Assembly (NCBI RefSeq): GCF_014237875.1
Contig: NZ_JACJVJ010000003.1
Coordinates: 124,001-188,000, forward strand
Direction of reading: 5' to 3'
Length of the DNA: 64,000 nt
Source of the DNA: Parasphingopyxis marina
GTDB lineage: Bacteria; Pseudomonadota; Alphaproteobacteria; Sphingomonadales; Sphingomonadaceae
Below the pieces are notes generated by a model. The model worked only from the letters and a program-made list of their open reading frames with translations. It was not told the DNA's origin and made no database searches. The position numbers and the translations under genes are program-made. Every line of letters starts with the position of its first letter. Position 1 is the stretch's first letter. Positions 1-64,000 of this stretch are shown piece by piece.

Positions 1-1023
1 TGGGAATTTTCGGACAAGCCCGAGGCACGAATGATCGTCGGCGATCCGATTGTTCTCTTCCGGACATCGAAGGGCAAGATCGCTGCTCTGGAAGATCGCT
101 GCGTGCACCGGATGGCACCGCTTTCTCTCGGACGCGTCGAAGGCGATTCCATACGATGCATGTATCATGGCCTCAAATTCGATGCCGGGGGGCAATGTAC
201 GGAAATTCCCGGCCAGGACCTGATCCCCAAACAAGCGTGCGTTCGCCAATATCCGGTGGTCGAGAAAAGCAATTGGATATGGGTGTGGATGGGTGATCCG
301 GAACGCGCAGACCCTGCCCGTATCGCCGATTCCAAGGCTCTCGACGATCCCGAATGGGTGCTGAAGACGGGCCAGCTCGAATATGACGCCAATTACGAAC
401 TGATCAACGACAACCTGCTGGATTTGACCCATCTGGCTTACGTCCATGCCAACAGCTTCGGTGCCGACGAGGCCTGGTCGCTCAATCGTCCGAATCTCGA
501 AGTCCTGCCGGACGGAGTTCGCTCATCGCGCTGGATCCGGAACACACCGCCGACGCCGCCGCTCGGTGAAGCCGCCGAGCATGAAAAAGTCGATATTTGG
601 ACAAGCTACGATTTCATATTGCCGGGGGTTTTCCTGCTTTACACCGCAATCTTCGAGAAAGGCACGGCGGAGGCCTGCCATGATGAAGAACCGGACCCGA
701 ATCGCCGCGTGCTGTTCTCCAATTTCACGAGCCAGGCCGTGACCGCCGTCTCCGAACGGAAGACCCGATATTATTATAGCTGGGGGCCTCATTCGAGCCA
801 AGGCGACGCGGAGATGGCCCAGGCCATGATCGACGTGGCCCGCCAGGCCTTCAACGAAGACAAGGTCATGATAGAAGCTCAGCAGAAGGTGATCGATACG
901 AATACCGATGTGAGACCGATGCCGACATCTGCCGACAAGTCGATCACGATTTTTCAGCGCCTCATGAGGAAGCAAGACGAGCCTCAGGACGCCGAGGGCG
1001 ACCTTGAAAGCGCGGCTTCCTAG
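1..1023 (+). CDS. Rieske [2Fe-2S] aromatic ring-hydroxylating oxygenase, 5'-truncated by window edge
   Basis: The reading frame is open to base 1, so the true start lies outside the window; about 340 C-terminal codons are visible. A Rieske motif CxH...CxxH lies near the visible N-terminus (CVH then CMYHG), and a mononuclear-iron motif of the DxxHxxxxH type follows (DLTHLAYVH, codons at 421-447). This layout fits the VanA/phenoxybenzoate-dioxygenase branch, which uses a separate reductase for hydroxylation or O-demethylation of aromatic or alicyclic acids. No reductase or ferredoxin gene is visible nearby. The stop codon overlaps the GTG start of the MarR gene by one base, so the two are probably co-transcribed. 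The family is secure; the substrate is unknown. Confidence 0.88.
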   Translation, partial: WEFSDKPEARMIVGDPIVLFRTSKGKIAALEDRCVHRMAPLSLGRVEGDSIRCMYHGLKFDAGGQCTEIPGQDLIPKQACVRQYPVVEKSNWIWVWMGDPERADPARIADSKALDDPEWVLKTGQLEYDANYELINDNLLDLTHLAYVHANSFGADEAWSLNRPNLEVLPDGVRSSRWIRNTPPTPPLGEAAEHEKVDIWTSYDFILPGVFLLYTAIFEKGTAEACHDEEPDPNRRVLFSNFTSQAVTAVSERKTRYYYSWGPHSSQGDAEMAQAMIDVARQAFNEDKVMIEAQQKVIDTNTDVRPMPTSADKSITIFQRLMRKQDEPQDAEGDLESAAS

Positions 1024-1523
1024 TGGCGGAAAGCCTGACAGAAGACCCGCCGACCCATGGCGACCGCATTGGCATCCTCAGCCGCCAGAGCGAAGTTCTT
1101 GCGGAACTTCAAGCGATCGTCGGGTTTCAGGTCAGCTTGGCGCACAATATGATCCGGCGGGATTTCGACAGGAACTGTTCGGAACTTGGATTGACGCAGA
1201 AGCAGATTGCGATCCTGTGGGTCGTCGAGCATTGCCCAAATACCGTTCAGACCGATCTTGTTGAGATGTTTCAATCTGACCGCTCAACCATTTCGAATCT
1301 GGTGCGGCGGTTGAAGAGCGCCGGCCATGTCGATTTTCGAGACAGCCGAGACGACGGGCGCGTCGTGCCGCTGAAAATCACCAGTGCCGGGGCATCGAAA
1401 CTTCGCGAAGCCAAGAAGTTGATCGAAGCGCATGAAGGCCGGGTTGCGTATCATTTGGCGCCGGCGGACAAAGACGTACTGGTTCGGGCGCTCGGGCGTA
1501 TTCATCGATTGAGAGCGAGTTAG
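1023..1523 (+). CDS. MarR-family transcriptional regulator
   Basis: A 166-residue winged-helix protein of normal MarR length. The central part (LGLTQKQIAILWVVE, then DRSTISNLVRRL) is the recognition helix-turn-helix. The following DSRDDGRVVPLKITSAG is the beta-hairpin wing, with the conserved D-R-D-x-R type pattern. The chosen start is GTG, whose G is the last base of the upstream Rieske stop codon. MarR proteins usually bind palindromic operators and release them on binding phenolic or CoA-thioester ligands. Being translationally coupled to an oxygenase, it probably controls that gene or the facing CoA-ligase operon. The effector is unknown. Confidence 0.88.
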   Translation: MAESLTEDPPTHGDRIGILSRQSEVLAELQAIVGFQVSLAHNMIRRDFDRNCSELGLTQKQIAILWVVEHCPNTVQTDLVEMFQSDRSTISNLVRRLKSAGHVDFRDSRDDGRVVPLKITSAGASKLREAKKLIEAHEGRVAYHLAPADKDVLVRALGRIHRLRAS

Positions 1524-1786
1524 GCGGGCGGTTATCGGGTTTCATCCCGGTTTGCCAAATTTCAGGATTCCGGTGAGGGCGACGCCCTATTGGGATACGT
1601 TGGTTGCGGCATAAACCGTCCATCGGCGAGATTTACCAACTAGTCGAATAGCGGCCGTCGAGGCGCGGCGTCTTACGCTCTCCTGCGTGTCAGGCCTGCT
1701 GTGTTCCTGCAACAGTCGAGACGGATTCCGTCCTTTTCCCGTCCCGGGCGTAGCTGCGAATCGAAGTCTTCGGTTAAGATGGCGTT

Positions 1787-1960
1787 ATGACCGTCCGCTG
1801 CCTCTTCAAACGACACAAACCCTCGCAAGGATCCATCAGGAAGCGCGACGATATCTATGTCGCGCTTTGCGATACATGTACGCAACCGCTTGAACTGACT
1901 GAGAGCGGTCGTTGGAGGGAAGCACGGCCGTTGATGGATGAGTATCGCGAACCGGCCTGA
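1787..1960 (+). CDS. small Cys-containing hypothetical protein (57 aa)
   Basis: ATG at 1787 opens a 57-codon frame ending TGA at 1960. The product begins MTVRCLFKRHKPS and later has CDTC followed by QPLELTESGRWRE. One early Cys, a His in RHKPS and a CxxC pair resemble a small zinc-binding ribbon, and the ending is acidic and hydrophilic with no membrane segment. I recall similar short proteins as common in sphingomonads but cannot verify this here. No strong Shine-Dalgarno is seen (a weak AAGATGG precedes it). It is the only convincing gene in the gap between 1524 and 2526. Function unknown. Confidence 0.5.
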   Translation: MTVRCLFKRHKPSQGSIRKRDDIYVALCDTCTQPLELTESGRWREARPLMDEYREPA

Positions 1961-2526
1961 TTTCGAAGCCGTTCGTCATCGGCACGGTGATGCAAGCCGC
2001 CTCCGCGCGTCGACGAGGCGTATCCAAAAAAGGGACGCGCAATCACGCCCTCTTGATCGCCAAGTCGAGCTGGCAGAGATCAGTTGAAAAAGTGATGCTC
2101 CGCCGAGTCTATAGCGAACGGGTCTCCAGCTGAACGGCGCGGACTTGTGCGTATCCTCGGCGAAAGCTTCGCCTAGTTCTATGATTGCTATTCGCTGTCT
2201 TCGTGACCGACGCCATGCGTAGATGAACAATGAGCCATTTCGGGCAGTGGTGGGGGCCGGTTCGGTAGGAGTTGCGGGCACCGACAAAAAAGAGGCCCGC
2301 CCGGAGACGGGCGGACCCCACTGGAGAGAACGCCGAATAACGGCGGTTTCCGGCATGCCATGCGCGATCGGCGGATTGGCGGGCCGTTTCGAACCTTCTG
2401 GCGAAGGATCTCTGCACCGTTTCTTCGACGATCGGAATTAGGTGAGGCTTCGCTCAGATCATACTCGTCTTGCTTCTGTTCCCCTCACAACATTGGTCGA
2501 AGGAATCGGAGGCCAGCGCGGCGAAT
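1961..2526. other. gene-poor intergenic stretch
   Basis: About 566 bases with no convincing gene. Short frames exist on both strands but look like random GC-rich translations, rich in Arg, Ser and Pro and without motifs. The only structured element is the terminator-like hairpin near 2294-2317. Base composition is slightly less biased than in the flanking genes, which fits decayed or non-coding sequence. Confidence 0.55.
2284..2317 (-). terminator. Rho-independent terminator of the leftward ligase-crotonase-SDR operon
   Basis: A 7-bp perfect GC stem (CCGCCCG / CGGGCGG, 2297-2303 with 2308-2314) closes a GAGA tetraloop; one mismatch then two more GC pairs extend it. On the plus strand it is preceded by AAAAAAGAGG, so on the minus strand the hairpin is followed by a U-run. 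That is the right orientation to end transcripts from the SDR stop at 2527, about 210 bases upstream. Confidence 0.75.
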
Positions 2527-3303
2527 TCAGCGGCCGGAGTCGAAGGCGGAAAGCAGCCTGTCCGCGCGTTGGGCCGCCGCACTACGCCATTCGGGATGGG
2601 TCGGCGCGAAGAGGCATTTTCGTTCGACGGCATCGAGGATGATCCGCGCGGCGTCGTCCGCGGTGATGACGCGCATGAGCTCGGGGGCGAAGGCCGGCGC
2701 CACATCGCCCCCCTCATTCTGGATGGCGGTCGCGATCCAGCCAGGGCAGGCCACGGTCACGTCGACGCCTGCCGGCGCGAGTTCGGCGGCGAGCACCTCG
2801 CTGAGGCCGACCACGGCATATTTGCTGGCAACGTAGATGCCGAACCCGTCGAGCGGAACGAGGCCCGCCATGGAAGCGACGTTGACGACATGGCCCCGGC
2901 CCGCCGCGATCATGCGTGGAACGAAGGCCGCAATCCCGTTGGCGACACCGATCAGGTTCACATCGATTATCCGTTGCCAGTCCTCGGTCGAGCAGTCGGC
3001 CAGCGGCTTGTGGATCACGACGCCGGCGTTGTTGAAAAGATAATCGCAGTCGTCGAAGCGTTCGAAGCACGCGTCCGCCATCGCCTCCATCGCGCTGCGG
3101 CTGGCGACATCGGCGGGGACGGCCAGGAGTTCAGCGCCTTGTCCGGCGAGATCGCCAGCGACTCTCTCCAGATTCGCTTCGTCGATATCCGCCAGCACGG
3201 TTCGGCCTCCGAGACCGACACAATGGCGGGCGATCGCTTCCCCCAATCCCGAACCCGCACCGGTGACGACGGCGGTCTTGCCGGCCAGATCGAGCATCGT
3301 CAC
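2527..3303 (-). CDS. short-chain dehydrogenase/reductase (SDR)
   Basis: A 258-residue classical SDR. The cofactor loop TGAGSGLG is at about 14-21, an acidic stretch ADID near 38-41 suggests NAD(H), NNAG is at 91-94, and the catalytic residues are Ser144, Tyr157 and Lys161 (YVASK). It probably oxidises a secondary alcohol or hydroxyacyl-CoA. The listed start is GTG at 3303; an in-frame ATG at 3297 is equally plausible and no ribosome site decides between them. It follows the crotonase gene after one base and is the last gene of a three-gene leftward operon ending at the terminator near 2300. Substrate unknown. Confidence 0.88.
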   Translation of the reverse strand: MTMLDLAGKTAVVTGAGSGLGEAIARHCVGLGGRTVLADIDEANLERVAGDLAGQGAELLAVPADVASRSAMEAMADACFERFDDCDYLFNNAGVVIHKPLADCSTEDWQRIIDVNLIGVANGIAAFVPRMIAAGRGHVVNVASMAGLVPLDGFGIYVASKYAVVGLSEVLAAELAPAGVDVTVACPGWIATAIQNEGGDVAPAFAPELMRVITADDAARIILDAVERKCLFAPTHPEWRSAAAQRADRLLSAFDSGR

Positions 3304-3304
3304 G

Positions 3305-4099
3305 TCAGCGACCGACGAAGGCGGGCTTCGTGCGATTGCGGAAGGCGTCGACGGCGATCTTGTGATCTTCGGTCAGCATGGTGAGATTCTCGTAGCCGGC
3401 CGCCCGATCGATGATCGCGTTCGCCGTTACCTTGAGACCGGCGTTGATCGACGCCTTGGTCCACTTAATGGCCTGGGTCGCGCCGCTCGCCATCCGGTTC
3501 GCCATGGCCGCGACGACCTCGTCGATCTCCTCGATCGGGACGGAGGCGGTGATCAATCCGATCTCGGCCGCTTCGGCGCCGAAGATCGGATCGCCGGTGA
3601 GCAGATATTTGCGCGCCCGGGCGTAACCGATGAGTTGCGGCCAGATCACCGCGCCGCCGTCGCCAGCGACCAGCGCAACCGCGACGTGCGGATCGGCGAA
3701 ACGTGCCTCGGGCGTCGCGTAGACGAAGTCGCAGAACAGGGCGAGCGAACAGCCCAGTCCGACGGCCGGTCCGACGACCCGGGCGATGATCGGCTTTTCG
3801 AGATCGAGCATCGCGTTCTGGATCCGACGATCGTTCTCGATGCTCGCTACGGTCGCCGCCATGTCTCCATGGAGCGAGGTGAGCCAGTCGATATCGCCGC
3901 CCGCGCTGAAGGCGTCCCCTGCACCGGTCAGAATGACAACCGACACCTCGGGATCGCGGTCGACATCGAGGAAGATGCGGGAAAATTCGTCATGAACCTG
4001 CGGATTCACGGCGTTTTTCACTTCGGGCCGGTCGATGGTGATCGTCAGGATCGAACCGTTCTTTTCGATCTTCAGGGCTTCATAGCCGTCATAGTTCAT
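3305..4099 (-). CDS. enoyl-CoA hydratase/isomerase (crotonase) family protein
   Basis: 264 residues with the crotonase fold. It begins with IDRPEVKNAV, has the CoA-binding/oxyanion loop AFSAGGDID, and the second oxyanion segment GPAVGLGCSLAL. By eye, the two glutamates of canonical hydratases are absent: the position in the PE pair reads PH (DPHVAVALV), and the second position falls in ARKYLLTGD where Lys replaces Glu. It may therefore be an isomerase, hydrolase, decarboxylase or C-C lyase rather than a hydratase. Its ATG overlaps the ligase stop in an ATGA junction, so translation is coupled to the CoA ligase. Confidence 0.87.
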   Translation of the reverse strand: MNYDGYEALKIEKNGSILTITIDRPEVKNAVNPQVHDEFSRIFLDVDRDPEVSVVILTGAGDAFSAGGDIDWLTSLHGDMAATVASIENDRRIQNAMLDLEKPIIARVVGPAVGLGCSLALFCDFVYATPEARFADPHVAVALVAGDGGAVIWPQLIGYARARKYLLTGDPIFGAEAAEIGLITASVPIEEIDEVVAAMANRMASGATQAIKWTKASINAGLKVTANAIIDRAAGYENLTMLTEDHKIAVDAFRNRTKPAFVGR

Positions 4100-5727
4100 G
4101 TTTCTGCTCCGTTGGGCTGGTCGGTGGGAAGGCCAAATTGCTCGGCCATCAGCGGCAGCAATTCGTGTTTAATGATCTTGCCGGAAGCGGTCGTCGGCAT
4201 GGCGTCGACAAAGGCGATGTAGCGCGGAACCTTCCAGCGCGAGACACGCTTGCGGCACCATTCCAGGATCGTGTTCGCGTCTTCGTGGTCGGGGGAGGCG
4301 GGGCGCAGAACCGCGCACAGTTCCTCGCCATATTTCTCGTCGGGCAGGCCGATCACGGCGGCTTCGGCGATGTCCGGATGTTCGATAAGATAGGCTTCGA
4401 TCTCAGCGGGATAAAGATTTTCGCCGCCGCGGATGATCATGTCCTTCAGCCTGCCGACGATGGTCACATAGCCGTCCCCGTCCATCGTCGCGATATCGCC
4501 GGTCCTCAGCCAGCCCTCGGCGTCGAATGCCTCGCGGGTCGCTTGGGGATCGCCATAGCCGATCATCTTTCCGGGACCGTCTGCGCAAAGCTCTCCGGGA
4601 ACGCCGCAAGGCTGGATCCGCCCTTCGGCGTCGACCACTTTCAGGCTGACCCCAGGCAGGGCGAGGCCGCTGGTGCCGGTCTTTTTCGACGCATCGTCGC
4701 CGGGGCGCACGCTGGCGCTGACGCCGCAGCTCTCGGTCTGACCGTAGCCATTGAGCATTTCCACGCCGAACGTGTCTTCGCATTGGCGCAGGAAGGGGGA
4801 AGGGACGGCCGCTCCGCCGACGACGATACGCTTGAGCGCAGACAGATCGCGCGTGCCGAGCGAATCGTCCTCCATCATCGCGGTCAGCATGGAAGGGACA
4901 CCGATAAAGCCGGTGCAACGTTCCTGTTCCAGGATATCGAGCGCCTCGCCCGCGCGGAATATGTGGATGGGCAGCGTTGTCGTACCGACGATGAGCGAAC
5001 CCGGCGTCGAATTGCCCGATCCGCCGACATGGAACATCGGGAAGCCGTGGCAGACCCGATCGCCCGGCCCGAAGTCCCAACGGCGATAGGTGCGCGCCGA
5101 AATCGTCGCGATCGCACCGTGAGGCAGCCAGGCCGCCTTGGGAACGCCGGTCGTGCCCGACGTATACTGGATCATGAAAAGATCGTGAGGCGCCACCGCG
5201 GGAAGCTGCGCGTCCGAAGCCGCTCCGGAAAGCAGCCGGTCGAGATCGATGGTGAGGTCGTATATGTTGCGAAGAGACGGCGTGTCGCCGCGCACAGCGT
5301 CTATCGTCGTCGCCATGGAAACACCGCCGACCGAGACTGCATGGAAAATGGTCGTCACGTCCGAGGCGTTGAGCGCATAGGTCAGCTCGGATTCGCGATA
5401 GAGCGGGTTAATCGCGACGATGACCATTCCCGCCTTGGCGATCGCATATTCGAGCAGGATCCAATTGGGATGATTGGGCGCCCAGATCGCGATCCTGTCT
5501 CCAGGCGAATGGCCGAGATCGAGCAACGCCCGCGCGAGCCGCGTCGAGAGGGCGTCGAGTTCGGCGAAAGTCCAGCGGACCTCGTCGATATTCTGCTGGC
5601 AAGCGAAGACGGCGGCTTCGACATCCGGCCATAGCCGCGCCGAGCGGGATACGGCTTCGCCGATTGCGATATCGTCGCAGTCGGGATCGCCGTCGGTACC
5701 GATCCACAAGGACTGGTCAAGTCCCAA
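4096..5727 (-). CDS. AMP-forming acyl-CoA synthetase/ligase (class I adenylate-forming)
   Basis: 543 residues, normal for FadD/4-coumarate-CoA-ligase-type enzymes. The phosphate loop YTSGTTGVPK lies near residue 190, the adenine-site segment NGYGQTESCG near 325, the GYGDPQATREAF / RTGDIA hinge region near 395-415, and the late catalytic Lys motif TASGKIIKHEL near 525. It converts a carboxylic acid to the acyl-CoA via an acyl-adenylate. First gene of the leftward operon. The start is TTG, preceded by an ideal AGGAGG (5733-5738) at 5-base spacing; an out-of-frame ATG between them opens only a four-codon frame. It is probably the entry enzyme for one acid intermediate of the cluster. Confidence 0.9.
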   Translation of the reverse strand: MGLDQSLWIGTDGDPDCDDIAIGEAVSRSARLWPDVEAAVFACQQNIDEVRWTFAELDALSTRLARALLDLGHSPGDRIAIWAPNHPNWILLEYAIAKAGMVIVAINPLYRESELTYALNASDVTTIFHAVSVGGVSMATTIDAVRGDTPSLRNIYDLTIDLDRLLSGAASDAQLPAVAPHDLFMIQYTSGTTGVPKAAWLPHGAIATISARTYRRWDFGPGDRVCHGFPMFHVGGSGNSTPGSLIVGTTTLPIHIFRAGEALDILEQERCTGFIGVPSMLTAMMEDDSLGTRDLSALKRIVVGGAAVPSPFLRQCEDTFGVEMLNGYGQTESCGVSASVRPGDDASKKTGTSGLALPGVSLKVVDAEGRIQPCGVPGELCADGPGKMIGYGDPQATREAFDAEGWLRTGDIATMDGDGYVTIVGRLKDMIIRGGENLYPAEIEAYLIEHPDIAEAAVIGLPDEKYGEELCAVLRPASPDHEDANTILEWCRKRVSRWKVPRYIAFVDAMPTTASGKIIKHELLPLMAEQFGLPTDQPNGAET

Positions 5728-5732
5728 TCATG

Positions 5733-5738
5733 CCTCCT
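5733..5738 (-). promoter_or_regulatory. Shine-Dalgarno AGGAGG deciding a TTG start
   Basis: A perfect AGGAGG on the minus strand sits five bases upstream of the TTG at 5727-5725. The intervening ATG (5731-5729) is in another frame and reaches a stop after four codons. The site therefore supports TTG as the ligase start, or a tiny leader frame overlapping it. Confidence 0.6.
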
Positions 5739-5911
5739 CTTCCTCTCCGTTATCGGGGCGGAGGCCTAGTCCCAAAGCACCGTCTGCCGCTGCTCGCATA
5801 TCGCTCGCAGTCGGATCGCGTTGGGGCTGATGCGATTGCAGCCTGAAAGCCCGCGCGCCTAGATGCGGATCAGCAGAAGGGAGCGGCAATTGCGCTGCGG
5901 GAAGGGGACCG

Positions 5912-6427
5912 ATGAGCGATCTGCCGCAAAAGGTGAAGGACTGGCTCGGCAAACCGGTCATAGTCGTTGACCATGTCGTGACCGTCGAACAGGGCCTCTG
6001 GACCAATTTCTGCGTCGCCGTCAAAGACGGAAATCCGCTGTACTGGGACTATTCAGTTTCGCGTGAGGAGACCGAGACGGTCATCGCGCCGCCGACGATG
6101 CTGCCGAGCTGGGCGATCGAGCATGAATGGATGCCGGGTCGGGAGGGGCCGGCGCTGCGCACCCTGGAATTGCACTTCATGGTGAAGGACGCGCTGGGCC
6201 TGAAAAACGGTCTCGTCACCGAAGTCGAGCTGGAACTGCACGATCCGCTTCGTGCAGGAGATTCGGTCAGGGCCGAGCAAATTCTGCGGAGCGTTGGCGA
6301 GGAAAGGGAAACCAGGCTGGGCCTGGGGCGCGACTGGGAAATCGACGTCGTCTATCGCAAGCCCGATGGCAGTCTGGCCGGCGTCCAGACCCTTCATCTT
6401 CTTGGCTATGGAAAGGTCGCGGCATGA
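5912..6427 (+). CDS. MaoC-like / FAS1-type dehydratase half (non-catalytic hot-dog subunit)
   Basis: 171 residues, resembling the N-terminal hot-dog of two-domain MaoC hydratases (opening KVKDWLGKPVIVVDHVVTVEQG, with FCVAVKDGNPLYWD). The catalytic D-x4-H motif is not visible, as expected for the structural half of a double hot-dog. The next gene, coupled by ATGA, supplies a half that carries the motif, so the two likely form a heterodimeric (R)-specific enoyl-CoA hydratase like ChsH1/ChsH2 of steroid degraders. A good Shine-Dalgarno (GAAGGGG) precedes the ATG. First gene of the long rightward operon; the 184 bases upstream hold the divergent promoters. Confidence 0.83.
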   Translation: MSDLPQKVKDWLGKPVIVVDHVVTVEQGLWTNFCVAVKDGNPLYWDYSVSREETETVIAPPTMLPSWAIEHEWMPGREGPALRTLELHFMVKDALGLKNGLVTEVELELHDPLRAGDSVRAEQILRSVGEERETRLGLGRDWEIDVVYRKPDGSLAGVQTLHLLGYGKVAA

Positions 6428-6891
6428 CGGCGCCTCCCACCCCGCATATCGGAATGAGCCTGCCCAAGCTCGACATTCCGATAACGCGCAAGCTCGTCAG
6501 CATGGGCGCTGCGGCGAGCCGCGACTGGCAGCCGCAGCACCACGATCCCGACTGGGCCAGGGACGCCGGCCTGCCCGACATCATAATGAACAACTATACC
6601 CAGGCGGGACTGATCAGCCGCTTCGTTACGGACTGGAGCGGTCCGTCCGGTCGGATCGGCAGGCTGCGTTTCTCAATGCGACGGCCGGTCTGTCCCGGCG
6701 GTACTGCGAAGTTTCGCGGGATGGTGGTCGATATCTCGGCCGAGGTGGACGCCATGACCTGGGTGGAGATCGATATCGAGATTTCGCTCGACGATACGCG
6801 GGCGACGACGGCGACGGTGCGCCTGGCGCTGCCGGCGACCGCGCGGTCCCGTTCGCCCTGGCACTGCCCTGCCGTGAAGTGGAGACCGTGA
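6424..6891 (+). CDS. MaoC-like hot-dog hydratase half (catalytic subunit)
   Basis: 155 residues beginning MTAPPTPHIGMSLPKLDIPI; the start is the ATG inside the ATGA overlap with the previous gene. SRDWQPQHHDPDWA carries the Asp-x4-His hydratase motif, followed by an IIMNNYTQAGLISRFVTDW helix and a hot-dog strand pattern. Role inferred: hydration of an enoyl-CoA in complex with the upstream half. The last ~20 residues (ATARSRSPWHC...) are less typical, so the C-terminus may be divergent. An 86-base gap separates it from the acyl-CoA dehydrogenase. Confidence 0.82.
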   Translation: MTAPPTPHIGMSLPKLDIPITRKLVSMGAAASRDWQPQHHDPDWARDAGLPDIIMNNYTQAGLISRFVTDWSGPSGRIGRLRFSMRRPVCPGGTAKFRGMVVDISAEVDAMTWVEIDIEISLDDTRATTATVRLALPATARSRSPWHCPAVKWRP

Positions 6892-6986
6892 GCGCCCCGT
6901 CGAATGTGAGCGCGAACAGAGTTGAGATGGAGACGGCGCCCCGCGCACATCCCTGAAAGCACGACTGGCTAGGGAAATTGCGCGAC

Positions 6987-8126
6987 ATGGAATTGGGACT
7001 GTCCGAAGAGCAGGCGCTGTTGCAGGAGACCTTGCGCCAGCTTTGCGAGGATCGGTTCCCGCTTGAGGCATTGCGCAGAACCGAGGCCGAGGAAGACGGC
7101 TTCCCGCGCGAGTTCTGGGACACTCTGTGCGAGCTGGGCGTGCCGGGCATCGCCATCGCCGAACGGTTCGGTGGCCTCGGAATGGGGCTTCTCGAATGTG
7201 CCCTGGTCCACGAGCAACTCGGCAGATTCCTGGTGCCGACCCCGCATTTCGTAAGTTCGATCCTCGCTGCTGAAGTGATCGCGCGTTCGGGCGAGGAGTC
7301 CTGGTTGTCGTTATGGTTGCCGGGAATAGCCGATGGCAGCCATATCATGACCGTGGCCACGCTCGAGTCCGGTGTCGGCCACGACCTGTCGGCCATGGGT
7401 GCCGAACTGACGCCTCTGGACGAAGGGGCACGGCTTTCTGGAACGAAGCACTTCGTGCCGTTTGCCAGTGTCGCGGACGATCTGCTCGTTCTCGCGCGCA
7501 ACCCGAAAACCGGTGCGGTAACCGCGGCGATAGTACCCCGGGAGGCCGAGGGCGTGTCCATCCGCAGACAGGAAAGTCTCGCGACGGAGCCCTGTTTTGA
7601 AATTGCATTCGATGATGTCGTTGTTGGCGCGGACCGAATTCTGTCAGGGGACGCCGATATCGGGGCCGCTTGGCATGGCGCAATGTGTACCGGGCTCGTC
7701 GTCCTCGCGGCGCAGGCCGTCGGCGCTGCCCAGCACATCCACGAAATCAGCACCGCCTATGCGAAAGAGCGGGAGGCGTTCGGCCGTCCCATCGGCGGTT
7801 TTCAGGCGATCGCCCATTATCTCGCCGATGCGATCGTCGAGATCGAGGGATGCCGCACGCTGGTCTATCAGGCGGCTTGGCGGCGGGACAACGGCCGCGC
7901 CTATCAATCCGCGGCGGCCATCGCGAAGCTGCAGGCCTGCGCGATGTTCCGCCGCGTTTCGGCGCTCGGTATCCAGGTCCATGGCGGGCTGGGGTACACG
8001 ATCGAAGCCGATCCCCAGCTCTTCTTCCGTCGCGCCAAACAGTGGCAGTTGCTCAACTGGGATGATGCGTTTCTGGAAGAGGAGATCGCCCGTCTGACGA
8101 TCGACGAGGAGCCGGAGCGTGTTTGA
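6987..8126 (+). CDS. acyl-CoA dehydrogenase, probable non-catalytic/small-subunit type
   Basis: About 379 residues with the acyl-CoA dehydrogenase fold: an N-terminal helical domain (LSEEQALLQETLRQL), a reduced beta domain, and the C-terminal FAD-contact helix EREAFGRPIGGFQAIAHYLAD. The C-terminal IQVHGGLGYTIEADPQLFFRRAKQ is typical of subunits of heteromeric FadE enzymes in steroid catabolism. I see no Glu at either usual catalytic site (helix G reads AWHGAMCTGLV; no YEGT-type motif). It probably pairs with another dehydrogenase. AGGGAAA at 6971-6977 sits nine bases before ATG 6987 and abuts an in-frame TTG at 6978, favouring the ATG. Confidence 0.85.
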   Translation: MELGLSEEQALLQETLRQLCEDRFPLEALRRTEAEEDGFPREFWDTLCELGVPGIAIAERFGGLGMGLLECALVHEQLGRFLVPTPHFVSSILAAEVIARSGEESWLSLWLPGIADGSHIMTVATLESGVGHDLSAMGAELTPLDEGARLSGTKHFVPFASVADDLLVLARNPKTGAVTAAIVPREAEGVSIRRQESLATEPCFEIAFDDVVVGADRILSGDADIGAAWHGAMCTGLVVLAAQAVGAAQHIHEISTAYAKEREAFGRPIGGFQAIAHYLADAIVEIEGCRTLVYQAAWRRDNGRAYQSAAAIAKLQACAMFRRVSALGIQVHGGLGYTIEADPQLFFRRAKQWQLLNWDDAFLEEEIARLTIDEEPERV

Positions 8127-8919
8127 AACGCTCGCCTATTCGGTCGCGGACGGCATCGCGGTCATCACGCTTGACCGGCCCGGTCGGCACAACGCGATCA
8201 ACCACCAGATGCATTGCGAACTGCCGCGCGTCTGGGAGGTTTTCGATCGGGATCCCGAAGCGATCGTCGCGATCGTGACGGGCAGCGGCGAGAAGGCGTT
8301 CTGCACCGGCGCCGATGTGGCCGATCTGCCGAAACTGGACAGGGAAAGCGCGCCCAGCCATCACGCCATTCGATGGACGGGGTTGCAGAACCGGGTCTGG
8401 AAGCCGGTGATTTGCGCGGTCAACGGGCTCACCGTCGGCGGAGGCCTCCATTTCGTCGCCGATGCCGATATCGTCCTGGCCAGCGAAAATGCGGCCTTTT
8501 GCGACAGCCATGTCAGTGTGGGTCTCGTCGCGGGGCTTGAACCGGTCTCGCTGGCGCGGCGGATGCCGCTCGAGGCCGTGCTGAGGCTTTCGCTCGTAGG
8601 ACGCGACGAACGCATGTCGGCCGATCGCGCGCTGGCGCTCGGCATGGTCGGGGAAGTCGTCGCGCCGGACTGTCTGATGAAGCGGGCCCGCGAGCTTGCC
8701 GCGTCGATCGCGAAGAATTCACCTTCGGCCATGGGGCGGACCAAGCGTGCAATCTGGCAGTCGCTCGAGCTGCCGTTGCACGAGGCGCTGGACGCCGCCT
8801 GGGAGGAAATCCTCGCGCATAACGAAGGGCCTGATTTCGCGGAAGGCGTGAACGCCTTTCTCGAACGCCGCGCGCCGCGCTGGGCGCCGTTGACGCCGGA
8901 ACAGCCCGATGAGCGGTGA
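8119..8919 (+). CDS. enoyl-CoA hydratase/isomerase (crotonase) family protein
   Basis: 266 residues. LDRPGRHNAIN, then AFCTGADVADL (oxyanion loop) and VNGLTVGGGLHFVADADIVL place it in the crotonase family. The segment CDSHVSVGLVAGLEPVSLARRM has His where hydratases have the first catalytic Glu, and the second position appears to be Arg in LRLSLVGRD. A non-hydratase reaction such as isomerisation or C-C cleavage is possible. GTG start, overlapping the dehydrogenase stop by 8 bases; its own stop overlaps the next crotonase by 11, a tightly coupled arrangement. Confidence 0.87.
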   Translation: MFETLAYSVADGIAVITLDRPGRHNAINHQMHCELPRVWEVFDRDPEAIVAIVTGSGEKAFCTGADVADLPKLDRESAPSHHAIRWTGLQNRVWKPVICAVNGLTVGGGLHFVADADIVLASENAAFCDSHVSVGLVAGLEPVSLARRMPLEAVLRLSLVGRDERMSADRALALGMVGEVVAPDCLMKRARELAASIAKNSPSAMGRTKRAIWQSLELPLHEALDAAWEEILAHNEGPDFAEGVNAFLERRAPRWAPLTPEQPDER

Positions 8920-9664
8920 GCGCGAAATCCGGATCGAGCGCGACGGAAATGTCGGCGTCATCACGCTCGATCGGCCCGACAGGCTCAACGCCTACACGCC
9001 CGATATGGGCGACGAACTCGTCGATGCGTTCAGGGCTTTAGCCGGCGATGCCGCCATCGGCGCGATCCTGCTGACCGGATCCGGGCGTGCCTTCTGCGCC
9101 GGGGCCGACCGGGCCTTTCTGGACGGCGAGCGCGGGCGCAACGGAAAGCGCATCGGCGAAGAGCATTTCATTTCCGATTTCGCGCCGGAACTATTTGCGA
9201 TTCCCAAACCCGTCATCGCCGCCGTCAACGGTCCGGCGGTCGGCATCGGTGCGACGATGCTGCTGCCGCTCGACATACGGATCGCGGGCAAGAGCGCGCT
9301 GTTCGGCTTTCCCTTCGCGCGGCTGGGGCTGATGCCCGGCATGGGTTCCACCTGCCTGCTGTCGGCGATCGTCGGCCTTTCGCGCGCCAAGGAAATTTTC
9401 CTGACCGGGGCGACACTCGACAGCGCAGCCGCGCTTGAGGCCGGACTGGTGAGCCGTGTCGTCGCCGATGCCGATCTTCCCGCCGCAGCCAACGAACTGG
9501 CCCGGGCGGTGGCGGGCAACGATGCCGCCGCGATGGCCGAGGTCAAGCGGGCCATGGCCCATTCCATGGCCGAGGAACTGGGACGGGCGATCGAGAACGA
9601 ACAGCGCGAGGCGCGCGCTCTTGCCCAGCGCCGCGCCGCGATCAGGAAAGACCAGGTGACGTGA
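8909..9664 (+). CDS. enoyl-CoA hydratase/isomerase (crotonase), isomerase-like active site
   Basis: 251 residues. LDRPDRLNAYTPDM, AFCAGADRAFL and VNGPAVGIGATMLLPLDIRI are the crotonase signatures. Alignment by eye: FGFPFARLGLMPGMGS lacks the first catalytic Glu (Phe in its place), while LSRAKEIFLTG keeps the second. One retained Glu is common in enoyl-CoA isomerases of the PaaG/ECI type, so double-bond shift is the better guess than hydration. It overlaps the preceding crotonase by 11 bases and its TGA shares one base with the ATG of the next gene. Confidence 0.87.
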   Translation: MSGEREIRIERDGNVGVITLDRPDRLNAYTPDMGDELVDAFRALAGDAAIGAILLTGSGRAFCAGADRAFLDGERGRNGKRIGEEHFISDFAPELFAIPKPVIAAVNGPAVGIGATMLLPLDIRIAGKSALFGFPFARLGLMPGMGSTCLLSAIVGLSRAKEIFLTGATLDSAAALEAGLVSRVVADADLPAAANELARAVAGNDAAAMAEVKRAMAHSMAEELGRAIENEQREARALAQRRAAIRKDQVT

Positions 9665-10128
9665 TGGATGAAATCCGGTTCGACGCCATTGCCGCGCTAG
9701 AGGCCCGAAAGTCGGAAGAGTTCGGTCCGTGGAGCGCCTCTGTCGAGGTGCCCCAGAGCATGATCGCGGCCTTCGCCGAGATGACCGGCGACCGCCAATG
9801 GATTCATGTCGACAAGGAACGCGCGGCGGCGAGCCCGTTCGGCACGACGATCGCGCACGGTTTCCTGGTGCTCGCGCTCTCGCCGGTTATCAAGAACAGC
9901 GCCGGCTACGTCGTCGTCGGCCACGGCAGCGCTCTCAACTACGGTCTCGAACGCGTGCGCTTCGTCGCGCCGGTTCCGGCGGGTGCCTCGGTCCACGGGC
10001 ATACGCGGATCGTCGACGTCGCCGAGGAAAAGGGCGGAACGATGCTCACCACCGGCGTCGCCATCCATGTCGTGGGGTCCGACAAGCCGTCGGTCTGCTT
10101 CGACTGGAAGATTCTCTACAGGGCGTGA
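9664..10128 (+). CDS. MaoC family (R)-specific enoyl-CoA hydratase
   Basis: 154-155 residues in a single hot-dog. MTGDRQWIHVDKERAA carries the Asp-x4-His hydratase-2 motif, followed by GTTIAHGFLVLALSP (hot-dog helix) and LNYGLERVRFVAPVPAGASVHG, the canonical MaoC pattern. It hydrates trans-2-enoyl-CoA to (R)-3-hydroxyacyl-CoA. The preferred start is ATG at 9664 (TGATG junction); an in-frame GTG at 9661 is the alternative. It sits directly upstream of the DUF35 protein; in steroid side-chain degradation a MaoC hydratase, DUF35 and an Ltp2-type thiolase-like aldolase act together. Confidence 0.9.
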   Translation: MDEIRFDAIAALEARKSEEFGPWSASVEVPQSMIAAFAEMTGDRQWIHVDKERAAASPFGTTIAHGFLVLALSPVIKNSAGYVVVGHGSALNYGLERVRFVAPVPAGASVHGHTRIVDVAEEKGGTMLTTGVAIHVVGSDKPSVCFDWKILYRA

Positions 10129-10133
10129 GCGGG

Positions 10134-10607
10134 ATGATCGAGACCATACCCCTTCCCGTGACGGACGACCCCGTGGATCGTGCCTTCTGGCAGGCCTGTC
10201 TCGAAGGCAGGCTGCTCGTCCAGCGGTGCGGCGATTGCGGCCATGTCCAGCATCCGCCTCGCGCAATGTGCCCGGTGTGCCGCTCGATGGAGCTCGGCTG
10301 GAGCGAATGCGTCGGCACGGGCACGATCTGGTCGTTCACCGTTCCGCGTCCGCCGCTGCTTCCGGCCTTTGCCGGACTTGTTCCCTATGTCGTGGTGATC
10401 GTCGAGCCCGACGACTTCCCCGGAATCCGGATCGTCGGCGCTCTGGCCGGGATCGAAGGGAACGGCATCGGCGGAATCGACCCTGAGACGATCGCGATCG
10501 GGGGTCCGGTTCGCCTCACCTTCGTCAGCCTCGCCGACGATGTCGCACTGCCCTGCTGGGCGCCCGTGGCGGCCGACGGCTCATTGGAAAAGGACGCGCA
10601 GCAATGA
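10134..10607 (+). CDS. DUF35 / OB-fold Zn-ribbon acyl-CoA-associated protein
   Basis: 157 residues. An N-terminal rubredoxin-like zinc ribbon (CGDCGHVQHPPRAMCPVC, near residues 29-46) is followed by an OB-fold segment (GTIWSFTVPRPPLLPAFAG, VPYVVVIVEPDDFPGIRIVG). DUF35 proteins bridge and activate thiolase-superfamily partners, as ChsH2 does for the aldolase Ltp2. The obvious partner is the Cys-less SCP2-type thiolase at 15946-17106 in the same operon. ATG at 10134 follows the MaoC stop by five bases; its stop forms ATGA with the dioxygenase start. Confidence 0.88.
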   Translation: MIETIPLPVTDDPVDRAFWQACLEGRLLVQRCGDCGHVQHPPRAMCPVCRSMELGWSECVGTGTIWSFTVPRPPLLPAFAGLVPYVVVIVEPDDFPGIRIVGALAGIEGNGIGGIDPETIAIGGPVRLTFVSLADDVALPCWAPVAADGSLEKDAQQ

Positions 10608-11587
10608 AGATCAAATCGCTCGGCTATATCGGCATCGGCAGTACGGACCCGGACGCTTGGCTGGCTTTCGGAACCGGCGTCCTCGGCATGATGCCGGCCC
10701 GCGCCATTCCGGGCGAGGGCTGGGGAGAGCCCGGCCAGCCGCGCGAACCGACGGGTAGGCCCGATGGCGTCGGCGCCGACGGGGCGGTCTATCTCAAGAT
10801 GGACGAGCGCCAGTGGCGTATCGCGATCCACCCGACAGACGGCGCGCGCGACCTGCTTTACATGGGCCTCGAACTCGACGGCCATATCGAGCTTGAGGCC
10901 GCCGTCGCCGAGCTGCGCGCCGCCGGGATCGAGGTACGCGAGGGCAGCGACGAGGATGCGTTCTGCCGCGCCGTGACGGGGATCGCCTATTGCGAGGATC
11001 CGTCGGGCAACGCGCTCGAGCTCTATTACGGGCCGACCACCGATTATAATTTCGCCTCGCCCGTGCCCGGTCTCGAATTCGTCGCCGGGCATCTCGGCGT
11101 CGGCCATTTCAACCTGTTCGTGCACAACCAGGCGGCCTGCTTCGATTTCTACACACGACTGCTGGGTTTCAAACTGTCCGACTATTTCCGCTACGGGCCG
11201 GGGGTCGCGCTCCAGTTCCTGCGTTGCAATCCGCGCCACCACAGCATTGCGATGATCGACATGGGCACGGGCAACGTCCTCCAGCACATGCTCGTCGAGA
11301 TGGCGACCGTCGACGATGTCGGCAAGGCGCTCGACCGGGCGAAGCGGGCCGGTATGAACGTCGTCAGCGCGCTGGGTCGGCACCGCAACGACGGGATGTT
11401 CTCCTTCTACATGCGTTCGCCCAGCGGTTTCGATGTCGAGGTCGGCTGCGGCGGCAAGCTGCTCGATGAGACCTGGTCGCCCAACGAGTTCTGCGAGGGC
11501 GATGTCTGGGGCCATGACGGGCTGATCGAGGCCGTGATCGAGGCCAGCGAGGTGGCGCGCGCGCGCGCAGGCCAGGGGGCGCCATGA
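10604..11587 (+). CDS. class I extradiol ring-cleavage dioxygenase (VOC superfamily)
   Basis: 327 residues in two VOC modules; the C-terminal one carries the metal site. Alignment to BphC by eye gives Fe ligands His168 (GHFNLF), His228 (LQHMLVEM) and Glu279 (FDVEVGCGG), second-sphere His213 (PRHHSIAM) and His260 (GRHRND), all in BphC-like spacing. The predicted reaction is O2-dependent meta-cleavage of a catechol to a 2-hydroxymuconate-type product. It overlaps, in ATGA fashion, the 2-oxoacid:ferredoxin oxidoreductase, which suggests the cleavage product is used there as a 2-oxoacid. This pairing is known from the estrogen 4,5-seco pathway (4-hydroxyestrone 4,5-dioxygenase OecC/EdcB). The exact catechol cannot be read from sequence. 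Confidence 0.9.
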   Translation: MKIKSLGYIGIGSTDPDAWLAFGTGVLGMMPARAIPGEGWGEPGQPREPTGRPDGVGADGAVYLKMDERQWRIAIHPTDGARDLLYMGLELDGHIELEAAVAELRAAGIEVREGSDEDAFCRAVTGIAYCEDPSGNALELYYGPTTDYNFASPVPGLEFVAGHLGVGHFNLFVHNQAACFDFYTRLLGFKLSDYFRYGPGVALQFLRCNPRHHSIAMIDMGTGNVLQHMLVEMATVDDVGKALDRAKRAGMNVVSALGRHRNDGMFSFYMRSPSGFDVEVGCGGKLLDETWSPNEFCEGDVWGHDGLIEAVIEASEVARARAGQGAP

Positions 11588-14500
11588 CCGGCGCGACGAT
11601 CGACACCGGCTATCGGCTCGAAGATCGCTACCGGCGCAAAACCGGGCGCGTCTTCCTGTCCGGCTCGCAGGCGCTGGTTCGCCTGCCGATGATGCAGCGG
11701 CAGCGCGATGCCGCAGCGGGGCTCGACACGGCCGGTTTCATCTCCGGCTATACCGGTTCGCCGCTCGGCGGATACGATATTGCGCTGAAACAGGTGCCCG
11801 AACTGCTCGAAGAGCATCACATCCATTTCGAGCCGGGGATCAACGAGGATCTCGGCGCCACCGCCGTCTGGGGCTCGCAGCAGGTCGGACTGTTCGGCAA
11901 TGCGCGCTACGATGGCGTGTTTGGCATCTGGTACGGCAAGGGCCCCGGCGTCGATCGCTCGGGCGACGCGCTCAAGCATGGCAGCTATTCGGGCACCTCG
12001 CCCAATGGCGGCGTGCTAGTGCTGGCGGGCGACGATCACGGCGCCAAGTCCTCGACGACGGCGCATCAGAGCGATCACGCCTTCATCCATTTCGGCATGC
12101 CTTATCTCAATCCCGCCTCCGTGCAGGACTATCTCGATCTCGGCATGCACGGCTTCGCGATGTCGCGCTATTCGGGTTGTTGGATCGGCATGAAATGCGT
12201 GACCGACACCATCGAGAGCAGCGCTTCGGTCGAGGTCGATCCGCACCGCGTCGAAATCGTCATGCCCGACGGAAGCAACGCCGCCGGACAGCGCAGCACG
12301 CGCTGGATGGTTCCCGCACTCGCCATCGAAAAGCGGCATTATCAGGAACGCTTACCGGCGGTGCAGGCCTATGTGCGCGCGAACGGCCTCAATCGGACGG
12401 TCATTGCTTCCTCCGTCCGTAATCTCGCGATCGTGACCACCGGCAAGGCCTATCTCGACGTCAGACAGGCGCTCGACGATCTCGGACTCGACGAGGCTCG
12501 CTGCGAAGCGCTGGGTCTTTCGCTGTTCAAGGTCGCCATGCCCTGGCCGCTGGAACCCGAGGGTGTGCTCGACTTCGTCGCGGGCCATCGCGAGATCCTC
12601 GTCGTCGAGGAAAAACGGCCGGTGATCGAGGATCAGATCGCGCGCCTGCTCGTCAACATGCCCGATCATCCCCTGTTGCTCGGCAAGCGCGACGAGGCGG
12701 GCGCCGAACTCGTTTCCGCCGAGGGCGAGACCGCTCCGCTGCCGGTCGCGCAGGCGATCGGCGCGCGGCTCGAAGCGCTGACCGCCGATGCCGACCTTTC
12801 GGCCCGACTGGCGGTGCTCGGCCGCGAAAATGCCGGGCCGGCGGCAAAGGCTGCCTCGCTTGCGCGCATGCCCAGCTTCTGCGCTGGCTGCCCGCACAAC
12901 CGTTCGACCAAGCTGCCCGACGGCAGCGTCGCCTTCGGCGGAATCGGTTGCCACGGCATGGCGACCTTCCTACCCGAACGAAACACGCCGACTCTGTTCC
13001 AGATGGGCGGGGAGGGCGCGCCTTGGATCGGCATCGCGCCGTTCACTGAAACGCCGCACATCTTCCAGAATCTCGGCGACGGCACCTATTATCATTCGGG
13101 CCTGCTCGCGATCCGCGCCGCCGTCGCCGCCGGCGTCAACATCACCTACAAGATCCTCGTCAACGATGCGATCGCGATGACGGGCGGCCAGGAAATCGCC
13201 GGCAAGATGCGCGTCGACACGCTGACCCGCCAGGTCCATGCCGAGGGCGCCCGTGCCATCGCCGTCGTCACCGACCATCCCGAACAATATGGGGCGGAAG
13301 CCGATTTCGCGCCGGGCACTACCGTCCATCACCGCGACGATCTCGACGAGGTCCAGCGCCGGATGCGCGAGATCGAAGGCGTGACGGCGATCGTCTACGA
13401 CCAGAATTGCGCGACCGAGCTCCGCCGCCGGCGCAAGCGCGGTAAGGCGGAGGATCCCGATTGCCGGCCCTTCATCGCCAGCCGCGTGTGCGAAGGCTGC
13501 GGCGATTGCTCCGTCCAGTCCAACTGCATCGCCATCGAACCGGTCGAGACCGATTTCGGCCGCAAGCGGCGGATCAACCAGTCTGCCTGCAACAAGGATT
13601 TCTCCTGCATCGAGGGATATTGCCCAAGCTTCGTCACCGTTCATGGCGGGCGGCCCCGCAAACGCGATAGCGGAGCCGAGCAGGGCCATGCCGCGCTGCT
13701 CGCTGCCCTGCCCGAACCCTCTGCAGCTCCGGTGGAGGCGCCGTTCAGCCTGCTCGTTACGGGTATCGGCGGCTATGGCGTCGTCACGCTCGGCGCGATC
13801 CTCGGCATGGCGGCCCATCTCGAAGGCAAGGGCTGTTCGGTGCTCGACGTTGCCGGGCTGGCTCAGCGCAACGGGCCCGTCACCAGCCACGTTCGTATCG
13901 CGGCTACGCCCGAAGCGCTCCAGGCGACCCGCATCGCCCGCGCCGATCTCGTCATCGGCAGCGACATCGTCGTCACCGCGAGTGCCGACGTACTGGGCCG
14001 GATGCGGCCGGGCCTGACGCGCGCCGTGGTCAACAGCCATGTCGCGCCGACTTCCGATTTCGCGACCAATCCCGATCTCGATCTCGCTGCGGATTCGATG
14101 GAAGCGTTGGTCGTCGAGCGCACCGAGAAAGCGGAGTTCCTCGAAGCGAGCCGGCTTGCCTATGCGCTGATGGGCAACGAGATCGCAGCCAATCTGATGC
14201 TGGTCGGCTATGCCGCGCAGCGCGGCTGGCTGCCGGTGTCGCTAGAGGCGCTCGACCGTGCGATCGAACTTAACGGTACCGCGGTCGGGATGAACCGCGC
14301 GGCCCTCGCATGGGGTCGGATCGCGGCCCATGATCCGGAACGGGTGGCGGCGCCGATCTCCCCCGAGTCGGCCGACATCGGGGCGGGCGAAAGCCTCGAC
14401 GCGTTGATCGAGCGCAACGCCGCCGAACTCGTTCGCTACCAGGACGAAGCCTATGCCGCGCGTTATCGCGAACTCGTCGAGCGCGCACGCACTGCCGAGA

Positions 14501-15048
14501 CCGGGCTGGGCGGCGGGGAGGACGATTTCGCCCGCGCTGTGGCCCGCTATTATTACAAGCTGCTCGCCTACAAGGACGAATATGAGGTTGCCCGGCTGCT
14601 AAGCGGCGAGGAGTTCCGCAAGGCCTTGGAGGAGGAGTTCGAAGGCGATTTCCGCATCGAATTCCACATGGCTCCGCCTATCTTGCAGCGCCGCGATCCG
14701 CGTACGGGCCGCTATCCCAAACGCCGTTTCGGCGGCTGGATGATCCACGCCTTGCGGCTGTTGGCGAAGTTCCGCCGATTCCGCGGCACTGCGTTCGACG
14801 TCTTCGGCTATGCTGCGCATCGTCGGCTCGAACGCGCCCTGATCGCCGAATATGAGAGCGACGTCGCGATGATTGCCGAGCGCCTCGATCATGCCAACCG
14901 GGAGGCCGCTGTCCGGCTGGCCGGCTGGCCGGAACTCGTCCGCGGCTACGATAGCGTCAAGGACGGGCACATAGCCGACATGCGGAAAAAAAAGGCCGAA
15001 TGGATGGCCGAACTCGACGAGGCCCGGCGCGTAGCCGTGCCCGCTTGA
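11584..15048 (+). CDS. indolepyruvate ferredoxin oxidoreductase-family 2-oxoacid:ferredoxin oxidoreductase (IorA-IorB fusion)
   Basis: 1154 residues, the usual size of fused IorAB proteins. An N-terminal POR-like domain (GFISGYTGSPLGGYD near 55), a CAGCPHN motif near 433, a TPP-binding core GDGTYYHSG...NDAIAMTGGQ from about 497, an Fe-S cluster site CEGCGDCSVQSNC near 636, and an IorB/gamma domain from about 720 (TGIGGYGVVTLGAIL). It oxidatively decarboxylates a 2-oxoacid to an acyl-CoA with ferredoxin as acceptor. Translationally coupled to the extradiol dioxygenase. In estrogen-degrading sphingomonads a homologous gene (edcC) acts on the ring-cleavage product; that role is inferred here. 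No ferredoxin gene is visible nearby. Confidence 0.9.
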   Translation: MTGATIDTGYRLEDRYRRKTGRVFLSGSQALVRLPMMQRQRDAAAGLDTAGFISGYTGSPLGGYDIALKQVPELLEEHHIHFEPGINEDLGATAVWGSQQVGLFGNARYDGVFGIWYGKGPGVDRSGDALKHGSYSGTSPNGGVLVLAGDDHGAKSSTTAHQSDHAFIHFGMPYLNPASVQDYLDLGMHGFAMSRYSGCWIGMKCVTDTIESSASVEVDPHRVEIVMPDGSNAAGQRSTRWMVPALAIEKRHYQERLPAVQAYVRANGLNRTVIASSVRNLAIVTTGKAYLDVRQALDDLGLDEARCEALGLSLFKVAMPWPLEPEGVLDFVAGHREILVVEEKRPVIEDQIARLLVNMPDHPLLLGKRDEAGAELVSAEGETAPLPVAQAIGARLEALTADADLSARLAVLGRENAGPAAKAASLARMPSFCAGCPHNRSTKLPDGSVAFGGIGCHGMATFLPERNTPTLFQMGGEGAPWIGIAPFTETPHIFQNLGDGTYYHSGLLAIRAAVAAGVNITYKILVNDAIAMTGGQEIAGKMRVDTLTRQVHAEGARAIAVVTDHPEQYGAEADFAPGTTVHHRDDLDEVQRRMREIEGVTAIVYDQNCATELRRRRKRGKAEDPDCRPFIASRVCEGCGDCSVQSNCIAIEPVETDFGRKRRINQSACNKDFSCIEGYCPSFVTVHGGRPRKRDSGAEQGHAALLAALPEPSAAPVEAPFSLLVTGIGGYGVVTLGAILGMAAHLEGKGCSVLDVAGLAQRNGPVTSHVRIAATPEALQATRIARADLVIGSDIVVTASADVLGRMRPGLTRAVVNSHVAPTSDFATNPDLDLAADSMEALVVERTEKAEFLEASRLAYALMGNEIAANLMLVGYAAQRGWLPVSLEALDRAIELNGTAVGMNRAALAWGRIAAHDPERVAAPISPESADIGAGESLDALIERNAAELVRYQDEAYAARYRELVERARTAETGLGGGEDDFARAVARYYYKLLAYKDEYEVARLLSGEEFRKALEEEFEGDFRIEFHMAPPILQRRDPRTGRYPKRRFGGWMIHALRLLAKFRRFRGTAFDVFGYAAHRRLERALIAEYESDVAMIAERLDHANREAAVRLAGWPELVRGYDSVKDGHIADMRKKKAEWMAELDEARRVAVPA

Positions 15049-15067
15049 CCAATATGGGACAGACGGA

Positions 15068-15949
15068 ATGACATTTCTTCAGGGCAAGGCGGCCGTGGTG
15101 ACGGGCGGCGGACGGGGAATAGGCAAGGGGCATTGCCTCGCGCTCGCCGGAGCCGGCGCGCGGGTCGCCGTCAACGATATCGACAAGGACGTCGCCGGCG
15201 AAGTTGTCGCCGAGATCGAGGCGGTGGGCGGCGAAGCGGTGGCCAGCGATGCCAATATCGGCAGCCGGGAAGGCGCGGAGGCGCTGATCGCCTGCTGCGT
15301 CGAGAGGTTCGGCGGAATCGACATCCTCGTCAACAATGCCGGCAATCTGCGCGACCGTTCCTTCCTCAAGATGAGCGACGAGGAATTCGACGCCGTCTGG
15401 ACCGTGCATGTGAAGGGCACCTTCTGGTGCAGCCAGACGGCGGCGCGTGCGATGCGCGAGGCCGGACGCGGCGGGGCGATCGTCAACACCACTTCGGGCG
15501 CGCATTTCGGCAGTTTCGGGCAAACCAACTATGCCGCCGCCAAGGGCGCCATCGCCTCGATGACCTATACCTGGGCGCTTGAACTCGCCCGCTACGGCAT
15601 TCGCGTCAACGCGATCGGACCGACGGGGACGACACGCATGTCGGATACCTTCGCCGGCGAGCCCTTGCCCTTCGTCGATCCCGCGCTGAACGGGCCGCTC
15701 GTCGCCTTCCTGTGCAGCGACAAGGCCCGCACCGTCAGCGGGCAGGTCTTCGGATCGGGCGGCGAGCGCGTCGCCCATATGGTGCAGCCGCATTACGGCA
15801 AGACTCTCGTTCGCGAGGCGGGCTGGACGGTCGAGGCGCTGGAGAAGCATTTCATCGGCCAGCTTGCGGGCGAATTCGGCGCGCTCGGAATGCTCGCCCG
15901 GCCCTATCCCTTTCATGAAGGCGTGGGACCGCAGGGCGAGGGTGCATGA
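15068..15949 (+). CDS. SDR dehydrogenase of the 17-beta-HSD4/multifunctional (3R)-hydroxyacyl-CoA type
   Basis: 293 residues. TGGGRGIG at 12-19, NDID at the end of beta-2 (NAD-type), NNAG at 89-92, catalytic Ser143, Tyr155 and Lys159 (YAAAK). The tail after residue 235 (VREAGWTVEALEKHF) is longer than in minimal SDRs and resembles the extended dehydrogenases of peroxisomal-type beta-oxidation. It probably oxidises the (R)-3-hydroxyacyl-CoA made by the MaoC hydratases upstream. The gene follows the oxidoreductase after 19 bases and is coupled by ATGA to the thiolase-like gene. Confidence 0.87.
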   Translation: MTFLQGKAAVVTGGGRGIGKGHCLALAGAGARVAVNDIDKDVAGEVVAEIEAVGGEAVASDANIGSREGAEALIACCVERFGGIDILVNNAGNLRDRSFLKMSDEEFDAVWTVHVKGTFWCSQTAARAMREAGRGGAIVNTTSGAHFGSFGQTNYAAAKGAIASMTYTWALELARYGIRVNAIGPTGTTRMSDTFAGEPLPFVDPALNGPLVAFLCSDKARTVSGQVFGSGGERVAHMVQPHYGKTLVREAGWTVEALEKHFIGQLAGEFGALGMLARPYPFHEGVGPQGEGA

Positions 15950-17106
15950 CGCAAACGACCGCCTTCAAGGACCGGACGGCGATCGTCGGCATTGGCCAGA
16001 CGGCCTTCGCCAAGTCGCTGCCCGAGACTGAACTGCAGCTTGCCTGCCGCGCGATCCGGGCCGCGCTCGACGATGCCGGGATCGACCCGGGTGAGGTCGA
16101 CGCGCTTGGCTGCTTCACCCAGGAGACGACGCCCGAATTCGAGATCGCCCGCAATCTCGGCTTCGGCGAACTGCATTTCTTCAGCCAGGTAGCCCATGGC
16201 GGCGGGGCGATTTGCGGCGCGATCGGTCAGGTTGCGATGGCGATCGCGCTCGGTGTCGCCAAGGTCGGCGTGGTCTGGCGCTCGCGCAAGCGCGGCGACC
16301 CTTCGAAGCGCCAATGGGCGGGAGTCCAGCCCCGCATCGACGATCATTGGAAATGGTCGCGCCCGCACGGCCTGTCACGTCCCGTCGACGAGGTCGCGGT
16401 GATGATGCGGCGCTATATGCACGATCATGGCGCGACGCGCGAGCAGCTCGCCTCGGTTGCGCTGGCGCAACGCGCTTATGCCAATGGCAATCCCGATGCG
16501 CTGATGCGCGAGAAGCCGATGACGCTTTCGAGCTACCTCGATGCGCGGATGATCTCCGATCCGCTCTGCCTGTTCGACAACTGCCTCGAAAGCGACGGAG
16601 CGATCGCGATCGTCGTCACCGCGGCGGAGCGCGTACGCGATCTCAGACGCTCGCCGGTGCTCATCCACGCCTTTTCGCAAGGGATGACGCGCGAGCATCA
16701 ACTGATGACCGACTATCACGGTGCCGATCCGTTTCGCAGTTCGTCGGGCGCCACTGCCGCCAATCTCTGGCGGCAGTCGGATATCGGGCCGGCCGAGATC
16801 GACTTCGCCCAGATCTATGACGCTTTCTCGCCGCTCGTCCTTTTCAGCCTCGAAAATTACGGCTTTTGCGGCCGCGGCGAGGCGGCGGCCTTTGCCGCAG
16901 GCGGCGCGATCGCGAAAGGCGGATCGCTGCCGGTCAATACCTCGGGCGGCAGCCTGTCCGAAGTCTATCTACACGGCGCCAATCTGGTGACCGAGGCCGT
17001 CCGCCAGCTGCGCGGCGAAGCGGCGAACCAGGTCGACGGGGCCGAAACCTGTCTTGTCAGCACGTGCGACAGTACGCCGAACGGCGCGCTCGTGCTGCGG
17101 CGATAA
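15946..17106 (+). CDS. SCP2-type thiolase-like protein without nucleophilic Cys (Ltp2-like aldolase candidate)
   Basis: 386 residues with thiolase fold landmarks (TAIVGIGQTAFAK at the N-terminus, IDFAQIYDAFSPL and NTSGGSLSEVYLHGANLV later). Where thiolases have the acyl-accepting Cys, this protein reads SQVAHGGGAICG (residues 80-91), so the nucleophile is replaced; the C-terminal Cys/Gly motif is also atypical (STCDSTPNGA). That pattern fits Ltp2-type retro-aldolases, which cleave a beta-hydroxyacyl-CoA without a Cys and need a DUF35 partner; the DUF35 gene at 10134 is in the same operon. Function inferred, not proven. Confidence 0.83.
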   Translation: MTQTTAFKDRTAIVGIGQTAFAKSLPETELQLACRAIRAALDDAGIDPGEVDALGCFTQETTPEFEIARNLGFGELHFFSQVAHGGGAICGAIGQVAMAIALGVAKVGVVWRSRKRGDPSKRQWAGVQPRIDDHWKWSRPHGLSRPVDEVAVMMRRYMHDHGATREQLASVALAQRAYANGNPDALMREKPMTLSSYLDARMISDPLCLFDNCLESDGAIAIVVTAAERVRDLRRSPVLIHAFSQGMTREHQLMTDYHGADPFRSSSGATAANLWRQSDIGPAEIDFAQIYDAFSPLVLFSLENYGFCGRGEAAAFAAGGAIAKGGSLPVNTSGGSLSEVYLHGANLVTEAVRQLRGEAANQVDGAETCLVSTCDSTPNGALVLRR

Positions 17107-17115
17107 AGCGAAAGG

Positions 17116-17523
17116 ATGGCCATGACACTCGAACCGGCTGGAGGCGCAATCGACATCGGCATCGTCACCGTGAACGAGGCGGCGATGCGGAGCTTCTACG
17201 AAGAACTACTGGGACTGCCGGTCGTCGGCGAAGTGCCGACCGGCGCCGATCGCATCGTCAAGCTCCAGTGCGGGTCGAGCGCAATCAAGCTTTACGTGCT
17301 GGCGGCACAGCCCGAGGCCGGTTCGGGCGCGGGTCACTATCTCGCCGCAACGGGCATACGGTATTTCACGATTCCCGTTCGCAATCTGCGGGCGACCGTG
17401 GAGACATGCCGCGAGGCCGGTGTTTCGGTCGTCACGGATGTCGTGGAGCCCCGACCCGGCTTGATCGCGGCCTTGATCGCCGACCCGGACGGGAACACGA
17501 TCGAACTGATGGAAACCCAATGA
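17116..17523 (+). CDS. VOC (glyoxalase/dioxygenase superfamily) protein
   Basis: 135 residues in one VOC unit of two beta-alpha-beta-beta-beta modules: IDIGIVTVNEAAMRSFYEELLGLPV, then IRYFTIPVRNLRATVETCREAGV and ALIADPDGNTIELME, the last holding a likely metal-ligand Glu. The first-module His common in glyoxalase I is replaced (IDIGIV), so metal binding is uncertain. Possible roles are lyase, epimerase or isomerase of a CoA intermediate. Two in-frame ATGs exist at 17116 and 17122; the AAAGG just before 17116 leaves better spacing for 17122. Confidence 0.8.
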   Translation: MAMTLEPAGGAIDIGIVTVNEAAMRSFYEELLGLPVVGEVPTGADRIVKLQCGSSAIKLYVLAAQPEAGSGAGHYLAATGIRYFTIPVRNLRATVETCREAGVSVVTDVVEPRPGLIAALIADPDGNTIELMETQ

Positions 17524-17566
17524 ACTGCGTCGCGGGATCAAGGCGACGTCCGACCGAGGAGAGGAA

Positions 17567-18277
17567 ATGGTAATGGACACATCTCGAAAGGTGCTCGTGG
17601 TCACGGGCGGAAGCCGCGGCATCGGCCTTGCGACGGCCGAGCGCTTTGCGGTCGACGGCTACGATATCGTCAATATCTCCCGCACCCCGACTCCGATGGA
17701 AGGCGCCACCCAGATCGAGGCCGACCTCATCGATCCGAATTGGGCGGATGCCGCCCGGGACGTTATCGCCAAGGCCCTTGCAGGCGCCGATTCGATCTGC
17801 CTCGTCCACAACAGCGCCCTCCAGGTTCCCGGCGAGGTTTCTCAGGTCGACATCGAAGGTTTCAGGAATTCCTGCGAAATCAACGTCGTCGCGCCGGCGA
17901 TCCTCAATCTGATGGTGCTGCCCGCCATGGGACGCGGGTCTTCGATCATCTATATCGGCTCGACCATGAGCAAACGGGCTACCAGGGGCCTGACGTCGTA
18001 TATCGCGACGAAACACGCCGTTGTCGGCCTGATGAAAGCCACGGCTCAGGATCTCGGCGGGACCGGAATTCACACCGCCTGCGTCTGCCCGGGCTTTACG
18101 AATACCGAGATGCTGCAAAAGTATGGCGGCGAGGCCATGGCGCATCTCGCTTCCAAGGTTCACGAGAATCGGCTGATCGAACCTGCGGAGATCGCCGAGA
18201 CGATCTTCTTCGCCGCAAACAACCCGGTATTGAACGGATCGGTTGTCGAGGCCGAGAACTGCTTCATCGAGCCCTAG
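17567..18277 (+). CDS. short-chain dehydrogenase/reductase (SDR)
   Basis: 236 residues. TGGSRGIG at 13-20, catalytic Ser132, Tyr145 and Lys149 (YIATK). The usual NNAG reads HNSA (81-84), a less common variant, and the basic residue in NISR after beta-2 hints at NADP(H). Preceded by GAGGAGAGG, a good ribosome site for ATG 17567 (a second ATG follows at 17573). Last gene of the long rightward operon before the 211-base gap to the TetR regulator. Substrate unknown; a ring or side-chain alcohol/ketone step is likely from context. Confidence 0.86.
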   Translation: MVMDTSRKVLVVTGGSRGIGLATAERFAVDGYDIVNISRTPTPMEGATQIEADLIDPNWADAARDVIAKALAGADSICLVHNSALQVPGEVSQVDIEGFRNSCEINVVAPAILNLMVLPAMGRGSSIIYIGSTMSKRATRGLTSYIATKHAVVGLMKATAQDLGGTGIHTACVCPGFTNTEMLQKYGGEAMAHLASKVHENRLIEPAEIAETIFFAANNPVLNGSVVEAENCFIEP

Positions 18278-18488
18278 GCGCGCCTCGACGGCAGATGCGA
18301 GTTCAATGTGAGCAAAGTTTCAGTTTTTCTGCTATCGCGAATGGCGTCCACCGCAACCCCGAACACGGATGGTGTGGCGGAGTGTACCAGGTCGGCTCGG
18401 CGACGATGATCGACGCACGCTATGACTGGCGTGCGATCAGGGTGCCGAGATTGATGCTTCCGGCCGGCGAATATGGAGAGGAAAACCG

Positions 18489-19109
18489 ATGACTGCCTTG
18501 GATGCTCAACTGGCCCCCCGCAAGATTCCGCAACAACAGCGTGCCCAGTTCACGGTCGACTGCATATTGCGAGCGGCGGAATCGATCATCGTGAAAAGCG
18601 GCTACGATGCCGCCACGACCAACCATATCGCCGAGGTTGCCGGGGTCAGTATCGGCTCGCTCTATCAGTATTTCGCGAGCAAGGAGGCGATTGCCGCCGC
18701 GCTCGTCGAGAGCGCGGTGATGAACGCGACCGAGGTGCTGCGCGATTGCCTCATCGAGAACATGGCGAAGCCGCTCGAGGAATCAGCGCGTGAAATCATC
18801 CGGGCGATCCTCGAAACCCGCAAGCAATACAGCTTCATCTTCCTGCGCCTGCCGCGAGAGGTTCCGAAGCTTGGCCGGCTGTCGCGCAACGTCACGACCG
18901 AGAAGTTCCTCTACAACACGATCCGCGCTTATTATCAGCACCACCGCTCCGAGATCGAGGTCGAAGATCTGGAAGTCGCGATGTTCGTGGCCGAGCACAT
19001 CATCGTCGGCAGCATCGACGCCTATATCGACAACAACTCGCCCTCCATCACCGACGAGCAGCTTGTCGAACAGCTTTCCGATGCCTTCGTGAAATATCTC
19101 ACCAAATGA
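18489..19109 (+). CDS. TetR/AcrR-family transcriptional regulator
   Basis: 206 residues. The N-terminal helix-turn-helix is clear: ILRAAESIIVKSGYDAATTNHIAEVAGVSIGSLYQYFASKEAI (residues about 22-66). The C-terminal helical domain, which would bind the ligand, is divergent as usual. GGAGAGG precedes the ATG. The gene lies between the end of the rightward operon and an acyl-CoA dehydrogenase that follows after 18 bases, so it may repress these or the flanking operons and respond to a CoA or steroid-like intermediate. No clear palindromic operator was found in the 211 bases upstream. Confidence 0.9.
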   Translation: MTALDAQLAPRKIPQQQRAQFTVDCILRAAESIIVKSGYDAATTNHIAEVAGVSIGSLYQYFASKEAIAAALVESAVMNATEVLRDCLIENMAKPLEESAREIIRAILETRKQYSFIFLRLPREVPKLGRLSRNVTTEKFLYNTIRAYYQHHRSEIEVEDLEVAMFVAEHIIVGSIDAYIDNNSPSITDEQLVEQLSDAFVKYLTK

Positions 19110-19127
19110 CAAGAACGGGATGCGTAA

Positions 19128-20318
19128 GTGGATTTTGATTTCGACGCCGATCAGCAGGCCTTTATCGCCGAGGTCCGGGTTTTTCTGAACGAAGTGCGGC
19201 AATGGCCGGACGCCGCCGAAATCATGTGTCCCGAGCGGGAATCGGATTCGATCCTTGCCGATACGCCGGCGCGCAAGGCTTTCAATCGCGAGCTGGCGAA
19301 GCGCGGCTATCTGGGGCTGTCTTGGCCGAGGGAATATGGCGGCCAGGAACGTCCCGGCATATACGAATATCTCCTCAACGAGGAATTGTCCCGCGTCGGC
19401 GCGCCGCTGATTGGCAAGGGCGTGGGCTGCGTCGGTCAAACGTTGATTTCCCACGGATCGGAAAAGCTCAAGCAGGAATTCCTTCCGAAGATACTGCGGG
19501 CCGAGATCGAGTTTGCGCTCGGCTATTCGGAGCCGCACGCCGGTTCGGACCTTGCCGCGCTCAAGCTCAAGGCCGAGCGCGTCGACGGCGGCTGGCGATT
19601 GAACGGTCAGAAGATGTTCACGACCTCAGCCCATTTCGCGGATTGGTACTGGCTCGCCGCCCGCACCGATTTCGAAGCCCCCAAGCACAAGGGAATCAGT
19701 CTTTTCCTCGTGCCGATGGATCAGCCGGGAATAACCATCCACCCGATCGAGACTATGGGCGAGCACGTCACCAACCAGGTTTTCATCGACGATGTGTTTG
19801 TCGGTGACGACTATCTCGTCGGCGAGGTCGACCGGGGCTGGACCTATATCTGCGAGGCGCTCGATTACGAACGGTTTACCTTCTACACGTTCAGCCCGCT
19901 CGAGGAGAAGCTGAAGGCATTGAAGGAGACGCTCCGGAATACGCGTCGCGACGGCGACCGGGTGATCGACGTGCCGCATGTGCGACGGCGCATGGCGCGG
20001 CTGATCGCCGAAGTCGAAACCTCCAAGATGCTACAGCGGCGAGTGATCTACGCGGCATCGCTTGGACGCGTGCCCACGGTGGAAGCGGCGATGTGCAAGC
20101 TCTACAGCACCGGCCTGCATCAGCGCCTTGCGGATTTCGCGCTCGATGCGCTGGGTCCGGAAGGGCTCCTGCACAAGGCCGATCACGCCGCCCCGGCCGC
20201 CGGCAAGTGGGAGTGGTCCTATCGCGCGACCGCGCTCGATACGATCGGCGCGGGGACGTCCGAGATCCAGAAGAACATCATCGCGCGTCGCGAACTGGAA
20301 TTACCGCTTACCAACTGA
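19128..20318 (+). CDS. acyl-CoA dehydrogenase (FadE-like, probable catalytic subunit)
   Basis: 396 residues with complete domains: N-terminal helices (DADQQAFIAEVRVFL), the FAD/substrate segment FALGYSEPHAGSDLAALKLKAER, GWRLNGQKMFTTSAHFADWYWLAART, and the C-terminal GAGTSEIQKNIIARRELELP. The YEGT-type Glu is Ala here, but LDYERFTF in helix G offers a Glu in the isovaleryl-CoA-dehydrogenase position, a plausible base. GTG start. It may pair with the Glu-less dehydrogenase at 6987. Located after the TetR gene and convergent with the CoA-transferase-like gene, 13 bases apart. Confidence 0.9.
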   Translation: MDFDFDADQQAFIAEVRVFLNEVRQWPDAAEIMCPERESDSILADTPARKAFNRELAKRGYLGLSWPREYGGQERPGIYEYLLNEELSRVGAPLIGKGVGCVGQTLISHGSEKLKQEFLPKILRAEIEFALGYSEPHAGSDLAALKLKAERVDGGWRLNGQKMFTTSAHFADWYWLAARTDFEAPKHKGISLFLVPMDQPGITIHPIETMGEHVTNQVFIDDVFVGDDYLVGEVDRGWTYICEALDYERFTFYTFSPLEEKLKALKETLRNTRRDGDRVIDVPHVRRRMARLIAEVETSKMLQRRVIYAASLGRVPTVEAAMCKLYSTGLHQRLADFALDALGPEGLLHKADHAAPAAGKWEWSYRATALDTIGAGTSEIQKNIIARRELELPLTN

Positions 20319-20331
20319 AATTCGGTTCGGC

Positions 20332-21564
20332 CTAGGCGATGCATCTCGCGAGATCGTTCCGGGCGAACGGCGCGGCGATCTCGACCAGCGCCCTCGCGCG
20401 CTCCTCCACGCTCTTGCCGCCGAGTTCGGCGATCCCGTGTTCGGTCACGACAAAATCGACATCAGTCCGCGGTACGGTGACGGGAGTATCGGCATCGAGC
20501 CTCCCGACGATGCGGGAGAGCGCGCCACTCCTGTCGGTCGAGGGGAGGGCGACGATTGAACAGCCCCCTTGCGAACGGTGGCTGGCGGAGGAAAAATCCG
20601 GAAGGCCGCCGGGCGCGCTTACGAAGTGATCACCGATCTTCTCGGCATTCGCCTGGCCGAGCAGATCCACCTGCAGGGCGGAATTGACGGCAATCAACCC
20701 ATCGATCCGGGCGAGCGTTGCCGGGTTGTGCGTATAGTCGACCGGCAACAGTCGGAAGTCGGAACGGCCGTCGAGCCAGGCATAGAAAGGCGCCGACCCC
20801 AAGACGGTCGCGCAGGTTATCGGGTATTCCGGATCCGTCGATCCCGCCTCGACAAGATCGCGAATATCGCCCGTGACCAGACCGGAATGGATGCGCAGCC
20901 GCTTGCGGTTTCGGAGCATGCCGAAGAGCCGGCCCGGGACCTTGCCGATACCGACCTGTATCGTCGCGCCGTCTCCGATCAGCCGTGCGACATGGCCGGC
21001 GATGGCCAGGGCGACGGGATCGTCGATTCGACCGGATTCCGCGATTTCGAGCGGAGGGGTTTCGTCGAGAAAGGCGTGGCTGAACCGATCGAGGTGCAGC
21101 GGGTCGCAGCCGGGCAGGCGGGGCATCGACGGGCAAAGCAGGGCGATCCTGCGATCGGCGACGGCCATCGCGGTTTCGGTGAATTCGGCGGAAAGGCCCG
21201 ATGTGATGTAGCCCTTGTCGTCAGGCAGGCTGGTCGGCACGAATACGGTATCGGGCGCCGTAGACGCGATCTGAGCGGTAATGCCGAAATAGGTGGACAG
21301 CAGCTGGCGGTAGCTGTCGCCGAGCATGGGAGCCGGGAAAAAGCCGGTCACGTCCCTCGCATTGACGAGGGCAGCGCCGTCGAAGCGATTGATGCCCGCC
21401 ACGCAGGTGGTCAGGATCGAGAGATGCGATACGGATGCGGGATCGTCCCGCACGAGGCGATCGAGGAGGCGCGGCTCGGCCGATGTTCCGAGCAGCAGAA
21501 GGCGATCGCTTTCGCGCAGCAGGGCGCAGGCCCTGTTTGCAGTCAGCGGTCGAAAACGCGTCAC
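20332..21564 (-). CDS. acetyl-CoA hydrolase/CoA-transferase family protein, active-site Glu apparently lost
   Basis: 410 residues with the Cat1/4-hydroxybutyrate-CoA-transferase layout: GDGATIQVGIGKVPG near 198-212 and GLIAVNSALQVDLLGQANAEKIG near 290-312, where the CoA-binding C-terminal domain is recognised. In the family the glutamate that forms the glutamyl-CoA intermediate sits in an HTEM/YTEV-type motif; here that place reads IHSGLVTGD, with Gly in its position (alignment by eye). It may act as a hydrolase or in another thioester reaction. Last gene of the leftward P450 operon, 15 bases after the P450 stop. Confidence 0.82.
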   Translation of the reverse strand: MTRFRPLTANRACALLRESDRLLLLGTSAEPRLLDRLVRDDPASVSHLSILTTCVAGINRFDGAALVNARDVTGFFPAPMLGDSYRQLLSTYFGITAQIASTAPDTVFVPTSLPDDKGYITSGLSAEFTETAMAVADRRIALLCPSMPRLPGCDPLHLDRFSHAFLDETPPLEIAESGRIDDPVALAIAGHVARLIGDGATIQVGIGKVPGRLFGMLRNRKRLRIHSGLVTGDIRDLVEAGSTDPEYPITCATVLGSAPFYAWLDGRSDFRLLPVDYTHNPATLARIDGLIAVNSALQVDLLGQANAEKIGDHFVSAPGGLPDFSSASHRSQGGCSIVALPSTDRSGALSRIVGRLDADTPVTVPRTDVDFVVTEHGIAELGGKSVEERARALVEIAAPFARNDLARCIA

Positions 21565-21579
21565 GGCGCCGGAGGCGGA

Positions 21580-22764
21580 CTATCGGGGATCGAAACGTAT
21601 CGGCATGGTGGAAAAGCCCTGGAGGAATTCGCCGCGGACGCGCGAGCAGCCTTCCTGATCGACCTCGAACTCTTCGATCGCACCGAGCATTTCCTCGAGG
21701 AGGATCCTACCCTCCAGTCTTGCGAGATGCTGGCCCAGGCAGAAATGGAGCCCGGTGCCGAAAGAGAGGTTGCGCCGCTGCCGCCGCCGGAGGTCGAATT
21801 TGTCGGGTTCGTCGAACTCGCGTTCGTCCCGGCAGGCGGCGGCATAGAGGAAGAGCACCGACTGCCCCGCCCGCATCGTCTGGCCGTGCAGCTCGACGTC
21901 CTGGGCGATGCGCCTGCCAAGGAGGTTGGTCGGCTGATCGAAGCGCGCCGCTTCCTCGAAAGCATCGGCGGCCAATGTGGGATCGTCGCGAAGCAGCGCC
22001 AGCTGCTCGGAATGCCGGTCGAGATAGTAGACCGCGCTTGCCGTGCTGAGCGGCACCGTATCCGAGCCGGTGATCACCATGGCGAAAATGCTGAAGAAGA
22101 TTTGCTCGTCGGTGAGCTTCTCGCCGTCGATTTCGGCGTCGAGCCAGCTCACGATGTGGCTATGTTCGGCTGGCGGATTCCTGCGATACCGTTCGATCAG
22201 GCCGACGATGAATTCATGGGCTTCCACGAAAGCCTTTGCACCGCTCTCCGTGGTTCCGCGCACGCCGGGCTCGCGCAAGTAGAAGCGGTCGATGAGGCTG
22301 CGGATGTGCAGGATCTCTTCCAGTTCGAGCCCGATAAAGGCCGCGATGATGTCGAGCGCGGTCCTGCTCGACAGGGCGTAGACGTCGAGCTCCCCCGCTT
22401 CGAGCAACGGCGGAAGCAGTTTGCGCACGACGCCGCGTACATGATCGTCGAGGAAAGCGACTTTGTCCTTCAGATAGGAGCGGCCGATCAGCCCGCGATG
22501 CCGTCCATGTTCCGGTGGGTCCATGAACAGGAATACCCGCGGCGGAGGATCGCTGGCCAGGAACAGGGCGTCGGTCGACGTGCCGTGGACGGCGGTATAG
22601 GATTTGCGATCCATGCTCGCCTGCCAGACGTCCTCGAATCGCGACAACGCCCAGCTATCGAGGTCCTCGATATAATAGGCCGGCGCTTCCTCCTGCATCC
22701 TTCGATAGGTCGGCCAGGGATCGGACCAGAGGCTTTCGTCGTAGGGAGAATAGCGGAGCGTCAT
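21580..22764 (-). CDS. cytochrome P450
   Basis: 394 residues, a typical soluble bacterial class I P450. The I-helix oxygen motif is ITGSDTVP, the K-helix ExxR is EEAAR, and the haem loop is FGTGLHFCLGQ with the thiolate Cys near 342. The frame extends 22 codons upstream, but ATG 22764, with GAAAGG before it and the homologous opening MTLRYSPYDESLWSDPW, is the better start. It needs a ferredoxin and reductase, neither visible in the window. In estrogen degraders the estrone 4-hydroxylase (OecB/EdcA) is a P450; that role would supply the catechol for the extradiol enzyme at 10604, an inference from context only. Confidence 0.93.
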   Translation of the reverse strand: MTLRYSPYDESLWSDPWPTYRRMQEEAPAYYIEDLDSWALSRFEDVWQASMDRKSYTAVHGTSTDALFLASDPPPRVFLFMDPPEHGRHRGLIGRSYLKDKVAFLDDHVRGVVRKLLPPLLEAGELDVYALSSRTALDIIAAFIGLELEEILHIRSLIDRFYLREPGVRGTTESGAKAFVEAHEFIVGLIERYRRNPPAEHSHIVSWLDAEIDGEKLTDEQIFFSIFAMVITGSDTVPLSTASAVYYLDRHSEQLALLRDDPTLAADAFEEAARFDQPTNLLGRRIAQDVELHGQTMRAGQSVLFLYAAACRDEREFDEPDKFDLRRRQRRNLSFGTGLHFCLGQHLARLEGRILLEEMLGAIEEFEVDQEGCSRVRGEFLQGFSTMPIRFDPR

Positions 22765-22777
22765 GTCTTCGGACCTT

Positions 22778-23596
22778 TCATCGGGTCTTGCTGGACAAGG
22801 CGGCGACGGCCGCGGCAACCGCCGCGTCATGTTCGCTGCCGTGATGGGCGAGCGCCTGGAGGCTCGCGCAGTGATCGAGAAAATCGTCGAGCGGCGTATG
22901 GCCGCTCAAGCGGAGCAACTGCTTGGCGAGCCGCAGCGCCCTGGGCGGCTGGCGGGCGAAACTGGCGGCGAGCGACTGTGCGCGCCCGGCCAGCGTTTCG
23001 GGTTCGCAAAGCTCCATGAACAGGCCGAATTCATGGGCTTCGGCCGCTTCGACGATCCGGCCGGAATAGGTCATTTCCGCGGCGCGCTGCGGGCCGATGA
23101 CGCGGGGCAGGAACCAGGCGCCGCCGTCGCCGGGAACGATGCCCAGAGTGACGAAGGATTCGGCGACCTTCGCGCGCGTCGAGCCCAGGCGGATATCGCA
23201 CATGCACGCAAGATCGAGCCCCGCCCCGATGGCGGCGCCGTTTACCGCTGCGACGACCGGCACCTCGACCCGGTAGACGGCCCGGCTCATTTCCTGAATG
23301 CCCCGACGATAGGCATTACGGATTTCGGCGGGCTCGCCGCCGAACATGCCCGTCTTTTCGGCCATGTTCTTGATGTTGCCGCCGGCCGAAAAGGCGCGGC
23401 CATCGCCGGTAATGACAAGCGCGCCGACCCGTTCGTCCTCGCTTGCCCAGTTGCAGGTGGCGATGATGTCGTCGATCAGCGCGGTGCCGGTCAGAATGTT
23501 GCGGACGTCGTCGCGGCACAAGTGCAATGTCGCCACGCCGTCTTCGATGTCGAGCGTGCTGTCGCGGCATTCGGGAAGGGGAAGGGCCGTCGTCAT
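22778..23596 (-). CDS. enoyl-CoA hydratase/isomerase (crotonase) family protein
   Basis: 272 residues from the ATG at 23596, which sits in an ATGA overlap with the upstream dehydrogenase; a longer in-frame extension is low-complexity and unlikely. AFSAGGNIKNMAEKTGMFGG (oxyanion loop), VNGAAIGAGLDLACMCDIRL, and VTLGIVPGDGGAWFLPRVIG are the family marks. The first catalytic Glu position appears to be Phe, while IGPQRAAEMTYSG retains the second, suggesting an isomerase-like site. Belongs to the 25781-20332 leftward operon between dehydrogenase and P450. Confidence 0.88.
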   Translation of the reverse strand: MTTALPLPECRDSTLDIEDGVATLHLCRDDVRNILTGTALIDDIIATCNWASEDERVGALVITGDGRAFSAGGNIKNMAEKTGMFGGEPAEIRNAYRRGIQEMSRAVYRVEVPVVAAVNGAAIGAGLDLACMCDIRLGSTRAKVAESFVTLGIVPGDGGAWFLPRVIGPQRAAEMTYSGRIVEAAEAHEFGLFMELCEPETLAGRAQSLAASFARQPPRALRLAKQLLRLSGHTPLDDFLDHCASLQALAHHGSEHDAAVAAAVAALSSKTR

Positions 23597-24636
23597 TCGT
23601 TTCTCTTCCGTTCGGTTTCGAGCAGCCGATCGCTGCGATCGGTCAGCCAATGCCAGAGCGGCTTCGGCCGTTCGGCCAGAGCGATCCGGCCGACGGTTCG
23701 CGCCCAATAGGTCTCGTTGCCGAAATCCCGGCCCCAGGCCCGCGCCCGCAACGTGAAGGCGTGGAGCGCATATTCGCGCGTGAAACCGATGGCGCCGTGT
23801 ACCTGATGGGCGATATCGGCGGCGATGTCGGCGGCTCTGCTCGCCCGCCATTTCGCCGCGGCGATTTCGAAACCGGCCTCGCCGAGCGTCGCCGATTGGC
23901 AGGCGCTCGCCGCGGCGCATGACGCAGCTGCGTTTTCCTCGGCGAGGATGGCGAGCTGGTGCTGGATCGCCTGGAAACGGGCAAGCGGCCGGCCGAACTG
24001 GCGGCGTTCGCGGACGTGATCGATGGCGAGGATAAGCATGGTCTCGATCGCGCCGGCGATCTGGCAGGCGCGTAGCAGGGCCGCTTCGGCGAAGAACATG
24101 GCCGTGCCTTCGGAGAGTGGGCCGTCGGCTATCGGATCGAGCGCGTGGAAGACGAGACTGGCGCGCGGATCGCCCGACAGAAGATTGCGCTCCCTTGTTT
24201 CGGCCCCGGCTGCGTCGAGCAGCGACCAGCGGTCGGGCCGCAGGAGCAGGATCCAGTCCGCCCGATCCGTCCAGGGCAGGTCGTTCAGCGTCGTCGCGCT
24301 TTCGTCCGGTCCTTCCTTCGCAAAGGCGAACAGGCCCACGCCTTCGGGAGCCTTATGACCGATACGGCCGAGCCAGGCCCGGGCAAGCACGGTTTCGCCG
24401 AGCGGCAAGCCGAGACCGTGCGCGCCCAGGGCCCTGAAGACCACGCCCGCATCTTCCCAGTCGCCGCCGAAGCCTCCGGCTTCCTCCGGGATCATGAGCA
24501 GTGGCAGGCCGATCGCTTCGATCGATTGCCAGTGTCCGTCGAATTCCTTGCCGCCGTCTTCGCGTGCCCCGACCTCGGCGAGGTTCGCGAAGAGCCTGTC
24601 GACCGTTTCCGTCAGTATGGTTCGCCGGTCGTTCAT
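23593..24636 (-). CDS. acyl-CoA dehydrogenase, probable non-catalytic small subunit
   Basis: 347 residues, shorter than full dehydrogenases. PLLMIPEEAGGFGGDWEDAGVV and VRERRQFGRPLARFQAIQHQLA are recognisable, and IAHQVHGAIGFTREYALHAFTLRARAWGRDFG is the C-terminal segment. The beta domain is degenerate, and neither the helix-G nor the YEGT catalytic Glu is visible. This is the look of the beta subunit in alpha2-beta2 FadE complexes. The adjacent upstream gene (24633-25781), joined by ATGA, is the likely partner. Confidence 0.86.
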   Translation of the reverse strand: MNDRRTILTETVDRLFANLAEVGAREDGGKEFDGHWQSIEAIGLPLLMIPEEAGGFGGDWEDAGVVFRALGAHGLGLPLGETVLARAWLGRIGHKAPEGVGLFAFAKEGPDESATTLNDLPWTDRADWILLLRPDRWSLLDAAGAETRERNLLSGDPRASLVFHALDPIADGPLSEGTAMFFAEAALLRACQIAGAIETMLILAIDHVRERRQFGRPLARFQAIQHQLAILAEENAAASCAAASACQSATLGEAGFEIAAAKWRASRAADIAADIAHQVHGAIGFTREYALHAFTLRARAWGRDFGNETYWARTVGRIALAERPKPLWHWLTDRSDRLLETERKRNE

Positions 24637-25781
24637 CTGAGACCGAGCCCCCGGGCGATGATACCGCGCAGAATCTCGCGAGTTCCGCCTCTCAACGAAA
24701 AGCTCGGCGACGCGGCCGTCAGATAGGATAGCGTCTCGCGCAGGTCTCCGTCGTCATGCCCCCACGCGTCGTCATCGTAAGCGGCTTGCAGGTCGCGCGG
24801 GACGGACTGCTCGAACCGGGCGCCGAGATCCTTCACGATCGACGCCTCGATCATCGGATTTTCCCCCGATTCGAGCTTGGCCGCCACGGCGAGCGACATC
24901 TGCCGCAGCGTCCATAGCTCGGCCGCCCAGGCTCCGGTCAGTGCAGTCAGGGTATTGCCCGGTTGGTCGCAAAGCGTCGCCAGCAGCTGTTCGATCAGGA
25001 CATGGCTGCTCAGAAAGCGTTCGGGGCCGCTGCGTTCGAGCGCGAGTTCGGCGGTAACCTGGTTCCAGCCTTCGCCTTCCTGGCCGAGCAGCTGTTCTGC
25101 GGGAACGAAGACGTCGTCGAGGAATATTTCGCAGAAATGCGCGTCGCCCGTCTGGTCCTCGATCGGGCGGACGGTGACGCCGGGCGAGGCGAGCTCGATG
25201 ACGAGCTGACTGAATCCTGCGTGACGGTCGTCGCCTGCATCTGCGCCGGTGCGAACGAGCGCGATCATGTAGTGGCAGTGCTGGGCGTGCGTCGTCCAGA
25301 TCTTCGAACCGTTAACGCGCCAGCCGCCTTCGGTGGCGGTCGCGCGGGTGCGGAGCGATGCGAGATCCGATCCGGCTCCGGGCTCGCTCATGCCGATGCA
25401 GAAATAGAGCTCGCCCGCGGCGATACGCGGCAGCATGTCCGCCTTCAACGCCTCGTTGCCATAGCGCAATAGCAGCGCGCCGCTTTGCCGGTCGGCAATC
25501 CAGTGCGCGGCGACGGGCGCCCCCGCGGCGAGCAGCTCTTCCACGACCGCATATCGCTCGAGCTGGCTGGCGCCCCGGCCGCCCAGCTCTTCAGGCCACG
25601 TCATCCCGATCCAGCCGCGCTGGCCCAGGGCACGGCTGAACTCCTCGTCCCAGCCGGACCAGCTACGAGCACGACGGGCGGGCGTCATGCCCTTGACCGA
25701 GGAAGCGAAAAAGGCACGCAATTCCGCGCGCAGGCCAGCGGCGGCTGGCGCCGTTCTGATGGGAGGAAAGTTCGGTGTCAT
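24633..25781 (-). CDS. acyl-CoA dehydrogenase, probable catalytic subunit
   Basis: 382 residues with full domains: WIGMTWPEELGGRGAS, YFCIGMSEPGAGSDLASLRTRA (FAD loop), GWRVNGSKIWTTHAQHCHYMIALVRT and the C-terminal SFSLRGGTREILRGIIARGLGLR. The late YEGT Glu is Gly; LALERSGPERF in helix G provides a candidate base. ATGA coupling to the smaller dehydrogenase makes a heteromeric enzyme likely, as for the FadE pairs that act on steroid side chains or rings. First gene of its leftward group; 158 bases upstream separate it from the SDR, and a promoter could lie there. Confidence 0.9.
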   Translation of the reverse strand: MTPNFPPIRTAPAAAGLRAELRAFFASSVKGMTPARRARSWSGWDEEFSRALGQRGWIGMTWPEELGGRGASQLERYAVVEELLAAGAPVAAHWIADRQSGALLLRYGNEALKADMLPRIAAGELYFCIGMSEPGAGSDLASLRTRATATEGGWRVNGSKIWTTHAQHCHYMIALVRTGADAGDDRHAGFSQLVIELASPGVTVRPIEDQTGDAHFCEIFLDDVFVPAEQLLGQEGEGWNQVTAELALERSGPERFLSSHVLIEQLLATLCDQPGNTLTALTGAWAAELWTLRQMSLAVAAKLESGENPMIEASIVKDLGARFEQSVPRDLQAAYDDDAWGHDDGDLRETLSYLTAASPSFSLRGGTREILRGIIARGLGLR

Positions 25782-25939
25782 TGCTATGTGCTTCCCTGCC
25801 GGCCTAGGACTCCCTCCTTGGCCTGATGCCCGTTGCCCTGCGGTTGTCGCCGGATTCGAGAGCTATCGAAGCCGGTCGTCACCAACACCTCGCATTGGGC
25901 TCACTTGTCGTGAGGAGGGCCGAGGACACGGGCATCGCT

Positions 25940-26713
25940 TCAGGTCGCGATGTGGAAGCCGCCATCGACCGAGAGATGCTGGCCGGTGACGTAGCTCGCC
26001 GCGTCGGTAAGGAAGAACCAGGTCGCAGGTGCCACTTCCGCGGGCGTCGCGAAGCGTCGGAGCGGAATCTGGGCCAGATAGCGGTCGCGGAACCGTTCGT
26101 TCCGGATCGTGTCCGTCATCGGCGTTTCGACGACGCCGTAGCAGATGCTGTTGACCGTGATGTTGTGCCGCGCCCATTCGCGCGCCGCGCTCATCGTCAA
26201 TCCGAGCACGCCGGATTTCGCCGCGCCGTAGTTGATCTGGCCGATCGTGCCGCGGCGCCCCGCATCGGACGAGATATTGGCGATGCGGCCGGGGGCGGGA
26301 TCGCCTTTTTCCGCCTTTTCGATGAGCGCGCGGCCCACGGCGCGCAGGCACAGAAAGGCGCCGGTGAGATTGACGTCGATCACCTGCTGCCAGTCTTCCA
26401 GCGTCATTTCGTGCGCCATCGCGGCGCGGACGATGCCGGCATTGTTGACCAGCCCGTGCAGGTCGCCGAACCGGGCGAACGTGTCCGTTACGACGGTGTC
26501 GACCTCGGCCTCCACCGCGACATTGGCGGCGGCGCATTCGAGGTTCGGATTGTCGATCTCAGCCTTGGTCTGTTCCAACACCTTGGCATTGATGTCGACG
26601 AGCATAATGTTGGCGCCGCGCTCGAGCCCGAATTCGGCAAGCGCCCGGCCCACGCCTTGCGCGCCGCCGGTGACGATATAGGTGCGGCCTTCTAGCCCGA
26701 AGGAATCGTTCAT
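25940..26713 (-). CDS. short-chain dehydrogenase/reductase (SDR)
   Basis: 257 residues. TGGAQGVG at 15-22, LVDIN after beta-2 (Asp, NAD-type), NNAG at 90-93, catalytic Ser149, Tyr162 and Lys166 (YGAAK), and the C-terminal GGFHIAT in the substrate-pocket region. Closest in look to 3-oxoacyl-ACP reductase/hydroxysteroid-dehydrogenase-type SDRs. It follows the thiolase gene by 32 bases on the same strand and may oxidise the hydroxyacyl-CoA that the thiolase then cleaves. Confidence 0.88.
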   Translation of the reverse strand: MNDSFGLEGRTYIVTGGAQGVGRALAEFGLERGANIMLVDINAKVLEQTKAEIDNPNLECAAANVAVEAEVDTVVTDTFARFGDLHGLVNNAGIVRAAMAHEMTLEDWQQVIDVNLTGAFLCLRAVGRALIEKAEKGDPAPGRIANISSDAGRRGTIGQINYGAAKSGVLGLTMSAAREWARHNITVNSICYGVVETPMTDTIRNERFRDRYLAQIPLRRFATPAEVAPATWFFLTDAASYVTGQHLSVDGGFHIAT

Positions 26714-26745
26714 CTCAGTCTCTCGTTTTTGAGGGGGGCGCGCGA

Positions 26746-27945
26746 TCAGCAGGTTCCGATGACGGAAATGCTGCAGACATTCTTATTGGGGAAGCCGCCC
26801 AGATTGTGGGTCAAGCCGAGCTTCGGAGCGTCGAGCTGGCGCTCGCCGGCCTTGCCGCGGAGTTGCTGGTATATTTCGTAGACCATCCGCAGCCCGGTGG
26901 CGCCGATCGGATGGCCGAAACATTTGAGGCCGCCGTCGATATTGCAGGGCACCTGGCCGTCGGCGTCGAACGTGCCGGCGAGCACCTCGCGCCAGCCATG
27001 GCCGACATCGGCGAGCCCCAGATCTTCCATCGTCACGAGCTCGGTGATCGAGAAACAGTCGTGCACCTCGATCAGGTCGAGCTCTTCGCGCGGGTTGGTG
27101 ATGCCGGCCTCGCGATAGGCGCGCTGCGAGGCAATACGCGTCGTCAGCGCATAGCTTCCGTCCCATTCGTCAAAGCCGATTTCGGAGCCGTTGCTGAGCG
27201 CGAGCTGCATCGACTTGACGGTCACGAGCGGGCCGTCGCCGCCGATTTTCTCGGCAATAGCGGGCGTGGTGACGATCGCGCAGGCCGATCCGTCGCTAAC
27301 CCCGCAGCAATCGAACAGGCCGAGCGGATAGGCGATCATCGGCGCCTTGAGAATCTTCTCCTTGTCGATGCGGCTGCGCAGATGCGCCTTGGGGTTCTTC
27401 GCGCCGTTCTCGTGGCTCTTCCACGAAACATGGGCCATGGCTTCCTTGAGCTGGTCCATTTCGATGCCATGGGCCGCGACATAGGCGCTCGCGAACTGGG
27501 CGAAGCTGCCCGGCGCGGTGATGCTGGGGAACCACAGGTCCTCGAACGTGCCCTTTGTGCGTTCGGGCAGGCCGCCATAGCCGGTGTCCTTGAGCTTCTC
27601 GACCCCCAGCGCTAGCGCGATGTCATAGGCGCCCGATGCCACACCGTAGACGGCACCGCGGAGCGCCTCGGTTCCGGTCGCACACATATTCTCGACGCGG
27701 GTCGCCGCGATGTTGGGGAGGCGCAGGGTCGAGGTCAGCGACAGAGCCGACTTGCCGGGCCCCTGATCGTCCGATGACAGGCCGTACCAGGCCGCCTCGA
27801 TCCGGTCGCGTTCGATATTCGCGTCGGTGAGGGCCTCGCCGAACGCTTCGACTATCAGGTCCTCGGCGCTGCAATCCCAGCGCTCGCCGAAGCGAGAACA
27901 GCCCATGCCCAATATGGCGACCTTGTCGCGAATGCCTTCAGCCAT
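26746..27945 (-). CDS. thiolase family protein (SCP-x type, Cys present)
   Basis: 399 residues from ATG 27945; the start overlaps the preceding gene by 8 bases and a longer upstream extension is low-complexity. VENMCATGTEALRG carries the acyl-accepting Cys (residue 88), HDCFSITE the second conserved His region, CFGHPIGATGLRM the catalytic His, and NVCSISVIG a C-terminal Cys. It looks catalytically complete, so thiolytic cleavage of a 3-oxoacyl-CoA is likely. Its partner gene encodes an HMG-CoA-synthase-like/DUF35 fusion, recalling the archaeal thiolase-HMGCS-DUF35 assembly. Confidence 0.9.
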   Translation of the reverse strand: MAEGIRDKVAILGMGCSRFGERWDCSAEDLIVEAFGEALTDANIERDRIEAAWYGLSSDDQGPGKSALSLTSTLRLPNIAATRVENMCATGTEALRGAVYGVASGAYDIALALGVEKLKDTGYGGLPERTKGTFEDLWFPSITAPGSFAQFASAYVAAHGIEMDQLKEAMAHVSWKSHENGAKNPKAHLRSRIDKEKILKAPMIAYPLGLFDCCGVSDGSACAIVTTPAIAEKIGGDGPLVTVKSMQLALSNGSEIGFDEWDGSYALTTRIASQRAYREAGITNPREELDLIEVHDCFSITELVTMEDLGLADVGHGWREVLAGTFDADGQVPCNIDGGLKCFGHPIGATGLRMVYEIYQQLRGKAGERQLDAPKLGLTHNLGGFPNKNVCSISVIGTC

Positions 27946-29461
27946 GGGAAGCCCCTTCCATTTCCTTGTCGGCGGTGGTGTGTGTCGAGAGCTCGCGCGG
28001 GGGGACGGCCTTCCAGCAATAGCGGCGGAAACCACGCCGATCGTCGACGTCCTTGAGGCGGAACTGCATCGCCAGGGGCGCGCCGACGGCGAGCTCGCTT
28101 GGCTCGAAATCGCTGAATTCGAGCATCGCGACACCGCCACCCGCGAAGCGGACGTTCCCGTACATGAGCGGTGGATTGAACGAGAGCGCCAGCCAGTCTT
28201 CGGTGAAGGATTTCACGGACGCCGGCTTGTCGGCGAAAGGCTCGGAAACCTGCGAATCCGTAGCCCGGCAACCGGGGTTCACGCACACTCGGCTTTTCGG
28301 GAATTGCGGCGTACCGCATGCCGTGCAGCGGCCGCCGATACACCCGGTTACGGTGTCGCGGTGGCGGAAAAAGGCCGATTGCGCCGTGCGGTTGTCGCGT
28401 TCGGCACGCATGCCCCAGTCCATCGAGACATGGCCGTTGAAGGAGAGGAAGCGGAGATAGTTCCCGTCCTCGACGCCGTCCGCCAGCATGGCATCCGCGC
28501 CGGTCATCCCGGACGCCCTGCCGATTGTGTCGGTTGCACGAAAGAGCAGGGCCTCGGCTCCCTGCCCATAGCCGAGGAGGAGAATGAACTCGCCCGGTGC
28601 CGCGGACTGGAGGGCCTTGGTCAGCAACAGCAGGGGATGGGCGGTGCCGGTATCGCCGCATTCGGCGTGAAGGTCTGGCGTCACCGCGCCCTCGGGGATA
28701 CCGCAATGTTTCGCTATCGTTCGCGCATTGCGGTTTCCGAGGCCCGCCGCGACGAAATGCGCGATGTTCTCGCCCCCGATCCCGGCATCTTCGATCAGGC
28801 CGCGGATGGGCCCGGGGACGATATGCAACAGCCCTGCGTCCCTCGCCCAGCGTTCCTCGAGTTGATAATCGAACTGGGCGTCTGACGAACGATAGTGGTC
28901 GGTGAAATCCACCGAAACGGCGCGGCGCGCCACAAACTCCGCGAGCGGATCGCCTTCGCCGACGACGATGGCGGCGGCCGCGTCGCCGATGCGAAGCTCT
29001 TGCGGGCCGCCCGGCCGCGTCAGGCGCTTGTCCGCGGCGACGACCAGCGTCTCGCCCGGGCGTTCGAGCGCCATGCGCAGCGCGCCGACGCCGGCCTTGA
29101 GCGATCCGCCCATATCGGCGGTGCAGGTGTTTTCGGACAGCGACGCGGCTTCGGCGATCACGCCGGCATTCTGGCGATCGGCGAACGGCATCGTGGTCGA
29201 GGCGAAGACGAGCATGTCCGGGGCGTTGTCTTCCGGGCGCTCGGCCAGCGCATACCGGGCCGCCGCCACGGCCATCGTCAGGCTGTCCTCGTCGTGCGAG
29301 CAGATCGCCTTGTGGCCGTGAGCGGTCGCGGCGAGGCCCGGATTGGCCCAACTGTTCGCCGAGCAGATCGTCCGTCGCGCCAGCCGGCGACGCGGAACAT
29401 AGGCGCCGAACGAAATGATTCCGCGTTGCTGCAATGCGATCTCCTGTGCGCTTTGGGCCAA
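27938..29461 (-). CDS. HMG-CoA synthase/KAS III-like protein fused to a DUF35 Zn-ribbon/OB domain
   Basis: 507 residues. Residues 1 to about 350 have the HMG-CoA-synthase-like thiolase fold (ISFGAYVPRRRLAR, DMGGSLKAGVGALRMAL, HAECGDTGTAHPLLLL). The C-terminus, from about 365, is DUF35: zinc ribbon CTACGTPQFPKSRVCVNPGC, then OB-fold strands. By eye the synthase nucleophile (Cys in ACKAGTAG-type motifs) is Leu in SLKAG, and the FHxP His is not found, so HMG-CoA synthesis is doubtful. It overlaps the thiolase gene by 8 bases and probably forms a complex with it, as scaffold, lyase or acyl-transfer partner. Confidence 0.83.
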   Translation of the reverse strand: MAQSAQEIALQQRGIISFGAYVPRRRLARRTICSANSWANPGLAATAHGHKAICSHDEDSLTMAVAAARYALAERPEDNAPDMLVFASTTMPFADRQNAGVIAEAASLSENTCTADMGGSLKAGVGALRMALERPGETLVVAADKRLTRPGGPQELRIGDAAAAIVVGEGDPLAEFVARRAVSVDFTDHYRSSDAQFDYQLEERWARDAGLLHIVPGPIRGLIEDAGIGGENIAHFVAAGLGNRNARTIAKHCGIPEGAVTPDLHAECGDTGTAHPLLLLTKALQSAAPGEFILLLGYGQGAEALLFRATDTIGRASGMTGADAMLADGVEDGNYLRFLSFNGHVSMDWGMRAERDNRTAQSAFFRHRDTVTGCIGGRCTACGTPQFPKSRVCVNPGCRATDSQVSEPFADKPASVKSFTEDWLALSFNPPLMYGNVRFAGGGVAMLEFSDFEPSELAVGAPLAMQFRLKDVDDRRGFRRYCWKAVPPRELSTHTTADKEMEGASHG

Positions 29462-29950
29462 ATCGCGCAGGGCCCGGATTTTCGTCTCGGGCCGGTCGCG
29501 GCGATGAATGGCCTTGCTCGCTAAACCGAGCCCGGCTCAGCTTGAACTCGCATCGATACGCATTGGCGCGGCCGTGTTCGGCGCGCCGTTGTCGCCGAAT
29601 TCCCGTTCCAAATTGTTGTGATCGCCACCCCGGCCGGCGCCTTGCGCGAGAGCGCATAGCAATCGTCGAACGACTGCGTCGTCGGAGCCGCGGGCGAGCG
29701 GATGTCGACGCTATGATCCGCGTTCCGACGACGTATATGAATGTCGGGCGCCAGGATGAGAATGAACGCCCTTGCGATGGCGCGATTTTCCCGGAAGCCG
29801 GGAGGTTCGAAGAGAAGATTTCTACATGAGCGTTATATGAGCATGAACGAGTGGCTTTTGAAATCTCATGCCGGTCTAAAACTCCGCATCCCGCAGTTGC
29901 TCTAAGAAAAATTTCAAAGCAAAAAAATTCCGGGAGGGGAGATCGCTACT
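29462..29950. other. 489-base divergent intergenic region with promoters
   Basis: It separates the leftward HMGS-like/thiolase/SDR genes from the rightward TonB receptor. No convincing gene: the short frames are Arg-rich and motif-free. The last 80 bases (about 29870-29940) are clearly AT-richer, as expected for a promoter and leader, and end with GGGAGGGG ten bases before the receptor ATG. I found no unambiguous -35/-10 pair. A small CCCGG-AAG-CCGGG dyad lies near 29801. Confidence 0.5.
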
Positions 29951-32419
29951 ATGGGCTATCAAGGAAATTGCGCTATCGGCCGCAAGAGCGTTCGGCGCGG
30001 CTCGTGCTCGTCCAAGGCATTCATCCTGGCACTGGGCCTGGGTTTCGGCCTCGCGCCGCAGTCTGCGCTGGCCAATGACGAGGCGCAGGCCGGTAATCAG
30101 GGGCAGAACGCAGGAGCCGGCCCGCCGGTCGCCGCCGATGCCGGTCAGGACATCGGCCTGGGCGCGATCGTCGTCACCGCGAGGCGAGTGTCGGAGCTTC
30201 TCCAGGAATCGCCTGTCGCCGTAACCGCAATGAGCGGGGAGGAACTGGAATCCCGCTCTCTCAGAAACATCACGGACATCGGTGGCACTGTCCCCAACCT
30301 TACGCTGACCGGCGGTGCGCCCAATGGCGGCGGCAGCAACAGCAGCGTCATCTTCATCAGGGGCGTCGGACAGACCGACTTCCTTCCCACCACCGATTCC
30401 GGCGTGGCGATCTACGTGGACGGCGTGAATTTCTCCCGCTCGGTCGGATCGGTGGTCGACCTGCTCGATCTCGAGCGTCTGGAAGTCTTGCGAGGGCCGC
30501 AGGGCACGCTGTTCGGGCGCAATACGATCGGCGGCGTGATCAACCTCGTGTCCTCCCGGCCGCGCAGCGAACTGGGGGGCTATGTCGAAGCGACGATCGG
30601 CAATTACGATCGCACCGATTTCAGAACCGTTCTCGACATCCCGATGGCCTCCAATCTCAACAGCCGGTTTGCGGTGTCGTACAACCGGCGCGACGGCTAC
30701 GCCGATGTGAGGGCGTGGGATTTCGCGACGTCGACGCCGGGCAGGGTCGTCGATGATCGCGGCGACCAGAACCGGCTGTCGGTGCGCGCCATTTTCGACT
30801 GGCAGGCCAGCGACAATTTCAACGCGACCCTGGCGATGGACTATGCCCATTCGCGCGAAAATCCCGCTCCGGTGAACTTGCTCGAATATACCGGCGGTCC
30901 GAAGCCGGTTCCGGCGCTGGGCGACCTGTGGAATGGTCTGGTCGGAATCCCCAACGGCACGCCGATGAGCACGGCGTTCATCTCGGACGACGTGGACACG
31001 ACGTTCGGGATACAGAATGCGGTGAACGATCTCGATCAGGGCGGCGTGGCGCTCACGCTCGAACTCGACGTCGGAGCCGCGACGCTCAAATCGATATCGA
31101 GCTATCGGGTTGTCGACGCGCTGTTCGGCCGCGACGGCGACGGCTCACCGATCGACTGGCAAAGCACGCTCAACGATCAGCATAACGAGCAGCTCAGCCA
31201 GGAATTCAGTATCGCTGGCACGGGCTTCGACGATCGCCTGACCTGGACCGCAGGTCTATTCTATCTCAACGAAGACAATACCGATCGCAACCACATCATC
31301 GTCACGCCGGGCCTCTATTCCGCGCTGGAGGCGCTGCCCGGCCAGTTGCCCAATCCGGTCAACACCAGCTGTGCGCCGCCCTGGATCGCGCCCGGCTGTC
31401 CTGGCAACCCGATCAACGTGTCTCTCGACATCGATCTTGCAGCCTACAACAGGGTGCAGAGCGAAAGCTACGGGATCTTCGGCCAGGCGAGCTTCTCCCT
31501 GACCGACGCACTGAGGCTGACCGTGGGCATGCGGTATTCCTACGACAAGAAGGATTATACGCTCGAACACCGTCGTCAGGTCAGCAACACCTTCGTCGTT
31601 CCGCTGACCAATCTGAACGACAGTTGGGACGCGTTCACGCCGATGGTCAGTCTCGACTATCAGGTGACCGACGACCTGCTTTTGTACGGGTCCTTCGCCA
31701 GCGGCTACAAGAGCGGCGGGTTCAACGGCCGGCCCCTCAGCGCGGCGGAAGCGCAGTCATTCGACCCCGAATATGTCGATTCGTTCGAAGTCGGTTTCAA
31801 GTCACAATGGTTCGACAATCGCCTGCGTTTGAACGTGGCGGCGTTTCTGAGCCGCTATAAGGACATGCAGTTCAGCGCGAATGTCTTCAATCCGGATACC
31901 GGCAACCTCGAACTCATCATCGACAATGTGGGCAGGGCCGATATCACCGGCGTCGAAGTCGAGCTGGAGGCAAGGCCCGTGCCGGCGCTGTCGATCCGGG
32001 GCTCCTTGGGCTACACGCACTTCAACATCACGGACCTGACCGCGGACGTGCCGGGCGTGACCGCCGATTCGCAGCAGCCCTTCACCCCGCGCTGGACCGG
32101 CAGCTTGGGCGTCGCCTATGACTGGGCGATCGGCGACGGCAATCTGAACACGCGGATCGACTGGACGTATCAGTCCGACAGTTTCGCGGACATCCAGAAT
32201 ACGCCCTCGCTCGTGCACCAGGCGTCCAATCTATTCAACGCGCGGATGACGTACACGCCGCCCGACGAGAATTGGGATTTCTCGGTCTGGGTGACCAACC
32301 TGACCAATGAACGATTTGTCGCGACCGGCGTGCAGACGCTGGACAGCTTCGGGCATGTGGAAGGGACCTACAATCCGCCTCGGATGTGGGGCCTGACCGT
32401 GCGACGGCAAATTTACTAG
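29951..32419 (+). CDS. TonB-dependent outer-membrane receptor
   Basis: 822 residues. A signal peptide (basic start, hydrophobic AFILALGLGFGLAPQ, cleavage after SALA) precedes a TonB-box-like IVVTARR and the plug domain (SPVAVTAMSGEELESRSL, GVGQTDFLPTTDSGVAIYVDGV, LEVLRGPQGTLFGRNTIGG). The remainder is a 22-strand barrel ending VRRQIY, an outer-membrane terminal aromatic. Such receptors import large hydrophobic or complexed substrates; in estrogen degraders a receptor of this class (EdcT) lies in the catabolic cluster. Substrate inferred from position only. Ribosome site GGGAGGGG. Confidence 0.92.
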   Translation: MGYQGNCAIGRKSVRRGSCSSKAFILALGLGFGLAPQSALANDEAQAGNQGQNAGAGPPVAADAGQDIGLGAIVVTARRVSELLQESPVAVTAMSGEELESRSLRNITDIGGTVPNLTLTGGAPNGGGSNSSVIFIRGVGQTDFLPTTDSGVAIYVDGVNFSRSVGSVVDLLDLERLEVLRGPQGTLFGRNTIGGVINLVSSRPRSELGGYVEATIGNYDRTDFRTVLDIPMASNLNSRFAVSYNRRDGYADVRAWDFATSTPGRVVDDRGDQNRLSVRAIFDWQASDNFNATLAMDYAHSRENPAPVNLLEYTGGPKPVPALGDLWNGLVGIPNGTPMSTAFISDDVDTTFGIQNAVNDLDQGGVALTLELDVGAATLKSISSYRVVDALFGRDGDGSPIDWQSTLNDQHNEQLSQEFSIAGTGFDDRLTWTAGLFYLNEDNTDRNHIIVTPGLYSALEALPGQLPNPVNTSCAPPWIAPGCPGNPINVSLDIDLAAYNRVQSESYGIFGQASFSLTDALRLTVGMRYSYDKKDYTLEHRRQVSNTFVVPLTNLNDSWDAFTPMVSLDYQVTDDLLLYGSFASGYKSGGFNGRPLSAAEAQSFDPEYVDSFEVGFKSQWFDNRLRLNVAAFLSRYKDMQFSANVFNPDTGNLELIIDNVGRADITGVEVELEARPVPALSIRGSLGYTHFNITDLTADVPGVTADSQQPFTPRWTGSLGVAYDWAIGDGNLNTRIDWTYQSDSFADIQNTPSLVHQASNLFNARMTYTPPDENWDFSVWVTNLTNERFVATGVQTLDSFGHVEGTYNPPRMWGLTVRRQIY

Positions 32420-32528
32420 GGTGAGACTTGGCGCGAAAGCATGCCCTCGCCTTGGAGAGGTCGTTGATTGAAGCAGGGAGAATCCGAAAAACGCGCAGCA
32501 CAGGCCTTGCCGCCGCAGCGATGGATAT

Positions 32529-32562
32529 TGACGGGCCCGCTATCGAGATAGCCGGCCCGTCA
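32529..32562 (+). terminator. long imperfect hairpin after the TonB receptor
   Basis: TGACGGGCC (32529-32537) pairs with GGCCCGTCA (32554-32562); inside, after one C-C mismatch, GCTAT pairs with ATAGC around a CGAG loop, giving 14 pairs. It lies 110 bases after the receptor stop. No clear U-run follows, so it may be a terminator, a processing or stability element, or an attenuator before the DUF7064 operon. Confidence 0.5.
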
Positions 32563-32715
32563 TGTTCGCATATCGCGGGGGACTGGAGACGCTCACGACC
32601 TTATTCCTTGGCGCACCATCGACGGCTATTGCGCACTCCGGCGCCCGGCCACGGCGATACGGCGCCCCCCCCCTCCGCCCCGATCCGGGTCCCCGATCAC
32701 GAAAAGGAAGTCCGC

Positions 32716-33777
32716 ATGATTGAGAACAAGCTTTTGAATCCGTCCAATGTCGATCCCGTCATGGAACTGCCCCATGCCGCGCAGGACATCCCGCTGTGGA
32801 CCGAATATTGCTATTTCTTCGGCTACGATCCGGAAGCGCAGATGGGGGTTTCGATCCACGCCGGCAGGGAACCGTCGGATACGAGCATCTGGCGCGCGAC
32901 GATCTCGATCTACCTGCCGGGCGAGAACCTGCTCGTTGCGAAATATTGCGGCCGCGACGGGCATGCGCGCGGTGCCGGCGCCGGCCCGCTTCGCGTCACC
33001 TGCGTGGAGCCGATGCGCCTTTGGACGGTGGAGTTCGACGGCCTGTGCCAGGCGACCACCCGATCCGCTTCCACGAACGCAGCCCATCCCGATTCGCCCA
33101 GCGAACTCGTCAAATTCTTCCTGACGTTCGAGGGCGCGGCGCCGTTCTGGGACATGAACGCGCTCATGCAGAACCAGAGCTGGGCGTCCTATCACTGGGA
33201 ACAGATCTGCAGCATTAAGGGGCAGCTGACGGTCGGCGGGAAGACGACAAACATTTCGGCGATGGGCGTGCGCGACCATTCCAGCGGTCCGCGCGACTAT
33301 GGCCCGCTGCTTTCGAATTTCTGGGTGAACGCGTTGTTCCCGGACGGTGCGGCGCTGCACGGCGTCAATAGCCGCTGCGAAGAGGAAGGCACCGAAATCA
33401 GGATGGGCTACATCTTCCGCAATGACGGCTCGCCGCTCGAAAATTGCGAGCTCGTCGAATTGCCGCACGTCTGTACGCTGGATACGCCCGCCGGCAGCGT
33501 AGCCAGGGATCCGCTTACCGATCCCGACGTGCGGAAGTTTCGTTTCGTTCTCAATACGAAGGACGGGCTCGAGGAAGTGGAGGGCGAATTGCTGCACACC
33601 GCTTCGACGACCTATCTTTCGCCCAATGACGAGCTGCTCGGCACCGATTTCACCCAGCTGACCAAGGGGCAGCCCAAGGCCTCCCAGCTTGCCGAATCGC
33701 CGGCGCGTTTTACCTGGCGCGGGCAGACGGGCTATGGTGGCGTTGAGCGGATCGCTCGTCTCGTGGCACTCAAATAG
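32716..33777 (+). CDS. DUF7064/CrtC-AttH-like lipocalin-fold protein
   Basis: 353 residues from ATG 32716 (AAAGGAAG just upstream); a longer frame runs back to 32428 but is low-complexity. It shows a beta-rich pattern with a conserved-looking MGVRDHSSGPRDYGPLLSNFWVNALFPDG segment, similar in style to hydroxyneurosporene-synthase/AttH-type proteins. No signal peptide. Enzymatic activity in this family is not established. It is followed after nine bases by an APH-type kinase; the same pair recurs at 39341-41481 in the opposite gene order, so the two proteins probably work together. Confidence 0.72.
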   Translation: MIENKLLNPSNVDPVMELPHAAQDIPLWTEYCYFFGYDPEAQMGVSIHAGREPSDTSIWRATISIYLPGENLLVAKYCGRDGHARGAGAGPLRVTCVEPMRLWTVEFDGLCQATTRSASTNAAHPDSPSELVKFFLTFEGAAPFWDMNALMQNQSWASYHWEQICSIKGQLTVGGKTTNISAMGVRDHSSGPRDYGPLLSNFWVNALFPDGAALHGVNSRCEEEGTEIRMGYIFRNDGSPLENCELVELPHVCTLDTPAGSVARDPLTDPDVRKFRFVLNTKDGLEEVEGELLHTASTTYLSPNDELLGTDFTQLTKGQPKASQLAESPARFTWRGQTGYGGVERIARLVALK

Positions 33778-33786
33778 GCGGATATC

Positions 33787-35277
33787 TTGTTCCCGAATAT
33801 CAGCACCTATCTCCGGGGGATCGGCAGGGAGTTGCTGCAGATCGCGGACCGCGCCGAAAAGGCGGAGGACGCATCGAGCGCCGTCATGCAGCGGCGCATG
33901 GCGGAAACGCTGGTCAACCTCGTCGTGTATCAGGAACGCGGCGCCGAACTCGGTTCCACGGTCGCCCCGCGCCTGCTGGATCTGCTCGAAGAGATCGCCG
34001 GGCGTATGAAGGCGCTCTCGCTCGACGTGCCCGCCGGTGCGGCCGACCTGCTTTCGGGGAAGCGGACGGTCCCGGACGGCGGAAATCCGCTTCTCCTGTG
34101 TGAAGATGCCAGCGGCGCGATCGTCGAATGCCTCGCTGCGATCGGCGAGCGGAACTCGGATCCCGAGATTGCCGCGCTCGGCGAATGGGCGGGACAAGCC
34201 GCGAGCGCCGCCGAAGAAGAGGCGCGCGCCGCACGGTTCGAGGCTGCCGGAGCCGAACGCGCCGCCATGCCCGGCCTCGCCGATACGGCGGATAATGCCT
34301 CGATCACCGATGCGGTGCTTACCGCCTATCTGAAGGGGCAAGTGCCCGAATGCCCCGATATCCGGGCCGTCGATGTCAGGCGGCATGTCGGGATCAACAC
34401 GAAGGAAATATTCTTCTTCGAGACGGCGGGCTGCCCGGACTGGCCCGAACAGGCCGTTTTGCGCCGCAACGGGGAGATCGACACCGTCGGCAATATCGTC
34501 GCCGACGAGATCGAGCTGCTGGAATTCCTTTATGCCGCCGGCGTCAGGATCGCCCGGCCCTTGCTCGCGGAAACCGACAGCCCGTTGATAGAACGCGCCT
34601 TCGTCATTTCCGAACGCGTGTCTGGCGGGACGCTGGATCTGGCGGCCCCGGGCAGGGATGCCACGCCCGCGGCGCTGGAGCTGGCGAGGCATCTGGGCAA
34701 GCTGCACTGTCTCGGCGCGAAGGGCATTCCCGAGTGCTATCGGCTCTATGGCGACGATGCGGAAGAGCGCACGCTCGCCATGGTCGACCGATTCTACCGC
34801 ATGACCAAGGCCGCTGAATTCCAGCCTTCGCTCACCCAGGAAGCCGCCTTTGCCTGGCTGCGCGCGAATGTCGGCAGGATCGGACCGCAGACGGTGCTGG
34901 CGCATGGCGATTTCGATTTCCGCAACGTCCTGTTCGACGGCGACAGGCTCAGCGCGATCCTGGATTGGGAGCTCGCGCATGTCGGGCATCCGGCCGAGGA
35001 TCTCGGTTATTGTCGCCCGCAGGTCGAGGCGATCATGGACTGGCAGGAATTTCTCGATGCCTATTACAAACATGGCGGCGTCGAGGTGCGCGACGAGGAA
35101 GTGCGTTATTTCGAAATCTATGGCGACGTGTTCCGCCTGTCGACGATGTACCCGGCGACCGCGAACTACCTGTCGGGCGAGAGTACCAGTTTCTTGATGG
35201 GGACGCTGGCGCTGATCGAATTCCAAGCCTTGATGAGCCGCCTGGCGAGTTTCTTGCAGCGCGAAGCCGGAATTTAG
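33787..35277 (+). CDS. APH/ACAD10-type phosphotransferase with extra N-terminal helical domain
   Basis: 496 residues. The C-terminal kinase domain has HGDFDFRNVL (His near 373, catalytic Asp in HGD) and ILDWELAHVG (metal Asp near 393), as in aminoglycoside-phosphotransferase-like small-molecule kinases. About 170 N-terminal residues form a helical, Ala/Glu-rich extension absent from the paralogue at 39341. TTG is the first possible start. In levulinate catabolism (LvaA) and in ACAD10/11 such kinases phosphorylate 4-hydroxyacyl-CoA before a dehydrogenase-like enzyme removes the phosphate; the next gene is an acyl-CoA dehydrogenase. Substrate inferred. Confidence 0.85.
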   Translation: MFPNISTYLRGIGRELLQIADRAEKAEDASSAVMQRRMAETLVNLVVYQERGAELGSTVAPRLLDLLEEIAGRMKALSLDVPAGAADLLSGKRTVPDGGNPLLLCEDASGAIVECLAAIGERNSDPEIAALGEWAGQAASAAEEEARAARFEAAGAERAAMPGLADTADNASITDAVLTAYLKGQVPECPDIRAVDVRRHVGINTKEIFFFETAGCPDWPEQAVLRRNGEIDTVGNIVADEIELLEFLYAAGVRIARPLLAETDSPLIERAFVISERVSGGTLDLAAPGRDATPAALELARHLGKLHCLGAKGIPECYRLYGDDAEERTLAMVDRFYRMTKAAEFQPSLTQEAAFAWLRANVGRIGPQTVLAHGDFDFRNVLFDGDRLSAILDWELAHVGHPAEDLGYCRPQVEAIMDWQEFLDAYYKHGGVEVRDEEVRYFEIYGDVFRLSTMYPATANYLSGESTSFLMGTLALIEFQALMSRLASFLQREAGI

Positions 35278-35401
35278 CGACTACCCAAATATCGGAACGA
35301 CATGTCCGTCCGGATGCCTTCGTGGAAGCGAAGGGCTGTCGGCGGCTTTCTGTGCGCCGCCCTGCGACCGATCCCGTCGCGGGCGAATTGCGAGTTTGAA
35401 C

Positions 35402-35432
35402 TGAGGTGATTGGTCCATAGCCAATAGCCTCA
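35402..35432. promoter_or_regulatory. 31-bp operator-like dyad upstream of the acyl-CoA dehydrogenase
   Basis: The arms TGAGG..ATTGG and CCAAT..CCTCA are mirror-complementary around the 7-base centre TCCATAG; only a two-base step in each arm does not pair. Length and symmetry suit a TetR- or MarR-dimer site. It lies 30 bases upstream of the dehydrogenase ATG at 35463, in the 185-base gap after the kinase gene, where a separate promoter would sit. Confidence 0.4.
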
Positions 35433-35462
35433 ATTTTCCGCCTCCCAACGAAGGATGTCGCC

Positions 35463-36626
35463 ATGAATGCTGCCGGAGAAGCCGAGCATCTTGTATTGCT
35501 GCGCGATACGTTGCGCCGCTTCATCGAGAAGGAGATGCCGCGCGATCTGGTCGGAAAATGGGACAAGGAAAACATCTTCCCGCGCGACGTGCACGACAAG
35601 CTCGCCGAACTCGGACTGACCGGACTGACCGTGCCGGAAGAGTTCGGCGGCAGCGGCCGCGACATCACCGCGACGATCCTGGTCATCGAGGAACTGTGCT
35701 CGCGCAGCATGGCGGTCGGTTGCGCCTATATCCAGTCGAGCTGTTATGCCGGGCTCAACCTGAGCGAAGTCGCCAGCGACGAGCAGCGGGCGGCCCTGCT
35801 GCCGCGCGTCGCCTCCGAAGGGTTGATGTTCGCCTATGGCTTCACCGAGCCCGATGTCGGCGCCGATCTCGCGAGCGTGAGGACGAGCGCCGTGCGCGAA
35901 GGCGACGAACTCGTGATCAACGGCGCCAAGCGCTTCTGCTCGGGCGCCGCGATCTCCGAATATATCTACGCGCTCGTGCGGACCGGGCCGGCCGAGGAGA
36001 AATACCGCAACCTTTCGCTCGTGCTGATTCCGCCCGATGCGCCCGGCGTCACGCTGACCCCGCAGGACACGATGGGGCTCAAGGGCGGCGGCACGTTCGA
36101 CGTCAGCTTCGACGACGTCCGCGTACCGGTGAGCAACGTGATCGGCGGCGAGGAGGGGCTCGGCCAGGGCTGGGCGAAGCTCGTCGGCCCCGGTCTCGAC
36201 ATCGAGAAGATCGAGGTCGCCGCGATGGCGCTGGGCATCGCGCGCGGCGCGGTCGACGATGCCTGGAACTACGCGCAGGAGCGCGTCCAGTTCGGCAAGC
36301 CGATCTGCACGATCCAGTCGGTCCGCCACATGCTTGCCGACGTGAAGACGAAATTCGAGGCCTGCCGCCTGATGACATATAACGCGGCGGCGCTCGTCGA
36401 CGCGAAGGAGCCGGCAGCCGCCGAAACGGCAATGGCAAAGCTCTTCGTCTGCGATACGGCCCGGGACATCGTGCTAACCTGCCAGCAGATAATGGGCGCC
36501 TATGGCTATGTCCGCGATTTCGACATGGAGCGCTATGTCCGCGACATCCTCGTCATGCCGATCCTTGGCGGCTCGTCGGCGATCCAGCGCAACAACATCG
36601 CCAACCTGCTCAAGCTGCCGCGCTAG
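35463..36626 (+). CDS. acyl-CoA dehydrogenase
   Basis: 387 residues with complete domains. TGLTVPEEFGGSGRD and FAYGFTEPDVGADLASVRTSA contact FAD, LVINGAKRFCSGA follows, and the C-terminal DILVMPILGGSSAIQRNNIANLL ends the fold. Glu in LDIEKIEV of helix G is a candidate catalytic base, since the YEGT position is Gly. AAGGA precedes the ATG. Placed directly after the APH-type kinase, it could be the counterpart of LvaC or the ACAD domain of ACAD10/11, handling a phosphoacyl-CoA; ordinary alpha,beta-dehydrogenation is equally possible. Confidence 0.9.
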   Translation: MNAAGEAEHLVLLRDTLRRFIEKEMPRDLVGKWDKENIFPRDVHDKLAELGLTGLTVPEEFGGSGRDITATILVIEELCSRSMAVGCAYIQSSCYAGLNLSEVASDEQRAALLPRVASEGLMFAYGFTEPDVGADLASVRTSAVREGDELVINGAKRFCSGAAISEYIYALVRTGPAEEKYRNLSLVLIPPDAPGVTLTPQDTMGLKGGGTFDVSFDDVRVPVSNVIGGEEGLGQGWAKLVGPGLDIEKIEVAAMALGIARGAVDDAWNYAQERVQFGKPICTIQSVRHMLADVKTKFEACRLMTYNAAALVDAKEPAAAETAMAKLFVCDTARDIVLTCQQIMGAYGYVRDFDMERYVRDILVMPILGGSSAIQRNNIANLLKLPR

Positions 36627-36637
36627 AACGCCGTCCC

Positions 36638-37033
36638 GTGGCTGGCTTCAATGCGCTGATCGGACTCGATATCGTTGGTCCCGAAGCCGATGGCGGCTTT
36701 GTCGTGGAACTAGCAGTGCGGCCCTGCCATCTTCATGGCGCCGCCCAGGTGCATGGCGGCGTCTATCTGGCGCTGGCGGACACGGCGATGGCGCGCGCGG
36801 CCCAGCACAGGGTCGGGCCGGACCAGTTCACGCCCACCGTGGAACTCAAGACGAACTTTCTGCGCGCTTGCGCATCGGGGAAAATCGTCGCGACCGGACA
36901 CGTCGTTCGAGCCGGGAAGCGTCTGGTCTTTGCCGAGGCGGAACTGCATTCGGCGACGGGCGACCTGCTGGCGACGGCGTCGGCCACGTTGATCAGGAGT
37001 GGAAAATCGCCGGGCGCGGGTGCGGAAAAGTGA
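36638..37033 (+). CDS. PaaI-family hot-dog thioesterase
   Basis: 131 residues in a single hot-dog domain. HLHGAAQVHGGVYLALADTAM is the PaaI/4-hydroxybenzoyl-CoA-thioesterase-type active-site helix, with the polar Asp in LADTA, followed by TVELKTNFLRACASGKIVATG and LHSATGDLLATASATLI strands. It would hydrolyse stalled or aromatic acyl-CoAs and release CoA. GTG start, 12 bases after the dehydrogenase stop, so the same transcript is likely. Confidence 0.87.
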   Translation: MAGFNALIGLDIVGPEADGGFVVELAVRPCHLHGAAQVHGGVYLALADTAMARAAQHRVGPDQFTPTVELKTNFLRACASGKIVATGHVVRAGKRLVFAEAELHSATGDLLATASATLIRSGKSPGAGAEK

Positions 37034-37216
37034 ACCGAAAACGAATGGTTCGAAGGTCCCGCGCAATGATAGATGTTCGCTTCACCGGTAATCGATCGTG
37101 CACATCCCGATGATAGCCCATATGGAAAGGCCGTCCGATTATCCTTTCTGAAGAGGTCGTTCCGGCACCCCTCCAGGCCCGCCGGAGAGGCCCGTTACAA
37201 TTCGCGAGGAATCCAA

Positions 37217-38488
37217 ATGCCCGCAAGACTTGCCGATCCGCTGACCCTGCCTTGCGGTCTGGTGCTCAAGAACCGGATTTCCAAGGCTGCGATGACCGAA
37301 GGCATAGCCGATGCCAGAAATTGCGCGACCGGCGAACATGTGCGGCTCTACGAGCGCTGGGCCGACGGCGGGGCCGGCCTGTTGATCACGGGCAACATCC
37401 TGGTGGACCGGCGCTTTCTCGAACGTCCGGGCAATGTCGTGATCGACGCGAATGGCGGTTTCGATCGACTGTCCGCATTCGCCGAGGCGGGCAAGCGCAA
37501 TGGAGCCCATGTCTGGGTGCAGATCAACCATCCCGGCCGGCAGGCAGGAACCGGCCTGGAGCAACTCGTCGCCCCTTCCGAAAGCAGCCTGATCGGCAAG
37601 GAGGGCACCGCACGCGCGCTGGAAGCTTCGGAGATCGACGATGTCCTGCGCCGTTTCCTCGAGGCCGCGAAGGTCGCTGAGGAAACGGGCTTTACCGGCG
37701 TGCAGGTTCATGCGGCGCACGGCTATCTGCTCTCGCAGTTCCTCAGTCCCCTCACCAACCGGCGGGAAGACGAATGGGGCGGCCCGCTCGAGAATCGGGC
37801 AAGGCTGCTGCTGGACATCGTTCGGGGCATTCGTGCGGAAAGGGGCGCGGGCTTTGCCGTTTCGGTGAAACTCAACAGCGCCGATTTCCAGAGGGGCGGG
37901 CTGACCGAGGATGAATCTATCGAAGTCACCAAATGGCTTTGCGAGGCGGGGATAGACCTGCTCGAAATTTCCGGCGGCAACTATGAATCGCAGTCGATGA
38001 TCGGGCGCGACGAGGAGGGGCGCGCGGTCAGCAAGAAATCCGCGTCGACGCTCGCGCGCGAAGCCTATTTCATCGACTTCGCGGCCCGTCTCGGTCCGCT
38101 GGTCGATGTGCCGCTCATGGTGACCGGGGGCTTCCGCACGAAAAGCGCAATGGAAGAGGCGCTTGCGAACGATCAGCTCGACGTGATCGGGCTCGCCCGG
38201 CCGCTGTGCATCGATCCTTCCTTTCCCGACAAGCTGCTCTCCGGCGAGATCGAAACCCTGCCGTCGCCGGAGAACGACATCTCCATCGACGAGGCGGCGC
38301 TGGGCGGGGTCGACGAGACAATGCGCCGGATAATGGAGGTGCAGGCTTCCATGGCCTATTATTTCAACCAGATCCGCAAGTTGGCGGCAGGCGAGGGCGC
38401 GGACGAGGAAATCGACTGGTTCGAGCAGCTAGGGCGGCACGCGGATTTCGACGCGAGAGCCGATGAAAGATACCTTGCCGCATCTTAA
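37217..38488 (+). CDS. Old Yellow Enzyme-family NADH:flavin oxidoreductase / ene-reductase
   Basis: 423 residues from ATG 37217 (GCGAGGAATCC upstream); a longer frame to 37073 is unlikely. It forms an FMN-binding TIM barrel: LKNRISKAAMTEG (FMN site), HVWVQINHPGRQA, GVQVHAAHGYLLSQFLSPLTNRREDEWGG (substrate-binding His pair and loop), VSVKLNSADF, and VTGGFRTKSAMEEAL / DVIGLARPLCIDP for phosphate binding. No Fe-S domain, so it is a simple ene-reductase. It probably reduces an activated C=C bond of an unsaturated ketone or enoyl intermediate. Last gene of the catabolic block. Confidence 0.9.
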   Translation: MPARLADPLTLPCGLVLKNRISKAAMTEGIADARNCATGEHVRLYERWADGGAGLLITGNILVDRRFLERPGNVVIDANGGFDRLSAFAEAGKRNGAHVWVQINHPGRQAGTGLEQLVAPSESSLIGKEGTARALEASEIDDVLRRFLEAAKVAEETGFTGVQVHAAHGYLLSQFLSPLTNRREDEWGGPLENRARLLLDIVRGIRAERGAGFAVSVKLNSADFQRGGLTEDESIEVTKWLCEAGIDLLEISGGNYESQSMIGRDEEGRAVSKKSASTLAREAYFIDFAARLGPLVDVPLMVTGGFRTKSAMEEALANDQLDVIGLARPLCIDPSFPDKLLSGEIETLPSPENDISIDEAALGGVDETMRRIMEVQASMAYYFNQIRKLAAGEGADEEIDWFEQLGRHADFDARADERYLAAS

Positions 38489-38783
38489 GCTACCGGACGT
38501 CTTGGGGCGATTGGGGAGGACGATGCCAAGCCTCGTTCAATAGCGATCCGGGAAGAAATCCGAGATTACGGTGACAGTTTACTAAAACCCCAAACTTCGC
38601 GTCCCGTCCACGATTTCCCTCGCAAAATAGGAAAACCTCCCTCACCATGACGCCGCCGAGTCCCGAGGCTCGCCAGGCTCTTTGACCCCGTTCGCCACCC
38701 CGCCGTTACCGCTCTTCCGGAGCGAGAGGCTTCCCGTCGTTCGGCCGTGTGACCTTCCGAACGGCGTAGGAAATATTCTTGCT

Positions 38784-38807
38784 TTCGCACACAGCGCTGT
38801 GTGCGAA
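38784..38807. repeat. 24-bp perfect palindrome
   Basis: TTCGCACACAGC followed by its exact reverse complement GCTGTGTGCGAA, with no spacer. It lies about 170 bases beyond the tRNA-Phe 3' end. It could be an operator for a homodimeric regulator, part of a recombination or resolution site, or a hairpin element. No U-run follows on either strand, so terminator function is unlikely. Confidence 0.7.
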
Positions 38808-38819
38808 GTTTGTAAACTT
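38806..38819. repeat. AAGTTT-GT-AAACTT inverted repeat next to the palindrome
   Basis: Two 6-base arms with a 2-base centre, sharing two bases with the right end of the 24-bp palindrome. The two dyads together cover 36 bases and could be read by two dimers or a tetramer. Confidence 0.6.
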
Positions 38820-38872
38820 GCCGCAATAAAGTAACACGCCCCGGGCATCGCCGCCCCGGCGACCCCCGGCCT

Positions 38873-38890
38873 GTGTCAACCAGTGTCAAC
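38873..38890. repeat. tandem GTGTCAAC direct repeat
   Basis: Two copies of GTGTCAAC, at 38873-38880 and 38883-38890, start exactly 10 bases apart, one helical turn. On the minus strand each reads GTTGACAC and so contains TTGACA, the -35 consensus. No matching -10 box is found at 16-18 bases, which argues against a simple promoter. Confidence 0.5.
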
Positions 38891-38978
38891 CGGAACGGCA
38901 CGTCCGTCCCGACCCTTCACTGCCGCTCGGGAGTTTTGCCGGGAAACGTCCCCCGGACATTCTCTTCTTCGGAAAAAA

Positions 38979-39054
38979 TGGTGCCCGGGGACAGAATCGA
39001 ACTGCCGACACTGCGATTTTCAGTCGCATGCTCTACCAACTGAGCTACCCGGGC
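38979..39054 (-). tRNA. tRNA-Phe (GAA)
   Basis: 76 bases including an encoded CCA. The acceptor stem GCCCGGG pairs with CCCGGGC, the D-arm is GCTC-AGTTGGTA-GAGC, the anticodon arm is TGCGA-CTGAAAA-TCGCA with anticodon GAA, and the T-arm has the GTTCGATTC loop. All stems pair. Its 3' end points to the catabolic block on the left, the usual target side for tRNA-directed integration. It lies 40 bases downstream of yacG in the same direction and may share its transcript, but a separate promoter-like pair is also present. Confidence 0.96.
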
Positions 39055-39081
39055 ACTCCGGCGGATCGCGCGGAAGCCGCG

Positions 39082-39111
39082 CCTATAGGCCGTGTCAGCC
39101 GTCGCTGTCCA
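39082..39111 (-). promoter_or_regulatory. putative sigma-70-type promoter for tRNA-Phe
   Basis: On the minus strand TGGACA (39111-39106) and TATAGG (39087-39082) are separated by 18 bases, a plausible -35/-10 pair. Initiation would fall about 20 bases before the mature tRNA 5' end. It overlaps the yacG 3' end. Confidence 0.4.
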
Positions 39112-39292
39112 CCCCGTTTGTGCGGTCTCCAAGGCTTTCGGGATCGACCGGCGGACCGGGTACGCGATAACCGTCGCCGAGCCATTTCAGGAGATCGCGG
39201 TCGCGGCATCCGTCGCTGCAAAAGGGCGTGTTTTCGGGGCTCGGCGGTTTGCCGCAAACCGGGCAATCCTTGGGGCGTTTCGGACGGGGCAT
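39095..39292 (-). CDS. yacG: YacG-family DNA gyrase inhibitor (zinc-ribbon)
   Basis: 65 residues from ATG 39292. CPVCGKPPSPENTPFCSDGC shows the treble CxxC...CxxxC zinc site, then RDRDLLKWLGDGYRVPG, the family C-terminal part. YacG binds GyrB and restrains gyrase. In Alphaproteobacteria yacG normally follows rng in the infA-maf-rng cluster; here an APH-kinase/DUF7064 pair lies between rng and yacG. Confidence 0.93.
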   Translation of the reverse strand: MPRPKRPKDCPVCGKPPSPENTPFCSDGCRDRDLLKWLGDGYRVPGPPVDPESLGDRTNGVDSDG

Positions 39293-39340
39293 CGCCGCGC
39301 CATAGGGGCTTGCCGGCCCGGCTGGCAAGTCAAAGCGACC

Positions 39341-40393
39341 CTAGAGCAGGGACAGGCTGTCGAGGTGCAGGATCTGCCAGGCGGGGCGCTCGGCCATCAC
39401 CGCGAACATCTCGTCGCCGCGCGGCGTGCGCTGGACGTTCATCGAGGCGAAGATCGCCATGACGAAGCCCGAAAAGGCGCCCCGGCGATAGTCGAACCAG
39501 AGCTGCTCGCCATCGGTCTCGACGCCCTGCGCCTCCAGCCGGGCCGCATAATCGCGAAGCAGCCGCGCTTCCTCGGCGGCGCGGCGCGCGGGATCGGCGA
39601 TGCTCGTGCCGATCAGATAGGCGATGTCGCTGGCCCCTGTTCCGATGCCGACGGTCTGCCAGTCGATCACCGTGACGGCACCGGTTTCGGGGTGGAAGAG
39701 CAGGTTGTCGATCCGGAAATCGCCATGGACGACCGTCCGCGTCGGGGGCTCATAATCGAGAAAGCCGTCGAGCCGCTCGACAAAGGCCCGGCCCATTTCA
39801 TGGATTTCGGGCGCGAGCCGGTCCCGGTATCGCGCTTCGAAGCCCATATAGAGTTTCGGCATCAGTGCGCGGACGATCTCGCGATTGCCCTGGGCTGCCA
39901 GCCAGGCATAGCCGCCAAGCCGCGGGTTGTTCCACAGCGGCGCTTGCAGCTTCGCGGCCTCGGCAATCGCGCTCTCGATTTCGGCGATGGTCGCGCCGGC
40001 GAGCTGGTCGCCTTGCGCGGCGGGTTCCATATCCTCGAGCAGCAGCGCGAACTCCACCTCGTCCTCGGCGATCTCGGCATGGAAGCAGCGCGGGCAGGAG
40101 ACCGGGATTTCCCCGGCGAGATCGCGATACCAGCTGACCTCCCGCATATAGGTGTGCACGGTCCTGGCGATCTGGCGGCTGTCGGCATTGGCGCTCGGGC
40201 ATTTGGCGACGATCGTCGCCGGGCCGTCATGGTTCGCCCAGTCGAGCGCAAGACGGAAGCTGTCACACATCTGGCCGGTGCCGATGGTCCGCGCCGTAAA
40301 GCCGCGCAGCGATCCCGCGGGCGCGCCCAGCCTTTCTTCGAGCCAGCCCCTGCTGAACTGTTCGGGCCGGGTGGGGATGACCGCTGCGATCAT
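39341..40393 (-). CDS. APH-family phosphotransferase (ACAD10-type kinase domain)
   Basis: 350 residues, kinase domain only. VVHGDFRIDNLLFHPETGAV carries the catalytic Asp, and VIDWQTVGIGTGASDIAYLIG the metal-binding Asp. The N-terminal half has the ATP-site strand TIVAKCPSANADS and an EFALLLEDM hinge. Its start overlaps the DUF7064 stop as ATGA, so the pair is co-translated. The paralogue at 33787 has an extra helical N-terminal domain and reversed gene order with its DUF7064. Probably a small-molecule or hydroxyacyl-CoA kinase; substrate unknown. Confidence 0.86.
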   Translation of the reverse strand: MIAAVIPTRPEQFSRGWLEERLGAPAGSLRGFTARTIGTGQMCDSFRLALDWANHDGPATIVAKCPSANADSRQIARTVHTYMREVSWYRDLAGEIPVSCPRCFHAEIAEDEVEFALLLEDMEPAAQGDQLAGATIAEIESAIAEAAKLQAPLWNNPRLGGYAWLAAQGNREIVRALMPKLYMGFEARYRDRLAPEIHEMGRAFVERLDGFLDYEPPTRTVVHGDFRIDNLLFHPETGAVTVIDWQTVGIGTGASDIAYLIGTSIADPARRAAEEARLLRDYAARLEAQGVETDGEQLWFDYRRGAFSGFVMAIFASMNVQRTPRGDEMFAVMAERPAWQILHLDSLSLL

Positions 40394-41481
40394 GGCGCGC
40401 CGTCCAGCAGGCCGGTGAAGCCGCTCGGCGCATGTGGACCGATCAGCAGCTGTTCGAGCACGCCATGACCGGTATGCTGCTGCTCGCCGATCATCAGGGT
40501 CGCGCGCGAAAAGGCCTGGATATGGAAATAGAGCTGCTGGTGCGGATTGGCATCTCCTGGCTCGATCCGGTCATAGGCCGTCTCGCTCCCGCCATGGTCC
40601 ATGCCATGGCCCCATTTCGGGTGCGTGTAGCCAAGGCCGGACATATGGAAGTCGATGCCTGTCGGTTCGATTTCCAGCCGCGTATCGGCCGCAAGCTCGA
40701 CGCTCAGCGCCTCGATCCGCCGCGTGCCGGGCGTGTAGCGGAGCACATGGGAAGGCCTGTCATATTCGGCGACCCCGTTGCCGAACGCGTCGATAACCGC
40801 GCGCCGGTTCCACGGCTCGCCCGCGCCGTCGTCATTGGTGTGGAAGAAGGTCGCATGACCCGGAAAATTGAGCGGTGCCCAGAGCCAGTAGAATTGCGGC
40901 AGGTTTCCCATTGGCGGCGGCTGGCTGTCCGGCGCGCCGACCGGGCGGATACCCCAGCTGCGATCGCGCGTGCCCAGATGCGCGTCCGGCGTCAGCGTCC
41001 AGCTTTGCCCCTCGCAGGAAATCGTGCCGGACCACGCGCCGCTCTGCGTCATCCGCGTATAGTCCATGAACAGGCGCGAGCCATTGCGGCGGGTGAAGCG
41101 CGGTTCCTCGATCGGCGCGTGGCGGGCTGCGAAGAGCAGGTCCGCCGTTATCGGGCTGTCCTCGCCGCCGACGATCACGCGCAGCTGTTCGAGCGGTTTC
41201 GCGATCTCGATACGGATCGGACCGACCTGCAGGTCCAGCCGTTCGGAGCCGAGCCGGCGCGAGACACGGAGATTATGCTGCACGCCATCGACCAGCAGGC
41301 AGAAGCTGGCGTCGATAATGTCGAGTTGCGGGTAAAGGCCCATCGCCGCGGCGAAAAACAGGCTGCCATCGTCACTATAGCCGTTGAAGAAATAGCGATC
41401 GTAGAAATTGCGGTCGCCGCCGGCATAGGCGATCGGCTCCGGGGTCTGGTGCAACGGATAGTCGTCGCCCTGGGTCAGCAC
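40390..41481 (-). CDS. DUF7064/CrtC-AttH-like protein
   Basis: 363 residues. A beta-rich pattern with SWTLTPDAHLGTRDRSWGIRPVG, the segment corresponding to GVRDHSSGPRDYG in the DUF7064 protein at 32716. FYWLWAPLNFPGHATFFHTNDDG and GYTHPKWGHGMDHGG are further conserved-looking parts. GTG start. First gene of the pair that separates rng from yacG. Catalysis is not demonstrated for this family; a lipocalin-like ligand-binding role is possible. Confidence 0.72.
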   Translation of the reverse strand: MLTQGDDYPLHQTPEPIAYAGGDRNFYDRYFFNGYSDDGSLFFAAAMGLYPQLDIIDASFCLLVDGVQHNLRVSRRLGSERLDLQVGPIRIEIAKPLEQLRVIVGGEDSPITADLLFAARHAPIEEPRFTRRNGSRLFMDYTRMTQSGAWSGTISCEGQSWTLTPDAHLGTRDRSWGIRPVGAPDSQPPPMGNLPQFYWLWAPLNFPGHATFFHTNDDGAGEPWNRRAVIDAFGNGVAEYDRPSHVLRYTPGTRRIEALSVELAADTRLEIEPTGIDFHMSGLGYTHPKWGHGMDHGGSETAYDRIEPGDANPHQQLYFHIQAFSRATLMIGEQQHTGHGVLEQLLIGPHAPSGFTGLLDGAP

Positions 41482-41536
41482 CGTTTCCTCCTCTCCCCCG
41501 TAAAACTATTGGGAGCAAATAGATACAGGTGCAAGT

Positions 41537-42544
41537 TCAACCGGGATAGGCAGCGCTGACATGGCCGCGCCACAGAGCGAGCGAAGGGTTGGCGACGAGC
41601 GCGATGTCCGCGCCCTGGCGCCGGGCGAGCTGCGGCAACCAGTCCGGCACCGCTTCGATCCCGGCGATTACGGCGGGATGGGCGGTCAGCGTGCGGGTGC
41701 CGGCCCCTGCCGTCCGTTCGGCGGTGCGGAGCAAGGTGCGCGCGGCGGTCGCAGCCGCGTCGTACCGGACGCGTTCGAGGATCGAGGGGCCGGCGCGCTT
41801 GCGGACGATCTGGAGCAGGCCGAAACCGTTTACCGCCGTGCGTTCGAACGGCTGTGGCAGCGCGGCGTCGAACGCCTCGGCAGCCGCCTGGCGCGCGGCT
41901 TTCGCTTCGAGGCTCGGCAGGTCGATGACCGTCGAGCCGCCGATGCCCAAGCGCCGTATCGCTTCGCCCGCCGCGCGTGCCCCGGCAACGGCAAGGTCTG
42001 CCGGGGGCAGGGCGCCGTCGACGTCGACCACGGTCATCGCGGGTGTCGGGTCGATCCGCAATGCGCCGCCGGGAAAGGGGATAGCGCCGGTCGCGGCCTG
42101 CTCCAGCAGTTCGGACCAGCCGGCCTCTTCCAGTCGGTCGGGGCCATGGGCGGCGAGCTCAGTAACGGCGATGCCGGTCGCTTCCAGCCGTTCGCGCAGC
42201 GAAGGCGCGGGGCGCGCGGCATCGGCTTTCTCCACGTGCCGAGCCTTGGCGCGCTTGGGCCGTCCGGGCTCGGGGATCGCGCTCCGGGTGATCCTGGCAA
42301 ACAGGTTTCCGCCTTCGGTCACGCCGATGGGCAGGGGATCGATCAGCGCTTCCTCGCCGGTGTCGAGCACGATCAGGCCGGCCTTCTTTCCGGGCAGGAT
42401 TTCGGCGAGCCTGGCGGCATGGATCGCGCCGGTCCGTGCGCCTTCGCCTTCGGCCTCGATCAGCGCTTCGAGAATGATGCCATTTTCGACGAGCGCCGCG
42501 CGTTCCTCGCCGATCCCGGCTTCGTAGAGCCACCCGGTGCCCAC
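41537..42544 (-). CDS. rng: ribonuclease E/G family protein (short form)
   Basis: 335 residues from GTG 42544, five bases after the maf stop. The N-terminal part is S1-like (ALVENGIILEALIEAEG, GLIVLDTGEEALIDPLP). The catalytic DNase-I-like part has MTVVDVDG and STVIDLPSL, which hold the two metal-binding Asp residues of RNase E/G. It is clearly shorter than E. coli RNase G (489 aa) and ends soon after the catalytic domain, so the zinc-link and C-terminal parts are reduced, as in many alphaproteobacterial copies. It processes rRNA and mRNA. Confidence 0.88.
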   Translation of the reverse strand: MGTGWLYEAGIGEERAALVENGIILEALIEAEGEGARTGAIHAARLAEILPGKKAGLIVLDTGEEALIDPLPIGVTEGGNLFARITRSAIPEPGRPKRAKARHVEKADAARPAPSLRERLEATGIAVTELAAHGPDRLEEAGWSELLEQAATGAIPFPGGALRIDPTPAMTVVDVDGALPPADLAVAGARAAGEAIRRLGIGGSTVIDLPSLEAKAARQAAAEAFDAALPQPFERTAVNGFGLLQIVRKRAGPSILERVRYDAAATAARTLLRTAERTAGAGTRTLTAHPAVIAGIEAVPDWLPQLARRQGADIALVANPSLALWRGHVSAAYPG

Positions 42545-42548
42545 GACA

Positions 42549-43130
42549 TCAGCCAACGGAATATCCGGCCGCTTCGAGCAGCGCGCGAGTCTCGTAGAGC
42601 GGCAGTCCGACCACGCCCGAATGGCTGCCCGCGAGGAAGCGGACCCAGGCTTCGGCCCTTCCCTGGATCGCATAGCCGCCCGCCTTGCCCTGCCATTCGC
42701 CGCTTTCGAGATAGGCCGCGATATCGGCTGCGTTCAGCCGCCTGAAGGTTACGATGGTCGTCGAGAGCCTGTGGCGCTCCGTGCCTTCGGCGTCGATCAC
42801 GGTCACGGCCGAATGGACGCGGTGGCGCCGGCCCGAGAGCAGGGCGAGGCAATGCCGGGCCTCCTCTTCGTTTTCAGCCTTGGGCAGGATGCGGCGACCC
42901 GCAGCGACCACGGTATCGGCGGCGAGGATCAGCGCGCCCGGGTGCCGAGGCGCGGCTGCAGCAGCCTTCTCGGCCGCCATGCGCGCTGCATAGACGCGCG
43001 GCAGTTCGCCGGCGCGGGGCGTCTCGTCGATGTCGGCGGGGTCTATCATGTCCGGCACGATGCCGATCCGGGCCAGCAAATCCTTGCGGCGCGGGCTGGA
43101 GGAGGCGAGAACGAAAGGCATCGGGCGCAT
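42549..43130 (-). CDS. maf: Maf-family nucleotide pyrophosphatase
   Basis: 193 residues. LASSSPRRKDLLARIG at the N-terminus is the Maf nucleotide-binding signature; LILAADTVVAAGRRILPKAENEEEARHCLALLSGRRHRVHS and KAGGYAIQGRAEAWV are the conserved central and late motifs. It hydrolyses non-canonical or modified nucleoside triphosphates and affects septum formation. Start at ATG 43130; an ATG three codons later is possible. Between infA (16 bases upstream) and rng. Confidence 0.95.
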   Translation of the reverse strand: MRPMPFVLASSSPRRKDLLARIGIVPDMIDPADIDETPRAGELPRVYAARMAAEKAAAAAPRHPGALILAADTVVAAGRRILPKAENEEEARHCLALLSGRRHRVHSAVTVIDAEGTERHRLSTTIVTFRRLNAADIAAYLESGEWQGKAGGYAIQGRAEAWVRFLAGSHSGVVGLPLYETRALLEAAGYSVG

Positions 43131-43146
43131 CGGCGCGCGCCCGTTC

Positions 43147-43365
43147 TTACTTGAAGCGATAGGTGATGCGACCCTTGGTCAGGTCATAGGGCGTCAGTTC
43201 GACGAGCACCTCGTCGCCGACAAGGACGCGAATGCGGTTCTTGCGCATCTTGCCGGCCGTATGGCCAAGTATTTCATGATCGTTTTCGAGCTTGACGCGG
43301 AACATGGCGTTGGGGAGCAGCTCCACAACCTGTCCGCGCATCTCGAGAAGTTCTTCTTTTGCCAT
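43147..43365 (-). CDS. infA: translation initiation factor IF-1
   Basis: 72 residues, the exact family length, starting [19 protein letters not shown] and with the S1/OB-fold core [26 protein letters not shown]. It binds the 30S A site during initiation. A longer frame exists upstream, but ATG 43365 is the universal start. First gene of the infA-maf-rng operon; the TonB receptor at 43597 is divergent. Confidence 0.97.
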
Positions 43366-43596
43366 AACCGTCCATATAGTGCCGAAAATTCGCGCCGCCA
43401 TAGCGGGAAGCGCGCAGAAAGGGAAGCTTTGCGGCATTTTCGCTCCAGCGACCCGAACTGCGACATTTTGCGACATTATTTTCCGCCCCGGGGACAATTG
43501 TAACACGCCTATGGTGTTGAAAGGCGGGGTCATTCACTACGGATTCACCGCCGCGCCGACACAATTCCGGCCGGTTCGAAAAGAAAGTCCCCTGCC

Positions 43597-46128
43597 ATGA
43601 AATCCAGCCGGTTCGATTTTGGGGGGAGGCTGCCGTTGACCGCGCTTGTCCTCGCGCTGGCCTGTGCACCCGGAACAGCGTTCGCGCAGATGACGGAAGC
43701 CCAGGCCTCCGTCGATCCGGTCGATGAGGATATCGGCGGCGATGGGCCAATCGTGGTAACCGGGGAACGGCTGCGCGGGCTCGTCACCGGCGATATCCCG
43801 CCCGAACTCGATCTCGGCGAGGAAGATATCGCCAGCTATGGCGCCTCCTCGATTGAGGACCTGCTCGACGCCATCGCCCCGCAAACCGGTTCGGCGCGCG
43901 GCCGCGGAAGTGGCGGGCGGCCGATCATCCTGCTCAACGGCCAGCGCATTTCCGGCTTTCGGGAGCTGCGCGACTTGCCGCCCGAGGCGATCGAGCGGGT
44001 CCAGGTCTTTCCCGAGGAACTGGCCGTCCGTTATGGCTATCGGCCCGATCAGCGCGTCGTGAACTTCATCCTCAAGGAAAATTTCGCCTCGCTCACCGGC
44101 GAAGTCGAACATGGCGAATCCACCCAGGGCGGCGTGGCAACCAGCGAGATCGAAGCGACCCTGACGCGGATCGGCAGCAATTCCCGGCTCAATGTCGATG
44201 TCGAATATGAACGCGGGGGAACGCTGCTCGAAAGCGAGCGCGGGATCGTCCAGCCGCAGGACGACGGCGTCGGGCTGGTCGACAATGGCGATTTCCGAAG
44301 CCTGATCGGCGAGAGCGACACGTTCGAGGTCAATGCGACCTATAACCGCCAGCTCGCCGAAACTCTGAGCGCGACCCTGAGCGCCGAATATACCCATGAA
44401 GACCGCGTTTCGCAGCTCGGCCTGCCGGGCGTCGGCCTGACGGTTCCCGGATCGAGCCCCTTTGCGCGGCAGGCGGGCGACGAGGCGATTTTCCGCTATC
44501 TTCCCGCAGCGGGCGGCACCCTCGAACGCTTTACCGGCACGCGCAACGCGGAGGCGGGCCTCACGCTCAATGGGCAGCTTGGCGATTATCGCTGGTCCTT
44601 TACGGGCAACTACAGCCGCGCCGAAAGCGAAACGCTGACCGAGCGGGCCTCGAGCCTCGATACGCTGCAACCGCGTATCTCCGCAGGCGATCCGGCGATC
44701 AATCCCTTTGCGGCGGATCTCGGCAACGGGCTCGGTTTTACGCGGGACCGGGCGCACAGCGTCAGCCAGAATGCGGACGCCAATTTCAACATCGCCGGCG
44801 CCGTCCTCGAGCTTCCCGCCGGGCCGCTGACCGCCAGTGCCACCACGGGCTTCGAGTGGCGGGCGATCGACAGCCGCGCGGAGAGCGGTGGTGTCGTCAC
44901 CCTGGGCGATCTCAGCCGCCAGCGGGGCTTCGGGCGGCTCAGCTTCGATATCCCGCTCACCAGCCGCCGGGAAGGCGTGCTCTCGGCGGTCGGCGATATC
45001 TCGGTGAACGCCAATATCGGCTATGCGGAGCTCAGCGATTTCGGCGGGCTCATCGAATATGGCTATGGCCTCAACTGGGAACCGATCGAGGGGCTGAGCT
45101 TTCTCGTCAGCGTGATCGGCGAAGAAGCCGCGCCCAGCGTGCAGCAGCTTGGCGATCCCGTGATCGTCACGCCCAATGTCAGCATGTTCGATTTCGCGAC
45201 CGGCACCAGCGTCCTTGTCGACCGGACGACCGGCGGCAATCCGGCGCTGCTCGCCGAAGATCGGCGCGATTTCAAGCTCGGCGTCAATTTCGCGCCGGGC
45301 AATTCGCGCGAACTGCGCTTCGTCGCCGAATATATTCGCAACCGAAGCGACAATGTCGCGTCCAGCTTTCCGTTGCTGACCCCGGAAATCGAGGCGGCGT
45401 TCCCCGAACGCGTCACCCGCGACGCGTTCGGCAATCTCGTCGCGATCGATGCACGGCCGGTGAACTTCGCCGAAGTGCGCGCCGAGCGCATCCGCTACGG
45501 CGTCAACCTGTCGGGCCGCATCGGCGGTGATGAACGGGACCAGCCGCGGAGCGAGGGTCGCGGAGAAGGCCGCGGCGAGGGACGGGGCGGGCAGCGCGGC
45601 GGCGCGCCCGATCCGCGCGCTTTCATGCGCGGCGGCCGGGGCGGCGGACGCTGGCAGCTTTCGGCCTATCATACATGGAGCCTCGACGAGACGGTGCTGA
45701 TCCGGCCCGGCATTCCCGAGCTCGACCTGCTCGACGGATCGGTGACGAGCGGTTCCAGCCCGCTGTCGCGCCATTCGGTGGAGCTGGAGGGCGGTGTGTT
45801 CCTCGACGGCATCGGCGCGCGCGTGTCGGCCGAATATAGCGGCGCCTCGCGGATCGACGGCAGCGGTCTGCCCGGCTCCACGGATCTGCGGTTCGGCGAT
45901 CTCTTCACGATGAATGCGCGGCTGTTCTTCAATTTCGACAGCCGGGAAAATATCGTCGCAGCGGTGCCGCTACTGCGCGGCAGCCGGCTGGCCTTGCGGA
46001 TCGACAATCTTTTCGGCGGCGTCCGGCGGGTAACCGACGACAATGGCGATGTGCCGCTCAGCTATCAGCCCGGTTATCTCGATCCACGCGGGCGGACGAT
46101 CGAACTCAGTTTCCGCAAGCGCTTCTGA
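43597..46128 (+). CDS. TonB-dependent receptor with Gly/Arg-rich insert
   Basis: 843 residues. Signal peptide MKSSRFDFGGRLPLTALVLA..FA, then a TonB-box-like PIVVTGER and the plug (SIEDLLDAIAPQTGS, RPIILLNGQRISGFREL, RVQVFPEELAVRYGYRPDQ), and a beta-barrel ending IELSFRKRF. Between residues about 649 and 687 an unusual stretch of RGEGRG/RGG-type repeats interrupts the barrel, probably an extracellular or periplasmic loop. No catabolic genes nearby; substrate unknown. The 231-base upstream gap is shared with divergent infA. Confidence 0.92.
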   Translation: MKSSRFDFGGRLPLTALVLALACAPGTAFAQMTEAQASVDPVDEDIGGDGPIVVTGERLRGLVTGDIPPELDLGEEDIASYGASSIEDLLDAIAPQTGSARGRGSGGRPIILLNGQRISGFRELRDLPPEAIERVQVFPEELAVRYGYRPDQRVVNFILKENFASLTGEVEHGESTQGGVATSEIEATLTRIGSNSRLNVDVEYERGGTLLESERGIVQPQDDGVGLVDNGDFRSLIGESDTFEVNATYNRQLAETLSATLSAEYTHEDRVSQLGLPGVGLTVPGSSPFARQAGDEAIFRYLPAAGGTLERFTGTRNAEAGLTLNGQLGDYRWSFTGNYSRAESETLTERASSLDTLQPRISAGDPAINPFAADLGNGLGFTRDRAHSVSQNADANFNIAGAVLELPAGPLTASATTGFEWRAIDSRAESGGVVTLGDLSRQRGFGRLSFDIPLTSRREGVLSAVGDISVNANIGYAELSDFGGLIEYGYGLNWEPIEGLSFLVSVIGEEAAPSVQQLGDPVIVTPNVSMFDFATGTSVLVDRTTGGNPALLAEDRRDFKLGVNFAPGNSRELRFVAEYIRNRSDNVASSFPLLTPEIEAAFPERVTRDAFGNLVAIDARPVNFAEVRAERIRYGVNLSGRIGGDERDQPRSEGRGEGRGEGRGGQRGGAPDPRAFMRGGRGGGRWQLSAYHTWSLDETVLIRPGIPELDLLDGSVTSGSSPLSRHSVELEGGVFLDGIGARVSAEYSGASRIDGSGLPGSTDLRFGDLFTMNARLFFNFDSRENIVAAVPLLRGSRLALRIDNLFGGVRRVTDDNGDVPLSYQPGYLDPRGRTIELSFRKRF

Positions 46129-46134
46129 GGCGCG

Positions 46135-47001
46135 TCAGGCGGCACCCTTCAATGTGCGCTGGACCTTGCTGATCGCGCGCCAGGCGAAGGATTTGGCGAG
46201 GTTCTGCTGGGGAAAGCGGCCGGGTGGCGACGGTTTCAATCCGATCGAACGCAGCGCCGCGTTCATCTCGCGCGCATACATTTCGCGATAGGCCCATTCG
46301 GATTGCCAGGTGATGGAGAGCGATAGGGCCGGACCCTCGGTGACCTGCACCCAGTGCGGGGCCTTTACCGGAACGTAGAGCGCCTTGCCTGAAGTCAGCG
46401 CGAAGGCCTCGCCCTTTTCGGCAAATTCCTCGCGCCAATCGAGGTTCCGGTGCCCGCCCTTGTGGAACGCTTCGTGGGCCGGGCCGGGAACCAGCTCCTC
46501 GTCGGCGGACGGGAACACCGTCATCGTCTTCGCGCCCTCGATCTGCAGCAGGATATTATGCTCCGGGTCCATGTGGAACGGCGTTACCGCGCCGGGCGAG
46601 GAGACGAAGATGAAGCCTTCGAGCTTCAGCATCTCGCCGGTGACGTCGCGGACCGCAGGCGCGACCTCTGCCAGGGTTTCGTGCAGGAATTCGCGATAGA
46701 CCGGGTTCTGCTCGATGAACTTCAGCACCATCCAGCTGCCGTTGGTGTCGATCGTCTCAAGCGTCTCGACGATGCCGAGGCCGTTTTCTGGGATGTCCGC
46801 AGGATCGATGCCGACCGGCAGGTCCGCCCGGTTATATTCGACATCAACCGGCCGCATCGACAGCGCCAGCTCGGTCAGCGCCGGGCGCGAGAGCAGGGGA
46901 TGGCCGCCCAGATCATGGTCGAGCAGAACAGGGCGTTCGGGATAGGTGGAACGAAGCGCCGCGAGCGCCGCGTCGGCGAAGACGGGAAGGGGGTCGGACA
47001 T
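46135..47001 (-). CDS. cupin-like/JmjC-domain protein
   Basis: 288 residues from ATG 47001. PGAVTPFHMDPEHNILLQIEGAK has the HxD iron pair of the cupin_8/JmjC fold, and APHWVQVTEGPALSLSI supplies the third His-bearing strand. An Fe(II)/2-oxoglutarate hydroxylase role is likely; the substrate is unknown. It begins five bases after the stop of the GNAT-like gene on the same strand and ends convergently with the TonB receptor six bases away. Confidence 0.85.
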   Translation of the reverse strand: MSDPLPVFADAALAALRSTYPERPVLLDHDLGGHPLLSRPALTELALSMRPVDVEYNRADLPVGIDPADIPENGLGIVETLETIDTNGSWMVLKFIEQNPVYREFLHETLAEVAPAVRDVTGEMLKLEGFIFVSSPGAVTPFHMDPEHNILLQIEGAKTMTVFPSADEELVPGPAHEAFHKGGHRNLDWREEFAEKGEAFALTSGKALYVPVKAPHWVQVTEGPALSLSITWQSEWAYREMYAREMNAALRSIGLKPSPPGRFPQQNLAKSFAWRAISKVQRTLKGAA

Positions 47002-47006
47002 CGGCT

Positions 47007-48233
47007 TCAGGCCTTCATCTGCTTCTGAATCTGGCGCACCTTCGCCGCGCGGTTTTCCGCGAAGCGCGCGAGGCGGAAAATCATGCCTCGCCGCCGTCCG
47101 CCAAGCGGCACGGTCACGCGCACGATATCGCGCCGCTCGCTCCACAGGCCGTCGATCATCGGATGATCTTCGGAGGCGCAGCTATCGACCCAGGCGATAT
47201 CGTCGCGGTCGAGAATGCGCAGATTATAGCGTTCGATCAGCACGCCGGGCGAGAAGCGGGCGAATTTCTCGTCAAAGGCGATCTTGAAGGAAAAGCCGCC
47301 GGGCGCGGAGAGGAAGTTGACGAGCATCGCGATCGGCTTGCCGTCGAGATCGAGCCGGTGAAAATCGAGAATCCCGCGGCCATGCGCGGCCGTGAGCGCC
47401 GTGCGGAAGAATTCGGCGATCGCCGGATCGCAGGCGATCGCGGATCCGGCATCGCCTTTCCAACCGCGGGCCTCCAATTCTAGGAATGCGTCGATCCAGG
47501 GCGCGACATCCGCGTCGCGGTGCAGGGTGGTAAAGCCGGCATCGCCGATCTCGCCGAGCCGCTTGACGAGCCGGTCGATTTCCTTGCGCTTTTTCTTGCG
47601 GACATTGGCTTCCCAATAGGTTTGGGGCGTGTGCTGGGTCTGGAGCATCGCCCGGCGTGTGCGGTGCACGATATCGCAGCGGCGATCGAGCGTTTCCGCC
47701 GCGTCTTCCAGCCCGCGCAGGGCGCGGCCATTGGCCGTGAGTCCGCTGACGTGGAAAAGGCCGCGCGCCCAGCGTTGCGTGTCCAGCGCCGGGAGCAGGG
47801 CCTTCCAGAATTCGGTTTCCATGCCGCGCCGGATTAGCGGCACGCCCAGAAAGGCATTGTGATGCAGCCAGTTCTGGACGCTCTTCACCGGCAGCCGGCC
47901 GTAGCGCGGCTTCACGGTGAGCGGCATCAGGCCGGCGAGAAGCCCTTCGGGAGACATAAGCGTCGCGACGCGAACGTCGCCCCGTTTGGCAAGCAGGGCG
48001 AGCGACGGTTCGAGGAACCAGCGTTCGGCAAAACAATTGGGCTCGGCGGCCTGGTCGGCAAGCACCGTCCATTGAGGGAGAATATCGGCCGGGAGATCTG
48101 CCGGGTCGAAGAAATAGCAGGCAAGCGTGCTGCCCTGGGTAATGGCGATCGGGCGCGTCGGCGCGCCCAATTGGGAACGGCGCGCGGCCAATGGCGTTTC
48201 TGTCGGCAGCGAGATCGCGTCACCCTGATACAT
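47007..48233 (-). CDS. GNAT/FemAB-like acetyltransferase (BioF2/CelD-type)
   Basis: 408 residues. The C-terminal half (YWEANVRKKKRKEIDRLVKRL, AWIDAF-type helix with LELEARGWKGDAGSAI, then IAMLVNFLSAPGGFSFKIAFDEKFARFSPGVLIERYN) is the GNAT_6 fold found in cellulose-related CelD/BcsL proteins. The N-terminus is a second GNAT-like lobe. No membrane segments. It forms an operon with the cupin/JmjC gene. Possible roles are acylation of an envelope polysaccharide or of a peptide; not determinable here. Confidence 0.82.
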   Translation of the reverse strand: MYQGDAISLPTETPLAARRSQLGAPTRPIAITQGSTLACYFFDPADLPADILPQWTVLADQAAEPNCFAERWFLEPSLALLAKRGDVRVATLMSPEGLLAGLMPLTVKPRYGRLPVKSVQNWLHHNAFLGVPLIRRGMETEFWKALLPALDTQRWARGLFHVSGLTANGRALRGLEDAAETLDRRCDIVHRTRRAMLQTQHTPQTYWEANVRKKKRKEIDRLVKRLGEIGDAGFTTLHRDADVAPWIDAFLELEARGWKGDAGSAIACDPAIAEFFRTALTAAHGRGILDFHRLDLDGKPIAMLVNFLSAPGGFSFKIAFDEKFARFSPGVLIERYNLRILDRDDIAWVDSCASEDHPMIDGLWSERRDIVRVTVPLGGRRRGMIFRLARFAENRAAKVRQIQKQMKA

Positions 48234-48378
48234 GCTCGGCCCCCCCAGACCTTCTTCCTAAAGTGGTCTAGCCAAGCGCCGTTAAATCTTTTTTGAGAAG
48301 TCCGGTTAGCGGAAAGGGTTAATCCGGAGCGCGATCGGCCCGGTCGTCACGGGATATCCGGCCGCCGAAAAAGAAAAA

Positions 48379-48404
48379 GCCCCGCCAGACGAATCCGGCA
48401 GGGC
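48379..48404 (-). terminator. weaker hairpin with minus-strand U-run
   Basis: GCCCCGCC pairs with GGCAGGGC (7 pairs, one mismatch, 10-base loop). The plus-strand run AAAAAGAAAAA before it becomes a U-run on the minus strand. It lies about 70 bases beyond the stronger hppA terminator and may be its backup. Confidence 0.5.
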
Positions 48405-48476
48405 CAAGGTTCAGGAAATCATTTGCTGTCATATTTTCTACACCGATGCAAGCCACGCATCCGGCGTTAAGAAAAA

Positions 48477-48504
48477 GGCACGTCCGGATCGCTCCGGACG
48501 TGCC
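48477..48504 (-). terminator. strong Rho-independent terminator of hppA
   Basis: GGCACGTCCGGA and TCCGGACGTGCC form 12 perfect pairs around a TCGC tetraloop, followed on the minus strand by TTTTTCTT. It sits 25 bases after the hppA stop. A TGATTTTCT on the other flank may make it weakly bidirectional. Confidence 0.9.
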
Positions 48505-48528
48505 TGATTTTCTGCGCTTTCGCGCCGC

Positions 48529-50646
48529 TTAGGCGGCGGCGAGAGCGGCGAGCAACAGCAACGCCACGATGTTCGTGATCTTGATCATCGGGTTCACCGC
48601 CGGACCGGCCGTATCCTTGTAGGGATCGCCGACCGTATCGCCGGTCACCGCGGCGTGATGGGCATCAGAGCCCTTGCCGCCGTGATTGCCGTCTTCGATA
48701 TATTTCTTGGCATTGTCCCAGGCACCGCCACCCGCCGTCATCGACAGGGCGACGAACAGGCCGGAAACGATCACGCCGAGCAGCAGCGCACCGAGCGCCG
48801 CGAAGCCATTGGCCTGACCCGCCACCAACGTGATCAGGAAATAGACCACGATCGGCGCGAGCACCGGCAGCAGGGAGGGGACGACCATTTCCTTGATCGC
48901 GGCCTTGGTGACGAGATCCACCGTGCGCGCATAATTGGGGCGCGAGGTGCCGTCCATGATGCCCTTGTCGGCGGCGAACTGCGCGCGGACGTCCTTGACG
49001 ACGTCGCCCGCGGCACGGCCCACGGCGGTCATGCCCATCGCTCCGAAGAGATAGGGCAGGAGCGCGCCGAGCAGCAGGCCGACGATGACATAGGGGTTTT
49101 CAAGGCTGAAGCTGACTTCGAGATTCGGATAGAATTCCGCAAGGTCGGCCGTATAGGCCGAGAACAGCACCAGCGCGGCAAGACCGGCCGAACCGATGGC
49201 ATAGCCCTTGGTCACCGCCTTGGTGGTGTTGCCCACGGCGTCCAGCGCATCGGTCTTTTCCCGGACGCTTTCGTCGAGGCCCGCCATTTCCGCGATGCCA
49301 CCCGCATTGTCCGTCACCGGGCCATAGGCATCGAGCGCGACGACCATGCCGGCGAGCGCCAGCATGGCGGTAGCCGCGAAGGCGATGCCGATCAGGCCGG
49401 CCAGCTGGAAGGCGGTAACGATGCCGATCACGATCACCAGCGTCGGCAGCGCCGTCGCTTCGAGGCTGACGGCAAGGCCCTGGATGACATTGGTGCCATG
49501 GCCGGTTTCGGACGCCTTGGCGATCGACCGCACCGGGCGATATTCGGTGCCCGTATAATATTCGGTGATCCAGATGATCAGGCCGGTAACCGCTAGGCCG
49601 ACCATCATCGACCAGAACAGGTCCATCCCGGTGAAGCCGGTCTCGGCGTCGCCAACAACGGCGTTCATGTCGCCGAGCGTATATTGGGTGGCGAAATAGA
49701 TGGCCGGGATCGAAAGGATCGCGGTCGTCAGGAAGCCCTTGTAGAGCGCGCCCATGATCGAGTTGCCCGAGCCCAGACGCACCATATAGGTGCCGATGAT
49801 CGAGGTCACGATGCACACGCCGCCGATGAAGAGCGGAAGGCTCAGCAGGCTGGTGAGAACGCCGCCGCTGACGGCTTCGCCCATCAGCAGGGCCAGCAGC
49901 ACCATCGTCGCGCCAACGGTCACGACATAGGTTTCGAACAGATCGGCGGCCATGCCCGCGCAATCGCCGACATTGTCGCCGACATTGTCGGCGATGGTTG
50001 CCGGGTTGCGGGGATCGTCCTCGGGAATACCGGCTTCGACCTTGCCTACGAGATCGGCGCCGACGTCAGCGGCCTTGGTAAAGATGCCGCCGCCGAGACG
50101 CGCGAAGATGGAGATCAGCGAAGCGCCGAAGGCAAGCGCGACGAGGGCGTCGATGACTTCGCGGCTATTGGCTTCGATGCCCATGCCGAAGACCAGCACG
50201 TAGAAGAAGACCGAGATGGCGAGCAGCGCGAGGCCGGCGACAAGCATGCCGGTAACGGCACCGGCCCGAAAGGCGACGGTGAGGCCGCTTTGCAGGCTTT
50301 CGCTGGCGGCCTGGGCAGTGCGGACATTGGCACGCACCGAAATGTTCATGCCGATATAACCGGCAACGCCCGAAAGGATCGCGCCGATCAGGAAGCCGAT
50401 CGCCGAGAGATAGCCGAGAAAGACGAAAACGAGGATCGCGACGACGACGCCGACCATGGCGATGGTGCGATACTGGCGGCCCAGATAGGCTTTCGCACCT
50501 TCCTGGATAGCGCCGGCGATTTCCTGCATTTTTTCGTTGCCGGCCGAGGCGTTGAGCACCTGGCGGCTGGTCACGATACCATAGATCACGGCGAGAAGAC
50601 CGCAGATGATGGCCGCGACAACGATTGTCATCGGTTCGATAGTCAT
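48529..50646 (-). CDS. hppA: membrane-bound H+-translocating pyrophosphatase, K+-independent
   Basis: 705 residues with about 16 membrane helices. The substrate/Mg site is [22 protein letters not shown] followed by [29 protein letters not shown] has Lys where K+-dependent enzymes have Ala, so it is the K+-insensitive type. It pumps protons by hydrolysing cytoplasmic pyrophosphate. Start ATG 50646. Downstream lies a strong terminator; upstream on the same strand is thiL with a hairpin between them, so hppA probably has its own promoter. Confidence 0.96.
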
Positions 50647-50694
50647 TTTGGCTACACAGCCCCCTTGGCAGTTGGTTTTCCGCGGGACAAAAAC

Positions 50695-50712
50695 GCGCCC
50701 GGAATCGGGCGC
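50695..50712 (-). terminator. hairpin between thiL and hppA
   Basis: GCGCCCG and CGGGCGC (7 perfect pairs) close a GAAT tetraloop. The plus-strand ACAAAAAC before it gives a short U-run on the minus strand. Likely terminator for nusB-thiL transcripts, placed before hppA. Confidence 0.6.
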
Positions 50713-50776
50713 CGTGCGGAGTTGGGGGCGCTATAGAGCGAGAGTTGCGCCTAGTGCAAGCCGGATATGACCGCGC

Positions 50777-51718
50777 TTAGTGGGCCCAGCCCAGGCTCTG
50801 CGGCAGCGGCAACGGGCGCCCGCCTTCCTGGAACTTCAGCCCTTCGCCCTGCTCGACCAGGCCGATACATTGGATGCGGGCGTTCAGCTCTTCGGCGACG
50901 GTTTCGATCGCCCTTCTGGAGCGCCGCGGGGCAGTGAAGAGCAACTCGTAATCGTCGCCAGAGGTCGCCGCGGCGACGGAGGTTTCGCGGGAATCTCCCA
51001 TGAGGCCGACAAGCGCCTCGGAGAGCGGCACGTCGATTGATTCGACAATCGCCGCCACGCCGCTTGCCTCTGCCAGCCGCTTGGCGTCGATAAGCAGCCC
51101 GTCCGATATGTCCATCATCGCACTGACCATCGGCGCCAGCCGCTGGCCGAGTTCGAGCTGCGGCGTCGGGCGGCGATAGGCCTCGACCAGCTCCTGCGGC
51201 CCGGAAATCTCTCCGCGCGCGATCCGGAGGCCGGCCCCTGCGTCGCCGAGCGTGCCCGACACCCACAGATCGTCGCCCGGCGCGGCGCCCGAGCGGCCGG
51301 GCGAATTTTCCGCCTCGCCGAGTGCGGTCATGCCGAATTGACGCGCAGACCCGAGCGGCGCGCGCACGGTGTCGCCGCCGATCAGCGGGCATTGGAACCG
51401 GGCAAGCGCCACGCCGAAGCCTTCGGCGAAGCGCCGGTCCCATTCGGTATCGCCGGAAAGATTATAGGCCATCAGCGCGCCGCTCGGTTTTGCGCCTTCG
51501 GCGGCAAGATCGGAAAGGTTCACGGCGACGAGCTTCCAGCCAATATCCTCGGGCGGATCGGACGGCAGGAAATGGACGTTTTCGACGATCACGTCATGGG
51601 TGAGGATCAGGGTGCGCCCGCCTAGCGTGAGCGAGGCCGCGTCGTCGGTCAGCCCGCGCGCCGCGGGATGCGTCGCAAACACCTGCAAATGGCTGATAAA
51701 GGACGATTCGTCTGACAT
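50777..51718 (-). CDS. thiL: thiamine-monophosphate kinase
   Basis: 313 residues. LTHDVIVENVHFL, AVNLSDLAAEGAKP, CPLIGGDTVRAP and MDISDGLLIDAKRLAEASGV are the Mg/ATP and TMP-binding motifs of ThiL in order. It makes the cofactor TPP, also used by the large 2-oxoacid oxidoreductase at 11584. It follows nusB after 66 bases, a conserved arrangement in sphingomonads and other Alphaproteobacteria. Confidence 0.95.
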   Translation of the reverse strand: MSDESSFISHLQVFATHPAARGLTDDAASLTLGGRTLILTHDVIVENVHFLPSDPPEDIGWKLVAVNLSDLAAEGAKPSGALMAYNLSGDTEWDRRFAEGFGVALARFQCPLIGGDTVRAPLGSARQFGMTALGEAENSPGRSGAAPGDDLWVSGTLGDAGAGLRIARGEISGPQELVEAYRRPTPQLELGQRLAPMVSAMMDISDGLLIDAKRLAEASGVAAIVESIDVPLSEALVGLMGDSRETSVAAATSGDDYELLFTAPRRSRRAIETVAEELNARIQCIGLVEQGEGLKFQEGGRPLPLPQSLGWAH

Positions 51719-51784
51719 CGGTGCGCGGACGCTAGCAGAAAAAGGCGTCGAAGTTCTCTATAATTCCTTACCCGTAACGGTTCG

Positions 51785-52237
51785 TCACGCCGCGCCGCGC
51801 AGATCCTTTGCGATCGCATCGAGCAGGCCGTTGACGAAGCCCTTTTCGCGCTTGTCGTAAAAGGCATCGGCGACGTCGAGATATTCGCTGATGACGGTCG
51901 CGCGCGGCACATCGGCGCGCGCCAGCAATTCATAGGTGCCGGCGCGCAGGATCTGCTTTTGCGGGCGATCGAGCCGGGCCATCGTCCAGCCTTCGGCCAG
52001 CTTGGCGGATATCAGCCCGTCAATTTGCTCGCGCCGGTCGTTCACGCCTGCCACGATATCGTCGAAGAAATCGATCTCCGCTGGCGCGAACTCGACATCC
52101 TCGATCACCTCGCCGAGGCGGAAATCGTGAAACTCCTTCAGCAGCTTCGCCGTCGGTATCGCTTCCATGTCCTGCTGATAGAGCGCCTGCACGGCGGCCA
52201 GCCGCGCGGCGGAACGGGATTGCGAACGCTGGGTCAT
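51785..52237 (-). CDS. nusB: transcription antitermination factor NusB
   Basis: 150 residues, all-helical. RSAARLAAVQALYQQDM opens it, and IAKLAEGWTMARLDRPQKQILRAGTYELLARADVP-type helices with VISEYLDVADAFYDKREKGFVNGLLD complete the RNA/NusE-binding fold. It supports rRNA antitermination. Its ATG overlaps the DUF1993 stop in an ATGA junction, so it is translated from the hisG-hisD-DUF1993 transcript. Confidence 0.95.
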   Translation of the reverse strand: MTQRSQSRSAARLAAVQALYQQDMEAIPTAKLLKEFHDFRLGEVIEDVEFAPAEIDFFDDIVAGVNDRREQIDGLISAKLAEGWTMARLDRPQKQILRAGTYELLARADVPRATVISEYLDVADAFYDKREKGFVNGLLDAIAKDLRGAA

Positions 52238-52761
52238 CCGGCGGTCTTGATCCGCAACTGGCCAAGGAAATCGCGCTTGCCCAGCGCCACGCCTTCGGCC
52301 CGCAACACGTCATAAGCGGTCGTCGCATGGAAATAGAAATTGGGCTGGGAGAAGGAGAGCAGGAAATTTTCCGCGGTGAAGGGGATCACCGTCTCCCTGA
52401 ACGAAAATTGCATGTCGTTACCGATAAAGCCGTCCACTTCCGCCGGGTCCAGCGCCACAAGCGCGCTTGCCGCCTTGTCGAGCTTGGCCCGGAGATCGGC
52501 ATAACTGGCAGGGGGCGGCGCGAGGTCCGGCGAATAGTTGCCGGTCCGCACGGCCTCGATCGCCCCCAGCGAATGTTCGGCGACCGATTTCACCTGATAG
52601 GCGAAGGGCAGCATGTCTTCGGCGAGTTTCGCCTGCAGCATATCTGCTTCGCTCCGCCCGGTCTCGGCACCGAAGGCTTCCGCCTTGTCGACCAGGCCGG
52701 AAACCGCGCCGATGATCTGCAGGTTGCCGGGAATGATCGCGTCGTAAAGGGATAGGGCCAT
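52234..52761 (-). CDS. DUF1993 family protein
   Basis: 175 residues from ATG 52761; the upstream extension of the frame overlaps hisD and is not believed. MALSLYDAIIPGNLQIIGAVSGLVDKAEAFGAE and FYFHATTAYDVLRAEGVALGKRDFLG fit the DinB-like four-helix bundle of DUF1993. No catalytic role is established. It sits between hisD (20 bases upstream) and nusB with ATGA coupling. Confidence 0.87.
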   Translation of the reverse strand: MALSLYDAIIPGNLQIIGAVSGLVDKAEAFGAETGRSEADMLQAKLAEDMLPFAYQVKSVAEHSLGAIEAVRTGNYSPDLAPPPASYADLRAKLDKAASALVALDPAEVDGFIGNDMQFSFRETVIPFTAENFLLSFSQPNFYFHATTAYDVLRAEGVALGKRDFLGQLRIKTAG

Positions 52762-52781
52762 GATCGTCTCCTGAGCTTTGT

Positions 52782-54077
52782 CTAACGCTGCGGCAGGCGC
52801 ATCGCGACCGATTTCGCATGGGCGGGCAGCCCTTCGGCTTCGGCGAGCGCGACGGCTGCAGGGCCGATCGCTTCGAGCGCCGCGTCGCCGCATTGCAGGA
52901 AGCTCGTCCGCTTCATGAAATCGAGCACCGAGAGGCCGGAGGAAAAACGCGCCCGCCGCCCGGTCGGCAGGACATGGTTCGGCCCGCCGACATAGTCGCC
53001 GACCGCTTCCGGCGTCGTGCGGCCGAGAAAGACCGAACCGGCATGCTTCACCTGGGCGAACAGCGCTTCGGGATCGGCCACGGCGAGCTCGAGATGTTCG
53101 GGCGCCAGCCGGTTCGACAGCGGTATCGCGTCTTCGAGCGTTTCGACCAGGATGATCGCGCCATTGGTTTCCCAGCTCACGCGCGCCGTCTCGCCGGTCG
53201 CCAGCCCGCTAAGTTGGGCTTCGAGCGCTTCGGCCACCGTATCGGCAAAAGCGGCATCGTCGGTGAACAGGATCGACTGGCTGGTCGGATCATGCTCGGC
53301 CTGGCTCAGCAGGTCGGCGGCGATCCAGTCGGGATCGTTGTTCCCGTCGGCGATGACGAGGATTTCGGACGGGCCGGCGACCATGTCGATGCCGACCGTG
53401 CCGTAAAGCTGGCGCTTGGCTTCGGCGACCCAGGCATTGCCGGGGCCGACGATCACATCGGCGCGCGGGATGGTACCGGTGCCGAAAGCGAGCGCCGCGA
53501 TCGCCTGCGCGCCGCCGATCACGTAGATTTCGTCGATTCCGGCTATCTCGGCGGCTGCGAGGATCAGTGGATCGACCTGCCCGCCGCGCGCCGGGGTCAC
53601 CATCACGATGCGCTCGACGCCTGCAACGCGCGCGGGAATCGCGTTCATCAGCAGCGAGGAGGGATAGACGGCGCGGCCGCCGGGCACGTAGAGCCCCGCG
53701 GTTTCGACCGCGGACCAGCGCGCGCCCATGCGGACGCCCGCGTTATCGGTCGTGTCGCTGTCTGCGGGCCGCTGCGCTTCATGATAGGCGGCGATGCGCT
53801 GGGCGGCGAGCGCCAGCGCTTCCTGCAGCGCGGGATCGAGCCCGTCGAGCGCCATGCAGCTGCGCTGCTTGGCGACCTGCCAGCCGCCCTCGACGAGATC
53901 GAAACCGTCGAAGCGCTTGGTATAGTCAGCCACGGCCGCGTCGCCGCGTGCCTTCACATCGGCGATGATCGCCGCGACGTCGCGCGCGACATCCTCGTCG
54001 GCGCCGCGCCGCGCTTCGACGAGCGCGCTGAAGCGGTCCTCGAAATCGCTATCGCTTGCGGAAAGGCGCAGCGTCAT
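52782..54077 (-). CDS. hisD: histidinol dehydrogenase
   Basis: 431 residues from ATG 54077. [20 protein letters not shown] and [34 protein letters not shown] carry the NAD and zinc-binding motifs, [16 protein letters not shown] and APEHLELAV the catalytic His/Glu regions, and [20 protein letters not shown] the late motif. It oxidises L-histidinol to L-histidine in two steps. ATGA-coupled to hisG. Confidence 0.97.
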
Positions 54078-54727
54078 CGCGCAGCCACGATTTCGCGGAA
54101 CCGCTCGACCAGCGCCATGACCGCGGGCCGCGTCTTGAACGCCGCGCGGTTGACGATCAGCCGCGAGGTCACTTCGCACAGCACGTCGACCTCGACGAGA
54201 TTATTGGCCTTCAGGGTTCCGCCGCTCGACACGAGATCGACGATCCGACGGGTCAGGCCGAGCGCCGGGGCGATCTCCATCGCGCCGTTCAGCTTCACGC
54301 ATTCGGCCTGCACGCCCTTCGCTTCGAAATGGCGGCGGGTGAAATTGGGATATTTGGTCGCGATGCGGATATGGCTCCATTCGCGCGGGTCGTCGGTTTC
54401 GGCGAGTTCCCTGGGTTCGGCGACCGACAAGCGGCAATGGCCGATATCGAGATCGACCGGCGCATAAATTTCCGAATATTTGAATTCTTCCAGCACGTCC
54501 GAGCCGACGATGCCGAGCTGCGCGGCGCCGTGCGCGACGAAGGTCGCGACGTCGAAGGCGCGCACCCGGATGATGTCGATATCGGGATTGTTCGTCCCGA
54601 AACGCAGCGCCCGGCTGTCTTTGTCGTGGAAATCCGCACCGGGCACGATTCCGGCCTCGGCGAGAAGCGGCAGCGCTTCGTCGAGTATGCGTCCCTTGGG
54701 GATGGCGAAGATGAGTGGTTCGGCCAT
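54074..54727 (-). CDS. hisG: ATP phosphoribosyltransferase, short form
   Basis: 217 residues, the HisG(S) length that lacks the C-terminal regulatory domain and needs a HisZ partner, which is not in this window. [41 protein letters not shown] and [18 protein letters not shown] (PRPP loop) are present. First step of histidine synthesis. Divergent from the DUF2332 gene with only 47 bases between. Confidence 0.95.
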
Positions 54728-54774
54728 GGCGGGTGCGCTTTACTTGGGGGCGGCCCAGCGGGCAAGCTAGGGAT

Positions 54775-55812
54775 ATGAACGAGAAAGAATCGGAAATCCG
54801 CGCCGCCTTCCGCCAGCAGGCCGAATTCTGCCGCACCATGAAATCGCCGCTGACCGCGAGCGTGCTCGATACGATTGCCGAACAGCTGTCCGGCGACACC
54901 GCCGTCGGCCGCCGGTTGTTCGCCTGGGATGGCGATCCGTCGAGCGGCGCTGACAACGTAACCTTGCGCCTGTCGGGCGGGCTGCATGCGCTGGCGCGGT
55001 CCGGCAAGGACGCGGCGCTGTCCGCCGCCTATGCCGGCGAGGGCGATATCGCCCAAGCGGTGGCGCGCGCGCTCGTCGATCACGACGCGATGCTCGAAAG
55101 CTGGCTCGATAGTCCGCCGCAGACCAACGAGGTGGGCCGCGCGGCGGCGATCATGGCCGGGCTGCTGGTTGCGGCCGGCCGTTACCCGCTGCCTATTGAT
55201 CTTCTCGAGCTGGGGGCGAGCGCGGGGCTCGTGCTCAATCTTGCGCGCTATAGCTATGAACTGGGCGGCGCGCGGGTGGGCGAACCGACTTCGCCCTTGC
55301 TGCTCGCGCCCGAATGGCGGGGAGATCCGCCGCCTGGGGCCGGTGTCACTGTCGTCACCCAGCGCGGCGTCGATCTCAACCCGGTCTATCTGTCGGACCC
55401 GGCGGCGGCCGAGCGGCTGATCGCCTATGTGTGGGCCGACCAGCCCGAACGGATTGCCCGGGTCGAAACCGCGATCGGCCTCGCCCGCGCCTTCCCGCCC
55501 GCCATCGTGCCGGGCCGGGCCGGGGACTGGCTGGAAAAGCGTCTCGCCGGCCCGTCGGCCGAAGGCGCAATGCGGATAGTCTACCACACCATCGCCTTCC
55601 AATATTTCCCGGCCGAAGAGCAGGAACGCGTGCGCGCGGCTATAGAAACGGCGGGTGCCGAGGCAAGCGATACGCGGCCTTTGGGCTGGCTATCCTTCGA
55701 AATGAACCCGGCCAAGACGGCCTGCGAATTGCGCCTCACGCTCTGGCCGTCGGGCGAAGAACTTCACCTCGCCAACGCCCATCCGCACGCGACCTGGATC
55801 GAGTGGCTGTGA
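54775..55812 (+). CDS. DUF2332 family protein
   Basis: 345 residues from ATG 54775. It opens IRAAFRQQAEFCRTMKSPLTASVLDTIAEQL, has LPIDLLELGASAGLVLNLARYSY (a glycine-rich LELGASAG motif like a methyltransferase SAM loop) and ends with LRLTLWPSGEELHLANAHPHATWIEWL. The DUF2332 family has no settled function; a SAM-like site is suggestive only. Its GTGA overlap with the AraC gene makes a two-gene operon. Confidence 0.83.
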   Translation: MNEKESEIRAAFRQQAEFCRTMKSPLTASVLDTIAEQLSGDTAVGRRLFAWDGDPSSGADNVTLRLSGGLHALARSGKDAALSAAYAGEGDIAQAVARALVDHDAMLESWLDSPPQTNEVGRAAAIMAGLLVAAGRYPLPIDLLELGASAGLVLNLARYSYELGGARVGEPTSPLLLAPEWRGDPPPGAGVTVVTQRGVDLNPVYLSDPAAAERLIAYVWADQPERIARVETAIGLARAFPPAIVPGRAGDWLEKRLAGPSAEGAMRIVYHTIAFQYFPAEEQERVRAAIETAGAEASDTRPLGWLSFEMNPAKTACELRLTLWPSGEELHLANAHPHATWIEWL

Positions 55813-56510
55813 CCGCCGCCGCGTCGATCTCCCGCCTGGGCGCGCTGGCGACGATCCGGCGCCATCGGCATAGGGCACCCTATGCGACGATCGTCCTGTC
55901 CGGCGGTTATGAGGAAGCCGGCGAGAGCGGCCGGCACGAGGTGCAGGCCGGTGACGTGCTGATCCACCCGCCCTTCTCCGCGCATTGCGATAGAATCTTG
56001 CGGTGCAGCGCCGAGGTTCTGGACATTCCGCTGCCGATGGACGGGCAGGACTGGCCGCGCAGGGGCAGGGTGGCGGATCCCGACCGGCTGGTCCGTCTCG
56101 CCGAACGCGACGAAAGCCTTGCCGCGCAGATGCTGCTTGCCGTGCTCGTACCGGACGAAAGCCGGTGCGACGATCTTCCCGATCGGCTCGCCCGCGATCT
56201 CGATATGGCCCGGCCGCCGGCCATCGCCGCCTGGGCCGACCGCAACGGCATCGCCCGCGAGACCCTGACGCGCCAGTTCCGCCAGCTTTACGATGTCGCC
56301 CCGGCGCATTTCCGGGTGGAATTGCGCGCGCGCCGGGCGTGGCGGACGATTGTGCAGGAGCGCCGGAGTACCCTCGCGGATATCGCCTCGGCCTGCGGCT
56401 ATGCCGATCAACCCCAGCTGACCCGTGAGGTCCGGGCGCTAACCGGTTCCCCGCCGGGGACATGGCGCAAATATGCGACGAGCCGGTCACATTCGTTCAA
56501 GACCGGCTAG
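55809..56510 (+). CDS. AraC-family transcriptional regulator
   Basis: 233 residues from a GTG that overlaps the DUF2332 stop. An N-terminal cupin-like sensor (RHEVQAGDVLIHPPFSAHCDRI) precedes the double HTH: AWADRNGIARETLTRQFRQLYDVAPAHFRVELRARRAW and TLADIASACGYADQPQLTREVRALTGSPPGTWRK. Target and ligand unknown; it may control the DUF2332 operon or the CPBP gene that follows after 23 bases. Confidence 0.87.
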   Translation: MTAAASISRLGALATIRRHRHRAPYATIVLSGGYEEAGESGRHEVQAGDVLIHPPFSAHCDRILRCSAEVLDIPLPMDGQDWPRRGRVADPDRLVRLAERDESLAAQMLLAVLVPDESRCDDLPDRLARDLDMARPPAIAAWADRNGIARETLTRQFRQLYDVAPAHFRVELRARRAWRTIVQERRSTLADIASACGYADQPQLTREVRALTGSPPGTWRKYATSRSHSFKTG

Positions 56511-56533
56511 GCGCTCTCCGGCAAAGGCGCTGC

Positions 56534-57313
56534 ATGACTGACAGCGTATCGAAACAGCCCTTTTTCGCGATAACCGGATTCCGCTTCCGCCTCTGGCCCA
56601 TCCTGCTCGCCGCCGTGCTGATGCAGGGAATACTGGTCACCGGGCGGGAAAGCGCGCGAGCGCTTCTGAAGGCGGGGCCGGATGTCCTCTATGTCGGCTG
56701 GATCTATCTGGCCTTCGCGCTTTTCTTGCAGGCCGTTCTCGCCTTTGCCGGGATCCTCGTCATGCGGCGCCTGCTGCCCGAAGCGGACGATCATGTCCGC
56801 TGGCCGCCGGAGAAGAGTTATGCCGGCCTCGCCTTGCTGATCGGCATCGGCATGGGGCTTGCCATGCTGATTGCCGATTACTGGCCCGCGCTGATAGCCG
56901 GCCACGCACCGGCGGCGGGCTATGATATCGCCCCGGTGCCGGCCGCCGGAATGCTGGCGGCGTTGCTGTGCACCGGTTTTGCAGAAGAAACGCTATTTCG
57001 CGGGCTGCTGGTGGGAATGCTCGTCATTTTGGTGCCCGGGCGCATGAGGATCGGCGGCCTGGATCTGCCGATCGCCGCCTATATCGTGGCGCTTCTCTTC
57101 GGCCTTGCCCATTGGGAAAGCTTTCTCGTCAATCCGCTTCATCTGGCGATCGCGCAACAGCTTTACGCCTTCATCTGGGGCCTGATCTATGTCTGGCTGA
57201 TGGAAAGGTCGCAGAGCCTGGTCGCGCCGATCATCGCCCATGGCGTCGGCAATTTCACCGAGGTCGGGATCGTGATGGCGATGATGGCAACCATGCCGCC
57301 GATGGCGCCCTAG
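56534..57313 (+). CDS. CPBP-family intramembrane glutamic endopeptidase
   Basis: 259 residues from ATG 56534, about seven membrane helices. CTGFAEETLFRGLLVG has the EExxxR motif, LLFGLAHWESFL the second catalytic His, and APIIAHGVGNF the third motif, so the site is complete. Related to CAAX-processing Abi proteins. Substrate unknown. Its stop codon overlaps the convergent hydrolase stop by four bases. Confidence 0.9.
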   Translation: MTDSVSKQPFFAITGFRFRLWPILLAAVLMQGILVTGRESARALLKAGPDVLYVGWIYLAFALFLQAVLAFAGILVMRRLLPEADDHVRWPPEKSYAGLALLIGIGMGLAMLIADYWPALIAGHAPAAGYDIAPVPAAGMLAALLCTGFAEETLFRGLLVGMLVILVPGRMRIGGLDLPIAAYIVALLFGLAHWESFLVNPLHLAIAQQLYAFIWGLIYVWLMERSQSLVAPIIAHGVGNFTEVGIVMAMMATMPPMAP

Positions 57314-58209
57314 CCGATCGGCTTCGCGGCCAGGAAATCCTCGATCGCCGCGTTGACCGGCCCGGGCGCTTCCCAGGGCACGAAATGCCCAGCGTCCACC
57401 TCGACCAGGGTCAGATCCTCGACGACCTCGCCCAGTCCTTCGAGCTGGCAGGGGAGGAGCGCGGTATCTCCCGTACCCCAGACGATGAGCACCGGCATTG
57501 TGAGCGGGGGGAAGGGCGCGTCGAGGAACGTCGGGCGTTCGATCTCCTCATCGGGTTCGGGCACGACGATCTGCGCGGCGCGATACCAGTTCAGCATGGC
57601 GATCGGCGCGCCTTCGCGGGCCCAGTCCTCGAAATAGATATTGCGCTCCGCGTCGCTCATCCCCGGCGACCGGTTCCAGTCGAGTGTCTTGGCGAGAAAG
57701 GCGGCAAGGCCGTGTTCGTGGATGAAAGGATCGTGGGAGGGATCGCGAAAGGCGCGCATATATTGCGAAGCCACCCGCTGATCGCGGCTTTCGACGAGCG
57801 TGCGCTGGAAGATGAAGGGATGCGGCGCATTGGCGATGATCAGCCGGTCGACTCGGCCCGACAGGGTGAGCGCGCCGCCCCAGGCGATGGCGCCGCCCCA
57901 ATCATGTCCGGCCAGCGAGAAACTGCCGATGCCGAGCGCATCGGCCAGCGCGGCAAGATCGCCGATGATCCTGTCGGGCGCGTAATTCTCGACGCCTTCG
58001 GGCTTGTCCGACTTGGCGAAGCCGCGCTGATCGGGCGCGATGCAATAATAGCGGCCGGACAGCGCCTCGATCTGGTTGCGCCAGGTGCGGTGCGATTCGG
58101 GAAAGCCGTGCAGGAAGATGATCGGTTCGCCGTCTTTCGGCCCGGCGGTCGCGACGTTGAGCGTGACCCCCGTCGCAAGCGCAATCCGCTGTTGCTCGAA
58201 CGCGGTCAT
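57310..58209 (-). CDS. alpha/beta-hydrolase, epoxide-hydrolase type
   Basis: 299 residues from ATG 58209 (another ATG two codons earlier). IIFLHGFPESHRTWRNQIEALSGR has the HGFP oxyanion motif, LAGHDWGGAIAWG the Asp nucleophile, and VDAGHFVPWEAP the late catalytic His. The Asp nucleophile fits epoxide hydrolases or haloalkane dehalogenases rather than esterases; HGFPES-x-W favours epoxide hydrolase. Convergent with the CPBP gene. Confidence 0.88.
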   Translation of the reverse strand: MTAFEQQRIALATGVTLNVATAGPKDGEPIIFLHGFPESHRTWRNQIEALSGRYYCIAPDQRGFAKSDKPEGVENYAPDRIIGDLAALADALGIGSFSLAGHDWGGAIAWGGALTLSGRVDRLIIANAPHPFIFQRTLVESRDQRVASQYMRAFRDPSHDPFIHEHGLAAFLAKTLDWNRSPGMSDAERNIYFEDWAREGAPIAMLNWYRAAQIVVPEPDEEIERPTFLDAPFPPLTMPVLIVWGTGDTALLPCQLEGLGEVVEDLTLVEVDAGHFVPWEAPGPVNAAIEDFLAAKPIG

Positions 58210-58274
58210 CCTCATTCTCCGAATCGCTATTGGTTTTTCTTTGCAACCTAGCGCCGGAGCCGACGCGCACAAGC

Positions 58275-59174
58275 TTAAGGGTAGCTCACCGTCTTGGGCC
58301 TGCCGGCGGGGAAGGGAATGCGCTCGTCATGGTCGGTCGGGATGATCGGAAAGCGTTCTTCCTTCCAGTCGGCGATCGCCTGGTCGATCCGTTCGGGCCG
58401 CGAGGAGACGAAATTCCAGTAGACATGGCGGGGGGAGGCGAAGGCCTCGCCGCCGCATAGCATGATTTGCGCGCCATTTTCGCTGCGCACGGTCGTCGCC
58501 TGGCCGGGGCGCAACACCGCCAGCGTTTCGGGCGTCAGCGCCTCGCCGTCGAGGCTGGCCTCGCCTTCGAGCAGGTAGAGCGCGCGCTCGTCGGCCTCGG
58601 CATCGATCGGGATGCTGCCGCCCGGCGACAGGTGGATATCGGCGTAGATCGTTCCGGCATAGGTGGTGACCGGCGCAGTCTGGCCCCAAAGGCTGCCCAT
58701 GATGATCCGCGCTTCGGCGCCCGCGCCGCTGCAGATCGGGAGATCGGCCTTGGGCACATGTTCGAAGGCGGGGTCCATCTCTTCGGCCGCTTCGGGCAGC
58801 GCAAGCCAGGTTTGCACGGCGTAGATGTCCGATCCGCCGGGCCGGTCTTCCGGCGGCGTGCGCTCGGAATGGACGATGCCCTTGCCCGCGGTCATCAGGT
58901 TCACCGCGCCCGGCTCGATCACCTGCACGGTGCCGAGCGAATCGCGATGTTCGAAGCGGCCCTTCAGCATATAGGTGACGGTGGCGAGGTTGATATGGGG
59001 GTGGGGGCGGACGTCTATGCCGGTCCCCGCGTCGAGCGTCGCCGGGCCAGCCTGGTCGAAAAACACGAATGGGCCGACCATCGTCCGCTCGCGCGAAGGC
59101 AGCGAGCGATAGACTTTGAAGTCGCCGAGATTGTGGCCCACCGGGCGCAGCGTCTGGAGGATCGGGCCGGTCAT
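58275..59174 (-). CDS. pirin family protein
   Basis: 299 residues from ATG 59174. HPHINLATVTYMLKGRFEHRDSLG holds the metal-binding His pair and Glu/His of the pirin N-terminal cupin; MTAGKGIVHSE is the second pirin motif. Some pirins act as quercetin 2,3-dioxygenases or redox regulators. ATGA overlap with the NUDIX gene links it to the GST-bolA transcript. Confidence 0.92.
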   Translation of the reverse strand: MTGPILQTLRPVGHNLGDFKVYRSLPSRERTMVGPFVFFDQAGPATLDAGTGIDVRPHPHINLATVTYMLKGRFEHRDSLGTVQVIEPGAVNLMTAGKGIVHSERTPPEDRPGGSDIYAVQTWLALPEAAEEMDPAFEHVPKADLPICSGAGAEARIIMGSLWGQTAPVTTYAGTIYADIHLSPGGSIPIDAEADERALYLLEGEASLDGEALTPETLAVLRPGQATTVRSENGAQIMLCGGEAFASPRHVYWNFVSSRPERIDQAIADWKEERFPIIPTDHDERIPFPAGRPKTVSYP

Positions 59175-59620
59175 TGCGTCGTCTCCCTGAGCATGTCGAG
59201 CAGAGCGGGCAAGTCGGCAGGATAATAATGTTCGGCCGTCGCCGCCAGTTCTTCGGCGTACCACCAGCGATGCTCGCGCATCACGTCGCGCTCCAGCGCG
59301 GTATGGCCGCTGGTGTCGATGCTCGGCGCCTCGACGCGAATCGCGAAATATCGCTCGACCGCGCGCACAGCGATGCCGTCGAAGGTGGTGAACTCCGACG
59401 TCCGGGAATCGATGCTTTCGCCCGGTTCCGCGAGGATGCCGGTTTCCTCGGCCAGCTCGCGCCGCGCCCCGTCTTCATAGCTTTCGCCGGGATCGAGCGC
59501 GCCGCCCGGCGTTGCCCAGAAGGGCGGCCGGTCTCCCGGCGTGAAGCGGAACAGCAGCAGGCGATTGTCCCGGTCGATCACCAGCAGCCGTGCCGCCTTG
59601 CGATCGGGGCGGCTGTTCAT
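59171..59620 (-). CDS. NUDIX hydrolase
   Basis: 149 residues. The NUDIX box GGALDPGESYEDGARRELAEETGI is intact (Gx5Ex7REUxEE). It hydrolyses a nucleoside-diphosphate-linked compound; specificity is not visible. Coupled to GST upstream and pirin downstream by four-base overlaps. Confidence 0.94.
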   Translation of the reverse strand: MNSRPDRKAARLLVIDRDNRLLLFRFTPGDRPPFWATPGGALDPGESYEDGARRELAEETGILAEPGESIDSRTSEFTTFDGIAVRAVERYFAIRVEAPSIDTSGHTALERDVMREHRWWYAEELAATAEHYYPADLPALLDMLRETTQ

Positions 59621-60321
59621 ACCGCGTCGAGTTCGGGATAGTGGCGGAAGATGCCGTCGCCATAGGGCTGGCGCCGTCCGCTTTCGAAATAGGCCTGGAG
59701 AGCGGGGAGGGCGCGGACGCGGCCATGCAGCGCCATGACCTTGGGAACATTGACTGCCAGCGCCGTCATGCGCAGCGGGAAGGCGTAGAGCAGCCCGTCA
59801 ACGAGCTGGAACAGCGAAAGATCGGCATGGCACCAGCTATCGCCGAGCAGCCATTCGCCATCGCTCCGCGCCAGCACCGCCTCGAAATGGCCGAGAAAGC
59901 GAGGCAGCCGCTCCGTGCGCAGGAAATGCGCGCGGCGTGCGGCCTCGTCCTTCTGGTCCTCATAATAAAGGCTGCCGGCGATCGGATGGTGGACCTCGTG
60001 AACCTCGTCGAGCGCGTCGAGGATCGTCAGCTGGTGCTGGAGCGCGCGGCTGCGCCCGGCTTCGCCCGGCGGCGCCAGGCCGTCATGGGCGCGGGCCAGC
60101 CAGTCGAGGATCGCCGCGGTCTGCGCGATCACGCTGTCTCCGGTATCGAGAAACGGCGGCGCGAGCGGCGGGCCCTCGGCCGCTTCCAGTGCCTCGAGGA
60201 TCGCGTCCCTGCCGCCTTCGGCAGCGCCGTCGCGATAGGCAATGCCGCTTGCCTCCAGCGCCAGCCTGATAAACTCGCCGCGCCCGGGGATGCCCGGCCA
60301 GTACCAGAGCGTATAACTCAC
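59617..60321 (-). CDS. glutathione S-transferase family protein
   Basis: 234 residues. LWYWPGIPGRGEFIRLALEASGIAYRD is the thioredoxin-like N-terminal half, and QTAAILDWLARAHDGL opens the helical C-terminal domain, which ends with ALPALQAYFESGRRQPYG. The N-terminal layout resembles sigma- or beta-class enzymes; the catalytic Tyr/Ser is not certain. GTG start, overlapping the bolA stop. Confidence 0.88.
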   Translation of the reverse strand: MSYTLWYWPGIPGRGEFIRLALEASGIAYRDGAAEGGRDAILEALEAAEGPPLAPPFLDTGDSVIAQTAAILDWLARAHDGLAPPGEAGRSRALQHQLTILDALDEVHEVHHPIAGSLYYEDQKDEAARRAHFLRTERLPRFLGHFEAVLARSDGEWLLGDSWCHADLSLFQLVDGLLYAFPLRMTALAVNVPKVMALHGRVRALPALQAYFESGRRQPYGDGIFRHYPELDAV

Positions 60322-60611
60322 TCGGCGATCTCGCTGGGCGCGCGGGCGTTGATCGCGAGCGCATGGACGCGCGCTTCCATCAGATCGCCCAGCGCCTTGT
60401 TCACCGCGCGCTGGCGCTCCAGCCGGTTCATATCCTCGAACTGCAGGGCGACGATCTCCACGGTAAAGTGCGATTCGCCGCTGCCATCGTCGCCGGCATG
60501 GCCGCGATGCTGCGCGCTGTCGTTGATTACCCGCAAATGCGTCGGGCCGATGGCTTCGATCAGCCGTTTCTCTATTTCGGCCGCTACCGGCCCTTTCGAA
60601 TCCTCTGTCAT
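60318..60611 (-). CDS. BolA family protein
   Basis: 97 residues. IEKRLIEAIGPTHLRVINDSAQHRGH and SHFTVEIVALQFEDMNRLERQRAVNKAL-type ending are the BolA fold, with the conserved HxGH-like region that binds Fe-S clusters together with monothiol glutaredoxin. It is divergent from the J-domain gene with a 37-base shared promoter region (TATATAGG near 60616). Confidence 0.95.
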   Translation of the reverse strand: MTEDSKGPVAAEIEKRLIEAIGPTHLRVINDSAQHRGHAGDDGSGESHFTVEIVALQFEDMNRLERQRAVNKALGDLMEARVHALAINARAPSEIAE

Positions 60612-60648
60612 GCGTCCTATATAGGCTGATTGAACGGAAGGAGCACCC

Positions 60649-61242
60649 TTGGCCTCACGCCCGCATCATGATCGTTTTCACGGCCGCATCGACGGCAGTG
60701 AACGCGCATGCGACCATCCGGCCTGCGATGCACCCGGCGAATTCCGGGCACCGAGGACCGGGCACAAGCGCGGCGGGTTCGACGGGCCGGGCGAATATCA
60801 CTGGCTGTGCCTCGATCATATCCGCGAATTCAACGCCGGCTATGATTATTTCGAAGGCATGAGCAGCGAGGAGCTTCACGAGGCGCAGCGCCCCTGGTCG
60901 GGCTGGGAGCGCGAGACGCGGGCCTTTTCGACCGCGGGCGCGAGCCCGACGCCGCGATGGGCCGATTATACAGATCCGCTGGACGCGATCGGCGCGCGCT
61001 TCCGCACCCGGGTTCGCGCGCCGCGCAAGGACGGCAGGCCGCTTACCGACCTCGACCGGAAAAATCTGCAGATATTGGGGCTGACGACCGATGCCGACCG
61101 CAGGACGCTACGGCGCCGCTATGCCGAGCTCGTCCGCCAATATCATCCGGACAGGAATGGCGGCGATCGCAGCCATGAGAAAATGTTGCAGCGCGTAATA
61201 GAGGCCTATACGCAGTTGAAAAGCGCTCGGGCCTTCGCCTGA
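60649..61242 (+). CDS. J-domain (DnaJ-like) protein
   Basis: 197 residues. The C-terminal J domain (DLDRKNLQILGLTTDADRRTLRRRYAELVRQYHPDRNGGD) has the HPD motif near 165 and ends with a helix IEAYTQLKSARA. The N-terminal ~110 residues contain a Cys pair in ACDHPACDAPGEF and a conserved WLCLDHIREFN, unlike canonical DnaJ. TTG start after AAGGAGC. It stimulates an Hsp70; the client is unknown. Neighbour of cobS in many Alphaproteobacteria. Confidence 0.88.
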   Translation: MASRPHHDRFHGRIDGSERACDHPACDAPGEFRAPRTGHKRGGFDGPGEYHWLCLDHIREFNAGYDYFEGMSSEELHEAQRPWSGWERETRAFSTAGASPTPRWADYTDPLDAIGARFRTRVRAPRKDGRPLTDLDRKNLQILGLTTDADRRTLRRRYAELVRQYHPDRNGGDRSHEKMLQRVIEAYTQLKSARAFA

Positions 61243-61275
61243 GCGCCCAGAACAGCAAGACTTTCAGGAATTCCC

Positions 61276-62283
61276 ATGGCGACGATATCCAACACCCAGC
61301 CCGATAGCCGCGGCGACACGATCATGGCCGAACCCGACAGGATGGTGAAGGTCCGCGAGGCCTTCGGCATCGATTCCGACATGGAAGTGCCGGCGTTCAG
61401 CGAGGCCGATGAACGCGTGCCGGATCGCGACGAAAGCTATGTCTTCGATCCCGATACGACGATCGCCATTGCGGCGGGCTTCGCCTTCAATCGCCGGGTG
61501 ATGATCCAGGGCTATCACGGCACTGGCAAGTCCACCCATATCGAGCAGGTCGCCGCGCGCCTCAACTGGCCATGCATCCGCATCAACCTCGACTCGCATA
61601 TCAGTCGGATCGATCTGATCGGCCGCGACGCGATCGTGCTGCGTGACGGGCAGCAGGTCACCGAGTTCCGCGAGGGCCTACTGCCCTGGGCGCTGCAGAC
61701 GCCGACCGCGCTCGTGTTCGACGAATATGACGCCGGCCGGCCGGACGTGATGTTCGTGATCCAGCGCGTGCTGGAAACCGACGGCAAGCTCACCCTGCTC
61801 GATCAGAACCGCGTCATACGCCCGAATAAATGGTTCCGCCTGTTCGCGACCTCGAACACGATCGGGCTCGGCGATACGACCGGGCTTTATCACGGCACCC
61901 AGCAGATAAACCAGGGCCAGATGGATCGCTGGAACATCGTCGTGACGCTCAACTATCTGCCGGCCGCGACCGAGGCGAAGATCGTCCTTTCGAAGAATGA
62001 CGAGTTTGACGACGAAACCGGCCACAAGACGGTCGAGGACATGGTCAAGGTTGCCGATCTCACCCGCCAGGGCTTCATGGCCGGCGATATCTCGACGGTG
62101 ATGAGCCCGCGTACGGTGATCACCTGGGCGCAGAATACGACGATCTTCGGCGATATCGGTTTCGCCTTCCGGCTCTCTTTCCTCAACAAGTGCGACGAGG
62201 CCGAACGGCCGCTAGTGGCGGAATATTATCAGCGCGTGTTCGGGCAGGATTTGCCCGAAAGCGTGGTTGGTCAGGTTGAGTAG
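61276..62283 (+). CDS. cobS: cobaltochelatase AAA+ subunit CobS
   Basis: 335 residues. Walker A is [13 protein letters not shown] (near 79), Walker B is [13 protein letters not shown], and [31 protein letters not shown] is the sensor/arginine-finger region. MoxR-like AAA+ ATPase that with CobT drives the CobN chelatase in aerobic cobalamin synthesis. No other B12 genes in the window; many sphingomonads keep cobST, so a non-B12 role is possible. Confidence 0.94.
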
Positions 62284-62304
62284 TGATCGGGAATAATCCT
62301 TTCT

Positions 62305-62325
62305 TCCCCTCGCCCTGTGAGGGGA
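62305..62325. repeat. hairpin between cobS and cobT
   Basis: TCCCCTC pairs with GAGGGGA around a 7-base loop in the 57-base gap between the two genes. No U-run. It may modulate mRNA stability or the CobS:CobT ratio, or be a repeat-type element. Confidence 0.5.
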
Positions 62326-62340
62326 GATGGGGGTTTTAAG

Positions 62341-64000
62341 GTGTCCGAGAAAAATCCCCTCGACGATTTGAAGGCGGCGCTCGCCGGCGCCGCCCGGGCG
62401 ATGGCGCACGAGCCCGAGATCGAGCTCGCCTATACCGCCGATGCGCCGGTTTCCAGCGGCCGCCATATCAAGGTGCCGATGCCGGGGCGTGCGTTACCCG
62501 CCGACCAGGTGGCCGAGGCGCGGGGCTTCGCCGATGCTGCGGCTCTGATGATCCGCCACCATAATGACGCGCTCCACGATGCCGCCCGGCCGACCGAGGC
62601 GATCGCCCGCTCGGCCTATGATGCGGTCGAAAAGGCGCGGGTCGAGGCGCTCGGCGCGCGCCGCTATGCCGGGGTGAAGGACAATCTCGCCCACGCGCTG
62701 GATATGCGGTTGAAAGCCGATCCGATTTCCAAGGCCCGCAGCCGCGACGAAGTGCCGCTGGCTTCGGCGATCTCGCTGATGGTCCGCGAGCGGCTGACCG
62801 GCGATCCGGTCCCCGAGCGCGCCCGGGCCGGGGTCGACCTGGTTCGCGAATGGATCGAGGAAAAGGGCGGTGCCGATCTCGATGCACTCGAAATGCTGCT
62901 CGACAACCAGAAGGCATTCGGCGAACTGACGACGCAACTGCTTGAGGATCTCGAACTGATCGACGGCGATATGCAGCCTGACGATGCCGAGGAGCCCGGC
63001 GACGAGGAGGATGGCGACGACGATAATGACGGCGAGGACGAGGATGGCGACGAGGATCGTGAGGGCCAGGGCGACGCCGACGCCGAAAGCCGCGCCGAAC
63101 AGTCGGACGACGAGACCGGCGAGGATGGCGACGGCGAATTCATGGACGATGACGAACTCGGCGACAGCGATGCCGAGCCCGGCGACGGCGATGACGGGAT
63201 GCTCCCGGTACGCCCGAACCGTCCGTTCAGCGATCTGACGCCCGAATTCTCCTATCACGCCTTCACGACGAGCCATGACGAGATCATCGCCGCGACCGAA
63301 CTGTGCGACGAGGAGGAGCTGACCCGGCTGCGCGCCTATCTCGACCAGCAGCTCGTCCATTTGCAGGGCGCGGTGACCAAGCTCGCCAACCGCCTCCAGC
63401 GCCGGCTGATGGCGCAGCAATTGCGCAGTTGGGATTTCGATCAGGAAGAAGGCACGCTGGATGCCGCGCGGCTTTCACGCGTGATCGTCAATCCGGCCCA
63501 TTCGCTCTCCTACAAGATCGAACGCGATACCGAATTTCGCGATACCGTGGTTACCCTTCTCCTGGACAATTCGGGCTCGATGCGCGGGCGGCCGATCTCG
63601 ATCGCCGCGATCTCGGCCGATATCCTCGCCCGCACCCTGGAGCGCGTCGGTGTGAAAACCGAGGTTCTCGGTTTCACCACGCGGGCCTGGAAGGGTGGGC
63701 AGGCGCGCGAGGCATGGCTTGCCGAAGGGCGTCCGGCCAATCCGGGACGGCTCAACGATCTGCGCCATATCGTTTACAAACAGGCCGACGAGCCCTGGCG
63801 CCGGGCGCGCAAGAATCTCGGCCTGATGATGCGCGAAGGACTGCTGAAAGAAAATATCGATGGCGAGGCGCTGCTTTGGGCGCATAATCGCCTGATCGCG
63901 CGGCCCGAGGAACGGCGCATATTGATGGTGATTTCGGACGGAGCACCGGTCGACGATTCGACGCTATCGGTCAACAGCGGCTCCTATCTCGAAAAACATC
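62341..64000 (+). CDS. cobT: cobaltochelatase subunit CobT, 3'-truncated by window edge
   Basis: Starts at GTG 62341 ([25 protein letters not shown]); 553 codons are visible and the frame is open at the end. The N-terminal half is a CobT-specific domain. Residues about 209-287 form the long acidic Asp/Glu/Gly linker typical of CobT. Then [15 protein letters not shown] near 405 is the MIDAS motif of the von Willebrand A domain, and [13 protein letters not shown] is its second metal loop. Partner of CobS. An ATG at 62327 is in another frame. Confidence 0.93.

Follow-up and report, generated by a model that had tools for sequence, protein, structure and literature searches.

The window, a 64,000-nucleotide stretch of the Parasphingopyxis marina genome, raises the question of whether a cluster containing a cytochrome P450, an extradiol dioxygenase and a fused 2-oxoacid:ferredoxin oxidoreductase (IOR) degrades estrogens through the 4,5-seco pathway, as a sequence-only reading had proposed for positions 5912–29461, or a structurally similar phenol, which that reading held as a fallback. 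The fallback is the better description. The cluster is probably a catabolic regulon for a carbocycle-fused phenol, processed by the type of chemistry found in the edc cluster of Caenibius (Novosphingobium) tardaugens, with a substrate other than an estrogen. Moreover, we read it as a separate unit, a sister pathway to edc with its own lower half.

The P450, the dioxygenase with all its ligands, the 1154-aa IOR, a TonB-dependent receptor and the CoA-thioester genes are all present as claimed, and every gene named earlier is a long, codon-biased ORF. The cluster exceeds the proposed limits, since it begins at about 2450 and picks up again at 35463–37033, and contains some 18 acyl-CoA or CoA-thioester genes recognized by Pfam, NCBIfam or homology. 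At its left end, the reverse strand encodes a short-chain dehydrogenase (SDR_a, 2527–3303; Pfam adh_short and synteny), a member of the enoyl-CoA hydratase family (ECH_a, 3305–4099; Pfam ECH_1) and an acyl-CoA synthetase (ACS, 4096–5727; Pfam AMP-binding). The forward strand then carries an N-terminal-type MaoC hydratase (MaoC1, 5912–6427; 33–44% identical to the edc MaoC gene, with a weak HadA match), the hydratase MaoC2 (6424–6891; Pfam MaoC, 39–43% to edc), the acyl-CoA dehydrogenase ACAD1 (6978–8126; Pfam, 36–46% to edc), the crotonase-fold enzymes ECH1 (8119–8919; 53–60% to edc homologues) and ECH2 (8909–9664; 40–57%), the hydratase MaoC3 (9661–10128; PaaZ MaoC-domain match, below cut-off) and a ChsH2-like zinc-ribbon/OB-fold partner (10134–10607; Pfam zf-ChsH2 and OB_ChsH2_C, 36–41% to edc). 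These are followed, on the same strand, by the dioxygenase (10604–11587), the IOR (11584–15048), SDR1 (15068–15949; 63–66% to edc homologues), the lipid-transfer-type thiolase/aldolase Ltp1 (15946–17106; PRK07855 at 520 bits, cut-off 469, and 55–64% to edc), a small vicinal-oxygen-chelate (VOC) protein (17116–17523; 37–41% to edc), SDR2 (17567–18277), which has no close counterpart in edc loci, a TetR regulator (18489–19109; Pfam TetR_N) and ACAD2 (19128–20318; 60–66% to edc homologues). The reverse strand resumes with a protein of the acetyl-CoA hydrolase/transferase family (CoAT, 20332–21564), the P450 (21580–22764; Pfam p450, heme loop FGTGLHFCLG), ECH3 (22778–23596), ACAD3 (23593–24636), ACAD4 (24633–25781) and SDR3 (25940–26713), the last four assigned by homology and synteny, the thiolase Ltp2 (26746–27945; 40–42% to edc) and an HMG-CoA-synthase-like protein (HMGS, 27938–29461; Pfam ACP_syn_III_C). 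On the forward strand lie the TonB-dependent receptor (29951–32419), a DUF7064/7065 protein (32428–33777) with no match in the sister loci searched, an APH-type phosphotransferase family protein (33787–35277), ACAD5 (35463–36626; 87–89% in sister clusters) and a PaaI-type thioesterase-like protein (36638–37033), named by eye and supported by synteny.

The likeness to edc is extensive. Specific homologues of 15 of the 17 edc genes of C. tardaugens occur in the cluster, with identities of 52–66% for SDR1, ACAD2, Ltp1, ECH1 and the IOR, and the edc accessory set (VOC, the MaoC pair, the ChsH2-like partner with Ltp, ECH, SDR, ACAD, and thiolase with HMGS) is present at 32–66%. Both edc and cluster II of Sphingomonas sp. 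KC8 share with the window a P450, an extradiol dioxygenase, a fused IOR, the VOC protein, the MaoC, Ltp/ChsH2 and thiolase/HMGS pairs, ACAD, SDR and ECH genes, a TetR and a TonB receptor. The IOR scores 1604 bits against PRK13030 (cut-off 816), which places it in the fused indolepyruvate ferredoxin oxidoreductase family, and is 57% identical to those of C. tardaugens (over a 999-aa piece), KC8 and Novosphingobium ES2-1, and 64–65% to that of a second cluster of Croceicoccus estronivorus. Its first 4 bp overlap the end of the dioxygenase gene, which bears out its description as coupled. Thus, the assignment to an edc-like 4,5-seco type stands, whereas estrogen as the substrate is not supported, given the clades of the P450 and dioxygenase, the missing HIP genes, the TetR and the TonB receptor.

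A diverged true estrogen 4,5-seco cluster, in which estrogen breakdown would end at HIP or at earlier acids, or these would be handed on, is nevertheless the strongest alternative, although an unlikely one. It would account for the shared gene set and for the best plasmid relatives coming from estrogen degraders, the closest plasmid match of both dioxygenase and IOR being the estrogen degrader ES2-1. When the three central enzymes were compared with their edc counterparts, as had been suggested, the IOR, of the fused EdcC type and adjoining the dioxygenase, agreed, but the P450 and dioxygenase fell in other clades. The P450 is 35–39% identical to five edc P450s, which share 54–77% among themselves, and its clade (6 rows, support 100/99) is separate from a 20-row clade (96/97) that holds those five, the estrone 4-hydroxylase EdcA among them, and the presumed AedA. 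However, low identity alone does not exclude a shared function, because AedA and EdcA are only 37% identical and both are given as estrone 4-hydroxylases in passages of PMC12507874 and PMC7793797. The former also has OecB of KC8, cited in the sequence-only reading as a P450, as a putative flavin-dependent monooxygenase.

The dioxygenase belongs to class I (VOC) by its BphC_D1 and Glyoxalase domains and its 2-His-1-Glu site (H168, H228 and E279), and H212/H213, H260 and Y269 are present as well, the roles of all these residues presumably being those of their counterparts in BphC. It is 43–49% identical to the five edc dioxygenases, and its clade excludes all five of these proteobacterial enzymes, including the EdcB/OecC group, in both trees (15 rows, 96/93; 16 rows, 94/87). 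In the tree with outgroups, the presumed actinobacterial AedB lies, on weak forks, outside both proteobacterial clades; in the tree without outgroups, it groups with the window's side (98/94). Since AedB thus stands outside the edc clade or on the window's side, cleavage of 4-hydroxyestrone could be ancestral and retained in the window's dioxygenase, a point in favor of an estrogen substrate. The actinobacterial aed clusters (AedA/AedB), exemplified by plasmid plas2 of the estrogen degrader Prescottella equi DSSKP-R-001, likewise combine a P450 and a class I extradiol dioxygenase with beta-oxidation genes, but the plas2 stretch shown has no IOR, and its dioxygenase and P450 are only 39% and 37% identical to those of the window.

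Further evidence against estrogens comes from the HIP pathway, which deals with the steroid C/D rings; HIP is presented in PMC7793797 and PMC12507874 as the common intermediate of steroid degradation. No orthologue of IpdA, IpdB or EchA20, the HIP-pathway genes expected with edc, was recognizable in the window genome, which is rated 100% complete: the best IpdA match is 28% over residues 12–205 of 296, IpdB has no match at E 0.001, and the best EchA20 match, at 46%, is of a kind that also occurs in C. tardaugens, in addition to a 69% match there. IpdA is lacking in 7 of 14 tested genomes of the window's dioxygenase clade, versus 0 of 15 outside (Fisher p = 0.002); the other seven of the clade do carry it, which counts against the favored reading. 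The same seven lack IpdB, which is present in all six outside genomes tested.

The conserved extra genes also weigh against a true estrogen cluster. ACS, SDR_a, ECH_a, SDR2, CoAT, ECH3, ACAD3/4, SDR3 and ACAD5 are additional to edc and KC8 cluster II, relative to which HMGS is only 32–35% identical. The cluster is not a chance assemblage, because all 28 genes recur in the same order in Parasphingopyxis lamellibrachiae (56–90% identity) and Sphingosinicella microcystinivorans (49–87%); Sphingomonas colocasiae has 24 of the 28, without ECH1, ECH3, ACAD3 and ACAD4, and carries a HIP gene set about 28 kb away, that set and the four missing genes counting against the favored reading. These three clusters and that of Qipengyuania sp. 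ABI-127-1 keep the window's gene order, with dioxygenases 69–80% and IORs 71–79% identical, and the P450 is 72–76% identical in the three of the four where it was read. Unlike the window, the three fully read clusters have a TonB receptor adjoining SDR_a and lack the TonB-DUF7065-APH insertion between HMGS and ACAD5, where P. lamellibrachiae has a Rieske gene. The second cluster of C. estronivorus MH-B5 (NZ_JRQQ01000001, about 606–640 kb) resembles the window in Ltp1 (71%), Ltp2 (77%), HMGS (54%), SDR3 (63%), ECH_a (67%), ACAD5 (67%), TetR (38%) and the operator motif, but its P450 and dioxygenase lie on the edc side of the trees and it has no close ECH1 or SDR1.

Regulation is equally distinct. 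The cluster has no orthologues of the EdcR-type TetR or the EdcT-type TonB receptor: its TetR has no match in edc loci at E 1e-5, and its receptor, 27–32% identical to those in edc loci, is not orthologous to that of the sister clusters either. A 17-bp operator-like motif, scored by a position weight matrix (PWM; threshold 18 or more), occurs as ACGAGTATGATCTGAGC at 2452–2468 (reverse strand, PWM 22.1), between ACS and MaoC1 (5792–5808, reverse, 18.9), upstream of TetR (18297–18313, forward, 27.0, an exact pattern match), upstream of HMGS (29535–29551, reverse) and upstream of ACAD5 (35390–35406, forward). At this threshold, 22 matches were found in 13 of 15 sister loci, covering 11 of 11 genomes, compared with 0–1 in six shuffles, and none in 10 edc/aed loci or in 9 other dioxygenase loci. 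The TetR probably controls the cluster through the predicted operator GCGAGTTYAAKSTGAGC. The motif is not palindromic, unlike usual TetR operators, which counts against this reading. The site equivalent to 2452 precedes the TonB receptor in P. lamellibrachiae and S. colocasiae, and in the window no receptor gene follows it; a terminator-like hairpin of 12 pairs followed by six T (2292–2319, reverse), of which 0.2 are expected in shuffles of this stretch, lies just after. Judged from the sequence, the cluster's usual TonB receptor is lost here, with an orphan promoter left at 2452.

A non-fused alkylphenol or biphenyl-like phenol is improbable as the substrate of the pathway. A related locus in Pseudomaricurvus alkylphenolicus and dioxygenase scores against the BphC (262, cut-off 366) and HsaC (227, cut-off 450) models point that way, but both scores miss the equivalogue cut-offs, P. 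alkylphenolicus belongs to the edc side (52–53%) with no operator match in its locus, and the 28 cluster genes include no alpha/beta-hydrolase of the BphD/HsaD kind while retaining the IOR, crotonase-type ECH and Ltp-ChsH2 genes. Most improbable is a steroid-like phenol degraded by a cluster-encoded, non-HIP cleavage of its C/D-type rings, which would fit the conservation of lower-pathway genes with the upper module where IpdA/IpdB were not found, but not the common place of HIP in steroid degradation described in those same two sources.

For the favored carbocycle-fused phenol, we infer the substrate type and step order from homology. The P450 would convert the phenol to a catechol, which the extradiol dioxygenase would cut next to the ring fusion, and the IOR could turn the resulting 2-oxo acid into an acyl-CoA by oxidative decarboxylation. 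ACAD1/ACAD2, ECH1/ECH2 and SDR1 might then perform chain shortening and hydrolytic opening of the second ring, followed by hydration by MaoC1/MaoC2 and a retro-aldol cleavage by Ltp1 and its ChsH2-like partner to a ketone. This ketone would be processed further by the cluster's own lower-route enzymes (ACS, CoAT, ECH_a, ECH3, ACAD3/4, SDR3, Ltp2-HMGS and ACAD5) rather than by steroid HIP metabolism.

A literature search turned up no description of a cluster of this type. It is plausible, if tentative, that it represents an undescribed regulon of alpha- and gammaproteobacteria for the mineralization of a natural phenol that is ring-fused but not steroidal. With a lower pathway and an operator of its own, the regulon would be the environmental sister of estrogen degradation, which would have evolved from it or alongside it. 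Homologues of oecC have been used in activated sludge to mark the 4,5-seco pathway (PMC12507874), and annotations or counts of estrogen-degradation markers could take in dioxygenase, P450 and IOR genes of the window's type. A near-complete edc-like gene set occurs in genomes where steroid HIP markers were not found and, therefore, marker surveys may overcount. The 17-bp motif, the TetR and several named strains offer a test system at hand for finding the substrate class.

The gene cluster of Parasphingopyxis marina (genome of 3.31 Mb, rated 100% complete, and congeneric with Parasphingopyxis lamellibrachiae DSM 26725) had been proposed in a sequence-only reading as an estrogen-type 4,5-seco degradation cluster at 5912-29461. 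The window spans positions 124001-188000 of contig C3 in this genome. The genes named in that proposal, which encode a P450, an extradiol dioxygenase, a fused 2-oxoacid:ferredoxin oxidoreductase (IOR), a TonB receptor, and CoA-thioester enzymes, were all confirmed by ORF and domain evidence, as was the coupling of the IOR to the dioxygenase, whose stop is overlapped by the IOR start. The dioxygenase retains H168, H228, and E279, together with the usual second-sphere residues. The region itself is present, but the unit exceeds the coordinates first assigned to it and was counted at 28 genes, made up of SDR_a-ECH_a-ACS (2527-5727, minus strand), the run from MaoC1 to ACAD2 (5912-20318, plus strand), the run from CoAT to HMGS (20332-29461, minus strand), and ACAD5-PaaI (35463-37033). 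At the edge of the window, 31-1523 encodes a Rieske oxygenase (VanA_C type) and a MarR-like regulator, and a 38% relative of this Rieske gene adjoins HMGS inside the P. lamellibrachiae cluster.

The edc cluster of C. tardaugens, which comprises 17 genes according to its published descriptions (PMC7793797, PMC8700777), finds a specific homologue in the window for 15 of them (tblastn). The best-kept products were SDR1 (63-66%), ACAD2 (60-66%), Ltp1 (55-64%), ECH1 (53-60%), and IOR (52-56%, with the AXB IOR incomplete, being cut by the end of its stretch). The TetR regulator, compared with EdcR, had no match in the edc loci at E 1e-5 over half its length, and the TonB receptor, compared with EdcT, reached 27-32%, the same as any receptor. 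Among 72,556 plasmid records, plasmid p3 of the estrogen degrader Novosphingobium ES2-1 was the best match for both the dioxygenase (50%) and the IOR (55%). The p3 dioxygenase concerned is RS20245, a second copy adjoining another P450, while RS20340, located in the edc-like block of ES2-1, shows 42-43% identity. This second pair, RS20240/RS20245 (10025-12231 of locus L033), adjoins the edc genes of p3. The dioxygenases of C. tardaugens and Sphingomonas KC8 were 53% identical here, and 52.3% in the published comparison (PMC7793797).

We consider it fairly probable that the cluster performs edc-type chemistry on a ring-fused phenol that is not an estrogen; that it is a true, diverged estrogen 4,5-seco cluster seems unlikely. 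The window P450, dioxygenase, and HMGS are set apart from their edc counterparts, which speaks against the latter. In dioxygenase tree 1 (44 rows, with outgroups), the window belongs to a clade of 15 rows (96/93), and C. tardaugens, KC8, S. estronivorans, and the edc copies of C. estronivorus and ES2-1 belong to a different one of 22 rows (98/89). In tree 2 (45 rows, without those outgroups), the window is one of 16 rows in its clade (94/87), with 22 on the edc side (99/95); the row of genome G085 joins the former and those of G107, G220, and G061 the latter. The window P450 shares 35-39% with edc P450s, versus 54-77% among themselves, and occupies a separate 6-row clade (100/99) in a 29-row tree, where five edc P450s and the presumed AedA all lie in one 20-row clade (96/97). 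Likewise, the window HMGS shares 32-35% with edc HMGS, versus 55-76% among the latter.

The proteins of the actinobacterial aed cluster weigh on the other side. AedA and AedB denote here an adjoining P450 and dioxygenase on the P. equi DSSKP-R-001 plasmid, with names deduced from the table of a review. The position of the presumed AedB differs between the dioxygenase trees: in tree 1 it lies outside both clades (forks 87/82, 89/74, 86/32), and in tree 2 the split (98/94) puts it on the same side as the window. Estrogen-type activity could therefore be ancestral. Because of the second placement, we hold the non-estrogen reading slightly less firmly, and the estrogen one slightly more firmly. 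Moreover, AedA and EdcA share only 37% identity, yet the same reaction is reported for both. The group formed by ES2-1 RS20245, a Novosphingobium MAG, and locus L058 also changes position, although it is separate and supported in both trees.

Markers of HIP, the steroid C/D-ring route, bear on both readings. Searched with the ES2-1 IpdA, the P. marina genome returned nothing better than a partial match of 28%, compared with 58-88% in nine genomes from the opposite side of the dioxygenase tree and 26%, 31%, and 38% in three same-genus genomes without the cluster. IpdB had no match in the P. marina genome, and EchA20 reached 46% at best, a kind of match that C. tardaugens also has in addition to one of 69%. 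Within the window's dioxygenase clade, IpdA was missing from 7 of 14 genomes tested, versus 0 of 15 outside it (Fisher p=0.002; 57-88% identity in all 15), a count that leaves out clade rows L046 and L060, places S. colocasiae, a carrier of both dioxygenase types, with the window's clade, and includes three IpdA-less genomes without stated completeness. Among genomes stated to be at least 99% complete, it was missing from 4/5 versus 0/7 (p=0.01). The genomes lacking IpdA are those of P. marina, P. lamellibrachiae, S. microcystinivorans, Qipengyuania sp. ABI-127-1, and the Sphingosinicella, Sphingomonadales, and Caulobacteraceae MAGs. The other half of these hosts, in favor of the estrogen reading, carry it at 55-70%: S. 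colocasiae, Halioglobus, Haliea, Spongiibacter, and the KLAP49, L042, and L048 MAGs. S. colocasiae also has a second ipdAB-echA20 set, which is separated by about 28 kb from the cluster of the window's type (loci L114-L117; genome G253, contig C15, 285000-359143). The L048 contig is titled as a Klebsiella pneumoniae MAG, a label that is probably wrong, and its catabolic locus is typical of environmental bacteria.

The estrogen assignment of the earlier reading is thus not borne out, since the window P450 and dioxygenase lie outside the proteobacterial edc clades and HIP markers were not found in the P. marina genome; direct edc membership was rejected on the gene comparison, the IpdA search, and the dioxygenase and P450 trees. 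Equivalence of the window dioxygenase to HsaC or BphC was rejected, its scores being under the cut-offs. Apart from the window dioxygenase, the genome yielded a single dioxygenase of this kind (contig C3, 34444-35175), situated in an aromatic gene group of different appearance (31.5-38.4 kb of C3; 11464-18374 of locus L085). It was set aside as a candidate HsaC on its neighbors, which, judged by eye, suggest another aromatic route.

The cluster also recurs as a separate unit. All 28 genes are present, with order kept, in P. lamellibrachiae (56-90%) and S. microcystinivorans (49-87%), and S. colocasiae has 24 of them, without ECH1, ECH3, ACAD3, and ACAD4. Qipengyuania, Halioglobus, Haliea, and Spongiibacter have most of the upper part within the 10-kb flanks examined. 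Croceicoccus estronivorus, a known estrogen degrader, carries an uncharacterised second cluster on the window's backbone (loci L091/L092; genome G133, contig C1, 606000-639726), with related IOR, Ltp1, Ltp2, HMGS (54% to that of the window), and SDR3 and the operator motif; unlike the window's, its own P450 and dioxygenase are edc-side, a pattern resembling a swap of the ring-attacking pair within a shared backbone.

The operator-like motif is a 17-bp sequence, GCGAGTTYAAKSTGAGC, common to the window and P. lamellibrachiae in the intergenic regions compared. Three sites in the P. marina genome match the pattern GCGAGTTYRANSTGAGS exactly, all in the cluster, upstream of TetR, HMGS, and ACAD5; their exactness is by construction because the pattern was derived from them. 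A single-mismatch match lies outside the cluster, and up to two mismatches gave 37 matches versus 19 with a reversed control. A weight matrix built from the window and P. lamellibrachiae sites (score cut 18) found 22 sites in 13 of 15 other sister loci, at least one in each of the 11 source genomes (0-1 in six shuffles), and 4 in three loci of the second clusters of C. estronivorus and S. colocasiae, versus none in 10 edc/aed loci of six organisms and none in 9 other dioxygenase loci. Sites precede the nearest TetR, HMGS, ACAD5, ACS/MaoC1, P450, ACAD1, or TonB receptor match by 48-230 bp, with one exception at 429 bp. A second matrix, from five window sites only, reached at least 17 in 14/15 sister sets (L046, 16.9) and 0/14 control sets (top, 16.8, in a C. 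tardaugens stretch), with a cut of 17 picked after the scores were seen and a narrow gap for gammaproteobacterial loci (three at 17.1-17.8). The cluster's TetR presumably binds GCGAGTTYAAKSTGAGC, an assignment kept tentative because the layout is closer to a direct repeat (GYGAG, 11-bp spacing) than to a palindrome. A promoter and terminator scan of 2400-22000 gave nothing above chance.

A search with the S. microcystinivorans receptor found a TonB receptor at 65-97% in five of six other sister genomes (39% in the sixth, KLAP49), and the P. marina genome had no close copy (full-length matches up to 28-30%, partial up to 41%). In P. lamellibrachiae and S. colocasiae, a copy of the motif stands before the receptor gene. 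The equivalent copy in the window persists at 2452, where a terminator-like hairpin of 12 pairs (2319-2292) comes next and no receptor gene follows (2240-2560, minus strand); it is read here as the orphan promoter of a lost TonB receptor. The ORF at 1976-2356, compared with TonB receptors only, was set aside as the gene served because it spans the hairpin. A TonB receptor, a DUF7065 protein, and an APH-family protein are inserted between HMGS and ACAD5 (29951-35277), an interval with no gene in S. microcystinivorans and S. colocasiae and the Rieske gene in P. lamellibrachiae. The receptor at 29951, 25-27% identical to sister receptors, may, as a guess, replace the lost one.

By title and abstract, no paper describing this cluster type was found in the open full-text literature, the scope of the search, which likewise returned nothing useful on the breakdown of phenolic diterpenoids, tocopherol, or cannabinoids by genes of this sort or on estrogen degradation by the marine gammaproteobacteria. 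In published accounts of the edc pathway, EdcA is the estrone hydroxylase and EdcB the enzyme that cleaves 4-hydroxyestrone. EdcC is believed to carry out both decarboxylation and CoA activation of the 2-oxo acid, and HIP is proposed to arise through beta-oxidation-like enzymes together with a ring hydrolase (PMC7793797, PMC12507874). In an edcC mutant, a metabolite compatible with pyridinestrone acid was reported (PMC7793797). Homologues for ring cleavage, decarboxylation, and second-ring opening and of Ltp/ChsH2 are present in the window, and therefore the substrate is likely to belong to the carbocycle-fused phenols. The extra genes of the cluster are suggested to replace HIP degradation, and S. 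colocasiae, from which four of them are absent, has HIP genes nearby. Aromatic sesqui- or diterpenoids may be considered as candidate substrates on general grounds.
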